Part shown: positions 1 through 42,415 of the stretch, in pieces
Position numbering within the stretch: position 1 is the stretch's first letter
How the letters are laid out: each line of letters begins with the position of its first letter
Assembly: GCA_903844825.1 (NCBI GenBank)
Contig: CAIMVC010000214.1
Location: 1-42,415, forward strand
Direction of reading: 5' to 3'
DNA length: 42,415 nucleotides
Source of the DNA: an uncultured Burkholderiales bacterium
GTDB lineage: Bacteria > Pseudomonadota > Gammaproteobacteria > Burkholderiales > Burkholderiaceae_C
Notes under the pieces: model-generated
Seen by the model: only the letters and a program-made list of their open reading frames with translations
What the model was told of the DNA's origin: nothing
Database searches by the model: none
Position numbers and translations under genes: made by a program

Positions 1-2
1 AT

Positions 3-467
3 GAACACCAGCGGCCGGTGCTTGGCCTTGATCAGTTCGCGGGTTTCGTAGACATAAAACTCCATGCGGTCGATCTCGCGCAAGAGGTCGTTGGGAAACT
101 CGATGTCAGCCTTGTCGATTTCGTCGATCAGCAGCGCCACCGGTTCGTCGGCCGTGAAGGCCTGCCAGAGCACGCCCTTGACGATGTAATTGTGGATGTC
201 TTTGACTTTCTCGTCGCCGAGTTGCGAGTCACGCAGCCGAGACACGGCATCGTATTCATACAGGCCCTGCTGGGCCTTGGTGGTCGACTTGATATGCCAC
301 TGAAGCAGCGGCAGTTTGAGCGCTTGCGCCACTTCCTCCGCCAACATGGTTTTTCCGGTGCCAGGTTCGCCCTTGACCAGCAGCGGTTTTTTAAGCAAGG
401 CCGATGCATTCACGGCAAGCATCAGGTCTTCGGTTGCTACGTAGTTGTCGGAGCCTTGAAATTTCAT
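3..467 (-). CDS. MoxR-family AAA+ ATPase (3' part outside window)
   Basis: This gene runs off the left edge; 155 codons are present. The ATG at 467-465 begins a protein with a Walker A motif GEPGTGKT at residues 33-40 and a Walker B segment ALLIDEID at about 111-118. Both are typical of MoxR-type AAA+ ATPases, which act as chaperone-like remodelling enzymes, often with a von Willebrand factor A protein encoded next to them. The partner gene would lie outside the window. It is divergent from the cytochrome gene at 588, with about 120 bases between them. The family assignment is firm. The substrate that is remodelled cannot be told from the sequence. Confidence 0.9.
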   Translation of the reverse strand, partial: MKFQGSDNYVATEDLMLAVNASALLKKPLLVKGEPGTGKTMLAEEVAQALKLPLLQWHIKSTTKAQQGLYEYDAVSRLRDSQLGDEKVKDIHNYIVKGVLWQAFTADEPVALLIDEIDKADIEFPNDLLREIDRMEFYVYETRELIKAKHRPLVF

Positions 468-538
468 GGACTTTTGAGGTGAAAGTGGCGGCTGGCTGCA
501 GGCAGCCGGGGCGTTGGGGGAGGGGTCACACACCCAGA

Positions 539-544
539 TATAAT
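539..544 (+). promoter_or_regulatory. Candidate -10 box upstream of the c4-like cytochrome gene
   Basis: A perfect TATAAT lies 43 bases before the ATG at 588. The best -35 candidate is TTGGGG at 514-519, with a long 19-base spacer, so the promoter is only tentative. No operator-like repeat was recognised beside it. Confidence 0.3.
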
Positions 545-587
545 CCGCGCTGGTTTATAAGATGAATTCACCGATTGTGCGCGCAAA

Positions 588-1250
588 ATGATTAAGCTGT
601 TCACCACGTTTTTTGCTGTTGCTGTCTCGTTTGTGACGGTTGCAGCCCAGGCCCAGGATCTCAAGGGCGATGCCAAAGCCGGTCAAACCATCAATGCCAT
701 GTGCATTGGCTGCCACGGCATCAAAGGCTATCAGGCCAGCTTTCCTGAGGTCTACAAAGTGCCCATGATTTCGGGCCAGAGCGCCAAGTACATTGCATCG
801 GCACTCAGCGCCTACAAAAAGGGCGAGCGCAGGCATCCCACCATGCGAGCGATTTCCGAGTCGCTGACCGAGCAGAACATGGCCGACCTGGCCGCCTATT
901 ACAGCCAGCATGGCGTCGTCGAAGGGCAGTCGGCCCCCAAGGAGGTCAATGCGCCCAGCGCGCCGGTTGCGGCTCTGCTGGCCAAAGCCAATTGCGCGTC
1001 GTGCCACGGCGCGAACTTCAGCACACCGATTGACCCTTCCTACCCGAAAATCGGCGGCCAGCACGCCGACTACCTGTTTGTGGCACTCAAGTCCTACAAG
1101 GTTGAGGGCAATGACAAGGTCGGTCGTGGCAACGCCATCATGGCCAGCATGGCCAAGCAGTACACCAACGCCGAACTCAAGACGTTGGCGAATTACCTGG
1201 GGTCAGTCCAGGGCGACTTGAAAGTTGTGCCGCAAGGCAGGCTTCGCTGA
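588..1250 (+). CDS. Dihaem c-type cytochrome, cytochrome c4-like
   Basis: This is a 220-residue secreted protein. A signal peptide ends near AQA at residues 20-23, so the mature protein is periplasmic. It has two haem c sites: CIGCH at residues 39-43 and CASCH at 136-140. The two halves are duplicated c-type domains, as in cytochrome c4, which carries electrons to terminal oxidases. The size fits the family (about 200 residues). It is followed within 40 bases by a strong intrinsic terminator, so it is probably monocistronic. Cytochrome oxidase genes lie at the other end of the window (40612 onward). It could be an electron acceptor for the molybdenum hydroxylase at 16228-18986, but that is speculation. 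Confidence 0.88.
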   Translation: MIKLFTTFFAVAVSFVTVAAQAQDLKGDAKAGQTINAMCIGCHGIKGYQASFPEVYKVPMISGQSAKYIASALSAYKKGERRHPTMRAISESLTEQNMADLAAYYSQHGVVEGQSAPKEVNAPSAPVAALLAKANCASCHGANFSTPIDPSYPKIGGQHADYLFVALKSYKVEGNDKVGRGNAIMASMAKQYTNAELKTLANYLGSVQGDLKVVPQGRLR

Positions 1251-1286
1251 GCAGGCACTGCGAAGGTCAAATGCCAACATGAAATG

Positions 1287-1314
1287 AAAAAAGCCCGGGT
1301 TTCCGGGCTTTTTT
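1287..1314. terminator. Bidirectional intrinsic terminator
   Basis: A 12-bp perfect stem (aaaaaagcccgg paired with ccgggctttttt) encloses the 4-base loop gttt. The A-tract on one side and T-tract on the other let it work on both strands. It lies 36 bases after the cytochrome stop and 69 bases after the end of the minus-strand fumarylacetoacetase gene, so it should end both convergent transcripts. Confidence 0.9.
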
Positions 1315-1382
1315 CATTGAGGCGCGGCGATCGCGGGCGCTAGTTGCCGGGCTGCCGGCAGAGGTCTTTACCGGCGCGCAGG

Positions 1383-2726
1383 TCAGGGCGCCAGGGCCGG
1401 TAGTACTTCGCCGCACGACTCGCCAAATCCGATCCGGGCTGCGCCCGGTCGTTCGCACCAAGCCTGGAGGATGACTGTATCTCCGTCCAGCAGGAATTGC
1501 CGGATTTCCCCATTGGTCAGGGCGATAGGTCGCTGTCCCGCCTGGCTGAGCTCGATCATGGCGCCGGCTTCTGCCGGGGTTGGACCGGAGATGGTGCCAG
1601 TTCCCAGTACGTCGCCAATGCGCAGGTTGCAGCCGCCCATCGTGTGGTGTGTCAGCATTTGCGAAATGCACCAGTGCTGATGCTTGAAATTGGTGCGGCT
1701 GAGCCGCTCTGCAGGCAAGCCCTGGCAGCGCATCTGGGCTGATTGCAGTGCCACAGCCAGTTCGATGTCCAGCGCCCCTTCGACGCGCAGGCTCCCGCCA
1801 TCGAGATATGGTAACGGCTGTGGTGTGTTGTCGCTCCGCGAGAACGGCAGGCGAAACGGTGCAAGGGCCTCCAGGGTGACCACCCAGGGAGACAAAGTGG
1901 TGGCAAAGTTCTTCCCCAGGAAGGGTCCCAAAGGTGCCATTTCCCAAAATTGAAAATCCCTGGCAGACCAGTCGTTGAGCAATCCCATGCCAAAGACGTG
2001 CGATTCGGCCTGCTCTATCGGCACCGATGTTCCCTGCGCATTGGCCTGGCCGATGTAAATGGCCATTTCCAGCTCGTAGTCCAGTCGCAGGCAAGGACCG
2101 ACCAAGGGTGTCTGCGCCCCGGGGGTCATGACCTGTCCCACAGGCCGGTGAAAACGCTGATTAACGCCCAGGCTGGAGGCGCGTCCGTGGTAGGCGATCG
2201 GCATCCAGAAAAAATTGGGCGATACGAGGCCGCCATTTCCTATGGCTTGCCCGACGTTGCGGGCGTGGTGCAAAGAGGTGTAGAAGTCGGTGTACTCGCC
2301 GATCCGCACCGCGAGTCGATGCTCGATCTGAGCTTGTGGCACCAGGCAAGTCTGAACTGCCTGCCGCGTTCTTGCTGCAGTTGTGGCGTGCAGCATCAGG
2401 AACAGAGCCGAGCGCAGCGCATGCCATGCTGCGGGCCCCTCTGCCATCAGGGCGTTCAGGCTGTCTGCGCATGCCGCGCGTGCCGCAACCAGAGCCAGCG
2501 GGTCAGCCGTGTCAGTGCATGCCCAGATGGCGGCCTCGCTCAGCGCGGTAAGGTCGAGCACCTGATCACCGATGGCCACGCCCACTCGAAAGCTTTCCGC
2601 GCTGCCTTCGCGGCGAAAGACCCCATAGGGCAGATTTTGAATCGGAAAGTCACTACCCTGGTTGGCGCTTACAAGCCAGCTTGTGGCTGCTGGGTCATGG
2701 GTCTGGTTTAAAGGCGTGGGTGGCAT
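1383..2726 (-). CDS. fahA: Fumarylacetoacetase
   Basis: This 447-residue protein has the full length of fumarylacetoacetase (EC 3.7.1.2), which hydrolyses 4-fumarylacetoacetate to fumarate and acetoacetate in the homogentisate branch of aromatic degradation. The N-terminal SH3-like domain (FPIQNLPYGVF) precedes the catalytic fold. YTDFY with D147, a following HHARNVG with catalytic-type H154, DYELEMAIYIG (metal-binding Glu pair) and NDWSARDFQFWEM are all recognisable. The ATG at 2726 gives the usual family N-terminus. A TTG at 2759 overlapping the upstream stop is an alternative start. It is the last gene of the minus-strand block with the cyclase, SMP-30 and TRAP genes. No homogentisate dioxygenase is nearby, so the true substrate could be a related acylpyruvate or diketo acid. 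Confidence 0.9.
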   Translation of the reverse strand: MPPTPLNQTHDPAATSWLVSANQGSDFPIQNLPYGVFRREGSAESFRVGVAIGDQVLDLTALSEAAIWACTDTADPLALVAARAACADSLNALMAEGPAAWHALRSALFLMLHATTAARTRQAVQTCLVPQAQIEHRLAVRIGEYTDFYTSLHHARNVGQAIGNGGLVSPNFFWMPIAYHGRASSLGVNQRFHRPVGQVMTPGAQTPLVGPCLRLDYELEMAIYIGQANAQGTSVPIEQAESHVFGMGLLNDWSARDFQFWEMAPLGPFLGKNFATTLSPWVVTLEALAPFRLPFSRSDNTPQPLPYLDGGSLRVEGALDIELAVALQSAQMRCQGLPAERLSRTNFKHQHWCISQMLTHHTMGGCNLRIGDVLGTGTISGPTPAEAGAMIELSQAGQRPIALTNGEIRQFLLDGDTVILQAWCERPGAARIGFGESCGEVLPALAP

Positions 2727-2755
2727 TTGGGCGTCTGAATGGATTGATTTCAGGA

Positions 2756-3562
2756 TCAACTAGCGGCCATCAGCGCATCGTCGAAAATCGCAACCGCGCG
2801 CGTCCAGCCGGCTGAGGCGCCGCGAATCTTGTGCGGAAAGCAGCTGATGAAAAAACCGTTGGGTGGCAGCACTTCCAGGTTGTGCAACTTCTCGATGTGG
2901 CAGTAGCCAATGTCGCGCCCGGCCTTGTGGCCCTCCCAGATCAGCGATGCATCCTGTGTTTCGCCATATTTCCTGGCAGTGTGAACAAAGGGAGCGTCCC
3001 AACTCCATGCATCGGTGCCGGTCAGCCGAATGCCGCGCTCAAGCAGGTACATGGTGGCCTCGTAGCCCATGCCGCAGCCGCTAGCCACGTAGTCATTGGA
3101 GCCGTAACGGGAACCCGCGCGGGTGTTGATCACCACAATCTCCAGCGGACTCAGGGTGTGGCCGATACGCTTGAGTTCGTCCTCAACATCTTGCGCAGTG
3201 ACCACGTAGCCGTCGGCAAAGTGTCGGAAGTCGAGTTTGACTGCCGGCTGGAAACACCACTCCAGGGGCACGTCATGAATGGCAATGGAGGGTTTTTTCT
3301 CGCCAAGTGCGTCGTCCATGGTGGAATGAAAGTGGTACGGCGCGTCAAGGTGTGTGCCGTTGTGCGTGGACAACTGCACCATTTCAACGGCCCAGCCTTC
3401 ACCGTCAGGCAAATCCTGTTTTTTGAGCCCTGGAAAAAATGGTTCGATTTGCTCGAAAGTGTTTTCATGGCTGAAGTATTGGATCTTCGGTGCAAAGGCG
3501 GGCGGGTCGCTCACCACATCGTTTTCCAGAAAGATCGAGAGGTCAATAAATCGTCTTGGCAT
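2756..3562 (-). CDS. Cyclase-family metal-dependent hydrolase
   Basis: This 268-residue protein belongs to the cyclase/kynurenine formamidase-like family. The signature HNGTHLDAPYH is present, with likely metal ligands H67, H71, D73 and H77. Relatives hydrolyse amides or cyclic amides, for example kynurenine formamidase and isatin hydrolase. The start at 3562 has a good ribosome site (AGGAG, about 8 bases upstream). The stop abuts the fumarylacetoacetase gene, indicating co-transcription. No signal peptide is seen, so it should be cytoplasmic. The substrate is unknown. Its position between a lactonase-like and an FAH gene suggests hydrolysis of a ring intermediate. Confidence 0.85.
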   Translation of the reverse strand: MPRRFIDLSIFLENDVVSDPPAFAPKIQYFSHENTFEQIEPFFPGLKKQDLPDGEGWAVEMVQLSTHNGTHLDAPYHFHSTMDDALGEKKPSIAIHDVPLEWCFQPAVKLDFRHFADGYVVTAQDVEDELKRIGHTLSPLEIVVINTRAGSRYGSNDYVASGCGMGYEATMYLLERGIRLTGTDAWSWDAPFVHTARKYGETQDASLIWEGHKAGRDIGYCHIEKLHNLEVLPPNGFFISCFPHKIRGASAGWTRAVAIFDDALMAAS

Positions 3563-3599
3563 GCGTGTGCTCCTGATGGGGTGATGGTGGGAAAAACAC

Positions 3600-4643
3600 T
3601 CAGGCCCAGTGCACCATGGGCAGGCCCGCCACGGGTGAGCGAAAGTAGGGGATGGTGGTGCCCAGCAGGCTGCCGATATAGACGGTTCTCAGGTCTGCTC
3701 CGCCGAATGTGATGCTGGCCATCCAGGGGGCAACGGTGCCGCGGGCGCGGCTCATGTCGTCTGCGCTGACCTGACCCCTGTCCATGCACTCGAGCAGGTG
3801 GCGACTCGCCTCGGGGTTCCCGTCATCGAGCAGCAAGACTCGGTCGCCCGCTGGCGTGATGGCAATGAGTTGGTCAACCATGACCAGCGTGCACCAGAGA
3901 TTGCCGTAGGCGTCGAAGGCGATCCCATCCGGGTAGCCACCGAGATGGCGGGGTCCGTAAACTTCGCGATCAGTCAGGCTCACGCCATTGGGCCCGGACT
4001 CTTGCAGCCGCATCCGGGTGATGTGCGGCCCGGTGGTCTCAACGATGTAGAGCCATTCCTGCTTGTCGTCCAGGCGAATTTCGTTGGTGAAGTAAAAGCC
4101 ATCGGCGACGACGCGCAAACCGTGCTCGTCCACCACAGCGATGTAGCCGTCGCGCACGCGGCTGCTGGCAGCCAGCGTCCAGGGATTCACGCGGGTGGAG
4201 ATCGTCAGCCAGATGCGATTGCGGCTGTCCCGCAGGACAAAGTTCACCTTCCCGATGGGCTGGCCGTCAATTTGGTCATAGAGTGTTCGGGTCTTGCCCT
4301 GGCGATCCATCACCTCAAGTACATCGGTGCCAAAGTTGGCGATCAGAATTTTCCCGTCCTCTGCGAAGGCCATGCCATTGGGCAATGTGCCCTGGGTGAA
4401 CTTGGCTTCAAAGTCCTCTGGCGTGGCAACGCTGGCGGCGGTAAAACGCGGGTCAAGCTGCTGTCCGATGAACTGCTGCTGTCCGTCGGGGCCAATGCGG
4501 GTGACGCCGCCTCGGGCGTCAGCCGCCCAAAGTGTGCCGTCCGGCTCGGCCAGAATGCATTCCGGTCGCTGCAGGTTTTGACCGATGGTTCGCAACTGAG
4601 CGCGATCTACCGTGAAGCCGAGGAGTGGGTTGGGAGCGTTCAT
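3600..4643 (-). CDS. SMP-30/gluconolactonase-like beta-propeller hydrolase
   Basis: This 347-residue protein has the repeat pattern of the SMP-30/gluconolactonase/LRE family, calcium- or zinc-dependent six-bladed propellers that open lactones. Metal-site signatures are visible: RPE with E28, then TNEIRLD in the middle, then YPDGIAFD. Its ATG overlaps the stop of the TRAP large permease (ATGA), so the two are translationally coupled. There is no signal peptide. The link to a transporter suggests the imported substrate or its oxidation product is a lactone. Family call is firm, substrate unknown. Confidence 0.85.
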   Translation of the reverse strand: MNAPNPLLGFTVDRAQLRTIGQNLQRPECILAEPDGTLWAADARGGVTRIGPDGQQQFIGQQLDPRFTAASVATPEDFEAKFTQGTLPNGMAFAEDGKILIANFGTDVLEVMDRQGKTRTLYDQIDGQPIGKVNFVLRDSRNRIWLTISTRVNPWTLAASSRVRDGYIAVVDEHGLRVVADGFYFTNEIRLDDKQEWLYIVETTGPHITRMRLQESGPNGVSLTDREVYGPRHLGGYPDGIAFDAYGNLWCTLVMVDQLIAITPAGDRVLLLDDGNPEASRHLLECMDRGQVSADDMSRARGTVAPWMASITFGGADLRTVYIGSLLGTTIPYFRSPVAGLPMVHWA

Positions 4644-5962
4644 TTGAGCAGCACCAGACTGAGGGACGGAAAGGCAATCAGGACGGCCAGCACGAGGGTC
4701 ATGATCAAGGTGAAGGGCGCGGTTCCCCTAAACACGTCGCCAATGCTCAGAGGCACGCTGTCACCCAGCGAACTTTTGACCACGAAGGCGCTCAGGCCGA
4801 AGGGCGGCGTCAGCAAGCCGATCTCGACGGCTACCACCGTGACCACGCCGAACCAGATCAGGTTCAGGTCAAGTTGCTGGGCGATGGGCAGCATCAGCGG
4901 CAGCACGATCAACATGATGGACGAAGAGTCAATGATGGTGCCCAGCAGCAAGATGATCAGCACATAAAGCGTCATGAACATGACCACCCCAAACCCGGCC
5001 AGCGCCATCCATTCCACCAGAGCTTGCGGCGTTCCGCTCATGGCCAGCATGCGCGTGTAGACATTGGCGCAAATGATCAGAAAGCTCACGGAGACTGTCA
5101 CGTGCCCGGTCTCGGTAAGCACGCCCCAGAACCCCTGCAGCGTGAGCTTGCGCCTGGTAAGGGCGATGACCAGTGCCAGCAGCACGCCGACGGCACCGGC
5201 TTCAGTGGCTGTGAACCAGCCGGCGTAAATGCCGCCAAGGACGAGCCCGATCAGCAGTGTCAGCGGGACGAGCTTTTGCGTCATCTCCAACCAGGACATC
5301 AGGGACTCGGCAGGAATTTCCTGGTGTTGCCCGCTGACGTAGACCATTGACGGACGCAGCCAGCACATGGCGACGATACCGACCGAAAAAGCCACAGCCA
5401 GGAACAACCCGGGCACGATGCCAGCCGTGAACATGTCGCCGACCGACTGGTTCGACAAGAACGCGTACAGGATCATGAGCAGGCTTGGGGGGATAAGCAT
5501 GCCGAGTACGGATGAGCCAGCGACCACGCCGACAGCAAACTTGGGCTGGTAGCCAAAACGCAGCATTTGCGGAACGGCCACGCGGGTAAAGACCGCCGCT
5601 GACGCGATGGAAATTCCGGTGATGGCTGCAAACACGGCATTGGCTGCTACCGTGGCAACGCCCAGGCCGCCGCGTATGCGCCTGAACAACTGGTTGGCCA
5701 CATCGAAAGCGTCTTTGCCAATATCGGCGTAGGCCACCAGAAAGCCAGTTAATACAAAAAGCGGCACCACGCCAAAAATATGGCTGGCAATCGCGTCGCT
5801 TGAAGCCTGGGCTAGCAAGTTGGCAGCGATTTCAATGTCGCCCTTGATCAACCATACCCCTATAAAGCTCACGACACCCAGCGTGATGGCGACATGCATC
5901 CCGGCATAGATGAGCAGCAGCATCAACAGCAGGGAGCTCATGGCGATGGTGATGTTGCTCAT
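4640..5962 (-). CDS. dctM: TRAP transporter large permease subunit (DctM type)
   Basis: This 440-residue, very hydrophobic protein has about 12 membrane segments, as expected for the DctM subunit, the sodium-coupled channel of tripartite ATP-independent periplasmic transporters. The ATG at 5962 (protein beginning MSNITIAM) overlaps the stop of the small permease as ATGA. That supports this start over the longer open frame upstream. Characteristic stretches include GVVPLFVLTGFLVAY and LIPPSLLMILYAF. It operates in the inner membrane with DctQ and DctP, encoded just upstream. Substrates of the family are mostly organic acids. An aromatic or alicyclic acid would fit the neighbouring hydrolases. 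Confidence 0.93.
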   Translation of the reverse strand: MSNITIAMSSLLLMLLLIYAGMHVAITLGVVSFIGVWLIKGDIEIAANLLAQASSDAIASHIFGVVPLFVLTGFLVAYADIGKDAFDVANQLFRRIRGGLGVATVAANAVFAAITGISIASAAVFTRVAVPQMLRFGYQPKFAVGVVAGSSVLGMLIPPSLLMILYAFLSNQSVGDMFTAGIVPGLFLAVAFSVGIVAMCWLRPSMVYVSGQHQEIPAESLMSWLEMTQKLVPLTLLIGLVLGGIYAGWFTATEAGAVGVLLALVIALTRRKLTLQGFWGVLTETGHVTVSVSFLIICANVYTRMLAMSGTPQALVEWMALAGFGVVMFMTLYVLIILLLGTIIDSSSIMLIVLPLMLPIAQQLDLNLIWFGVVTVVAVEIGLLTPPFGLSAFVVKSSLGDSVPLSIGDVFRGTAPFTLIMTLVLAVLIAFPSLSLVLLK

Positions 5963-6513
5963 GAAGTTGTTTTCCGGGTGGTGCTGGCGACGCCCAGGCG
6001 CGCAGACATGCGTCGCAGGTCGCACCAAGCCAGCATGGCAAAGCAGATCATCGTGGTGGCCAGCCCTAGCAGGGTGATCAGTCGGATCGGCCAAACCGGA
6101 ATCTGGAACGAGCCAATGGCGCCGACGTATTCAAAAATGCGAATCGATTCGAGCAGCGGCGCCCAGGCTGCCCACAGGATAGCCAGCATCAGCAAGGCGC
6201 CCACGGCGTGAAACAGCGCCTGCAAGGCGTCTGCTGCAGCGGGGCGGCTTTGCTTGAGGGCGTCGAGAAGAACGTCAGCGCGGGTGAAGCGGCCGCAGCG
6301 CAGCGTATCGGCCAGTTGCAGAAAAACGATGCCCACAATGGACAACGAGGTCATCTCGGGTACGCCCAAAATGGGGGCGTTGAAAAAGTTGCGACCGATC
6401 ACGTCGCTGTTGAGCAGCACCATGAGGCCCAAAATCCACAAAGTTCCCAGAGCATTCATGGCCCGCATCAGGTGGTGCAGACCCAGTGGCATGGACGCCA
6501 TGTAGGAATCCAT
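5959..6513 (-). CDS. dctQ: TRAP transporter small permease subunit (DctQ type)
   Basis: This 184-residue membrane protein has four hydrophobic segments, matching DctQ. Motifs such as VIGRNFFNAPILGVPEM at the end of the first helix pair are typical of the family. The chosen ATG at 6513 lies 35 bases after the DctP stop and is preceded by GAAGAG. The open frame extends further upstream, but that part overlaps dctP and looks non-coding. It overlaps dctM by 4 bases (ATGA). It forms the membrane complex with DctM. Confidence 0.9.
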   Translation of the reverse strand: MDSYMASMPLGLHHLMRAMNALGTLWILGLMVLLNSDVIGRNFFNAPILGVPEMTSLSIVGIVFLQLADTLRCGRFTRADVLLDALKQSRPAAADALQALFHAVGALLMLAILWAAWAPLLESIRIFEYVGAIGSFQIPVWPIRLITLLGLATTMICFAMLAWCDLRRMSARLGVASTTRKTTS

Positions 6514-6547
6514 GCTCTTCGATTGGCTGGCTGCAACCGGCTCCAAT

Positions 6548-7612
6548 TTACTTGCTCCAGTCGCGTGGCATTTTGGCACCTGCCTTGACCAGAGCTGCGC
6601 TGTAGGCGTTGAGAATATCTGTGCCCGGCATGCCTTTGCCCTTGACATCGTCGGCCCAGGTCTTGGCAACCTGGGGCAGGGCGTCCGCCCAGCGCTTTCG
6701 CTCGGCATCGCTGAGCTCGCTGATCTTGGCGCCCGCCTTGGTCATATTTTGCAGTGCTATGCCGGTGGCTGCGGTTTGAGCTTGCGCATAGCTGGCGGTC
6801 CAGACGTCACTGGCGCCGCGCAGGGCTTGCTGGACTTCAGGCGGCAACTTGTCGAAGCGGGACTTGTTCACCACGATGCCCCCAGAGAACATCGAGCCGA
6901 AATTGACTTTGGTGACAAAAGGCGCGACCTCGTGCAGTTTGGCGGCTGCAGCACCGGTCGTAAAAACGATCACGCCATCGGATACCCCCGACTTGATGTC
7001 TTCGTAATAGGTGTTCAGTGAGCCCGAGACAGCGACTGCACCCGTGCCCTTGATCCAGTTGGCCGCGGGTCCCGGGGCGCTGATTTTCTTGCCTTGCAAG
7101 TCCTCAATCCGGTTAAGCGGGAATTTGGTCAGGATGTGGTAAGTGTCCAGCGCCATGCCGTTGAGGTAAGTCAGACCGTTCTTGCTCCAGGCGTCGCCCA
7201 TGGCGGGGATGCTGTTTTGCAGTTCGGCAACAGTCTTGCTCATCAGCGTGATGTCGTCGGTGCCGAAGGGGGTGAAGTAGCTGATGTTTTGCATCGGGAA
7301 CTTGGAGGCCTCAAACACCGTGCTGACCAGACCGATGTCGGCAACGCTGTCGGCCACGCCCTTGGATTCGGTGCCTAGCTTCAGCAGTGTCCCGCCCCAG
7401 GCTTTGGTCCAGTCGATCTTGTACTTGTTGCCGCTGGCGGCGAGCCGCTTGTCGACCTCCGGAATGAAGACCTCGTCCATGGTCTTGATCCATAGGAAGA
7501 CCGGGGGATGGCCGGCCGCCGCGGTGAGCTTGATGGTTTGCTGGGCCGAGGCCTGCGTGCTGGCCACCAGGCCTGCCAGCAGCAGCATCGAGTAAAGGGG
7601 GCGTCTTGTCAT
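6548..7612 (-). CDS. dctP: TRAP transporter substrate-binding protein (DctP type)
   Basis: This 354-residue protein begins with a clear signal peptide (hydrophobic core LLLAGLVAS, cleavage near ASA-QQ) and belongs to the DctP-type periplasmic receptors. Segments such as FPLNRIEDLQGKKIS and the C-terminal WADDVKGKGMPG match the family. The start at 7612 has the ribosome site AGAGGAAGA. It is the first gene of the dctPQM unit and follows the TetR gene by 44 bases on the same strand. This suggests that the regulator controls and is co-transcribed with the transporter. The ligand is unknown. Confidence 0.92.
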   Translation of the reverse strand: MTRRPLYSMLLLAGLVASTQASAQQTIKLTAAAGHPPVFLWIKTMDEVFIPEVDKRLAASGNKYKIDWTKAWGGTLLKLGTESKGVADSVADIGLVSTVFEASKFPMQNISYFTPFGTDDITLMSKTVAELQNSIPAMGDAWSKNGLTYLNGMALDTYHILTKFPLNRIEDLQGKKISAPGPAANWIKGTGAVAVSGSLNTYYEDIKSGVSDGVIVFTTGAAAAKLHEVAPFVTKVNFGSMFSGGIVVNKSRFDKLPPEVQQALRGASDVWTASYAQAQTAATGIALQNMTKAGAKISELSDAERKRWADALPQVAKTWADDVKGKGMPGTDILNAYSAALVKAGAKMPRDWSK

Positions 7613-7656
7613 GGTTGTCTTCCTCTTGGTTGAATGAATGGAGCGTGGTCGGTGAA

Positions 7657-8433
7657 TCAATGCGGTGAGTTGTCTGGATCGGCCTGGCCCGCCGACGCGC
7701 CGCTGTGCATTACTGCGGCAATACCAGCGCAGATGAACTGCACCAGCCAGCCGCCAGCCTCGGGCGCGTTGGCAAGGTTGGCGCCTCTTGACAGGCGCTC
7801 GACGCGGTTGTCGCTGATGTGGTGGGTCAGTGCACCCAAGGCAAACTGGTAGGCCCAGGCGGCGCGCGACCGGGATGTGCCAGGGTGAATCTCGGCCAGC
7901 GCGTCAATGAAAGCGTGGGCCATTGGGTCGAAGTAGTCTTCAAGCACCGACTGTGCTTCGGGTGTTCGAAATGCCAGTTCGCGGGCCACCAGCAGGGCGT
8001 AATACTCGCCCTCTTCACTGGCGCGCATGTCCAGCACCGGTTCTACAAAGGCCTTGACGATGGCTAACAATGTTTGATCGGCCTGGGCTTTTCGGTCGGC
8101 AGCCTGCAGGCGCTGCAGCCGGTGCGTGATGGTGTCCTGCCAGTGTTCGAAGATTGCGTGAAAAAGTGCTTGCTTGGGCCCGTAGTAGTAAGCCAGCAGG
8201 GCCAGAGGCACCTCAGCTTCCAGAGCGATCTGCCGCAAGCTCACTGCATGGTAGCCCTTTTGAGAAAAGAGGCGCTCGGCCGCCAGCAGGATATCCTGGC
8301 GCCTGTCCACGCGTGCATTGCCGTCTTTTGCCAGGCCTGCGGCGCCAATTCTGGCTTGGATTTGGCGGGTCGGGGTCGCGGTAACGGTGGGCATGCGCGT
8401 GTAATTAGACATTTGTCCAAATTTATTGGACAT
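7657..8433 (-). CDS. TetR/AcrR-family transcriptional regulator
   Basis: This is a 258-residue regulator. An N-terminal tail of about 40 residues precedes the TetR DNA-binding domain. Its helix-turn-helix is recognisable from AAERLFSQKGYHAVSLRQIA through LLAYYYGPKQALF, about residues 47-85. The rest is a ligand-binding and dimerisation domain. The ATG at 8433 has a strong ribosome site (GGAGGG about 10 bases upstream). In-frame ATGs at 8412 and 8394 are alternatives. A 7-5-7 inverted repeat covers codons 1-7 and may be its own operator. It probably represses the downstream dctPQM/SMP-30/cyclase/fahA genes in response to a pathway compound, by inference from position. Confidence 0.88.
   Translation of the reverse strand: MSNKFGQMSNYTRMPTVTATPTRQIQARIGAAGLAKDGNARVDRRQDILLAAERLFSQKGYHAVSLRQIALEAEVPLALLAYYYGPKQALFHAIFEHWQDTITHRLQRLQAADRKAQADQTLLAIVKAFVEPVLDMRASEEGEYYALLVARELAFRTPEAQSVLEDYFDPMAHAFIDALAEIHPGTSRSRAAWAYQFALGALTHHISDNRVERLSRGANLANAPEAGGWLVQFICAGIAAVMHSGASAGQADPDNSPH
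8414..8432. promoter_or_regulatory. Inverted repeat at the TetR gene start, candidate operator
   Basis: TGTCCAA (8414-8420) and TTGGACA (8426-8432) form a perfect 7-bp inverted repeat around the 5-base AT spacer ATTTA. It lies on the first codons of the TetR gene if translation starts at 8433, or just upstream of the alternative ATG at 8412. The size and symmetry suit a TetR dimer site. Binding here would give autoregulation. Confidence 0.5.
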
Positions 8434-8525
8434 CCGTACAAACCCTCCATGCTGAGCGTGTTCGTAGGCTGTTGCGGGGGCCTGCGCGGTCTAAGGCGTC
8501 AACAGACGCCGCTGAGATGCAGGGG

Positions 8526-8560
8526 GGCGCGCGAATACCGGCGCAGCCGCTGCGCGCGCC
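8526..8560 (-). other. GC-rich hairpin after the DUF1841 gene
   Basis: GGCGCGCG (8526-8533) can pair with CGCGCGCC (8553-8560), and an alternative stem GCGCAG/CTGCGC lies inside. It follows the DUF1841 stop directly on the minus strand. There is no U-tract, so a classical intrinsic terminator is not supported. It may act as an mRNA 3'-end structure. Confidence 0.3.
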
Positions 8561-8995
8561 TTAGTCGCGGGTGGCGTGTCGTTGCACGCAGTCAATGTAG
8601 GCCGCACCGTCGGGCGGCCTGCCGGCGCGCTGACTTTCCCAGACCATCTGGCCCAGGCACTCCATGGCCTGGTGGTGCGCCTCGTGCAGGGAGTCACGCC
8701 GGGCGGTCAGCAACTCCACTGCCTGGCGAATGCCCCGCGGCTGGTCGATCGAGCATTGTTCGCTGATCGACAGGTGCATGGAGAGGTGCAAAAAAGGGTT
8801 GGTCTGGCCATCCTTGACTTCATACATTCGTTCCAGCGCGGCGGCTTCATCGCGCAAGTCGGCGTGGTATTCGGGGTGCTCGTCGATCCATTGGCTGGCC
8901 AGGATTTCGATGGCCTGCATGGGGGCGCCCGAACGCGCCTTGGCATAGACGGAGCAGAAAAAATGACGGACGTCGGCTTGCGATGGCGTGAACAT
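8561..8995 (-). CDS. DUF1841 family protein
   Basis: This 144-residue cytoplasmic protein matches the DUF1841 family, which is widespread in beta- and gammaproteobacteria and has no assigned function. Segments such as NPFLHLSMHLSISEQ and PRGIRQAVELL are characteristic. It is probably a small helical protein. No signal peptide or membrane segment is seen. It lies upstream of the TetR gene on the same strand, separated by 127 bases holding a GC-rich hairpin. It is therefore more likely a conserved chromosomal gene than part of the catabolic unit. Confidence 0.8.
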   Translation of the reverse strand: MFTPSQADVRHFFCSVYAKARSGAPMQAIEILASQWIDEHPEYHADLRDEAAALERMYEVKDGQTNPFLHLSMHLSISEQCSIDQPRGIRQAVELLTARRDSLHEAHHQAMECLGQMVWESQRAGRPPDGAAYIDCVQRHATRD

Positions 8996-9122
8996 GGATC
9001 AAGCGTAGCACGCGGTCTGCCGCTGCTGGCGTCACCGTCCGGGCAAGTCGGTGTGTCTGGCGTTTGCGCTATGGCAGGACGCAGCGTAGGCGCGGCTTGA
9101 GCGCTCTAGGTGCTGAGTTTCT

Positions 9123-9980
9123 TTAGTCGCGCTGGCTGGCCACCAAATGCGAGATTGTTTGCGCCGACCGCAGCAGGGCGGGCAGCATGGTCTCCTGCAT
9201 CACCTTGGCGCTGCTGCGGTTGGCCTGGCCACTGATGTTCAGGGCGGCCACGGTGCGCCCGCGCCGGTCGGTCACGGCGGCAGCCATTGAGATCAGGCCT
9301 TCTTCGAGCTCTTGGTTGACCAGGCACCAGCCCAGCTTGCGAGCGCTGCGGACCTTGGTCAAAAGCTCTTGTGCGTCGGTCACCGTGTGGCGCGTCAAGG
9401 CCATGGGCTTGCTGGCCTCGATGCGGCTTTGTACCTCGGCATCGCTCAGGCCTGCCAGCAGCACCCGTCCCAGCGAGGTGCAGTAAGCCGGCAAGCGCGA
9501 GCCCACGCCCAGGCTGATGCTCATGATCTTGTGGGTGGACACCCGCAGCACGTAAACGATGTCGGTGCCTTCGAGTACGGCCGCCGAGCAGGATTCGCCA
9601 ACTTCCGTCGCCAGCGCGTCCATCACTGGCTCGGCCAGGTTCCAGATCGGCATCGTCGACAGGTAGGCAAAGCCTAGGTCGAGAATGCGCGGTGTCAGCT
9701 CAAACTGTTTGCCTTCGCTGCTGACGTAGCCCAGGGTTTGCAGGGTCAGCAAGATGCGGCGAGCGCCGGCCCGGGTCAGACCGCTGCGGGCGGCAACTTC
9801 GCTGAGGGTTTGTCTGGGTGCCTCGGCGCTGAAGGAGCGGATCACCTGCAGGCCGCGGGCGAAAGACTGCACGTAACTGTCGCCTGGCGCCGGACCGATG
9901 GCTTGTACAGGGGTGGGGGCGCCCATCTTGTCGGGATCGACGGTGGCTTGGGGTGCTGCGGTGCTTGCGCGGGTTGCCAT
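9123..9980 (-). CDS. IclR-family regulator of the 3-oxoadipate genes (PcaR/PcaU/PobR type)
   Basis: This is a 285-residue IclR-type regulator. The winged helix-turn-helix lies at about residues 40-105 (LSEVAARSGLTRAGARRILL is the recognition part). The C-terminal effector domain carries family signatures such as YCTSLGRVLLAGL and GLISMAAAVTDRRGRTVAALN. The subgroup with this pattern includes PcaR, PcaU and PobR, which respond to 3-oxoadipate, protocatechuate or 4-hydroxybenzoate. It is transcribed divergently from pcaI, with 110 bases between starts that hold a three-half-site operator. It therefore most likely controls pcaIJF, and perhaps the dioxygenase units. The effector is inferred. Confidence 0.88.
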   Translation of the reverse strand: MATRASTAAPQATVDPDKMGAPTPVQAIGPAPGDSYVQSFARGLQVIRSFSAEAPRQTLSEVAARSGLTRAGARRILLTLQTLGYVSSEGKQFELTPRILDLGFAYLSTMPIWNLAEPVMDALATEVGESCSAAVLEGTDIVYVLRVSTHKIMSISLGVGSRLPAYCTSLGRVLLAGLSDAEVQSRIEASKPMALTRHTVTDAQELLTKVRSARKLGWCLVNQELEEGLISMAAAVTDRRGRTVAALNISGQANRSSAKVMQETMLPALLRSAQTISHLVASQRD

Positions 9981-10011
9981 GGCCTGAAAAATCTCCTAAA
10001 ATTCATTATAC

Positions 10012-10035
10012 GAACATTTGTTCTTATGCCGAACA
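10012..10035. promoter_or_regulatory. Three-half-site operator for the IclR regulator
   Basis: GAACA (10012-10016) and TGTTC (10019-10023) form a palindrome with a 2-base spacer. A third GAACA (10031-10035) stands as a direct repeat 19 bases from the first. Two of the three half-sites extend to GAACAAA. The known Acinetobacter PcaU operator also has three repeats, two inverted plus one direct. The site lies in the divergent iclR-pcaI region, 56 bases before the pcaI start, so it could control both genes. Confidence 0.65.
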
Positions 10036-10090
10036 AAATGGCGTATCTAACCCACACGGCGTCAAATCGTCGTCCCCGGAGACTGAGTAC

Positions 10091-10792
10091 ATGATCAACA
10101 AAATAGCGCCCTCCATCGCCGCGGCGCTGGACGGCCTGAAGGACGGCGCCACCGTCATGATTGGCGGCTTTGGCACAGCCGGCATCCCCAACGAGCTGAT
10201 TGACGGTCTGATTGCCCAGGGCGCCAAGGACCTGGTGCTAGTCAACAACAACGCCGGCAACGCCGAGACGGGTCTGGCGGCCTTGCTCAAGGCCGGTCGC
10301 GTGCGCAAGATCATCTGTAGCTTTCCGCGCCAGGCTGACAGCTACGTGTTCGACGAGCTCTATCGCAGCGGCAAGCTGGAGCTTGAGCTGGTGCCGCAGG
10401 GCAATCTGGCTGAGCGCATCCGCGCCGCAGGTGCCGGCATCGGCGCTTTTTTCTCGCCCACAGGCTTTGGCACTGACCTGGCCAAGGGCAAGGAAACGCG
10501 TGAAATCAACGGCAAGCAGTACGTGCTGGAACTGCCGATTTACGGCGACCTGGCCTTGATCAAAGCCGAGCGCGGTGACCGCTGGGGGAACCTGGTCTAC
10601 CGCAAGGCCGCTCGCAATTTCGGCCCGGTGATGGCCACTGCGGCGCGCAAAACCGTGGCCACTGTGCATGAGATCGTCGAACTGGGCGGGCTCGACCCCG
10701 AAAACATCATCACCCCAGGCATCTTCGTCAGCAAGATCGTCAAGATCGACCGCGTCGCCACGCAGGCCGGCGGTTTCAAGAAGGCAGCATAA
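10091..10792 (+). CDS. pcaI: 3-oxoadipate CoA-transferase, subunit A
   Basis: This is the 233-residue alpha subunit of a class I CoA-transferase (EC 2.8.3.6), which with PcaJ moves CoA from succinyl-CoA to 3-oxoadipate. The glycine-rich GGFGTAGIPN at residues 25-34 and the CoA-transferase segment CSFPRQADS are present. The length is normal. The ATG at 10091 has GGAGAC upstream. The open frame extends further 5' but crosses the operator, so the longer start is unlikely. It is separated from pcaJ by two bases. It takes the 3-oxoadipate formed by maleylacetate reductase (21538-22596). Other 3-oxoacids cannot be excluded, but the pairing with a PcaF-type thiolase favours 3-oxoadipate. Confidence 0.92.
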   Translation: MINKIAPSIAAALDGLKDGATVMIGGFGTAGIPNELIDGLIAQGAKDLVLVNNNAGNAETGLAALLKAGRVRKIICSFPRQADSYVFDELYRSGKLELELVPQGNLAERIRAAGAGIGAFFSPTGFGTDLAKGKETREINGKQYVLELPIYGDLALIKAERGDRWGNLVYRKAARNFGPVMATAARKTVATVHEIVELGGLDPENIITPGIFVSKIVKIDRVATQAGGFKKAA

Positions 10793-10794
10793 GC

Positions 10795-11436
10795 ATGACT
10801 TACACCAAACGCAGCAAAGACGAACTCGCCAAGCGGGTGGCGCAGGACATTCACGACGGCGCCTACGTCAACCTGGGCATCGGCATGCCGACCCTGGTGG
10901 CCAACCATTTGCCGGCCGGCGTGGAAGTCGTTCTTCACAGCGAAAACGGCATCCTGGGGATGGGCCCGGCGCCGGCCGAGGGCGAAGAAGACTACGACCT
11001 GATCAACGCCGGCAAGCAGCCCGTGACCCTGCTCCAGGGAGGCGCCTTCTTTCACCATGCTGACAGTTTTGCCATGATGCGCGGCGGCCACCTTGACATT
11101 TGCGTGCTGGGCGCGTTTCAGGTCAGCGCCACAGGCGATCTGGCCAACTGGCATACCGGTGAAAAAGACGCTATTCCCGCCGTGGGCGGTGCGATGGATC
11201 TGGCCATTGGCGCCAAGCAGACCTGGGTCATGATGGATCTGCTGACCAAAAAGGGCCAGAGCAAGGTGGTGTCTGCGTGCAGCTATCCGCTCACCGGCAT
11301 TGGCTGCGTCAAGCGCATTTACTCTGAACTGGCCACGCTCGAGTGCAGCCCCCAAGGCCTCAGGCTGATCGACAAGGTGGACGGTCTGGAACACGCCGAG
11401 CTGGAAAAGTTGGTCGGTCTGCCGATCGCCGCCTGA
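10795..11436 (+). CDS. pcaJ: 3-oxoadipate CoA-transferase, subunit B
   Basis: This is the 213-residue beta subunit of the CoA-transferase. The catalytic glutamate lies in SENGILGMGP (E50), which forms the enzyme-CoA thioester in class I transferases. NLGIGMPTLV near residue 26 is also a family signature. It starts two bases after pcaI and precedes pcaF by 43 bases, forming a compact pcaIJF unit. It works as a heterocomplex with PcaI in the cytoplasm. Confidence 0.93.
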   Translation: MTYTKRSKDELAKRVAQDIHDGAYVNLGIGMPTLVANHLPAGVEVVLHSENGILGMGPAPAEGEEDYDLINAGKQPVTLLQGGAFFHHADSFAMMRGGHLDICVLGAFQVSATGDLANWHTGEKDAIPAVGGAMDLAIGAKQTWVMMDLLTKKGQSKVVSACSYPLTGIGCVKRIYSELATLECSPQGLRLIDKVDGLEHAELEKLVGLPIAA

Positions 11437-11479
11437 GCCCGGCCTGACAGTTTCATTTTTATAACCAAAGCAACACACC

Positions 11480-12685
11480 ATGACTTCACAAGCCTTTATC
11501 TGCGACGCCATCCGCACCCCCTTTGGTCGCTACGGCGGCGCCCTGTCCGGCATTCGCACCGACGACCTCGGTGCCATTCCCCTGCGCGCCCTGATGGCAC
11601 GTAACCCCAACGTTGACTGGGCCGCCGTCACCGACGTGATTTATGGCTGCGCCAACCAAGCTGGCGAAGACAACCGGAACGTGGCCCATATGTCCAGCCT
11701 GCTGGCCGGCCTGCCTTTCGAGTTGCCGGGCGCTACCATCAACCGGCTCTGCGGCTCCGGGCTCGATGCCCTGGGTACTGCTGCGCGCGCGATCAAGTCC
11801 GGCGAAGCTGGCCTGATGATTGCCGGTGGCGTCGAAAGCATGAGCCGCGCCCCTTTCGTCATGCCCAAGGCAGAAAGCGCTTTTAGCCGCGCCAATGCGG
11901 TTTATGACACCACCATCGGCTGGCGCTTTGTCAACAAGCTGATGAAAGAAAAGTACGGCGTCGACGCCATGCCAGAGACTGCCGAAAACGTGGCCACCGA
12001 CTACAAGATCGAGCGCGAAGCGCAGGATCGCATGGCCCTGGCCAGTCAGATGAAGGCCGTGGCGGCTCAAAAAGCGGGCCATCTGGCCCGTGAAATTGTC
12101 GCCGTGACAATTCCCCAGAAAAAGGGCGATGCCGTCGTGGTCGACAAGGACGAGCATCCCCGCGAAACCAGCCTGGAAGCGCTGGCCAAACTCAAAGGGG
12201 TGGTGCGGCCCGACGGCACCGTGACCGCCGGTAACGCCAGTGGCGTGAACGACGGCTCTTGCGCACTGCTGCTGGCCGACGAAGCCAGCGCAGCAAAAAA
12301 TGGCCTGACCCCGCGCGCCCGCGTGGTCGGCATGGCCACGGCCGGCGTGCCGCCTCGCATCATGGGCATGGGGCCCGCGCCAGCGACCCGCAAGGTGCTC
12401 GAATTGACCGGCCTGACCCTGGCCCAGCTCGACGTGATCGAGCTCAATGAAGCCTTTGCCGCACAAGGCTTGGCCGTGCTGCGCGACCTGGGCCTGCAGG
12501 ACGACGACGCGCGCGTCAACGCCTGGGGTGGGGCCATTGCCCTGGGCCATCCGCTCGGGGCCTCGGGCGCGCGCCTGGCCACCACCGCGGTCAACCGCCT
12601 GCACGCCACCGGCGGACGCTACGCGCTGTGCACCATGTGCATCGGCGTGGGCCAGGGGATTGCGCTGATTCTCGAGCGGGTCTGA
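11480..12685 (+). CDS. pcaF: 3-oxoadipyl-CoA thiolase
   Basis: This 401-residue thiolase cleaves 3-oxoadipyl-CoA with CoA to succinyl-CoA and acetyl-CoA, the last step of the 3-oxoadipate pathway. The catalytic residues are all present: C91 in NRLCGSG, H357 in ALGHPLGASGAR and C387 in CTMCIGVGQG. Its length matches PcaF, and the beginning AFICDAIRTPFGRYGGAL is characteristic of 3-oxoadipyl-CoA thiolases. It is the last gene of pcaIJF, and a terminator-like hairpin follows at 12742. It lies far from the dioxygenase genes but completes their pathway. Confidence 0.94.
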   Translation: MTSQAFICDAIRTPFGRYGGALSGIRTDDLGAIPLRALMARNPNVDWAAVTDVIYGCANQAGEDNRNVAHMSSLLAGLPFELPGATINRLCGSGLDALGTAARAIKSGEAGLMIAGGVESMSRAPFVMPKAESAFSRANAVYDTTIGWRFVNKLMKEKYGVDAMPETAENVATDYKIEREAQDRMALASQMKAVAAQKAGHLAREIVAVTIPQKKGDAVVVDKDEHPRETSLEALAKLKGVVRPDGTVTAGNASGVNDGSCALLLADEASAAKNGLTPRARVVGMATAGVPPRIMGMGPAPATRKVLELTGLTLAQLDVIELNEAFAAQGLAVLRDLGLQDDDARVNAWGGAIALGHPLGASGARLATTAVNRLHATGGRYALCTMCIGVGQGIALILERV

Positions 12686-12741
12686 GCCCCGGGTAGCGGG
12701 CACGAGTGTCCGCCCGCCTTCCCCGCCCTGACCACCTAGTT

Positions 12742-12783
12742 GGCCGCCATCGCCCTTGAGGGTGCTGGCGGCCTTGATTTTGT
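12742..12783 (+). terminator. Terminator after pcaF
   Basis: GGCCGCCA (12742-12749) pairs with TGGCGGCC (12766-12773). An inner GCCC/GGGT pairing closes around TTGA. The stem is followed by TTGATTTTG. It should separate pcaIJF from the next unit starting at 12896. Confidence 0.6.
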
Positions 12784-12807
12784 GCGGGCCTGTGTTTCTT
12801 TCAAAAA

Positions 12808-12825
12808 CGGAAAAACTGATTTCCG
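12808..12825. promoter_or_regulatory. Inverted repeat upstream of the dehydrogenase-amidohydrolase unit
   Basis: CGGAAA (12808-12813) and TTTCCG (12820-12825) form a 6-bp inverted repeat with a 6-base spacer, 71 bases before the ATG at 12896. It lies where an operator or promoter for the following unit would be expected. No regulator gene adjoins it. Function is only suggested by position. Confidence 0.3.
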
Positions 12826-12895
12826 CTGCATTTCTTGTCAGCCCGCTCTGGCTGCGACACACTTGCCGTAGTTCAAACATGACAAGGAAGCAGCG

Positions 12896-13819
12896 ATGAC
12901 GAAGCGGATTGGATGGATTGGTCTGGGGCGCATGGGCGAAGCCATGGCCAAGCGGCTGATCAAGGCCGGGCACCCGGTCAGCGTGTGGAACCGCACCGCC
13001 GCCAAGGCGGCGCCCCTGGCCGACTACGGCGCCACCCTTGTGGCAGCCAAGCAGGATCTGGCCTCTTGCGACTTTGTCTTCACCATGGTGTCGACCACCG
13101 ACGACTTGAAAGAAGTGTTGTTTGCCGAGGGCGGGCTGGTCGCGGGCAGCGTCAAGCCGAAGGTGGTGATCGACAGCTCGTCGATCTCCCAGGAAGGCTC
13201 GGCGGAGATCCGCGAGCGCCTCGAGGCCATGGGGGTTGGCTATCTCTGCAGCCCGGTTTCGGGCAACGCCAAGGTGGCCAAGGCCGGCAAACTGCTGCAA
13301 GTGGCGTCGGGCCCCAAAGCGCTTTACGAAGAGGTCGAGCCCTGCCTGCAGGCCATGGCCCGCAAGGTGATGTGGGTCGGCGAGGGCGAACTGGCCCGCG
13401 TCTGGAAGATCGCGCACAACACCATGTTCGGCGTGGTGATTCAGAACTTGTGCGAGATCACGGTCATGGCCGAAAAGGCCGGTATCCCGCGCCATGTGTT
13501 CCTCGAGAGCATCAACGACTCGGTGCTGGGCTCGATGTACACCCGCTACAAAACGCCCACGCTGACCAACCTGACCTTTGACCAGGTCACTTTCACACCC
13601 AAGCTGCTGCTCAAGGACATGGACCTGGGCCTGGGCGCCGCCAAGGCTTATGGCGTGCCGATGCCCGCCGCTGCCGCCACCCGCGAATCGGTGGCCCGCA
13701 TGGTCGGGCGCGGTTACGAAGACATCGACTTTGCTGTGCTGCTGCAAGAAACCGCGGCCGATGCGGGGCTGGTGCTCAAGTCTGAAAATGTCAAGATGAG
13801 CGACGGGCTGGAGTCCTGA
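12896..13819 (+). CDS. NAD(P)-dependent beta-hydroxyacid dehydrogenase (3-hydroxyisobutyrate dehydrogenase family)
   Basis: This 307-residue enzyme has the Rossmann motif GLGRMG at residues 9-14. It has the family substrate motif SPVSGN around 118 and the catalytic lysine K171 in WKIAHN. These are the marks of the beta-hydroxyacid dehydrogenases (3-hydroxyisobutyrate, tartronate semialdehyde and related enzymes), which oxidise a beta-hydroxyacid or reduce the semialdehyde. The start has a good ribosome site AAGGAAG. It heads the unit that continues with the amidohydrolase two bases after its stop. A second family member lies at 20654. The substrate is unknown; a ring-derived semialdehyde is plausible. 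Confidence 0.87.
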   Translation: MTKRIGWIGLGRMGEAMAKRLIKAGHPVSVWNRTAAKAAPLADYGATLVAAKQDLASCDFVFTMVSTTDDLKEVLFAEGGLVAGSVKPKVVIDSSSISQEGSAEIRERLEAMGVGYLCSPVSGNAKVAKAGKLLQVASGPKALYEEVEPCLQAMARKVMWVGEGELARVWKIAHNTMFGVVIQNLCEITVMAEKAGIPRHVFLESINDSVLGSMYTRYKTPTLTNLTFDQVTFTPKLLLKDMDLGLGAAKAYGVPMPAAAATRESVARMVGRGYEDIDFAVLLQETAADAGLVLKSENVKMSDGLES

Positions 13820-13821
13820 GC

Positions 13822-15198
13822 ATGAGCGACGCCGCCAGGGGAGGGCGCACCCTCATCAAGGGTGCCACCGTCATCACGATGGATGCGCAGGGCGATCTGG
13901 CCCTGGGCGACGTGTTGGTCACGGGTGATCAGATCACCGAGATTGCTCCCGTCATTCACGCTGACGACGCCCAGGTGATCAATGCCACTGGCTACATCAT
14001 CATTCCCGGTCTGATCAACGCTCACATGCACACCTGGCAGACGGCGCTGCGCGGTCTGGCCGCCAACTGGACCTTGCTGGAATATTTCCAGAAAATGCAC
14101 GCCGGCCTGGCGACGGTGTTCGAGCCTGAAGACCTGCACATTGCCACCTTGGTGGGTGCCATCAATCAGCTCAATTGCGGCACCACCACGCTGGCCGACT
14201 GGTGCCACAACAACCCCACACCGGCGCACAACGACGCCGCCATCGACGGCCTGCTGCAGTCCGGCATTCGCGCCGCTTTTTTCCATGGCACGCCCAAGCC
14301 CGACCCCAAGCCGGGCCAGCGCCCGTTCTGGGAGACGCCGCATCCGCGCGCTGAAACCGAGCGTTTGCTGCGGGCGCACCAGGGACGTGAACTGCTGAGC
14401 GTTCAGGTGGCCGTGCTGGGGCCTCACTACGCCACCATGGAGGTGGCACTGCACGACTTCGCCATGGCCAAGGAGTTGGGGCTGATTGCCTCCATGCACC
14501 AGGGCGGCGGGCCGGCGCGCACCCCCGAGGGTTGGACCCGGCTGGAGGCTGAGGGCCTGCTGGGTGAGCAGATCAACATCGTGCATGGGCACGCGCTCGA
14601 TGACCTTCAGCTTCGACGTTTTTGCGAGCTGGGTCTGAGCTTTTCTGCGGCCGCGGAAAGCGAGATGAGCCAGGGCCATGGCCACCCGATCACCGGCCGC
14701 TTGCGCAGCTTCGGTCGCGCGCCCTCGCTGGGTGTGGACCTCGAAAGCGTCATGAGTGGCGACATGCTCACGCAAGCCCGCGTGGCCTTGGGCATGCAAC
14801 GCACGCTGGACAACGCGGCTTATCGCCTGGCGCACGGCAGTATTCCGCCGACCTCGACGATCACCGCCCGCGAAGCCCTGTCCTGGGTGACCATCGAAGG
14901 CGCTCGCATGCTCAAGCAGTCCCACCGTATTGGTTCGCTGGCGGCAGGCAAGCAGGCTGACCTGGTGCTCATTCGCGCCAGTGACCTGAACATGCAGCCG
15001 GTGCATGACGCTGTCAACAGCGTGGTGATGCAGACCTCGCTGGCCAATATCGACAGCGTCATGGTGGCCGGCCAATGGAAGAAGCGTCACGGGCAGTTGC
15101 TGGGCGTGGACCTGGCTCCGCGTCTGGCGCAATTGAAGGCGTCGGGCCAGAAGATCACGCAGGCCATGGGGCTCCAGGATCCGGACACTGGCGCATGA
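13822..15198 (+). CDS. Amidohydrolase-superfamily hydrolase (AtzA/TrzN/SsnA-like)
   Basis: This is a 458-residue metal-dependent hydrolase of the amidohydrolase superfamily. The metal site is recognisable: HMH at residues 68-70, H226 in SMHQGG, the conserved histidines H255/H257 in VHGHALD, and D306 in GVDLES. The layout fits the mononuclear subtype with deaminases and chlorohydrolases that act on purines, pyrimidines and s-triazines. There is no signal peptide. It starts two bases after the dehydrogenase stop and precedes a Bug protein gene and a molybdenum hydroxylase. Hydroxylation of an N-heterocycle followed by hydrolytic deamination or dehalogenation would fit, but this is inference. 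The substrate cannot be deduced. Confidence 0.85.
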   Translation: MSDAARGGRTLIKGATVITMDAQGDLALGDVLVTGDQITEIAPVIHADDAQVINATGYIIIPGLINAHMHTWQTALRGLAANWTLLEYFQKMHAGLATVFEPEDLHIATLVGAINQLNCGTTTLADWCHNNPTPAHNDAAIDGLLQSGIRAAFFHGTPKPDPKPGQRPFWETPHPRAETERLLRAHQGRELLSVQVAVLGPHYATMEVALHDFAMAKELGLIASMHQGGGPARTPEGWTRLEAEGLLGEQINIVHGHALDDLQLRRFCELGLSFSAAAESEMSQGHGHPITGRLRSFGRAPSLGVDLESVMSGDMLTQARVALGMQRTLDNAAYRLAHGSIPPTSTITAREALSWVTIEGARMLKQSHRIGSLAAGKQADLVLIRASDLNMQPVHDAVNSVVMQTSLANIDSVMVAGQWKKRHGQLLGVDLAPRLAQLKASGQKITQAMGLQDPDTGA

Positions 15199-15229
15199 CC
15201 GGCACTTAAACTAAAAATCAGGAGACAAC

Positions 15230-16183
15230 ATGAAAAACGTTTTGATCGCAATCGCCGTTGCCTGTTCGCTAGGCACGGCCCTGGCCCAGGCACCGGCCTA
15301 TCCGAGCAAGGTCATCAAGATCATCGTGCCGTTCACGGCCGGTAGTGCCACCGACATCATGGCCCGCATCGTTGGCGAGAAGCTCAGCAGCAGCCTGGGT
15401 CAGTCGGTGGTGGTTGAAAATCGTCCGGGCGCGGGCGGCACCCTGGGTGCAGCGCAAGTAGCCAAGAGCGATCCGGACGGCTACACCCTGCTGGTGGTCT
15501 CCACCGGCCATGTGGTCAACCCGGCGCTTTACGGCAATCTGAGCTACGACACGCTGGGTGACTTTGCGGGTGTGACGCCGTTGGCTGCCTTGCCGAGCGT
15601 GCTGGTGGTCGGCGCTGGCAGCCCCATCAAAACAGTCAGTGATCTGATTGCTGCAGCCAAGGCCAAGCCCGGCCAGATGAACTACGCGTCAGCCGGCGTG
15701 GGCAGCGCCACCCATGTGAACGCCGAAAAGTTCCGTGCGGCTGCCAACATCCAGATCACCCATATCCCCTTCAAGGGTACGCCCGAGACGATTGTCGAGA
15801 CCAGCGCCGGCCGGGTCGATTTCATGTTCACGCCCGTACTCGCCTCAATCCCCTCGATCCGCGACAACCGCATGCGCGCCATTGCCGTGAGTACCGCCAA
15901 GCGATCGGCGGCCCTGCCCGATGTGCCCACCGTGGCCGAAGCCGGCATGCCTGGCTTCGTGTTTGACTTCTGGATCGGTTTGCTGGCGCCGGCCAAGACA
16001 CCCAGGGCTATCGTCAACAAGCTCAATGCCGAGGTCAAGACCATCCTGGCTCAGGCCGATGTCAAGGACCGTCTGGCCAAGCTGGGCGCCGACCCCATGC
16101 CCATGACGCCGGAGCAGTTTGACGGCTACATGAAAGAAGAATTCACGACCCTGGGTGCGGTCATGAAGTCCGCACCCAAATAA
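15230..16183 (+). CDS. Bug-family solute-binding protein (TctC-like), first of three
   Basis: This 317-residue periplasmic protein has a signal peptide cleaved near ALAQA. It shows the Bug/TctC fold markers: YPSKVIKIIVPF at the mature start, VVVENRPGAGGTLG at about 64-77 and DGYTLL. The start has the strong ribosome site AGGAG. Bug proteins bind carboxylates or other small organic compounds, and may work with TctAB permeases or in sensing. No TctA or TctB gene is in the window. It lies between the amidohydrolase and the Mo-hydroxylase, so its ligand is probably the substrate of that unit. Confidence 0.9.
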   Translation: MKNVLIAIAVACSLGTALAQAPAYPSKVIKIIVPFTAGSATDIMARIVGEKLSSSLGQSVVVENRPGAGGTLGAAQVAKSDPDGYTLLVVSTGHVVNPALYGNLSYDTLGDFAGVTPLAALPSVLVVGAGSPIKTVSDLIAAAKAKPGQMNYASAGVGSATHVNAEKFRAAANIQITHIPFKGTPETIVETSAGRVDFMFTPVLASIPSIRDNRMRAIAVSTAKRSAALPDVPTVAEAGMPGFVFDFWIGLLAPAKTPRAIVNKLNAEVKTILAQADVKDRLAKLGADPMPMTPEQFDGYMKEEFTTLGAVMKSAPK

Positions 16184-16227
16184 GCCCTGCCAGGACCCCC
16201 AGCTTCGATGACCCGCCGCGAGCCCGA

Positions 16228-16839
16228 ATGACCTCCGTCGCCTTTGAGTTGCTGATCAACGGCCAGTCGCAGACGGTGACAGCTGAGGAGAGCACCCCAC
16301 TGCTATACGTCTTGCGCGACAGCTGCGGCCTCAAGGGCACGCGCTTTGGCTGTGGTGCAGCCCAGTGCGGCGCCTGCCATGTGCTGGTCGACGGCGTTTC
16401 GGTGCCGTCGTGCGACACGCCCCTGTGGTCCGTCCAGGGCAAAGCGGTGACCACCGTCGAAGGACTCGCCACGGCTTGGGCAAATAGCGCCACCTTGGCG
16501 GGCAGCCAGGGACGCGAAGCGACAAGCGTGGGGGCCACCTCCCCAGCGCAGGGCCGCCCCGAACTGGGGAGCGCCCCCTCGGGGGGCAGCACAGCACAAG
16601 AAGTGGCGAGCGTGGGGGCATCCACTCTCCAGCAAGCCTTCATTGACGAGCAGGCCGCGCAGTGTGGTTACTGCCTGTCGGGCATTTTGATCACGGCGGC
16701 CGCCCTGCTCGCGCGTCACCCTGACCCCAGCGAGGATCAGGTACGGCAGGCGCTGGACGGCCATCTTTGCCGCTGTGGCAGCCACAATCGCATCGTGCGG
16801 GCGGTCCTGCGCGCCGCCAGGTCGGGGCGTGGCGCATGA
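16228..16839 (+). CDS. [2Fe-2S] subunit of a molybdenum hydroxylase, with an in-frame repeat insertion
   Basis: This 203-residue protein has both iron-sulfur domains of xanthine-dehydrogenase-family small subunits. The plant-ferredoxin type uses C42, C47, C50 and C62. The helical type uses C146, C149, C181 and C183. It passes electrons from the molybdenum cofactor of the large subunit. Relatives are about 150-160 residues. The extra length is a low-complexity linker at about residues 84-132, between the two domains, encoded by a GC-rich repeat (16490-16621). All eight cluster cysteines are retained, so the protein may still work. It overlaps the large subunit gene by 4 bases (ATGA). Closest relatives are probably the IorA and nicotinate-dehydrogenase small subunits. 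Confidence 0.88.
   Translation: MTSVAFELLINGQSQTVTAEESTPLLYVLRDSCGLKGTRFGCGAAQCGACHVLVDGVSVPSCDTPLWSVQGKAVTTVEGLATAWANSATLAGSQGREATSVGATSPAQGRPELGSAPSGGSTAQEVASVGASTLQQAFIDEQAAQCGYCLSGILITAAALLARHPDPSEDQVRQALDGHLCRCGSHNRIVRAVLRAARSGRGA
16490..16621. repeat. GC-rich interspersed repeat inserted within a coding region
   Basis: The stretch contains two copies of AGCGTGGGGGC (16525-16535 and 16609-16619). It also has a hairpin GCCCCC-TCG-GGGGGC (16573-16587) and CCCC-GAACT-GGGG (16557-16569). This pattern resembles palindromic repeats I recall from intergenic regions of Comamonadaceae genomes. Here it lies inside the [2Fe-2S] subunit gene, in frame and with no stop codon. It encodes a Ser/Gly/Ala-rich linker. 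The boundaries are approximate. Confidence 0.65.
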
Positions 16840-18986
16840 GTACAGACTCGTTGAGCGCGCCGGTGATGCCTGTCAGCCTCAAGGCCAATACGCTGCTGTC
16901 ACAGTGGTTGAGCGTGAATGCCGATGGCACCGTCACGGTGCGCAGCGGCAAGGTCGAACTTGGGCAGGGTATTCGCACGGCTCTGGCGCAGATCGTCGCG
17001 CAAGAACTCGATGTGGCCGTGCACCGCGTGCGCATGGTGTCCACGCGCACGGGCAGCAGTCCCAACGAAGGCGTGACGGCCGGCAGCCTGTCGGTGCATG
17101 ACTCCGGCGCGGCCTTGCGTCAGGTCTGCGCCCAGGCGCGCGCCATTTATCTGGCGGCGGCTGCGCAGACCTTGGGCTTGAGCGACGCAGAGGCGGCGCT
17201 GCTGGAGGTGCATGACGGCCAGATTGGCTTGCCCCGTGCACTCCCGAGCCAGACCACCAGTTACTGGGCCTTGGCCGATGACTCGCGGCTGGCGTGCGCG
17301 GCCAGCGGTCGTGCAACGGTCAAGCCGGTGACCGCCGGACAAAGTTGTGCGCGAATGGATTTGCCCGACAAGGTGCTCGGGCAGCCGGTCTACATTCATG
17401 ATTTGCAGTTGCCCGCCATGCTGTATGGCCGTGTGGTCCAGCAGCCCTCGCCGGCGGCGCAGCTCGAGTCGGTTGACCTGGCGGCTGCCCGCAGCTGGCC
17501 CGGCGTGGTGAGTGTGCTGCGTGATGGCAGTTTTCTGGGTCTGGTGGCGGAGTCTGCGTATGCGGCCGACACAGCCGTCAAGCGCCTGGCCGCGTCCGCA
17601 CGCTGGCAGGAGCCCGCCAGCCTTCCCGACATGCAGCAGATGCCGCACTTCTTGCGCACCCAGCCGGTGGAGAGCACGGTGGTGCTCGACAAGCGGCCGT
17701 CCACGCCATCGCCTGCCGTGGCCCGGCGCCATGGCGCGGCCTATTCACGGCCCTTTTTGGCACATGCCTCGATTGCGCCTTCTTGCGCAGTGGCCCGTTA
17801 CGACGCGCAAACGCTGGCGGTCTGGACGCACAGCCAGGGCGTCTACAACCTGCGCGCCGACCTGGCGCTGGTGCTGGGTCTTCCGGCAGAAGCGATACAG
17901 GTGCAGCATGTGGACGGCGCTGGTTGCTACGGCCACAACGGCGCCGACGATGTGGCCTGCGATGCGGCTCTTTTGGCGCGCGCCGTCCCCGGTCGGCCGG
18001 TGCAGGTCCAGTGGTCACGTGAAGACGAGCTGGGCTGCGCGCCTTTTGGCGCGGCCATGTCGGTGCAACTGCAGGCTGAACTTGACGCGCAGGGCCGCAT
18101 CTGCAGCTGGCAGCACGAGGTCTGGTCGACGGGCCACAGCATGCGGCCCGGCCGCAGCAGCACGCCGGTGCTGCGGGCTGCTGCCTTGCTGGAAAAGCCT
18201 TTTGACAAGCTGATCGCCATCAACATGCCGATGGCGGTGGGCGGCGGTGCCGAACGCAACGCGGTGCCGATCTACGACTTTGCGCAAACCCGCGCCGTCA
18301 GCCATCGCGCGCTGGTGATGCCGATCCGCAGCTCGTCGCTGCGCTCGCTCGGGGCGCACTGCAATGTGTTTGCCGCCGAGTCCTTCATGGACGAGCTGGC
18401 GCTGCTGACAGGCTGCGACCCGCTCGAATTTCGCCTGCGTCACTTGAGCGACGCGCGGGCGCGTGCCGTGCTTCAAACTGCTGCCCGGATGGCCGCATGG
18501 TCAACCCGTGAGAGCGCAGAAGGCCGCGGCCTGGGGCTGGCTGTGACGCAGTACAAAAACACGGGCGCTTACTGCGCCGTGGTCGCCCGCATTGACGCCG
18601 GGCATCGTTTGCGGGTTGACAAACTCTGGATCGCTGTCGACGTGGGCCGCGTGGTGAACCCGGACGGCGTGATCAATCAGATCGAGGGGGGTGCCATCCA
18701 GACCGTCAGCTGGGTGCTCAAGGAGCAGGTGCAGTTCGACCGCACCCGGATACTGAGCAACACCTGGGACGGCTACCCGATTCTTAAATTCTCGGAGGTG
18801 CCGCAAGTCGAGGTCGAACTGATCGACCGGCCCGAGCAGAAGTCGGTGGGTGCCGGCGAGGCCACGCACGGCCCGGTCTCCGCCGCGATTGCCAATGCGG
18901 TGGCCGACGCGCTGGGCGTGCGCATGCGTGACATGCCCATCCATGCGGACAGCATTGCGCGTACCGCCCTGGCCGATCCGGCCTGA
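16836..18986 (+). CDS. Molybdopterin-binding subunit of a molybdenum hydroxylase (IorB/NicB-like)
   Basis: This 716-residue catalytic subunit belongs to the xanthine dehydrogenase family. Recognisable parts are GKVELGQGIRTALAQI near the N-terminus, the cofactor-binding GGGAERNAVP, RSLGAHCNVFAAESFMDE, and a C-terminal GAGEATHGPVSAAIANA with the probable catalytic glutamate. The pattern GKVELGQG and the absence of a flavin subunit gene resemble isoquinoline 1-oxidoreductase and nicotinate dehydrogenase. These hydroxylate a ring carbon next to nitrogen using water, or oxidise aldehydes. It has no Tat signal and should be cytoplasmic. It overlaps the [2Fe-2S] gene by 4 bases. The electron acceptor is not encoded next to it. 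Confidence 0.88.
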   Translation: MSTDSLSAPVMPVSLKANTLLSQWLSVNADGTVTVRSGKVELGQGIRTALAQIVAQELDVAVHRVRMVSTRTGSSPNEGVTAGSLSVHDSGAALRQVCAQARAIYLAAAAQTLGLSDAEAALLEVHDGQIGLPRALPSQTTSYWALADDSRLACAASGRATVKPVTAGQSCARMDLPDKVLGQPVYIHDLQLPAMLYGRVVQQPSPAAQLESVDLAAARSWPGVVSVLRDGSFLGLVAESAYAADTAVKRLAASARWQEPASLPDMQQMPHFLRTQPVESTVVLDKRPSTPSPAVARRHGAAYSRPFLAHASIAPSCAVARYDAQTLAVWTHSQGVYNLRADLALVLGLPAEAIQVQHVDGAGCYGHNGADDVACDAALLARAVPGRPVQVQWSREDELGCAPFGAAMSVQLQAELDAQGRICSWQHEVWSTGHSMRPGRSSTPVLRAAALLEKPFDKLIAINMPMAVGGGAERNAVPIYDFAQTRAVSHRALVMPIRSSSLRSLGAHCNVFAAESFMDELALLTGCDPLEFRLRHLSDARARAVLQTAARMAAWSTRESAEGRGLGLAVTQYKNTGAYCAVVARIDAGHRLRVDKLWIAVDVGRVVNPDGVINQIEGGAIQTVSWVLKEQVQFDRTRILSNTWDGYPILKFSEVPQVEVELIDRPEQKSVGAGEATHGPVSAAIANAVADALGVRMRDMPIHADSIARTALADPA

Positions 18987-19058
18987 GTGCCTTTGCTGAG
19001 CGCCTTTGCCAGTGGCCATGACCTTGAAGACGACTTTCAGACCTACCCGGAGTTCGTG

Positions 19059-20030
19059 ATGCCGAATGCACCTCACCTCGACCCAAAGGCTCACGCCAGC
19101 ACTGACGCGAACCGGCCCGCGCGCACTTTGCTGCGCGTGAACGTGTTCAATACCTCGAGCAACTTGCCATTGCTGGCCGCAATCGAGGCCGGCTACTTCG
19201 ATGAGCGCGGGCTGCATATCGAGGTGCACAACACGCTGAACTCCGACGAACAGCGGGCCGGCTTGGCGGCGGGTCGCTTTGAGATTGCGCACGCCGCTGT
19301 CGACAACGCCGTGGCCCTGGTCGAGGCCGGGCACGATGCCGTGATTGTGTGTGGCGGTGACGCCGGCATGAATGACTTCATGGTGCGCGCTGAAATCAAT
19401 CGCCTGGACGACTTGCGCGGCAAGTTGTTGGCCGTGGATGCGCCCAACACAGCGTATGCGCTGGCGGCCAAAAAGATTCTTAAAAATCACGGTCTGCTGG
19501 AAGGCCGTGATTACGCGGTCAAGCTGGCGGGGGGGACGGGTCCGCGCGCAGCGGCGATGGTGGCCGACCCTGAGCTTGCCGCCGGCATGATCAATCCGCC
19601 ATTTTCCTTTCTGCTTCGTCAGCAGGGTCTTAAAAGCCTGGGCAGCCAGTTCGATTTATTGGGCCCCTACCAGGCCACGGGCGCCTTTGTGATGCGCAAC
19701 TGGGCTGGCGCCAATGCCGAGTCACTGGCTCACTACCTGGCCGCCTATGTGCGGGGCCAGCGCGATGTCATGAACCCGGCCCGGCGTAGCGACATGCTGG
19801 CGCTGCTGGCGCGCAGCTTCAAGCTCAGTGACGCGGTGGCCGAGGGCACTTACGCGGCGCTGGTGCAGCCGGGCTCGGGTCTGGCGCCCGATGCCGCGTT
19901 CAGCCTGCCAGGCTTTGCCACGGTGCTGGCCATACGCGCCGAGATGGAGGGCATGTGGGGTGGCCAGGCGCCAGCGCCCGACAAGTACCTTGACCTGTCT
20001 TTTTACGCGCGTGCTCTCGGCACCGATTGA
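19059..20030 (+). CDS. NMT1/THI5-like (SsuA-type) binding protein without signal peptide
   Basis: This 323-residue protein resembles the NMT1/THI5/SsuA periplasmic-binding-protein fold. Signs are FNTSSNLPLLAAIEAGYFDERGL at the N-terminus, split here by the usual ligand-binding turn, and later DLRGKLLAVDAPNTAYA. The ATG at 19059 has GGAG 6 bases upstream. A GTG at 18987, directly after the previous stop, would give 24 extra residues. Neither start gives a signal peptide. No ABC permease of this type is nearby. It may therefore be a cytoplasmic enzyme or ligand-binding protein rather than a transporter component. It lies between the Mo-hydroxylase and AhpD-like genes in one unit. Confidence 0.75.
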   Translation: MPNAPHLDPKAHASTDANRPARTLLRVNVFNTSSNLPLLAAIEAGYFDERGLHIEVHNTLNSDEQRAGLAAGRFEIAHAAVDNAVALVEAGHDAVIVCGGDAGMNDFMVRAEINRLDDLRGKLLAVDAPNTAYALAAKKILKNHGLLEGRDYAVKLAGGTGPRAAAMVADPELAAGMINPPFSFLLRQQGLKSLGSQFDLLGPYQATGAFVMRNWAGANAESLAHYLAAYVRGQRDVMNPARRSDMLALLARSFKLSDAVAEGTYAALVQPGSGLAPDAAFSLPGFATVLAIRAEMEGMWGGQAPAPDKYLDLSFYARALGTD

Positions 20031-20051
20031 TTCTTTTTGTACTGCCCTGCC

Positions 20052-20654
20052 ATGACCTCAGATTCTCTTCAGCGCCTTCCCTATATTGACGCCTCGGCGA
20101 TCACCGACCCGGCCATGCAGGCTGAGTTCGCGCGGGCCGCCCGGGAGGGTGCTCCGCGCCCTGAAAGCCACGCTATTCGCGCCCACGTACCAGCGGTTTT
20201 CTGGTCGTTTGCCAACGCCTGGAACGACACCTTTGTGCAAGGCGTGTGCGAGCATGCGATCAAGGAACTTTGCCGGCTGTATGTGTCGCAGGCCGTCAAT
20301 TGCAATTACTGCGGCAACCAGCGCTCGCTCAAGGCGCAGGCCCAGGGGCTGGTGGAGGACGACGTGATTGCCTTGCTCGACTTTGACAAGGCCGAGCGCT
20401 TCACGCCGCGGCAAAAAGCGGCTCTGCGGCTGGCCGAGGCCATCACTTGGGGTCTGGAATCGAGCGATGAATTGTGGGCCGGCCTGAACGCCCACTTTGA
20501 GACGCCGGAAATTGTCGAGTTGGGATTTTTCATCGGCTTGACCATGGGCCAGCAACGCTGGAACCGCCTGATCAACATGGGTCATGGTCAGTTCATGGGT
20601 GGCGGCACCGGTGGCTTGGCGCCGGCGGCCACGCAGACCGACCAGGCTGCCTGA
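20052..20654 (+). CDS. Carboxymuconolactone decarboxylase/AhpD-like protein
   Basis: This 200-residue protein belongs to the CMD/AhpD helical superfamily. The cysteine pair NCNYCGNQ (C84, C87) corresponds to the CxxC of AhpD-type proteins. The histidine that follows this motif in AhpD is not present. The first part (about 1-75) contains HVPAVFWSFANAWN, and the later part ETPEIVELGFFIGLTMGQQRWN is typical of the family. Members are peroxidases, decarboxylases or of unknown role. It ends one base into the next dehydrogenase gene. A redox or decarboxylating role in the pathway is possible; the sequence does not decide. Confidence 0.8.
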   Translation: MTSDSLQRLPYIDASAITDPAMQAEFARAAREGAPRPESHAIRAHVPAVFWSFANAWNDTFVQGVCEHAIKELCRLYVSQAVNCNYCGNQRSLKAQAQGLVEDDVIALLDFDKAERFTPRQKAALRLAEAITWGLESSDELWAGLNAHFETPEIVELGFFIGLTMGQQRWNRLINMGHGQFMGGGTGGLAPAATQTDQAA

Positions 20655-21541
20655 TGAGCAGCATTCATTTCATCGGCGTCGGCAAGATGGGCTTGCCCAT
20701 GGCCCTGCATTTTTTGCGCGCGGGGCACAACGTGAGCGTCAGCGATACCGGTGCCGAAAGTCTGGCGCTGGCCCGCTCGCAAGGTCTGGCTGCTGCCGAG
20801 GCGACCGGCGCTGTCGCGCAGGCCGAGTTTGTGTTTTCGTCCTTGCCGGCCGATGATGCGCTGTGCGCTGTTGCCGCAGTGGTTGCAGCCAGTGCCCGCC
20901 CGGGCACTGTTTATGTAGACACGAGCACGGTGTCGCTGGCGGCGTCGGCCCAGGCTGCAGCGGTTTGCGAGGCTGCCGGCGTTTTATACCTGCGCACCAC
21001 GGTCTCCGGCAACAACCTGATGGCGCAGGCGGCGCAACTCACGGTCATGGCATCAGGGCCGCGCGCCGCCTATGACGCGGCCTTGCCCTTGCTCAGCCTG
21101 TGGGGACCGAACCGCTTCTACCTAGGCGACGCCGAACAGGCGCGGCTCATGAAGCTGGTCGTCAATTTGCTGATAGCGCAGACCAGCGCCATGCTGGCAG
21201 AAGGGCTGGCGCTGGGCCGCAAGGGCGGTCTGGACTGGCAGGACATGTGGCAGGTACTAGGCGCTAGCGCCGTGGGCTCGCCGATACTCAAGGCCAAATC
21301 GGTGCAACTGAGTCAGCGTGATTTCACGCCGACCTTCACGGTGCTGCAAATGCTCAAGGATCTGGACCTGATCCTGACGGCGGGTCAGGCTGTGCATGTG
21401 CCGCTGCCTCAGACAGCCATGACGCAGCAACTCCTGCAGGCTGCCGTCGCCCAGGGTGATGCGCTCGACGATTACGCGGCCATCATCAAAGCGGTCGAAC
21501 GCAGTGCCGGCCTGCCCACCCAACTGGAGCCCACGCCATGA
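20654..21541 (+). CDS. Second NAD(P)-dependent beta-hydroxyacid dehydrogenase
   Basis: This 295-residue protein is of the 3-hydroxyisobutyrate dehydrogenase family. It has the Rossmann motif GVGKMG near residues 8-13, the motif TVSGN in the middle, and the probable catalytic lysine K167 in RLMKLVVN. It differs clearly from the paralogue at 12896 (GVGKMGLPMA versus GLGRMGEAMA), so this is not a recent duplication. It overlaps the AhpD-like gene by 1 base and maleylacetate reductase by 4 bases, which places it in the same transcript. It probably reduces or oxidises an intermediate before maleylacetate; the substrate is unknown. Confidence 0.85.
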   Translation: MSSIHFIGVGKMGLPMALHFLRAGHNVSVSDTGAESLALARSQGLAAAEATGAVAQAEFVFSSLPADDALCAVAAVVAASARPGTVYVDTSTVSLAASAQAAAVCEAAGVLYLRTTVSGNNLMAQAAQLTVMASGPRAAYDAALPLLSLWGPNRFYLGDAEQARLMKLVVNLLIAQTSAMLAEGLALGRKGGLDWQDMWQVLGASAVGSPILKAKSVQLSQRDFTPTFTVLQMLKDLDLILTAGQAVHVPLPQTAMTQQLLQAAVAQGDALDDYAAIIKAVERSAGLPTQLEPTP

Positions 21542-22596
21542 ACTCATTTATCTACAACGCCTATGCCGCCCGGGTGGTTTTTGGCGCAGGCAGCATCCAA
21601 CACCTCGAGCGGGAAATTGACGCCCTGGGCTACCGCCGCGCCCTGGTGCTGTCAACGCCGGAGCAAAGGGCATCGGCCGAAATGGTGGCTGATTTACTGG
21701 GCGCCCGCGCCGCAGGTGTTTTTGACCGCGCCGTCATGCATGTGCCGATCGAGACGGCCCGCGAGGCCCGGGTGCTGGCCAACGCGCTTGGCGCCGACTG
21801 TGCCGTGGCCATTGGCGGCGGCTCCACAACCGGCCTGGGCAAGGCCATTGCACTGGATTCCGGCCTGCCCATCATCGCCATTCCCACCACCTACGCGGGC
21901 TCGGAGATGACGCCGGTTTTTGGCATCACCGAAGGCGGCATGAAGAAAACCGGCAAAGATGCCCGCGTGGTGCCGCGCTGCGTGATCTATGACCCCGAGC
22001 TGACGCTGAGCCTGCCCGTGGCCATGAGCGTGACCAGCGGCATCAACGCCATCGCTCATTCGGCTGAAGGGCTGTACGCCCCCGACTGCAACCCGGTGAT
22101 CGACTTCATGGCCCGCGAAGGCATTGCCGCCCTGGGCCGTGCCTTGCCCATGATCAAGCATTCACCGCAGGATCTGGCGGCGCGAACCGACGCTTTTTAC
22201 GGGGCCTGGTTATGCGGCATCGTCATGGGCAGCGTCGGCATGGCGCTGCACCATAAGCTGTGCCACACGCTGGGTGGCACTTTCAATTTGCCGCATGCGG
22301 AGTGCCACACCGTCATGCTGCCGCATGCCCTGGCCTATAACGCCAAGGCCGCGCCGGATGCCATGGGCAAGATCGCAGCGGCCCTGGGCGGCGCGAGTGC
22401 GCCAGCTACGGTGTTTGATCTGGCTCGAGATAACGGCGCTGCAGTGGCGCTCAGGGACATCGGCATGCGCGAGCAAGACCTCGACAAGGCCTGCGACATC
22501 GCGGTGCAAAACCAGTACCCCAACCCCCGGGCGCTCGATCGCCTGGCGCTGCGGCAACTGCTGCAGGATGCCTTCGAGGGCAAGCGCCCAGCGTGA
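21538..22596 (+). CDS. Maleylacetate reductase
   Basis: This is a 352-residue iron-alcohol-dehydrogenase-like enzyme. Its N-terminus (ARVVFGAGSIQHL), nucleotide loop GGGSTTGLGKAIAL, PTTYAGSEMTPVFG and the HHKLCHTLGGTFNLPHAE region are characteristic of maleylacetate reductases (EC 1.3.1.32). It reduces maleylacetate, the isomeric product of hydroxyquinol ring cleavage, to 3-oxoadipate with NADH or NADPH. Length is normal. It overlaps the upstream dehydrogenase gene as ATGA and is the last gene of its unit. The LysR gene converges on it after 39 bases. It links the intradiol dioxygenases (23742 and 27791) to pcaIJF. Confidence 0.93.
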   Translation: MNSFIYNAYAARVVFGAGSIQHLEREIDALGYRRALVLSTPEQRASAEMVADLLGARAAGVFDRAVMHVPIETAREARVLANALGADCAVAIGGGSTTGLGKAIALDSGLPIIAIPTTYAGSEMTPVFGITEGGMKKTGKDARVVPRCVIYDPELTLSLPVAMSVTSGINAIAHSAEGLYAPDCNPVIDFMAREGIAALGRALPMIKHSPQDLAARTDAFYGAWLCGIVMGSVGMALHHKLCHTLGGTFNLPHAECHTVMLPHALAYNAKAAPDAMGKIAAALGGASAPATVFDLARDNGAAVALRDIGMREQDLDKACDIAVQNQYPNPRALDRLALRQLLQDAFEGKRPA

Positions 22597-22635
22597 CCTG
22601 ACGTCGAGTGATGTGGCGGGGTCGGCGGGCCGTGC

Positions 22636-23574
22636 TCAAAGCGCGTCAATCTGCCCGAAGCGGCTGCACCATTTGCGTTCGTAATCCATCTTGTCAAAGT
22701 ACTCGACCATGAAGTCGATGAAGGTGCGAACCTTGGCGGACAGGTGTTTGCGGCTGGGATAGGCCAGGTTGATCGTGAGGTGCGGCAAATCCCAGTCGTC
22801 GAGCACCGGCACCAGGCGGCCGGCGACGATGTCCTCGTAAAGAATATAGGTCGGCTGCACCAGAATGCCCATGCCGTCCAGTGCGGCGGCGCGCAGCAGC
22901 TGGCCGTCATTGGCCTCGAGCAGGCCCTTGACCGTGATCATGCTGACCTCGTCGTTTTTCTTAAAGCGCAATTCATTCGGGTTGTTGGCGAAGGTGTAGA
23001 TCAGCATGTTGTGCCGATGCAGATCGTCCAGCGTCTTGGGCACGCCATGCTGGGCCAGGTAGCGCGGCGAGGCGGCCAGCAGGCGACGAGTTTCTGCCAC
23101 CCGGCGGATGGTGATGTTGGAGTCGGGTTCTGATTCGCGGGTGCGAATGGCCACGTCAATGTTGTTGTCGATGATGTCCAGGTAGCGGTTGGCTGCCTCC
23201 AGGTGCACCTGCACGTTCGGGTAGCGCTGGGTATATTCGCGCAGCAGCGGCGCCACATGGTGCATCGCAAACGACAGCGAGGCAGTGATGCGCAGCACAC
23301 CGGTAGGGTTCAGCGCGGTAGCGTTGACGGCCGACTCGGCATCTTTGAGGTCGGCCACGATGGTCTTGGCGCGGCCAAAAAATTCGCGGCCGGTATCGGT
23401 TAAGTACAGACGCCGCGTGTTGCGCTCGACCAGCCGGGCGCCCAGACGATCTTCCAGGGCCGACAGATGCCGGCTGGCTGCGGCATTCGACAGGTCCAGT
23501 GCTTCGGCGGCGCGGCTCAGGCTGCCGGTTTCGGCCACCTGCACAAACAACTCGATTTCTGTCCATCGGTCCAA
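22636..23574 (-). CDS. LysR-family transcriptional regulator
   Basis: This is a 312-residue LysR-type regulator. The N-terminal helix-turn-helix (SLSRAAEALDLSNAAASRHL, about residues 18-37) is followed by a linker and a substrate-binding domain of periplasmic-binding-protein fold. The start is a TTG at 23574, preceded by AGGGGG. A nearby ATG is out of frame, and DRWTEIELFV is the expected beginning of this subgroup. It is divergent from dioxygenase 1 with 167 bases between starts, so it is the likely activator of that unit. It converges on the maleylacetate reductase gene. The inducer is unknown. Confidence 0.9.
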   Translation of the reverse strand: MDRWTEIELFVQVAETGSLSRAAEALDLSNAAASRHLSALEDRLGARLVERNTRRLYLTDTGREFFGRAKTIVADLKDAESAVNATALNPTGVLRITASLSFAMHHVAPLLREYTQRYPNVQVHLEAANRYLDIIDNNIDVAIRTRESEPDSNITIRRVAETRRLLAASPRYLAQHGVPKTLDDLHRHNMLIYTFANNPNELRFKKNDEVSMITVKGLLEANDGQLLRAAALDGMGILVQPTYILYEDIVAGRLVPVLDDWDLPHLTINLAYPSRKHLSAKVRTFIDFMVEYFDKMDYERKWCSRFGQIDAL

Positions 23575-23613
23575 ACCAGATTACCCCCTTGTTCTCATTT
23601 TTTGCGCCGTGTC

Positions 23614-23627
23614 GGTCCGTACGGACC
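23614..23627. promoter_or_regulatory. Perfect 14-bp palindrome in the lysR-dioxygenase intergenic region
   Basis: GGTCCGTACGGACC is fully self-complementary. It lies 40 bases upstream of the LysR start codon and 52 bases before the candidate promoter of dioxygenase 1. It is a candidate binding site. A classical LysR box would be an interrupted T-N11-A, so another regulator is also possible. Confidence 0.45.
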
Positions 23628-23679
23628 TGGGCATAGGCTTTGTTCCGCGCCGTGAAAAAGTCATTTGCAGCATCCGACT

Positions 23680-23707
23680 TTGTTAAATTGTGCCTGCGCC
23701 CTATAGT
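23680..23707 (+). promoter_or_regulatory. Candidate promoter of the dioxygenase 1 unit
   Basis: TTGTTA (23680-23685) and TATAGT (23702-23707) are spaced 16 bases apart, near the sigma-70 consensus. Transcription would start about 28 bases before the GTG at 23742. The position downstream of the palindrome at 23614-23627 would suit activation by the divergent LysR protein. Confidence 0.4.
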
Positions 23708-23741
23708 CGCACGCAAGAGCAGAAACCCCGACGGACACCTT

Positions 23742-24584
23742 GTGCGCAACCTCAACCAGGACACCATCACCCAGGCGGTGCTCGCGCGCCTGGCCGAGAC
23801 GCCGGACGCCCGGGTCAAGGCGTTGATGACGAGTCTGGTGCAGCACCTGCATGCCTTCGCGCGTGAGACCCGTCTGACCGAGGCCGAATGGCTACGTGGC
23901 ATGGAGTTTCTGACGGCCACGGGTCAAAAGTGTAGCGACACGCGCCAGGAGTTCATTTTTTTGAGCGATGTCCTGGGCTTGTCCATGTTGACGGTGGCCA
24001 TGAACAACGACAAGCCGCAAGGCTGTACTGAAGCGACGGTACTCGGACCTTTCCATGTAGCAGATGCCCGCCGCTACGCGCATGGCGCTGATCTGGCCAA
24101 CGGCGCCTTCGGCGAGCCTTGTGTGGTGCGTGGACGGGTGCTTGGCTTGGGCGGTGAGCCCATCGCCGGGGCCGAAATTGACGTCTGGCAGGCCGATGCC
24201 CAAGGTCGCTACGACGTGCAATACGACGCGCCTGAGCAGCCCCGGGCACGCGGCATTTTGCAATCGGGTGCTGATGGGTCCTTTGACTTTCGCACCATCG
24301 TCGCCGAGGCCTACCCGATTCCGACAGACGGTCCGGTTGGCGGACTGCTGGCGCTGACGCGGCGCCATCCGTGGCGGCCTGCACATCTGCACTTCAGGAT
24401 CGAGGCGGCTGGCTACGAGAGCCTGACCACCCATGTGTTCCGCGAGGGTGACCCCTACCTTGACTCCGACGCTGTGTTTGGCGTGCGCGAGTCACTGGTT
24501 GCCGATTGGGTGCGGCAGCCCGATGGCGTCTACGCCCTGGACTTTGATTTCGTTCTCAACCCCACCACTTGCCGTCAACCATGA
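23742..24584 (+). CDS. Intradiol ring-cleavage dioxygenase 1, hydroxyquinol 1,2-dioxygenase type
   Basis: This is a 280-residue intradiol dioxygenase. The N-terminal helical dimerisation domain (ITQAVLARL onward) is followed by the catalytic beta-sandwich. The non-haem iron(III) ligands are recognisable: Y157 in GRYDVQ, Y191 in AYPIPTDGP, and H215 and H217 in RPAHLHF. The opening RNLNQDTITQ matches hydroxyquinol 1,2-dioxygenases and supports the GTG at 23742. The longer frame upstream overlaps the promoter. The enzyme would cleave hydroxyquinol to maleylacetate. It is divergent from LysR and overlaps the YciI gene by 4 bases. Catechol as a substrate is less likely, since maleylacetate reductase is present and muconate cycloisomerase is not. 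Confidence 0.9.
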   Translation: MRNLNQDTITQAVLARLAETPDARVKALMTSLVQHLHAFARETRLTEAEWLRGMEFLTATGQKCSDTRQEFIFLSDVLGLSMLTVAMNNDKPQGCTEATVLGPFHVADARRYAHGADLANGAFGEPCVVRGRVLGLGGEPIAGAEIDVWQADAQGRYDVQYDAPEQPRARGILQSGADGSFDFRTIVAEAYPIPTDGPVGGLLALTRRHPWRPAHLHFRIEAAGYESLTTHVFREGDPYLDSDAVFGVRESLVADWVRQPDGVYALDFDFVLNPTTCRQP

Positions 24585-24886
24585 TCTATATCCTCCATTT
24601 GCTCGACAAGCCCCAAGCCGGCGATATGCGTCAACGCATTCGACCCGAACACAAGGCCTACATTGCCGGCGCGGCCGCGCGCATCGCTTTTGCGGGCCCT
24701 CTGGTCGCCGACGATGGTCAGACCATGGTCGGTAGCCTGCTGGCGATTGAATTTGAGTCCCGCGAGGCGGCGCAGGCCTGGCTGGCCGGCGAGCCCTTTT
24801 ACCGGGCGGGCCTGTATGCCAGTGCCACTGTCCATGCCTTCGTCAACCTGTGGCCCCAAAAGGTCGGATTCGCCCCAGCGGCTTGA
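24581..24886 (+). CDS. YciI family protein
   Basis: This 101-residue protein has the ferredoxin-like fold of YciI proteins. Signs are IYILHLLDKPQAG at the N-terminus and RPEHKAYI with the conserved histidine, then WLAGEPFYRAGLY. The fold is shared with muconolactone isomerase, although the sequence is a YciI one. It starts in a 4-base overlap with the dioxygenase stop, so the two are translationally coupled. A role in handling the ring-cleavage product is plausible from this coupling but not established. Confidence 0.8.
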   Translation: MIYILHLLDKPQAGDMRQRIRPEHKAYIAGAAARIAFAGPLVADDGQTMVGSLLAIEFESREAAQAWLAGEPFYRAGLYASATVHAFVNLWPQKVGFAPAA

Positions 24887-24900
24887 GACGGGAGCGCGGC

Positions 24901-25215
24901 TTGATCAAGCACATCGTCATGTGGAACGTTCGCGGCGACAGCGTCGCCGAGAAGGCCCAGGCCATTGACAGGCTCAAGCGCAGCTTCGACTCCTTGCGCG
25001 GGTGTATTCCCGGTTTGCTGCACCTCGAAATTGGCGTGGATACCAGCGCGGTGGAGTACGCCTGCGACGTGGTGCTGTATTCGGAATTTGAATCGCAGGC
25101 GGCGCTCGAAGCGTATGCCGTGCACCCCGAACACTTGCGCGTCAAGCAGGAGTTGCTTGATTTGCGCATCGCCCGCCATCAGGTCGATTACGAGTCGCCC
25201 GCGGGTCGGGCTTGA
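24901..25215 (+). CDS. Dabb (stress-responsive A/B barrel) domain protein
   Basis: This 104-residue protein opens with IKHIVMWNVRG, the standard start of Dabb-domain proteins, which are small dimeric alpha/beta barrels. The TTG at 24901 is chosen because it gives that start and has GGGAG about 7 bases upstream. There is no signal peptide. It lies 14 bases after YciI in the dioxygenase 1 unit. Some fold relatives act on reactive polyketide or aromatic intermediates. No catalytic function can be assigned here. Confidence 0.8.
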   Translation: MIKHIVMWNVRGDSVAEKAQAIDRLKRSFDSLRGCIPGLLHLEIGVDTSAVEYACDVVLYSEFESQAALEAYAVHPEHLRVKQELLDLRIARHQVDYESPAGRA

Positions 25216-25254
25216 TGCCACAGGTCTTACGGCACAGAACTTTGGAAAAATCAA

Positions 25255-25875
25255 ATGATCAACGAACAAATGAGTAGTGAATTGGAGATTCGGCAGTTGG
25301 TCGAGCGCTGGGCGCTCTGGCGCGACGCGGGTGACTGGGAGCGCTTTGCCACGGTCTGGCATCCAGATGGCGTGATGATGGCGACGTGGTTTCAGGGTCC
25401 GTTTGCGGAGTTCATTCGCGTCACCATTGAAGGCTGGAACAAGGGGGTGAGCATCTTGCACTTCTTGGGTGGCAGCGCTGTTGAGGTGGCGGGTGATCGC
25501 GCTATTTGCCAGACCAAAATGACCATTTCCCAGCGCGGCATGGTCGAGGGGGCAGATGGCCCGGTGCTCTGCGACGTGGTGTGCACCGGTCGTTTTTACG
25601 ATTTTCTGACCCGCCATGAAGGTCGGTGGACGTTGCTGCACCGTCAGCCGATTTACGAAAAAGACCGGATTGATCCCGTCGATTCTTCGGCCACCCTCCA
25701 GCTCGACCAGCAGGCGCTGGCGGCGTTTCCCGAGGGCTATCGTCACCTGGCCTACATCCAGACGCGCATTGGCTACCAGGTCAAGCTGGACATGCCGATG
25801 CTCAAGGGGCCAGTGGTGCAGGAACTCTACCAACGCGGCGCGCGCTGGCTGGCGGGTGGCGCACTCGAGCGCTGA
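25255..25875 (+). CDS. NTF2-like/SnoaL-like protein
   Basis: This 206-residue protein has a SnoaL-like (NTF2 superfamily) N-terminal part. LVERWALWRDAGDWERFATVWHPDG, shown here as one motif region at about residues 15-40, is typical, with a C-terminal extension beyond residue 140. The family includes dehydratases, cyclases and isomerases, and many members of unknown function. GGAAAAATCAA precedes the ATG at 25255. A second ATG five codons later is possible. It follows the Dabb gene by 39 bases. It may process a product of dioxygenase 1. Function is not assigned. Confidence 0.75.
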   Translation: MINEQMSSELEIRQLVERWALWRDAGDWERFATVWHPDGVMMATWFQGPFAEFIRVTIEGWNKGVSILHFLGGSAVEVAGDRAICQTKMTISQRGMVEGADGPVLCDVVCTGRFYDFLTRHEGRWTLLHRQPIYEKDRIDPVDSSATLQLDQQALAAFPEGYRHLAYIQTRIGYQVKLDMPMLKGPVVQELYQRGARWLAGGALER

Positions 25876-26015
25876 GGACTTTTTAAGCTACTTTTCAAGG
25901 GATGTTCCCAGGCTTTTGGAACAGCTTCGCTTGGGCGCCCCAACGCTTCAAGCCGATGGCAGACAAGCGGCAACAGCAAGGCGGCAAGGCATTACGGTAG
26001 TTCAGGAGATAAAAC

Positions 26016-27017
26016 ATGATTAGAACGAGAAGAAATTTCAGCGTGGCAGGCTTGGCAAGCCTGGCGGGCCTGGCCTTGGTGCTGCTGGCTGGCGTGCATG
26101 CGCCGGTATCGGCGCAGGGCTATCCCAACAAGGCCCTGAAAGTGGTGGTGCCACAGCCACCCGGCGGTGGCTTTGACTTTGTCGGTCGCCTGTTGTCGGA
26201 TCGTCTGGCCAAGTCGCTGGGCCAGCCGGTGGTGGTTGAAAACCGGCCGGGCTCGGGCACGCTGGTGGGCACCGATGCCGTGGCCAAGGCGGCGCCGGAT
26301 GGCTACACCCTGCTGGTCGGCTCGGTCTCCAACCTGGCGATCAATCCCGGTCTGTATCGCAATTTGCCCTATGACAGCTTGCGTGACTTCGAGCCGGTCG
26401 GCCTGGCGGTGGCCTACAGCTACACGCTGGTGGCGCGCAAGGACTTGCCCTTTAATTCCTTGAAAGACCTGATCGCCCACGCCAAGGCCAATCCACGCAA
26501 GCTCACGTATGCGTCTGGCGGCAATGGCTCTGGCCAGCATGTGCTGGCGGCCGCTCTGTGGCATCTTGCCGGAGTTGAGCTGGTGCATGTGCCTTACCGC
26601 GGCGCGCAAGCGGCCTACCAGGATCTGCTCGGGGGCCGAGTAGACCTGTTTTTTGACCTCTCGCCGACGGCGCGTGGGCAGATTGAGGGTGGCACGCTCA
26701 AGCCGCTGGTGGTCTCGGGCAGCGGGCGCCTGCCGTTTCATCCTGATGTGCCGACCATCACCGAAACCGGGGTCGCTGCACTCGAGCTCGAATCCTGGTT
26801 CGGCCTCTTTGTGCCTGCAAAAACACCGGCCGATGTTCAAGACCGTTTGCGTGCAGAACTGTCCAAGGTCATTGCAGCACCCGACGTGGTCGATATCTTT
26901 CGCAAGGCTGGCGGCAAGTCGCTGGCGCTGAACGCAACCGAGACGCGTGCGCTGGTGCGGCGCGATGTCGAGCGCTGGACCCGCCTGACCCGTGACCTCG
27001 ACATCAAGCCCGAGTAG
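26016..27017 (+). CDS. Bug-family solute-binding protein (TctC-like), second of three
   Basis: This is a 333-residue secreted protein. A long signal region (hydrophobic LAGLALVLLAGVHAPVSA) is cleaved near SAQG. Markers YPNKALKVVVPQPPGGG, VVVENRPGSGTLVG and DGYTLL identify the Bug family. The start has GGAGATAAAAC upstream. It is separated from the NTF2-like gene by 140 bases with no recognised promoter or terminator. It belongs with the dioxygenase 1 unit. No matching TctAB permease is encoded here. Ligand unknown. Confidence 0.88.
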   Translation: MIRTRRNFSVAGLASLAGLALVLLAGVHAPVSAQGYPNKALKVVVPQPPGGGFDFVGRLLSDRLAKSLGQPVVVENRPGSGTLVGTDAVAKAAPDGYTLLVGSVSNLAINPGLYRNLPYDSLRDFEPVGLAVAYSYTLVARKDLPFNSLKDLIAHAKANPRKLTYASGGNGSGQHVLAAALWHLAGVELVHVPYRGAQAAYQDLLGGRVDLFFDLSPTARGQIEGGTLKPLVVSGSGRLPFHPDVPTITETGVAALELESWFGLFVPAKTPADVQDRLRAELSKVIAAPDVVDIFRKAGGKSLALNATETRALVRRDVERWTRLTRDLDIKPE

Positions 27018-27088
27018 CGTCTGCTTGCAGACCGTCTTGAGACTTCCCTTAAGCTCCTGTTTCCTTTAACTTTTCAAGAAGATATCCC

Positions 27089-27673
27089 ATGCGAATTTCT
27101 GATGCCAGTCTCGACCAGCTGTTTTTCAAGGCCCGCACGGCCAATGGCTTTATGGACAAGCCAGTGCCTGCCGAACTGCTCAAGGAGGCCTACGACATAG
27201 CCAAAATGGGCGCCACCTCCATGAATGCACAGCCCACGCGCTATGTGTTTTTGACAACGCCGCAAGCGCGTGAGCGGCTGCTGCCGGCGCTGTCGGCTGG
27301 CAACCTCGAAAAAACCCGGCTCGCCCCCGTCACCGTCATCGTGGCCACCGACACCCGCTTTTACGAGCACATGCCGACGGTCTGGCACAACCCGGGCGCC
27401 AAGGAAATGTTTGAAGGCAACAAGCCCATGGCGGACGCCACCGCCACGCGCAACAGCACCCTCGGTGGCGCTTATTTCATGATCGCTGCCCGTGCGGTGG
27501 GCCTGGACTGTGGCCCCATGAGCGGGGTCGATCTGGCCAAGGTCAATGCGGAGTTTTTCCCGGACGGGCGTTTCCAGACCAACTTCCTCATCAACCTGGG
27601 TTACGGCGACAACAGCAAGCTGTTCGATCGCAACCCGCGTCTGAGTTTTGAGCAGGCCTGCAGCGTTCTGTGA
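27089..27673 (+). CDS. RutE/HBN1-like nitroreductase-fold flavoenzyme
   Basis: This 194-residue protein belongs to the FMN-dependent nitroreductase superfamily, in the subgroup of RutE (malonic semialdehyde reductase). KMGATSMNAQPTRYVF near residues 39-54 and FLINLGYGDNSKLFDRNPRLSF at the C-terminus are diagnostic stretches, the latter from about 172. It lies 71 bases after the Bug gene. No other rut gene is present, so pyrimidine degradation is unlikely. It may reduce a semialdehyde, quinone or nitro group in the pathway. A hairpin terminator follows. Confidence 0.85.
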   Translation: MRISDASLDQLFFKARTANGFMDKPVPAELLKEAYDIAKMGATSMNAQPTRYVFLTTPQARERLLPALSAGNLEKTRLAPVTVIVATDTRFYEHMPTVWHNPGAKEMFEGNKPMADATATRNSTLGGAYFMIAARAVGLDCGPMSGVDLAKVNAEFFPDGRFQTNFLINLGYGDNSKLFDRNPRLSFEQACSVL

Positions 27674-27678
27674 CGCAG

Positions 27679-27721
27679 GCGCCGTTCGCACCCGATTCAG
27701 GGTGCGGGCGGCGCAGGTTTT
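27679..27721 (+). terminator. Terminator after the RutE-like gene
   Basis: An upper stem CGCACCC/GGGTGCG (27687-27693 with 27700-27706) sits on a lower stem GCGCC/GGCGC (27679-27683 with 27710-27714). AGGTTTT follows. It would end the dioxygenase 1 transcript, so dioxygenase 2 would need its own promoter in 27722-27790. No clear -35/-10 pair was recognised there. Confidence 0.55.
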
Positions 27722-27790
27722 GATGCGTTGAAGCGCTATCTCAGACACACACCATCGGCCCCGTGCGGCCAGCTAACAAGGAGACAAGAC

Positions 27791-28690
27791 ATGGCTCAGT
27801 TGGAAGTAGGAATGCAGGACCTGGCACAGGCCGTGATTGACCGCATGGCAGACAGCAAGGATCCGCGCTTTAAGCAGGTCATGAGCTCGCTTGTGACACA
27901 TCTGCACGCGTTTGTGCAGGACGTCCAGCTCACGCCAGACGAGTGGATGGCGGCCATTGAATTTCTGACGGCCACCGGCAAGATGTGCGACGAAAAACGC
28001 CAGGAATTCATTTTGCTGTCCGACACGCTGGGCGTGTCGATGGCGGTGGTGGGGATCGAGCAGGCCAAGGGGGCTGCGGCGCTCAAGGCTGATCCCCCCA
28101 AGCTGGCACCGACCGAGGCCACAGTGCTGGGCCCGTTTTTCTGGGAGGGTGCACCTGAGCTCGCCCTGGGCGCCGACATCAAGGGCGTCAGCTCTGGCAC
28201 GCCGGCCTACTACCACGGCCGCGTGACCGATACCGCGGGCACGCCGGTGGCGGGCTGCACCCTGGACGTCTGGTCCGGTGACGGCGACGGCTTTTATGAT
28301 TTGCAAAAAGGCCCCGACGCGCCGATGGCCCTGCGCGCCCGCTTTCATACCGATGCCGATGGCAATTACAGCTTCTGGTCGATCAGGCCGGCCTATTACC
28401 CGGTCCCCGACGACGGCCCGGTGGGCGGCATGCTGCGCCGCATGGGACGCCACCCGAACCGGCCTGGCCATATGCACACCATGCTCAGCGCGCCTGGCCA
28501 TGAACGCCTGATCACGCACCTGTTTGTCTCTGACAGTCCCTTCCTCGATTCGGATGCCGTGTTCGGTGTGCGCAACAGCCTGATTGTTGAGTTCCAGGCC
28601 CATCCCGCCGGCCAGGCACCGGACGGCCGGGTTCTCGATCAGCCCTTTGATGTGGCGCACTACGACTTCAGGCTGGTGCCTTCGGTCTGA
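27791..28690 (+). CDS. Intradiol ring-cleavage dioxygenase 2, hydroxyquinol 1,2-dioxygenase-like
   Basis: This 299-residue protein is a second intradiol dioxygenase with the same layout as dioxygenase 1. Iron ligands are Y169 in GFYDLQ, Y203 in YYPVPDDGP, and H227 and H229 in RPGHMH. It keeps the family segment EFLTATGKMCDEKRQEF but differs in many positions and has an insertion before the catalytic domain (residues 92-105). The ATG at 27791 has the strong ribosome site AAGGAG. It is followed by a citryl-CoA-lyase-like gene and a CaiB-type transferase rather than small barrel proteins. The substrate could be a substituted hydroxyquinol or catechol; hydroxyquinol itself is also possible. Confidence 0.88.
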   Translation: MAQLEVGMQDLAQAVIDRMADSKDPRFKQVMSSLVTHLHAFVQDVQLTPDEWMAAIEFLTATGKMCDEKRQEFILLSDTLGVSMAVVGIEQAKGAAALKADPPKLAPTEATVLGPFFWEGAPELALGADIKGVSSGTPAYYHGRVTDTAGTPVAGCTLDVWSGDGDGFYDLQKGPDAPMALRARFHTDADGNYSFWSIRPAYYPVPDDGPVGGMLRRMGRHPNRPGHMHTMLSAPGHERLITHLFVSDSPFLDSDAVFGVRNSLIVEFQAHPAGQAPDGRVLDQPFDVAHYDFRLVPSV

Positions 28691-28724
28691 GCACGTCTTT
28701 TAATTTTTTTACGGGAGACCCATC

Positions 28725-29522
28725 TTGAAAATTGGCAAGGCCACTGCGCCCCGCTCAGCGATATGTACCTCGAACGAAAACACGATTGTGGTGCGAGGCA
28801 ATGACCTGGCCCGTGACCTGATTGGGCACATTAATTTCGGTGACTATTTTTTCCTGCTGGTGACCGGTCGCCGTGCGGATGCCGCTACCAGTGCCGTGCT
28901 CAATGCCACGCTGGTGGCGATTGCCGAACATGGCCTGGTGCCTAGCGTGCAGGCAGCGCGCATGACGCTGGCTGCTGCGCCTGATGCCATGCAAGGCGCG
29001 GTGGCTGCCGGCATTCTGGGTTCGGGTTCGGTGATTTTGGGTGCGTCGGAAACCGCCGGTCGGCTGTACCTCGCGATCGAAAAAGAAGCCGAAAAACACG
29101 CGGGTGACCTGCACGCTGCGGCCCGTGTGGTGGTGGCCGACCTGCGCGCCCGCAGGTTGCCGATTGCCGGCTACGGCCACCCCGAGCACAAGGCGGGTGA
29201 TCCCCGGGTCGGGCGTTTGTTCGAGGTCTCGGCACAGGCCGGCGCTGGTCAGCGCTATGTGGAGATCGCCAAGGTGGTCGAGGCGATCATCCCCGAGGTC
29301 GTTGGCAAGCCGCTCAAGCTCAATGTGTCAGGCGCTATTCCGGCGGTCCTGTTGGGGGTGGGTTTCCCGGTCAATGCGCTCAAGGGGGTTCCGATGCTGG
29401 CGCGCACGGCCAGCCTGATTGCGCACCTCAACGAAGAGTTGGACGATCCGATTGGTTTTGCGCTGTCTTACCAGGCCTCGCGCGAACAGGAATACACCGG
29501 CGCCATGCCTTCGGGCAGCTGA
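28725..29522 (+). CDS. Citryl-CoA lyase/citrate synthase-like protein
   Basis: This 265-residue protein resembles the citrate-synthase-like domain of citryl-CoA lyase and ATP-citrate lyase. EHGLVPS carries H69 and GHPEHKAGDPR carries H152/H155, both at expected catalytic positions. The segment LNVSGAIPAVLLGVGFP has serine (S202) where ATP-citrate lyase has the catalytic aspartate (LNVDG). The TTG at 28725 has GGGAGA about 7 bases upstream. It lies 34 bases after dioxygenase 2 and 8 bases before the CaiB-type gene. It probably makes or breaks a C-C bond in a CoA thioester, but the chemistry is uncertain given the replaced residue. Confidence 0.8.
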   Translation: MKIGKATAPRSAICTSNENTIVVRGNDLARDLIGHINFGDYFFLLVTGRRADAATSAVLNATLVAIAEHGLVPSVQAARMTLAAAPDAMQGAVAAGILGSGSVILGASETAGRLYLAIEKEAEKHAGDLHAAARVVVADLRARRLPIAGYGHPEHKAGDPRVGRLFEVSAQAGAGQRYVEIAKVVEAIIPEVVGKPLKLNVSGAIPAVLLGVGFPVNALKGVPMLARTASLIAHLNEELDDPIGFALSYQASREQEYTGAMPSGS

Positions 29523-29530
29523 GTTGCCAG

Positions 29531-30709
29531 ATGGCCAAGGTACTTCATGATCTCAAGGTCGTCGAGCACGGCACCTTCATTACCGGGCCGGCCGCCTCCA
29601 TGCTGCTGGCCGACCTGGGTGCCGACGTGGTCAAGGTCGAACTGCCGGGAACGGGTGATCCGTTTCGGGCCTTCAAGGGCGAGTTGTACAGCCCGCATTT
29701 TCAGACCTACAACCGCAACAAGCGCAGCATCACGCTCAACACCAAGGACGCGGCCGATCTGGCCCGCTTTGATGAGCTGATCCGCGAAGCAGACGTCTAC
29801 ATTCAGAATTTTCGACCCGGCGTAGCCGAGCAAATTGGTGCGGGCGAGGAGCGCCTGCGCAAAATCAACCCGCGGCTGATTTACTGCGCCATCAGCGGTT
29901 TTGGTCCCACCGGCCCCTACGCCGGTCGGCCCAGTTATGACACGGTGGCCCAGGCGGCCAGCGGCTTTTTGGGCTTGTTGATCAACCCGGCCAATCCGCG
30001 TGTGGTCGGGCCGGCGCTGGCCGATGCGCTGACCGGTTTTTATGCCGCCTATGGCGTGCTGGGCGCCGTGCATGAGCGGCACGCCACGGGTGTCGGCCGC
30101 AAGGTCGAGGTGTCGATGCTCGAAGCCATGACGCACTTCAACCTGGATGCGTTCACGCACCTGTTCTCGGCCGACGAGGTCATGGGTCCGTTCAGCCGGC
30201 CCAGCGTGTCGCAGTCTTATGTCATGCAGTGTTCTGATGGCCTGTGGCTGGCGCTGCATATGTCGTCGCCGCCCAAGTTCTGGGAAGGCCTGGCGACGGC
30301 TATGAACCGCCATGATATTTTTGAAGACCCGCGCTTTGCCACGCGGCAGGCGCGTATCGAGCATCAGGAGGCGCTGATGCATGTGTTGGCCGGCATCTTC
30401 AATCAGCACACACGTGCCCACTGGTGCGCGCTGCTGTTGGCACAGGACGTGCCGCATTCACCCATGTACACCACGGCCGAGGTGCCTTTGGACCCGCAGG
30501 CGCAGCACCTTCAATTGTTTGTCGAAACACCGCATCCGGTGTCCGGCACCTTCAAGACCGTGCGCTCGCCGGTGTCGTTTGATGGTGAGCGCTCGCTGGA
30601 TGTCACGGCGCCGCCCTTGCTGGGTCAGCACAACGCCGAGTTTGCGCGCGGCTGGGCTGCGCGTGCCGCCTACCAGCTGACGCCAGCAGCCAACGAGAGC
30701 AAGGCATGA
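29531..30709 (+). CDS. CaiB/BaiF-type class III CoA-transferase
   Basis: This 392-residue protein is a family III CoA-transferase. The N-terminal ADLGADVVKVE region and NRNKRSITLN are characteristic, as is D165 in ADALTGFYAAYG, the likely acyl-anhydride-forming aspartate. The length is normal. It would move CoA between organic acids in the cytoplasm. It follows the citryl-CoA-lyase-like gene by 8 bases and overlaps the next gene by 4 bases, so activation of an acid for the lyase-like enzyme is a natural reading. The acid is unknown. Confidence 0.9.
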   Translation: MAKVLHDLKVVEHGTFITGPAASMLLADLGADVVKVELPGTGDPFRAFKGELYSPHFQTYNRNKRSITLNTKDAADLARFDELIREADVYIQNFRPGVAEQIGAGEERLRKINPRLIYCAISGFGPTGPYAGRPSYDTVAQAASGFLGLLINPANPRVVGPALADALTGFYAAYGVLGAVHERHATGVGRKVEVSMLEAMTHFNLDAFTHLFSADEVMGPFSRPSVSQSYVMQCSDGLWLALHMSSPPKFWEGLATAMNRHDIFEDPRFATRQARIEHQEALMHVLAGIFNQHTRAHWCALLLAQDVPHSPMYTTAEVPLDPQAQHLQLFVETPHPVSGTFKTVRSPVSFDGERSLDVTAPPLLGQHNAEFARGWAARAAYQLTPAANESKA

Positions 30710-31710
30710 TGTCGTTGGTCACTGTCATGCGCCGGGCGCAGCACCGCACGGCAGCCTGCTGGGGGGCTGTGCTGCTTCTGGCAGCAACGCTGGCTGTGCC
30801 TGCCCATGCGCAGGACTTCCCGAGCCGCGCGCTCAAACTGGTGGTGCCCTTTGGGGCGGGGACCACCACCGACATGGTGGCGCGCATCGTGGCCGAGGCC
30901 CTGGCCAAGCCGCTGGGCCAGGCCGTCGTGGTGGAAAACCGGGCTGGCGCCGGTGGTGTGATTGGCTCAGACCAGGTCGCCAAGTCAGCGGCCGATGGCT
31001 ACACCCTCGTCATGGGGACGGTGGGAACGCACGCCATCAACGCCTCCCTGTACAAAAAATTGCCCTACGACCCGATCAAGGATTTCGCACCCATCGCTTT
31101 TGCCGGCTACACGCCGACCTTGCTGGTGGTGGCTGCCAATTCACCTTTGAGGAGTGTCAAGGATCTGGCTGCGCAGGCGGCTCGGCCGGGCAGCCATGTG
31201 AGCTTTGCCTCCGCAGGCAACGGCACGTCCGGCCACCTGGCCGGCGAGCTGCTCAAGGCTCGCGTGGGCGGCGAGATGGTCCACGTCCCCTACAAGGAAG
31301 GCGCACTGGCGCTGACGGACGTGATCGGCGCCCAGGTGCAGTTCATGTTCTATCACCCGGCGGCGGTGCTGCCGCATATCAAGTCGGGCAAGTTGCGCGC
31401 GCTCGGTGTGTCGAGCGCACGCCGCAGTGCATCCGCCCCCGAGGTGCCAGCCATTTCCGAGCTTGGGCACGACTTTGATCTGGTGGCCTGGTTCATGTTG
31501 TATGCACCGGCCGCCACGCCGGCGCCTGCGCTGGTGCGTTTGCGTGATGCCACCGCGCAGGTACTGGCCAACCCCGAGGTGGTGGCCAAGCTGGCCAGCC
31601 AGGGGCTGGAGTTACGCAGCATGAAGCCCGACGAGCTGACCGGCTTTGGCCGTACCGAAATCGCCAAGTGGGCGGAGCTGGTCAAACGCTCGGGCGCTCA
31701 GGTCGATTAG
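30706..31710 (+). CDS. Bug-family solute-binding protein (TctC-like), third of three
   Basis: This is a 334-residue secreted protein with a signal peptide (hydrophobic AVLLLAATLAVPAHAQ, cleavage near AHA-QD). FPSRALKLVVPFGAGTTTDMV, VVVENRAGAGGVIG and DGYTLV mark it as a Bug protein. The ATG overlaps the CaiB-type stop (ATGA), and a second ATG follows immediately. It is clearly different from the other two Bug proteins in the window. No TctAB partner is encoded. It may supply the substrate sensed or transported for the dioxygenase 2 unit. Confidence 0.9.
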   Translation: MMSLVTVMRRAQHRTAACWGAVLLLAATLAVPAHAQDFPSRALKLVVPFGAGTTTDMVARIVAEALAKPLGQAVVVENRAGAGGVIGSDQVAKSAADGYTLVMGTVGTHAINASLYKKLPYDPIKDFAPIAFAGYTPTLLVVAANSPLRSVKDLAAQAARPGSHVSFASAGNGTSGHLAGELLKARVGGEMVHVPYKEGALALTDVIGAQVQFMFYHPAAVLPHIKSGKLRALGVSSARRSASAPEVPAISELGHDFDLVAWFMLYAPAATPAPALVRLRDATAQVLANPEVVAKLASQGLELRSMKPDELTGFGRTEIAKWAELVKRSGAQVD

Positions 31711-31761
31711 TGATTTTTTCTTTTTCGTGACCTTATCTATAAATCAACAGAGGAGACAAGT

Positions 31762-32973
31762 ATGAAGTTTTTACGTCGCTCGTTTATGAGTCGAGTTCTG
31801 TCAACGGTCACTGTGCTGGGCGCGGCGCTGACCCTGGCTTCGACCGCCCAGGCCCAGGCGCCGCTGCGAATCGGCAGCACGCTGGCATTGACCGGGCCGC
31901 TGTCGTCGACGGCCTTGACCCACAAGCTGGTGGGCGAGATTTATGTCGAGCAGATCAATGCCAAGGGTGGCATTTTGGGTCGCAAGCTCGAATGGATCGT
32001 CAAGGACGACCAGTCCTAGCCCGAACTGGCCCGCACGCTGTACGAGCAGTTGGTGACCTCGGACAAGGTCGATTTGCTGATGGGCCCCTACGCGACCGGC
32101 GCCATCTTGTCGGCCATGGGTGTGGCTCAGCGCTACAACAAGGTTCTGGTGCACCACACCTTCGGTATTCCTTCGCTGGCCAAGTACGACATGCAGTTTC
32201 CAGCCTGGTCGCTGGGTGCCGATCCGCAGACTACTGTGCCGAACACCCTGTTCGACGCGCTGGCAGCCTCGCCCAAACCACCGAAGACGATTGCCATCGT
32301 CACCAGCAAATTTCCGTCCATTCACTTCATGTCGCTGGGCGGTCGGGAAGTTGCCAAGAAACGCGGTCTGCAGGAAGTGCTGTTCCTCGAGTGGGATTTT
32401 GGTAACCGCGACTTCGGCCCGATTGCCGCGCGCGTCAAAGATGCCAAGCCTGATCTGGTCTGGATCGGTGACATTGGCCTGGAGGGCAACATGCTGCTCG
32501 ACGCCATGAAGAAGATCGACTACACGCCACCGCTGCACTTTCACTTGTACCCGGCCCCCGGGCCGATGAGCAAGGCTGCCGACGGCAACAATGCCCTGGC
32601 CGTCACCATTTTTGAGGAGCATGCACCGTTTACCAACAACCCCGCAGCGGCGCAGTTCATCAAGATTTTCAATGAGCGGGCCACCAAGCTCAACCTGCCA
32701 GACACCAGCGTGGAAGTGCAGGCTGCCGCTTCGTACTCGGCCTGGCAGATTCTGGAGGCCGGTATTCGCGGCGCCAACAGCTTTGACGACAAAGCCATTG
32801 CCGCCTGGCTGCGCAAGAACCGCGTAGAGACCATTCATGGTCGTCTGCGCTTTGACGGTCCCGGCAACTATGGCGACGACCTGATGAAGATCAAGCAGGT
32901 GCAAAACGGCAAATGGAACGTGGTGTACCCGGCCCAGTTCGCGCCCCCTGGCGTGAAGCTGCAGGTCAAGTAA
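31762..32973 (+). pseudogene. Branched-chain-type ABC transporter binding protein interrupted by TAG
   Basis: The gene encodes a Leu/Ile/Val-type (LivK-like) periplasmic binding protein of 403 residues if the internal stop is read through. The start has a strong ribosome site (GAGGAGACAAGT) and a signal peptide ending near AQA. Codon 86 is TAG (32017-32019), in KDDQS-stop-PELARTLYEQ. The frame continues intact through residues 87-403 with normal receptor sequence. Relatives usually have a lysine here, so one A-to-T change (AAG to TAG) could explain it. No frameshift is visible. It lies just upstream of livH- and livM-like genes. Sequencing error, a recent mutation or an amber suppressor would all fit. 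Confidence 0.85.
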
Positions 32974-33030
32974 TCACCGAGCCTAGCCCCCAGCAAAGCC
33001 CCGAGCAAAGACCAGGAAAGTGGGTTGCAG

Positions 33031-33888
33031 ATGAGTTTCCCGAGCTTTAATTTATTGGCGCAATCCATCCTCTCGGGGATATTCATTGGCGGCCTGTATG
33101 GGTTGATCGGTCTCGGTCTGGGTTTGACCTGGGGCTTGTTGCGTCAGATCAACTTGTCCCATTTCGGGCTGGTTTTTCTGGCCGCCTACCTCAGCTATCA
33201 CATGGCCACGGTGTGGCATGTGGACCCGCTGTTAACGCTGCTGATATTGCCGCCGCTGTTTTTTGTGATCGGTGTGGGCATGCAGTGGGTTTTGTCGCGA
33301 TTTGAAATCTCACCTTTCAATTCGCTGCTGGTGACCTTCGGCATCACCGTGGTCATTGAGAGCGGCATTCAGGCCGTGTGGACGGCCGACTTTCGTCGCC
33401 TCGAGACCCACTACAACGACCTGAAGTTCAGTGTGGGCTCGCTTTATATTCCGGTGCCAGAGCTGGTAACGCTGCTCTTGTCGGTCGGTATTGCTACGTC
33501 GATCTGGGCGGCCATGCGTTTTACCGATCTGGGCAAAGCACTGCGCGCGATGGCCGAGGACGGACAGATCGCCGCGGCCTTTGGCATCAACCAAAAAGGC
33601 ATGTCGCTGATGCTCGCCGGCATTTGCGCGGCCTTGGCTGCAGTGGCCGGAATTTGTCTGGCCTTGACTTTCACGCTGACCCCGTCGCAGATATTCGCGT
33701 GGGTTGGTGTGGTCTTTGCTGCGGTCATGCTTGGGGGCCTGGGCAGTGCGGTGGGGCCTTTGGTGGCGGGCGTCATCATCGGCGTGAGCGAAGCCATCAC
33801 CATGGCCGTGGCGTCGCCCTCATGGGCCCCCATTGTCTCGTTTTCGCTGCTGATCGTGATGTTGTTGTTGCGCCCCGGGAAGATCTAG
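33031..33888 (+). CDS. Branched-chain-type ABC transporter permease (LivH-like)
   Basis: This 285-residue inner-membrane protein has about eight hydrophobic segments. GLYGLIGLGLGLTWGLLRQINLSHFG, in the first half, is the typical LivH region (about residues 20-45). The later GVVFAAVMLGGLGSAVGP is also characteristic. The ATG at 33031 has AGGAAAG upstream. It follows the interrupted binding-protein gene by 57 bases and precedes the fused permease-ATPase by 3 bases. It forms the membrane pore with the LivM part of the next protein. Related systems import amino acids, amides or aromatic acids. Confidence 0.9.
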   Translation: MSFPSFNLLAQSILSGIFIGGLYGLIGLGLGLTWGLLRQINLSHFGLVFLAAYLSYHMATVWHVDPLLTLLILPPLFFVIGVGMQWVLSRFEISPFNSLLVTFGITVVIESGIQAVWTADFRRLETHYNDLKFSVGSLYIPVPELVTLLLSVGIATSIWAAMRFTDLGKALRAMAEDGQIAAAFGINQKGMSLMLAGICAALAAVAGICLALTFTLTPSQIFAWVGVVFAAVMLGGLGSAVGPLVAGVIIGVSEAITMAVASPSWAPIVSFSLLIVMLLLRPGKI

Positions 33889-33891
33889 AAC

Positions 33892-35643
33892 ATGAATAAA
33901 ACGGTGACAGGCATTCTGGCGGCCGGCGCGATGCTGGCCAGCGTGCCCTGGCTGGGACTGCCAGCTTTTTATGAGTCGTTTTTGTACCTGATTTGCCACT
34001 GGATGATCCTGGCGCTGTCGTGGAACATCCTGTCAGGGTATTCAGGTTATTTTTCGTTTGGACATGGTGCCTTTTTTGGCATGGGCATGTACACCTCGGC
34101 CGGCCTGTCTGCCAATTTGAACTGGCCTTTTTTGTGGACGCTGCCGGTGGCCGCGCTGGTGGCGGCTTTGCTGGGTGTGGGGCTGGGGGCGGTGGTTTTC
34201 AGGGTCAAGGCGGTGCGTGGCGAGTTGTTCGCGCTGCTCACGCTGGCCATTACCTTTGTGGTGGGCACGATTGTGCTGAACACCCGCATTGATGGCGGTC
34301 CTGGTATCTACCTCAACGCAGTTCCGGTGCCCGCAATGGGGCCCACGCCTTCGTCGTCGATTTATCTGATGGCGCTGGCAGGCGCGGTCCTCACGATGCT
34401 CATTGCCTACCGCGTGCAGTCGTCCAAGCTCGGCACTGGTTTGTTCGCCATTCACGACGATGAAGACGTGGCCGAGGTCATGGGTGTGCCAACCTTTCGC
34501 TACAAGCTGCTGGCGTTCGGGATTTCGTGTGCGCTGGCCGGTCTGGCGGGTGGCATTCATGCGCTCTTTGTGTCCTACGTCACGGCGGGCGAGACTTTCA
34601 CGATCGTGGTGCCCCTGACGGTGGTGCTCATGAGCGTGCTCGGTGGTACGCGGCACTGGGCGGGGCCTGCCGTGGGTGCGACCGCGATCACCTGCCTGCT
34701 GTATTACTTCACTGCGGGCAACAATCCGGTGGCCGGCAAGGCGGCGGTGGGCGTGATTTTGATAGTCGTGATTTTGTTCATGCCCAACGGCATCCTGGGT
34801 TACTTTCTCAAGCGGCGTGCAGCGGTACGGGTCGACAACGCGCCGGGCGCTGCGTCGGTACCGCCTGCGATCGCGGCGGTGCCGCTGGTTTCGGCGCCGA
34901 CGCGCGAGACGGCTTCACGGGTCTTGCTGGAAGTACAGGACCTGTCCAAGGCCTTCAAGGGCGTGCAGGCACTCGAGAAGGTCAGCCTGCAGGTCATGGA
35001 GGGCGAAATCCTCGGGCTCCTGGGCCCTAATGGTTCGGGCAAGTCGACCTTCATCAATGTGGTCAGCGGCCATTACCCGACCAGTGGCGGCGGCATTTTC
35101 TTTGAAGGACGGCAGCTCGCCGGCCTGCCCGCGCACCGCATCGCGCAGTCGGGAATTGCGCGCACCTATCAAATTCCAAGGCCTTTTGCGCACATGAGCG
35201 TGCTGCAAAACGTGGCCATGGTCGCCATGTTCGGCGGCGCTGCCCTGAACCACCAGCAGGCCACCGAGGAGGCCTGGAAATGGCTCGAATTCACCGGCTT
35301 GCAGGACAAGGCCAATGCCTTGCCGGATGACCTCAATTTGCACCAGCGCAAGTTCCTGGAGCTGGCCCGAGCCTTGGCTTCGCGTCCGCGCCTGGTGCTG
35401 CTTGACGAGGTCTTGTCGGGCCTGACGCCCGGGGAGATCAATGAGGCAATTGAGCTGATTCGCAAGATCCGTGAACGGGGTGCCACCATCGTCTTTGTGG
35501 AGCACGTGATGCGTGCGGTGATGGCACTGGCTGATCGCGTGGCCGTACTGAACCACGGCAAATTGATCGCTGTTGGACCGGCCCGGGAGGTCATGAGCCA
35601 TCCCGAAGTCGTTAGCGCCTATCTGGGGACACCGCATGCTTGA
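33892..35643 (+). CDS. Fused LivM permease and LivG ATP-binding protein
   Basis: This 583-residue protein joins two transporter parts. Residues 1 to about 310 are a LivM-type permease (GYSGYFSFGHGAFFGMG is a signature). After a Pro/Ala-rich linker, residues about 345-583 are a LivG-type ATPase. The ATPase has Walker A GPNGSGKST at about 377-385, Walker B RLVLLDE at about 500 and a switch histidine in VFVEHVM. The signature LSGGQ is replaced by LNLHQRK at about 480, a variant seen in this family. The fusion is intact in frame. It overlaps livF by 8 bases. Such fusions are known in Burkholderiales. Confidence 0.93.
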   Translation: MNKTVTGILAAGAMLASVPWLGLPAFYESFLYLICHWMILALSWNILSGYSGYFSFGHGAFFGMGMYTSAGLSANLNWPFLWTLPVAALVAALLGVGLGAVVFRVKAVRGELFALLTLAITFVVGTIVLNTRIDGGPGIYLNAVPVPAMGPTPSSSIYLMALAGAVLTMLIAYRVQSSKLGTGLFAIHDDEDVAEVMGVPTFRYKLLAFGISCALAGLAGGIHALFVSYVTAGETFTIVVPLTVVLMSVLGGTRHWAGPAVGATAITCLLYYFTAGNNPVAGKAAVGVILIVVILFMPNGILGYFLKRRAAVRVDNAPGAASVPPAIAAVPLVSAPTRETASRVLLEVQDLSKAFKGVQALEKVSLQVMEGEILGLLGPNGSGKSTFINVVSGHYPTSGGGIFFEGRQLAGLPAHRIAQSGIARTYQIPRPFAHMSVLQNVAMVAMFGGAALNHQQATEEAWKWLEFTGLQDKANALPDDLNLHQRKFLELARALASRPRLVLLDEVLSGLTPGEINEAIELIRKIRERGATIVFVEHVMRAVMALADRVAVLNHGKLIAVGPAREVMSHPEVVSAYLGTPHA

Positions 35644-36352
35644 AGTTAACCAAATTTCGGTCAATTACGGCGCTGCACCGGCACTTTGGGATGTGTCCTT
35701 GCAGGTAGGCAAGGGCGAGTTGGTGTGCGTGGTCGGCCCCAATGGTGCGGGCAAGACGACCTTGATCAACGCCATCGCCGGCATGCACCGCGTGCGCGAT
35801 GGCAGCTTGCGTTTTAATGGCAGCGACATCACGCAGCTGGCCAGCCACCGGTTTTGCGAAGCGGGTATCGCCATCGTGCCCGAAGGGCGTCGGCTGTTCA
35901 CGCAAATGACGGTGCACGACAACCTGGAGCTGGGCAGCTTCATCGCGCCGGCCAAGGCCAGGCGCCAGGAAACACTGGACTATGTGCTGACGCTGTTTCC
36001 GGCGCTCAAGGTCAAGTTGCAGAGTCAGGCGGGGTCGCTGTCTGGCGGGCAGCAGCAGATGGTCGCGATTGGCCGTGCGCTGATGGCTCGACCGGGCTTG
36101 CTGCTGCTGGACGAGCCTTCGCTCGGCCTGGCGCCGGCCATTGTGCTGGACATGTTTGGCGCCATTCGCAAGATCAACGCCGAAGGTACCTCGGTGCTGC
36201 TGGTCGAGCAAAACGTGGCGATGGCGATGGCGTTGGCCAACCGCGCCTATGTGATGGAAGAAGGTCGCATCGTGGCGCAGGGACAAGCCAGTGAGTTGCT
36301 TAGCCGTCCGGAAATCCAGAAGGCTTATTTGGGCCTGGATGTGGCAATTTGA
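35636..36352 (+). CDS. Branched-chain-type ABC transporter ATP-binding protein (LivF-like)
   Basis: This 238-residue ATPase has Walker A GPNGAGKTT at about 33-41. The signature LSGGQQQM is at about 137, and Walker B LLLLDEPSLGLAP at about 156. It is the LivF subunit of the transporter formed with the LivH-like and fused LivM-LivG proteins. It overlaps the fused gene by 8 bases and ends the transporter unit. Length and motifs are normal. The transporter genes follow the catabolic genes directly, so a pathway substrate is a likely cargo. Confidence 0.93.
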   Translation: MLEVNQISVNYGAAPALWDVSLQVGKGELVCVVGPNGAGKTTLINAIAGMHRVRDGSLRFNGSDITQLASHRFCEAGIAIVPEGRRLFTQMTVHDNLELGSFIAPAKARRQETLDYVLTLFPALKVKLQSQAGSLSGGQQQMVAIGRALMARPGLLLLDEPSLGLAPAIVLDMFGAIRKINAEGTSVLLVEQNVAMAMALANRAYVMEEGRIVAQGQASELLSRPEIQKAYLGLDVAI

Positions 36353-36434
36353 GGGGTGCCCGGGCAGTCGCGATAATTTCAGGCTCTGGTGGCTGTGTGA
36401 TTGCCTGGCCGCCTAACCCCACCAGGCCCCTGTT

Positions 36435-37190
36435 TTGAATCTGCCCGTCATCACTGACCCTTTCTTTTACCTGGTTGCCATTCCAGCGGTGCTGCTCATG
36501 GGCATCAGCAAAAGCGGCTTTGGCACTGGCTTTGGCTCTCTGGCCGTGCCCCTCATGGCGCTCGGTTCTTCGGTGCCGCAAGCAGCCGCCATTTTGATGC
36601 CGGTGCTGTTCTTCATTGATGTGTTGGGTCTGGCGGCATTTCGCAACAGCTTTGACCGGAAGTTTTTGCGCTTTTTGATTCCTTTTGGTTTGCTGGGCAC
36701 GCTGATCGGCACGCTGCTTTTCAAGATGCTGGATTCACAGGTGGTGGCCGCGCTGGTCGGTGGCTTTACCCTGCTGTTTTTGGCTCAGCGTCTGTTGTTC
36801 CCGCCCAAGGCGGACAGCCCGCCGCCACCGCGCTGGCTGGGGGCGATCCTGACGACCACCTCGGGCTTCACCAGTTTTGTGGCTCACGCGGGCGGCCCGC
36901 CGATCAGCGCGTATGTCATCCCGCTGCGCCTGAGTCCGCTGCAGTTCACCTCGACGATGGCGTATTTCTTTTTTGTGATCAATCTGTCCAAGTGGATTCC
37001 TTACGCCTGGCTGGGCTTGCTGGACTCCCGCAATATGTCGACCTCGCTGGTCTTGCTGCCGCTGGTGCCGCTGGGCGTTTGGACGGGTGTGCGCTTGGCC
37101 AAGCGCATCAGACCCGATCTTTTTTACCGCTTTATTTACGCAGGCATGTTTTTGACGGGCGGCAAACTGCTTTGGGAAGGCTTTCGCTAG
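36435..37190 (+). CDS. TSUP-family membrane transporter (TauE/SafE type)
   Basis: This is a 251-residue membrane protein with about eight hydrophobic segments and the family motif GISKSGFGTGFGSLAVP near the N-terminus. The second-half repeat TSGFTSFVAHAGGPPISAY is typical of TauE/SafE proteins, which export sulfite, sulfonates or other organic anions. The start is a TTG at 36435, because the next in-frame ATG would remove the first helix. The ribosome site is weak. It lies 82 bases after livF; a weak hairpin there might separate the two. Substrate unknown. It may export an inhibitory by-product of the pathway. Confidence 0.85.
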   Translation: MNLPVITDPFFYLVAIPAVLLMGISKSGFGTGFGSLAVPLMALGSSVPQAAAILMPVLFFIDVLGLAAFRNSFDRKFLRFLIPFGLLGTLIGTLLFKMLDSQVVAALVGGFTLLFLAQRLLFPPKADSPPPPRWLGAILTTTSGFTSFVAHAGGPPISAYVIPLRLSPLQFTSTMAYFFFVINLSKWIPYAWLGLLDSRNMSTSLVLLPLVPLGVWTGVRLAKRIRPDLFYRFIYAGMFLTGGKLLWEGFR

Positions 37191-37266
37191 GTTTCAGGAT
37201 GGCCTGAACTTGAGCCGTGTCGCTTGATCGACAAGTTCAGTCGCAGTGCCCGGCTACAGTGAGTCC

Positions 37267-37722
37267 ATGAAAACCTTTCAGACCTTGTCAGAGTTGGCCG
37301 CCGAGGTGGGTCAGCCGCCATTGATCAGCGACTGGGTCACCATCACCCAGGCGAAAATCAACCTGTTTGCGGACGCCACCGGCGACCAGCAATGGATTCA
37401 TGTGGACCCTGAAAAAGCCAGGGCCGGTCCGTTTGGAGCGCCGATCGCCCACGGATTTTTGACCTTGTCCCTGCTGCCGATTTTTTTTGACTCATCATTT
37501 GCCCTGGCTCAACCCGTGATGGGTGTGAACTACGGTTTGAACCGCGTCCGATTCACCGCCCCGGTTCCTGTGGGCAGCCGCTTGCGGGCCCATATGCGCT
37601 TGCTGGCGGTCTTGCCGATCGAGTCCGATGGCCTGCAACTGAGCTGGGAGGTGAGCGTCGAGCGGGAGGACTCACCCAAGCCGGTGTGTGTGGCCGAGGC
37701 GCTCGTCAGGTGCTATCCCTGA
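37267..37722 (+). CDS. MaoC-like (R)-specific enoyl-CoA hydratase family protein
   Basis: This 151-residue hot-dog-fold protein shows the MaoC active-site motif FADATGDQQWIHVD near residues 36-49, with the catalytic aspartate and histidine. HGFLTLSLLP follows as usual. It would hydrate an enoyl-CoA. The ATG at 37267 is preceded by GTGAG. It converges with trmL, and the two genes overlap tail to tail by 10 bases. It may be a general fatty-acid gene at the edge of the catabolic region rather than part of it. Confidence 0.88.
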   Translation: MKTFQTLSELAAEVGQPPLISDWVTITQAKINLFADATGDQQWIHVDPEKARAGPFGAPIAHGFLTLSLLPIFFDSSFALAQPVMGVNYGLNRVRFTAPVPVGSRLRAHMRLLAVLPIESDGLQLSWEVSVEREDSPKPVCVAEALVRCYP

Positions 37723-38198
37723 GAGGCCGGCGCTGCGCTTTTGAAGCCGCATTGTCGCCAGGCCTCGAAGACGGTCACGGCGACCGCATTGGACAGGTTC
37801 AGGCTGCGCTGGCCGTCCAGCATGGGCAGTCGAAGGCGCTGGCGTGCGGGAAACGTGTCGCGCAAAGCGGTGGGCAGTCCCTGAGTTTCTGATCCGAATA
37901 CCAGCCAGTCACCGGCCTGAAACTGCGCATCGAAAGCGCTGCCCGAGCCGCGAGTTGTCATGGCGAAAAGGCGATCCACCGCGGGTTGCTGCTGCGCCAG
38001 CAGGGTTTGCCAGCTGCTGTGGCGCAGCACGCGGGTGTACTCGTGGTAGTCCAGTCCGGCGCGGCGCAATTGCCGGTCCTCCATCGAAAAGCCCAGAGGC
38101 TCCACCAGATGCAAGGTGCAGCCTGTGTTGGCCGCCAGGCGGATCACGTTGCCGGTGTTGGGGGGGATCTCCGGTGCGACCAGAACAATATGAAACAT
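37713..38198 (-). CDS. trmL: tRNA (cytidine(34)-2'-O)-methyltransferase
   Basis: This 161-residue SPOUT-class methyltransferase matches TrmL, which methylates the ribose of the wobble base in tRNA-Leu. The three conserved motifs are present: IPPNTGNVIRLAANTG near residues 12-27, FGSETQGLP in the middle, and RSLNLSNAVAV near the C-terminus, which forms the knotted SAM site. The ATG at 38198 is favoured because MFHIVLVAPEIPPNTGN is the usual family start. It lies 7 bases after the comF stop on the same strand. Confidence 0.93.
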   Translation of the reverse strand: MFHIVLVAPEIPPNTGNVIRLAANTGCTLHLVEPLGFSMEDRQLRRAGLDYHEYTRVLRHSSWQTLLAQQQPAVDRLFAMTTRGSGSAFDAQFQAGDWLVFGSETQGLPTALRDTFPARQRLRLPMLDGQRSLNLSNAVAVTVFEAWRQCGFKSAAPASQG

Positions 38199-38205
38199 GC
38201 GGCGA

Positions 38206-38970
38206 TTATGAAGTCGGCGTCCTGGCAATGACCAGCGCGCTGACACTGGCTACCCCTGCGGCTCGCAAGGCCCCGGCCGCAGCGAACAAAGAAGAGCCGC
38301 TGGTCATCACGTCGTCCACCAGCACGACACGCCGCCCGCGCAAATGATGCGCTTGCAAGGGCTCTACGGCGAAGGCGGCTTTGACGTTGTCCAGACGGTC
38401 GGCTCGCTTGAGCTGACTTTGCGGGCGGGTATGGCGCAGCCGGAGCAGCAGCTGCGCGTCGAGCCCGGCCTCGCAGCGACTTTGCCGGTGCAGCGCGCTG
38501 GCCAGCTCCCAGGACTGGTTGAAGCCGCGTTGCGCCAAGCGTTCGTTGGCCAACGGCAAGGGCAGCAGCCAGTCCTGGGGAGAGAGGCCTTGTAAAAGCT
38601 GCAAGGCGCCGCTTTGCCTTAGCAACAGGCCCGCTAAAAAGTCAGCCCAGCCGGTCTGGTTATGAAATTTGTAGCGGGAAATCAGCTCGGACCAGGGGTA
38701 GCTATAGGCTACGGCGGCAAAACATGTTTGCAAGGCGGGCGGCTGGCGCAGACAGTCAGGGCATTGATCGGAGGGCTGGGAGAACGGCGCCAGGCTGGGT
38801 GACAGGGCCAGTGCGCAAGTTCTGCAGCGGCGCTCGTCGCCAGCAAAGCGTTGCAGACAGCTTGCGCAGACGGGCTGGCTCGGCCAGCTGCGGCAGACCG
38901 CGCACTGGCTCACGATGCGCGCCCTGAGCCAGCCGAGCAGGCGGGCATGCAAACGCGGGCCGTAAATCAT
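38206..38970 (-). CDS. comF: ComF-family phosphoribosyltransferase-like protein
   Basis: This 254-residue ComF-type protein begins with a cysteine-rich zinc-binding part (pairs CAVC, CASC, CRTC and CPDC) and ends in a phosphoribosyltransferase fold with VVLVDDVMTSGSS. ComF proteins are linked to DNA uptake in naturally competent bacteria, but many carriers are not known to be competent. The ATG at 38970 gives a normal length; ATGs at 39009 and 39033 are alternatives. It is divergent from the methyltransferase-like gene at 39032 and adjoins trmL. Confidence 0.9.
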   Translation of the reverse strand: MIYGPRLHARLLGWLRARIVSQCAVCRSWPSQPVCASCLQRFAGDERRCRTCALALSPSLAPFSQPSDQCPDCLRQPPALQTCFAAVAYSYPWSELISRYKFHNQTGWADFLAGLLLRQSGALQLLQGLSPQDWLLPLPLANERLAQRGFNQSWELASALHRQSRCEAGLDAQLLLRLRHTRPQSQLKRADRLDNVKAAFAVEPLQAHHLRGRRVVLVDDVMTSGSSLFAAAGALRAAGVASVSALVIARTPTS

Positions 38971-39031
38971 GCAGTCAATATACTCGTGACCTTTCACGCC
39001 GGAAAGCATTTTCGGTGTTCGGGCCCTCACC

Positions 39032-39943
39032 ATGAGTCACCAACGACCTCCCACCCTTGATCCGGCCGCCGTCGAGCGCTGGCAGCGCATCGCGCCTGCG
39101 GCCTCCCCCTGGCTTCATGAAGAGGTGGCTTCGCGGATGCTGGACCGGCTGGCATGGATCAAGCTGCAGCCTGCCGCCTGGGCTCACTGGGGCGCCGTTC
39201 GTGGTGGCCTGCGGGCGCAGGCAGCGCTTCTAAAAAAGTATCCACGGGCTGCCTGCACTGTGGTTGAAACCGGGCCGTTGCGCCGGGACGGTGAGCGGCC
39301 TGGCGTGCTGGGCCCGTGGTGGAGTCCGCAGCGCTGGCGCGGCCGAAGCCCTCACCAAGGCATGCCCGAGTCGGGCAGCCTGGACATGCTTTGGGCCAAT
39401 ATGGCTCTGCACGAAGCGGCCGATCCGCTGGCCTTGCTGGCGCACTGGCACCGGCTGCTGAAGGTGGACGGTTTTGTGATGTTGTCATGCCTGGGTCCCG
39501 ACACCGCGCGCGAGCTTCGTGATCTCTACCAGGCCCTGGGATGGCCGCCGGCAGGGCACCAGCTCACGGATATGCATGATTGGGGCGATATGCTGGTGCA
39601 AACCGGTTTTGCCGAGCCCGTGATGGATATGGAACGCATCACCCTGACATTCGACACGCCGGCCCGTTTGCTTCAAGAACTGCGCGAACTCGGTCGCAAT
39701 TTTCACCCGCAGCGCTTCCCCGCCTTGCGCGGTCGGGCCTGGCAGGCACACCTGGAAGGTCTGCTGGCCGAGCGACTGCCGCGGCAGCCAGATGGCCGCT
39801 TGTGCCTGACATTCGAAGTGATCTACGGCCATGCGATCAAACCAGTGCCCCGAGTGGAGGTCAGCCCCTTGAGCTCGGTGTCTGTGCAGGATATGCGCAG
39901 CATCCTGCGCTCTGGTCGTGGTGGGCCAGGCCCCAGCGGATAA
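39032..39943 (+). CDS. BioC-like methyltransferase-family protein
   Basis: This 303-residue protein resembles proteins annotated as malonyl-ACP O-methyltransferase BioC-like in Burkholderiales. The second half has the expected features: DMLWANMALHEAADP, LLKVDGFVMLSCLGPDT and DMHDWGDMLVQTGFAEPVMD. The first half lacks a clear SAM-binding glycine motif of the form LDLGCGTG; WAHWGAVRGGL occupies that area. Whether it is catalytically active is therefore open. It begins next to the divergent comF gene and precedes the DUF2244 and coxB genes. Confidence 0.75.
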   Translation: MSHQRPPTLDPAAVERWQRIAPAASPWLHEEVASRMLDRLAWIKLQPAAWAHWGAVRGGLRAQAALLKKYPRAACTVVETGPLRRDGERPGVLGPWWSPQRWRGRSPHQGMPESGSLDMLWANMALHEAADPLALLAHWHRLLKVDGFVMLSCLGPDTARELRDLYQALGWPPAGHQLTDMHDWGDMLVQTGFAEPVMDMERITLTFDTPARLLQELRELGRNFHPQRFPALRGRAWQAHLEGLLAERLPRQPDGRLCLTFEVIYGHAIKPVPRVEVSPLSSVSVQDMRSILRSGRGGPGPSG

Positions 39944-40016
39944 ACTGACAGCGATTCCGGGGGAATTCCTTGACTCGGAAAGAACTCGACGGCCGCTTTT
40001 TTCTAGGTTGTTCTTC

Positions 40017-40517
40017 GTGGCTAATGCAGCACATTCTTTTCAATTGGGCATCCTGCGTGATCGGGGTGAGGGACATCCGCAGGCTGTCGAGTGGCGGCTC
40101 CAACGCAACTGTTCTGTGACACCTGCGCAGTTGGGTTGCCTGTATTTTTCCTTGTGCGTTCTTTCGCTGGGGATTGCAAGCGCTTTTTGGTTGTTGGGGG
40201 CTCATCTGGTGATGCCGTTTGCGTTTGTTGAGCTTCTGGTGTTCGGTGGCGCCTTGTTGGTGTACGCACGCCACGCCAGAGACGGTGAAAAAATTCTTTT
40301 GCAGGACGACCATTTGCTGGTCGATCTTGAAAGTGGGGGTCGTGTCGAGCATGCAGAGTTCTCCCGGGCGTGGGTCCGCGTGGAGCCCAGCCAAGAGGAC
40401 GGCTCGCTCGTCAAGGTCTCTGCGCAAGGGCGCTCGGTGGTTGTTGGGCGATATTTGCGACCGGAGTTGCGGCCAGTCTTGGCGCGCGAGTTGCGTCGGG
40501 CGCTTCGCGACGCCTGA
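40017..40517 (+). CDS. DUF2244 domain protein
   Basis: This is a 166-residue protein with two hydrophobic segments in the first half (LGCLYFSLCVLSLGIASAFW and VMPFAFVELLVFGGALLVY, the two helices of the DUF2244 fold). The C-terminal part WVRVEPSQEDGS and VVVGRYLRPELRPVLARELR is typical. DUF2244 genes often lie next to cytochrome oxidase genes, as here. The start is uncertain: GTG at 40017 fits the family length. The frame is open further upstream, to 39918. It is likely an inner-membrane protein with a role in oxidase assembly, by association only. Confidence 0.75.
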   Translation: MANAAHSFQLGILRDRGEGHPQAVEWRLQRNCSVTPAQLGCLYFSLCVLSLGIASAFWLLGAHLVMPFAFVELLVFGGALLVYARHARDGEKILLQDDHLLVDLESGGRVEHAEFSRAWVRVEPSQEDGSLVKVSAQGRSVVVGRYLRPELRPVLARELRRALRDA

Positions 40518-40565
40518 AAATAGCCGTCAATTCGGCCCCGCAGGGAACGGCGCTCCAGCTATCTT

Positions 40566-40571
40566 TATAAT
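40566..40571 (+). promoter_or_regulatory. Candidate -10 box upstream of coxB
   Basis: A perfect TATAAT lies 40 bases before the coxB start. No convincing -35 element was found at the right spacing, so this is tentative. Confidence 0.3.
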
Positions 40572-40611
40572 CAGACGATTATTCTGGTCGGCAATTGATT
40601 CCTTAGAAGTG

Positions 40612-41862
40612 ATGACGATGAACGCAAGTAAAACATTGGGGCTTGGTATGAAGCATGCGGGGGCCATCTTGACGCTAGCGCGAAATGCTGTGCAGGCCGT
40701 GGTCTTCAGGTCTTTGGCGTGGGTAGCCATGCTGGCCGCAACGCTGAGCTCGGCCGCTTTTGCCACGAACGACCTTCCCGGGGGCCCCAAGGTCAATCAG
40801 CTCGACTTGCCTGCGCCTGCCACGCGCGTAGCCGCGGAGCAAATCTGGTTGCACTGGTTCATGATGATTCTCTGCCTGGTCATCTTTCTAGCCGTTTTTG
40901 GTGTGATGTTTTACTCAATCTGGAAGCACCGCAAGTCGGTCGGCCACAAGGCAGCCAACTTTCACGAGTCCACCACCGTCGAGATTGCCTGGACCGTCAT
41001 TCCTTTCCTGATCGTCATCGGCATGGCGCTGCCAGCCACCAAACTGCTGGTCGCCTCGAAGGACACTACCAACGCTGACCTGACCATCAAGGCCACCGGT
41101 GCGCAGTGGAAGTGGGGTTACGACTACATCAAAGGTGAGGGCGAAGGCATTGGTTTTGTGTCGACGCTCGACTCCAGTCACCGGGAGATGTCCAATAATG
41201 GCGGCCCCAAGCCGGGTCAGGTGGTAGACAATTACCTGCTCAAGGTCGACAACCCATTGGTTGTCCCTGTGAACCAGAAAATTCGTATCATTACGACGGC
41301 CAATGACGTTATCCACGCTTTCGCTGTTCCGGCCTTTGGCATCAAGCAAGATGCTATTCCCGGCTTTGTGCGTGACACCTGGTTTCGGGCCGAGAAAACC
41401 GGCGACTTCTACGGTCAGTGCCAGGAGTTGTGCGGCAAGGAGCACGCTTACATGCCGATCCATGTGAAAGTAGTGACAGCAGAGCAGTACAGCCAGTGGG
41501 CCAGCACCAAGCTCAAGGAGGCGGCTGCCAAGGCTGACGATCCTGCCAAGGTCTGGAGCCAGACCGACTTGATCGCCCGTGGTGAAAAAGTTTATGCTGC
41601 CAATTGCGCGGCCTGTCACCAGGCTAGCGGCAAGGGTGCCGGACCGATCAAGGCTCTGGATGGCTCGGCCATCGTGCAGGACGCTGACCACCTCAAGCAA
41701 GTCGGCATTCTGCTCAATGGTGCGGCTAATGGTGCTATGCCAGCTTGGACCAAACTGAGCGATACCGAGATTGCTGCTGTGATTACCTACACCAAGAACA
41801 ACTGGTCAAACAAGACGGGGCAGACGGTTCAGCCTGCGCAAGTTCTGGCGGCCCGCAAGTAA
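40612..41862 (+). CDS. coxB: Cytochrome c oxidase subunit II with C-terminal cytochrome c domain
   Basis: This 416-residue protein is subunit II of an aa3/caa3-type oxidase. A signal sequence ending near AAFA precedes two membrane helices (about 75-150) and the CuA domain. The CuA ligands are in CQELCGKEHAYM: C270, C274, H278 and M281. A c-type haem domain follows with CAACH at 332-336, making it a caa3-like subunit. It receives electrons from cytochrome c and passes them to subunit I. The first ATG at 40612 is chosen; a second ATG at 40618 is equally possible. A stretch of about 90 bases before the next gene has no terminator. Confidence 0.95.
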   Translation: MTMNASKTLGLGMKHAGAILTLARNAVQAVVFRSLAWVAMLAATLSSAAFATNDLPGGPKVNQLDLPAPATRVAAEQIWLHWFMMILCLVIFLAVFGVMFYSIWKHRKSVGHKAANFHESTTVEIAWTVIPFLIVIGMALPATKLLVASKDTTNADLTIKATGAQWKWGYDYIKGEGEGIGFVSTLDSSHREMSNNGGPKPGQVVDNYLLKVDNPLVVPVNQKIRIITTANDVIHAFAVPAFGIKQDAIPGFVRDTWFRAEKTGDFYGQCQELCGKEHAYMPIHVKVVTAEQYSQWASTKLKEAAAKADDPAKVWSQTDLIARGEKVYAANCAACHQASGKGAGPIKALDGSAIVQDADHLKQVGILLNGAANGAMPAWTKLSDTEIAAVITYTKNNWSNKTGQTVQPAQVLAARK

Positions 41863-41951
41863 GCACCAACCGACGTTTTTTATTCGTATTCGCTCGATTG
41901 GCCGAGAAGCCAGGTCCATTGAGCCAGAGATAAGCCACCAAAGGAAGCAAG

Positions 41952-42415
41952 ATGAGTGCAGTTTTAGACCATCACGATCACGCGCATGACCATGATCACC
42001 ACGGAGCCCCCACGGGCTGGCGGCGCTGGGTGTTTGCGACCAACCACAAGGACATTGGTACCTTGTACCTTCTGTTCAGTTTCGCCATGTTGATGATCGG
42101 TGGCGTGTTGGCTTTGGGAATCCGGGCAGAGTTGTATCAGCCGGGCTTGCAGTTGGTCAATCCGGAGCTCTTTAATCAGCTGACCACAATGCACGGGCTG
42201 ATCATGGTGTTTGGCGCCATCATGCCGGCCTTTGTGGGCTTTGCAAATTGGATGATTCCCTTGCAAATTGGCGCTTCCGACATGGCATTTGCCCGAATGA
42301 ACAACTTCAGCTTCTGGCTGATGATTCCGGCTGCGCTGATGTTGTCCGGCTCATTCTTCATGCCCGGCGGTGCCCCCGCAGCTGGCTGGACGCTCTATGC
42401 GCCGCTGACGCTGCA
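41952..42415 (+). CDS. ctaD: Cytochrome c oxidase subunit I (3' end beyond window)
   Basis: The first 154 codons of subunit I are present. A His/Asp-rich N-terminus precedes the conserved WVFATNHKDIGTLYL. The haem-ligand histidine is in LTTMHGLIMVFGAIMPAF, and later FANWMIPLQIGASDMAFARMN is diagnostic of haem-copper oxidase subunit I. The ATG at 41952 has AAGGAAG upstream. It follows coxB and forms the catalytic core with it. Confidence 0.95.
   Translation, partial: MSAVLDHHDHAHDHDHHGAPTGWRRWVFATNHKDIGTLYLLFSFAMLMIGGVLALGIRAELYQPGLQLVNPELFNQLTTMHGLIMVFGAIMPAFVGFANWMIPLQIGASDMAFARMNNFSFWLMIPAALMLSGSFFMPGGAPAAGWTLYAPLTL

Follow-up and report, generated by a model that had tools for sequence, protein, structure and literature searches.

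A candidate cofactor-free hydroxybenzoate decarboxylase in the hydroxyquinol island of an uncultured Burkholderiales bacterium

Background

How is hydroxyquinol formed in a bacterium that carries a complete set of genes for its degradation, while none of the usual entry oxygenases is encoded nearby? This question is raised by a gene island at positions 9123 to 36352 of contig CAIMVC010000214.1, which was analysed over its whole stretch of 42,415 nucleotides (the window). In the initial annotation, the island was read as the end of a funnel pathway, possibly for an N-heteroaromatic or amino-substituted ring, without a recognisable hydroxyquinol-forming enzyme. From the analyses described here it appears more plausible, with a probability of roughly 0.6, that the pathway is entered by non-oxidative decarboxylation rather than by oxygenation. 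In our best reading, which is drawn from sequence comparisons, hydroxyquinol or its direct precursor would be released by decarboxylation of a hydroxylated benzoate.

Gene content and lower pathway

All genes are located on the plus strand unless noted otherwise. The lower pathway is complete, as had been claimed before. The two predicted hydroxyquinol 1,2-dioxygenases, HQD1 (23640 to 24584) and HQD2 (27728 to 28690), have the hydroxyquinol 1,2-dioxygenase 1tmx as best solved match (E 2.8e-79 and 1.5e-79, respectively), and both contain the Tyr/Tyr/His-x-His motifs, whose residues we take to be the iron ligands. The maleylacetate reductase (MAR, 21538 to 22596) matched 3jzd, deposited as iron-containing alcohol dehydrogenase (E 2.7e-147), and the solved maleylacetate reductases 3hl0 (E 1.9e-116) and 3w5s (E 1.1e-113). 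NCBIfam cut-offs were exceeded by the 3-oxoacid CoA-transferase subunits PcaI (10088 to 10792; TIGR02429) and PcaJ (10795 to 11436; TIGR02428), by the 3-oxoadipyl-CoA thiolase PcaF (11480 to 12685; TIGR02430), and by an IclR regulator of the PcaR/PcaU/PobR family (9123 to 9980, minus strand; TIGR02431). Hydroxyquinol would be opened to maleylacetate by HQD1 and HQD2, maleylacetate would be converted to 3-oxoadipate by MAR, and PcaIJ and PcaF would yield succinyl-CoA and acetyl-CoA.

The further enzymes listed in the initial annotation were recovered as well. These are two beta-hydroxyacid dehydrogenases (HIBADH1, 12896 to 13819, and HIBADH2, 20654 to 21541; both PF03446/PF14833), an AhpD/CMD-family protein (20037 to 20654; PF02627), a COG0402-type amidohydrolase (13822 to 15198; over the PRK08204 cut-off, nearest solved structures 3hpa, 7ww2 and AtzA), and a Mo-hydroxylase, IorAB. 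The latter consists of an IorA-like 2Fe-2S subunit with a 45-aa insert (16228 to 16839; PF01799/PF00111) and an IorB-like Moco subunit (16836 to 18986; PF20256/PF02738), with no adjoining FAD subunit. A LysR regulator (22636 to 23574, minus strand; PF03466/PF00126) is divergent from HQD1, which is followed by genes for a YciI-family protein (24569 to 24886; PF03795) and a Dabb-domain protein (24895 to 25215; PF07876). Transport is represented by three TTT (TctC/Bug) solute-binding proteins (15230 to 16183, 26016 to 27017, and 30706 to 31710; PF03401), an NMT1/SsuA-like PBP2-fold protein with no signal peptide by eye and a conserved part from about 19116 (18987 to 20030), and a branched-chain-type ABC transporter (livK, livH, fused livM/livG, livF; 31762 to 36352), whose livK is interrupted by an in-frame TAG at 32017 to 32019. 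Three genes had not been named before, encoding a nitroreductase-family protein (27089 to 27673; PF00881, over the PRK05365 cut-off), a citryl-CoA lyase-like protein (28725 to 29522; over the PRK06224 cut-off), and a CaiB-family CoA-transferase (29531 to 30709; PF02515). The nitroreductase might, as we assume by analogy, return oxidised hydroxybenzoquinone to hydroxyquinol.

A candidate for the entry step

A Pfam scan of 28 island and 14 flanking proteins, which covered livK by its larger fragment, MaoC by NCBIfam, and all but a few short ORFs, revealed no PF01494 flavin monooxygenase (FMO), no Rieske protein, and no Amidohydro_2 protein. Thus, the usual entry oxygenases are indeed not visible among the scanned window proteins. 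In the metagenome-assembled genome to which it belongs (G000), no FMO was found at E<=1e-60 among the 16 of 23 first-look candidates that were scored, and this genome is one of seven out of eight tested without an HsaA-type monooxygenase at E<=1e-30. A description of this gene combination was not found in the open-access literature, few subscription journals being covered.

The statement that no hydroxyquinol-forming enzyme is recognisable has to be revised. One of the small barrel proteins mentioned in the initial annotation, a SnoaL_4-fold protein (25255 to 25875), is a homologue of a solved gallate decarboxylase and thereby a candidate for the missing entry step. Over residues 3 to 203 it matched PPP2 of Madurella mycetomatis (7jmr/7jmv; E 1.2e-26 to 7jmr) and the gallate decarboxylase AGDC1 of Arxula adeninivorans (6w54/7kd9; E 5.3e-22 to 6w54). 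In a Foldseek search with its AlphaFold model, ranks 1 to 10 were occupied by PPP2 and AGDC1 (E 2e-11 to 1.3e-8), with LinA (E 1.2e-3) and scytalone dehydratase (E 3.0e-3) lower down. The model is of moderate quality (mean pLDDT 75.9; below 50 for residues 21 to 39, which include R23 and D24), and its superposition on AGDC1 and PPP2 is loose (TM 0.5 to 0.6, rmsd about 9).

In AGDC1, W35, R39, D40, T60, W61, H86, Y150, and Q192 have roles in catalysis or substrate binding, according to PMC7862292. All eight residues were found unchanged in 28 of 28 distinct SnoaL sequences from 44 loci, the window included, and in 12 of 12 sequences of a wider set reaching to Rhodococcus, while the set is not retained in two unrelated NTF2-family proteins taken for comparison. 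Conserved are therefore the dyad H86-D40, the Trp clamp W35/W61, the carboxylate-holding Arg39, and the hydroxyl-holding T60, Y150, and Q192; Ile84 is also common to the fungal enzymes and the SnoaL protein. Two positions differ from the fungal enzymes. The K+ ligand Glu88 is replaced by Leu in 28 of 28 sequences and Tyr146 by Arg, and the exchange E88A is described in PMC7862292 to kill AGDC1 activity. Because of these two replacements, decarboxylase activity cannot be assumed, and the bacterial, HQD- and MAR-linked protein is regarded as a putative decarboxylase of a sister subfamily rather than as a strict member of the AGDC1/PPP2 group.

In the reaction that we infer, the hydroxylated benzoate would be held by Arg23, and the dyad Asp24-His69 together with the clamp Trp19/Trp45 would protonate the ring, upon which CO2 leaves. 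The simplest fit would be the conversion of 2,4,5-trihydroxybenzoate to hydroxyquinol. This substrate is a guess, since the compound is absent from the test substrates of Agdc1p reported in the passages of PMC5605622 consulted; there, 2,3-, 2,4-, and 2,5-dihydroxybenzoate are given as not accepted. The enzymes producing the acid probably vary by bacterium. Several relatives may use a class A FMO, whereas Sinorhizobium has candidate dehydratases and Rhodococcus candidate O-demethylases for this purpose. In the window, the amidohydrolase, the two beta-hydroxyacid dehydrogenases, and IorAB could serve upstream.

Genomic association of the SnoaL-fold gene

In eight of nine plasmid loci examined, whose hosts range from Shinella to Rhodococcus, a relative of the SnoaL gene (about 60 to 70% identity) has an HQD and a MAR gene within 10 kb. 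Shinella, Caballeronia, and Rhodococcus show an uninterrupted SnoaL-MAR-HQD order, Agrobacterium has SnoaL-YciI-MAR-HQD, and two Sinorhizobium have SnoaL-HQD. Tblastn searches with the island FMO and the HsaA/GraA-type monooxygenase gave no match at E<=1e-8 in seven of these stretches (L221-L227). Other oxidases are annotated in some plasmid stretches according to the incomplete PLSDB gene tables (FAD-dependent oxidoreductases, a P450, and a monooxygenase that is truncated where L222 ends), so that a nearby hydroxylase may be present there.

Among 87 genomes of the genus, an HQD-like gene was detected in all 36 with the SnoaL gene (at least 78% identity) and in 12 of the other 51 (p 3e-14, without correction for relatedness). 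Two relatives, B. elkanii (L225) and G049, carry the SnoaL gene but lack an HQD in the surrounding 10 kb, HQD1 of G049 being about 280 kb away, and HQD1 and MAR occur with no SnoaL gene in the stretch in L143, L152, and L166. Within the genus, 18 loci share much of the island gene order. The arrangement is therefore not due to chance, and the gene set does travel as a block, a point that the initial annotation had proposed for checking.

Alternative origins of hydroxyquinol

Among the alternatives, an ordinary resorcinol-type pathway has to be taken most seriously, although we consider it rather unlikely. The SnoaL protein would convert a dihydroxybenzoate to a phenol, resorcinol for example, and an FMO missing from the assembled genome by loss or incomplete assembly would form hydroxyquinol. 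A class A FMO gene (PF01494) is in fact located between MAR and LysR-HQD1, or adjoins LysR or HQD1, in eight sister islands (L095, L108, L110, L112, L120, L141, L144, L145), and Paraburkholderia hospita and Cupriavidus P-10 likewise have an FMO gene in the neighbourhood of SnoaL, HQD, and MAR. Furthermore, the genome, assembled in 464 contigs, is 89% complete and encodes other PF01494 proteins of unassigned role, so that an ordinary hydroxyquinol-forming monooxygenase may be present elsewhere in it. In G341 of the same genus, the order at L143 (flavin reductase, HsaA-type monooxygenase, amidohydrolase, MAR, HQD) resembles that of the known gamma-resorcylate/resorcinol cluster of the tsd/gra type. 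Against this alternative stand the negative searches for FMO and HsaA-type enzymes described above, the absence of an FMO at E<=1e-60 from two genomes with HQD1 and SnoaL that are listed as 100% complete (G375, G312), and the failure of characterised Agdc1p to accept 2,4-dihydroxybenzoate. The gamma-resorcylate pathway likewise has a decarboxylase feeding HQD and MAR, but neither its own amidohydrolase-type decarboxylase (Amidohydro_2) nor its two-component resorcinol hydroxylase is among the scanned window proteins. The FMO-HQD-Dabb-MAR cluster of Variovorax boronicumulans (L166) has homologues of HQD1, Dabb, and MAR in common with the window; unlike the window, it contains a class A FMO and its stretch gave no SnoaL match.

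The SnoaL protein could also convert an alicyclic hydroxyquinol precursor, either as an aromatising dehydratase of the scytalone dehydratase kind or as a lyase similar to LinA. Dyad and fold class are shared with these enzymes (PMC7862292; Foldseek), and the Sinorhizobium neighbours belong to dehydratase-type families (DHquinase_II, MR_MLE, AP_endonuc_2). This function is improbable in view of the retained Arg39 and Trp clamp, and of a top decarboxylase Foldseek E value about eight orders of magnitude better than those of LinA and scytalone dehydratase.

Slightly less probable still is a replacement of the FMO by IorAB as ring hydroxylase, with the hydroxyl derived from water. An FMO lies between MAR and LysR in none of 14 loci with IorAB versus six of 10 without (p 0.0016), but these loci are phylogenetically related, and loci with MAR or LysR lacking or out of view (among them L116 and L128, where an FMO was seen, L111, L129, and L098) were left out, as was L157, whose IorAB state is out of view. 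Genome-wide the two enzymes are not exclusive, since five of 20 IorB genomes, among the matches listed, also have an FMO (p 0.14 within amidohydrolase carriers, the ambiguous G362 left out), one of them, G342, carrying its FMO on the MAR contig at a distance of about 8 kb from MAR. Islands with neither enzyme exist (L113, L121, L133, L140), and the closest solved large subunit, 8gy3, is that of an aldehyde dehydrogenase. Much of the rest of the island is retained without the Mo-hydroxylase in L108, L133, L140, and L141. As it is missing from many sister islands, this enzyme looks like an accessory rather than a defining component.

Blocks with amidohydrolase, HIBADH2-like, HQD, MAR, and often Dabb and YciI genes are shared with Bosea, Skermanella, and seven genomes of one other family (L167, L168, L171-L178), but unlike the window these have sugar-type ABC transporters and no SnoaL or IorB match in their stretches. 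The funnel in which Mo-hydroxylase and amidohydrolase would open an N-heteroaromatic or amino-substituted ring, although in keeping with this co-occurrence and with the deaminase/chlorohydrolase group of the amidohydrolase, is the least likely alternative, since the blocks elsewhere adjoin those transporters and FAD-linked oxidases, a GMC oxidoreductase accompanies them in Paraburkholderia D15 and Variovorax, three of the seven other-family loci have an FMO match (L172, L174, L175), no Mo-hydroxylase large subunit was seen beside them, and in the island itself nothing specific to nitrogen removal was recognised apart from the amidohydrolase, whose substrate the sequence cannot tell.

Implications

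Entry by decarboxylation, if true, would assign a function to proteins encoded next to MAR and dioxygenase genes, for which "nuclear transport factor 2 family" is the sole present annotation, and would extend the decarboxylase mechanism of two fungal enzymes to bacteria. The question of the origin of hydroxyquinol in these islands would thereby come down to one enzyme assay. Cofactor-free polyphenol decarboxylases are of practical interest for bioproduction, as argued for the fungal enzymes in PMC7862292, and a bacterial one would likewise be of such interest. More tentatively, a bacterial family of carboxyhydroxyquinol decarboxylases may constitute an unrecognised route to hydroxyquinol whose last step needs no ring-hydroxylating oxygenase. 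Some carriers, such as Sinorhizobium plasmids with the SnoaL gene beside 3-dehydroquinate-dehydratase-like, enolase-superfamily, and TIM-barrel enzymes, may even form the ring and all its hydroxyls by dehydrating a cyclic polyol acid, and hydroxyquinol would then arise from non-aromatic carbon without O2.

Gene content of the hydroxyquinol island

The window is one entire contig (C214) of genome G000, which is 89% complete and consists of 464 contigs. Its genes were mapped from codon position and by reading, 28 called proteins of the island (9123-36352; for livK the larger fragment only) and 14 flanking proteins were scanned with Pfam, and most of the island was scanned with NCBIfam. PcaI, PcaJ, and PcaF scored above the NCBIfam cut-offs, the maleylacetate reductase (MAR) is close to solved maleylacetate reductases, and for both dioxygenases, HQD1 and HQD2, a hydroxyquinol 1,2-dioxygenase was the best solved match. 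Thus, the complete hydroxyquinol lower pathway proposed in the initial annotation is present. The same annotation saw none of the usual entry enzymes, and no flavin monooxygenase (FMO, PF01494), Rieske, or Amidohydro_2 protein was detected by Pfam among the 28 island and 14 flanking proteins. While this absence stands for the scanned proteins, the missing step does have a good candidate, a SnoaL-like protein. No description of the island's gene combination was found in the largely open-access literature searched.

Upstream of the island, a separate minus-strand set (1383-8433) specifies a fumarylacetoacetase, a cyclase-family protein, an SMP-30 protein, a TRAP transporter, and a TetR regulator. 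The solute-binding gene livK contains an in-frame TAG at codon 86 (32017-32019), across which related loci align in one piece with 82-90% identity; this stop may be genuine or an artefact of assembly.

Conservation within the genus

The order HIBADH1-amidohydrolase-Bug1-IorAB-NMT1-AhpD-HIBADH2-MAR recurs in 18 loci of the same genus (L074-L091), with individual genes absent in some and contig ends reached in others. The gene set therefore travels as a block. In most of these loci the block is followed by LysR-HQD1-YciI-Dabb-SnoaL-Bug2-nitroreductase or part thereof, in some also by HQD2. Three of them (L076, L077, and L078) lack an HQD beside the block and carry HQD1 elsewhere in their genomes. 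When named genomes were scanned using an alignment of the NMT1-like protein, 46 loci emerged, which carry the labels Polaromonas, Curvibacter, Hylemonella, Rhodoferax, Limnohabitans, other Comamonadaceae or Burkholderiales, and a few distant ones.

In L084 (genome G338), the island is otherwise similar and keeps SnoaL, nitroreductase, and MAR, but HQD1 and HQD2 are both absent from their usual places, and an HQD-like gene lies on a different contig. A second amidohydrolase follows MAR or NMT1 in L076, L078, L088, L097, L098, L100, L120, L128, L129, and L139; the copy scanned (L078) is PF04909 Amidohydro_2, and an apparent Tat/lipoprotein signal is present in the copies seen.

A candidate decarboxylase

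The SnoaL protein (25255-25875, plus strand; Pfam SnoaL_4) gave a single weak NCBIfam match below the cut-off. Among solved structures, residues 3-203 matched the fungal decarboxylases PPP2 (7jmr, E = 1.2e-26) and the gallate decarboxylase 6w54 (E = 5.3e-22). The AlphaFold model is of moderate confidence (mean pLDDT 75.9; below 50 at residues 21-39); its ten best Foldseek matches were PPP2 and AGDC1 (E = 2e-11 to 1.3e-8), superposed with TM scores of 0.5-0.6 and an rmsd of about 9. The report on the AGDC1 and PPP2 structures describes an H86-D40 dyad, a W35/W61 clamp, E88 as the ligand of K+, and the residues R39, T60, Y146, Y150, and Q192 (PMC7862292). By alignment, W35, R39, D40, T60, W61, I84, H86, Y150, and Q192 (AGDC1 numbering) are retained in the SnoaL protein and in all 28 distinct SnoaL sequences from 44 loci, window included, while E88 is replaced by Leu and Y146 by Arg in all 28. 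The residue signature is also kept in nine plasmid-borne and two Comamonadaceae relatives, and is not kept in two unrelated NTF2-family proteins compared.

Linkage to the lower pathway extends beyond the genus. When 72,556 plasmid records were searched at the protein level, 43 proved to contain a SnoaL relative, with 18 in the range of 60-80% identity. Nine were opened, eight from this identity range and Rhodococcus at 59.9%, and in eight of the nine both HQD and MAR lie within 10 kb of the SnoaL relative. The order is SnoaL-MAR-HQD in Shinella, Caballeronia, and Rhodococcus, SnoaL-YciI-MAR-HQD in Agrobacterium, and SnoaL-HQD with MAR nearby in two Sinorhizobium; in Paraburkholderia hospita and Cupriavidus P-10 the FMO is present as well. 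Bradyrhizobium elkanii, without the pair inside 10 kb, is the exception. Seven of the plasmid stretches (L221-L227), whose gene tables are incomplete, gave neither an island FMO nor an HsaA/GraA-type monooxygenase match at E<=1e-8, but some hold other oxidases.

Within the window's class, SnoaL matches at E<=1e-50 are confined to two of 369 genomes, G000 and G049, the latter with its SnoaL gene about 280 kb from its own HQD1. At the genus level, 36 of 87 genomes carry SnoaL at >=78% identity. All 36 carriers possess an HQD-like gene (E<=1e-40, identity down to 41%) compared with 12 of the 51 non-carriers, counts that ignore relatedness.

From homology, residue conservation, and linkage, we consider the SnoaL protein a hydroxybenzoate decarboxylase and candidate for the missing step with a probability of roughly 60%. 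The reaction, its putative substrate 2,4,5-trihydroxybenzoate, and all upstream steps are what we infer. The main cautions are the change at Glu88 and the limited set of substrates that Agdc1p accepts (PMC5605622).

Other candidate sources of hydroxyquinol

The island FMO, of class A and 555 aa long in L144, is located between MAR and LysR or adjoins LysR or HQD1 in the sister islands L095, L108 (Polaromonas eurypsychrophila), L110, L112, L120, L141, L144, and L145. In the MAR-LysR slot it was found in six of ten loci without IorAB and in none of the 14 that have IorAB, which are the window plus 13 named loci. This count omits loci in which MAR or LysR is missing or not in view (among them L098, L111, L116, L128, and L129) and L157, where the IorAB state is not in view. 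Mutual exclusion of FMO and the Mo-hydroxylase IorAB looks strong in the slot but fails genome-wide, where five of 20 IorB genomes also contain an FMO; in G342, FMO and MAR share a contig at a distance of about 8 kb. G000 harbors other PF01494 proteins. With 16 of the 23 candidates scored, none reached E<=1e-60 against the island FMO.

The Mo-hydroxylase was ruled out as the island core, because islands lacking IorAB retain much of the remainder: NMT1 is present without IorAB in L095, L108, L113, L121, and L133, and IorAB, NMT1, and AhpD are all absent from L140 and L141. It is dispensable to the island. The IorA subunit of the window has an in-frame insert of 45 residues that separates the two 2Fe-2S domains (around 16483-16617) and is absent from the 13 other aligned orthologues; at the DNA level the insert shares about 79% identity with a repeat elsewhere in genus loci (L077, L150, and others).

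A cyclitol origin of hydroxyquinol, after deoxyinosose chemistry, would be a speculative alternative. A second hydroxyquinol cluster of G000 with its own monooxygenase was rejected, since the dioxygenase on contig C190 (L069) sits amid FAH and Bug genes and no monooxygenase was recognised by reading in that 20-kb stretch. In G341, a differing cluster comprises a flavin reductase, an HsaA-type monooxygenase, an amidohydrolase, MAR, and HQD.

NMT1-like and AhpD proteins

The NMT1-like protein (19116-20030) looks cytosolic and has a PBP2 fold; it is 70-83% identical in genus orthologues. No signal peptide was discerned by eye, while the distant relative in L134 reads as secreted. A role as transporter part was rejected, as neither a cognate permease nor a cognate ATPase adjoins it in the window. 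Because its model matches the enzymes Thi5 and desulfinase DszB besides binding proteins, it is possibly an enzyme; by analogy with 4,5-dihydroxyphthalate decarboxylase, it might, for instance, be a second decarboxylase.

AhpD was discarded as a synteny marker, most relatives being in other contexts; two (L066 and L067) accompany HIBADH1 and PcaF homologues. The window's AhpD/CMD protein weakly matches the NCBIfam model of a YciW-related (seleno)protein. Thirteen relatives in other Burkholderiales (L023-L035) contain an in-frame TGA, L023 also a TAA; the TGA agrees with that model and probably specifies selenocysteine.

Upstream gene neighbours

In Bosea, in Skermanella, and in seven genomes of a single further family (7 of the 397 other genomes of the phylum searched), the amidohydrolase accompanies a HIBADH2-like protein, HQD, and MAR, which is its second conserved association; three of these seven loci have an FMO match in the stretch. 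Neighbours of SnoaL in S. meliloti include a class II dehydroquinase, an enolase-superfamily protein, a TIM-barrel protein, and an FAD_binding_2 oxidoreductase scoring below the PF01494 cut-off. Those in Rhodococcus include two GCV_T-family proteins, possibly O-demethylases, a P450, and folate genes, and in Agrobacterium a gentisate-like set precedes the locus. This variation suggests that a hydroxylated benzoate is made in differing ways in these organisms.
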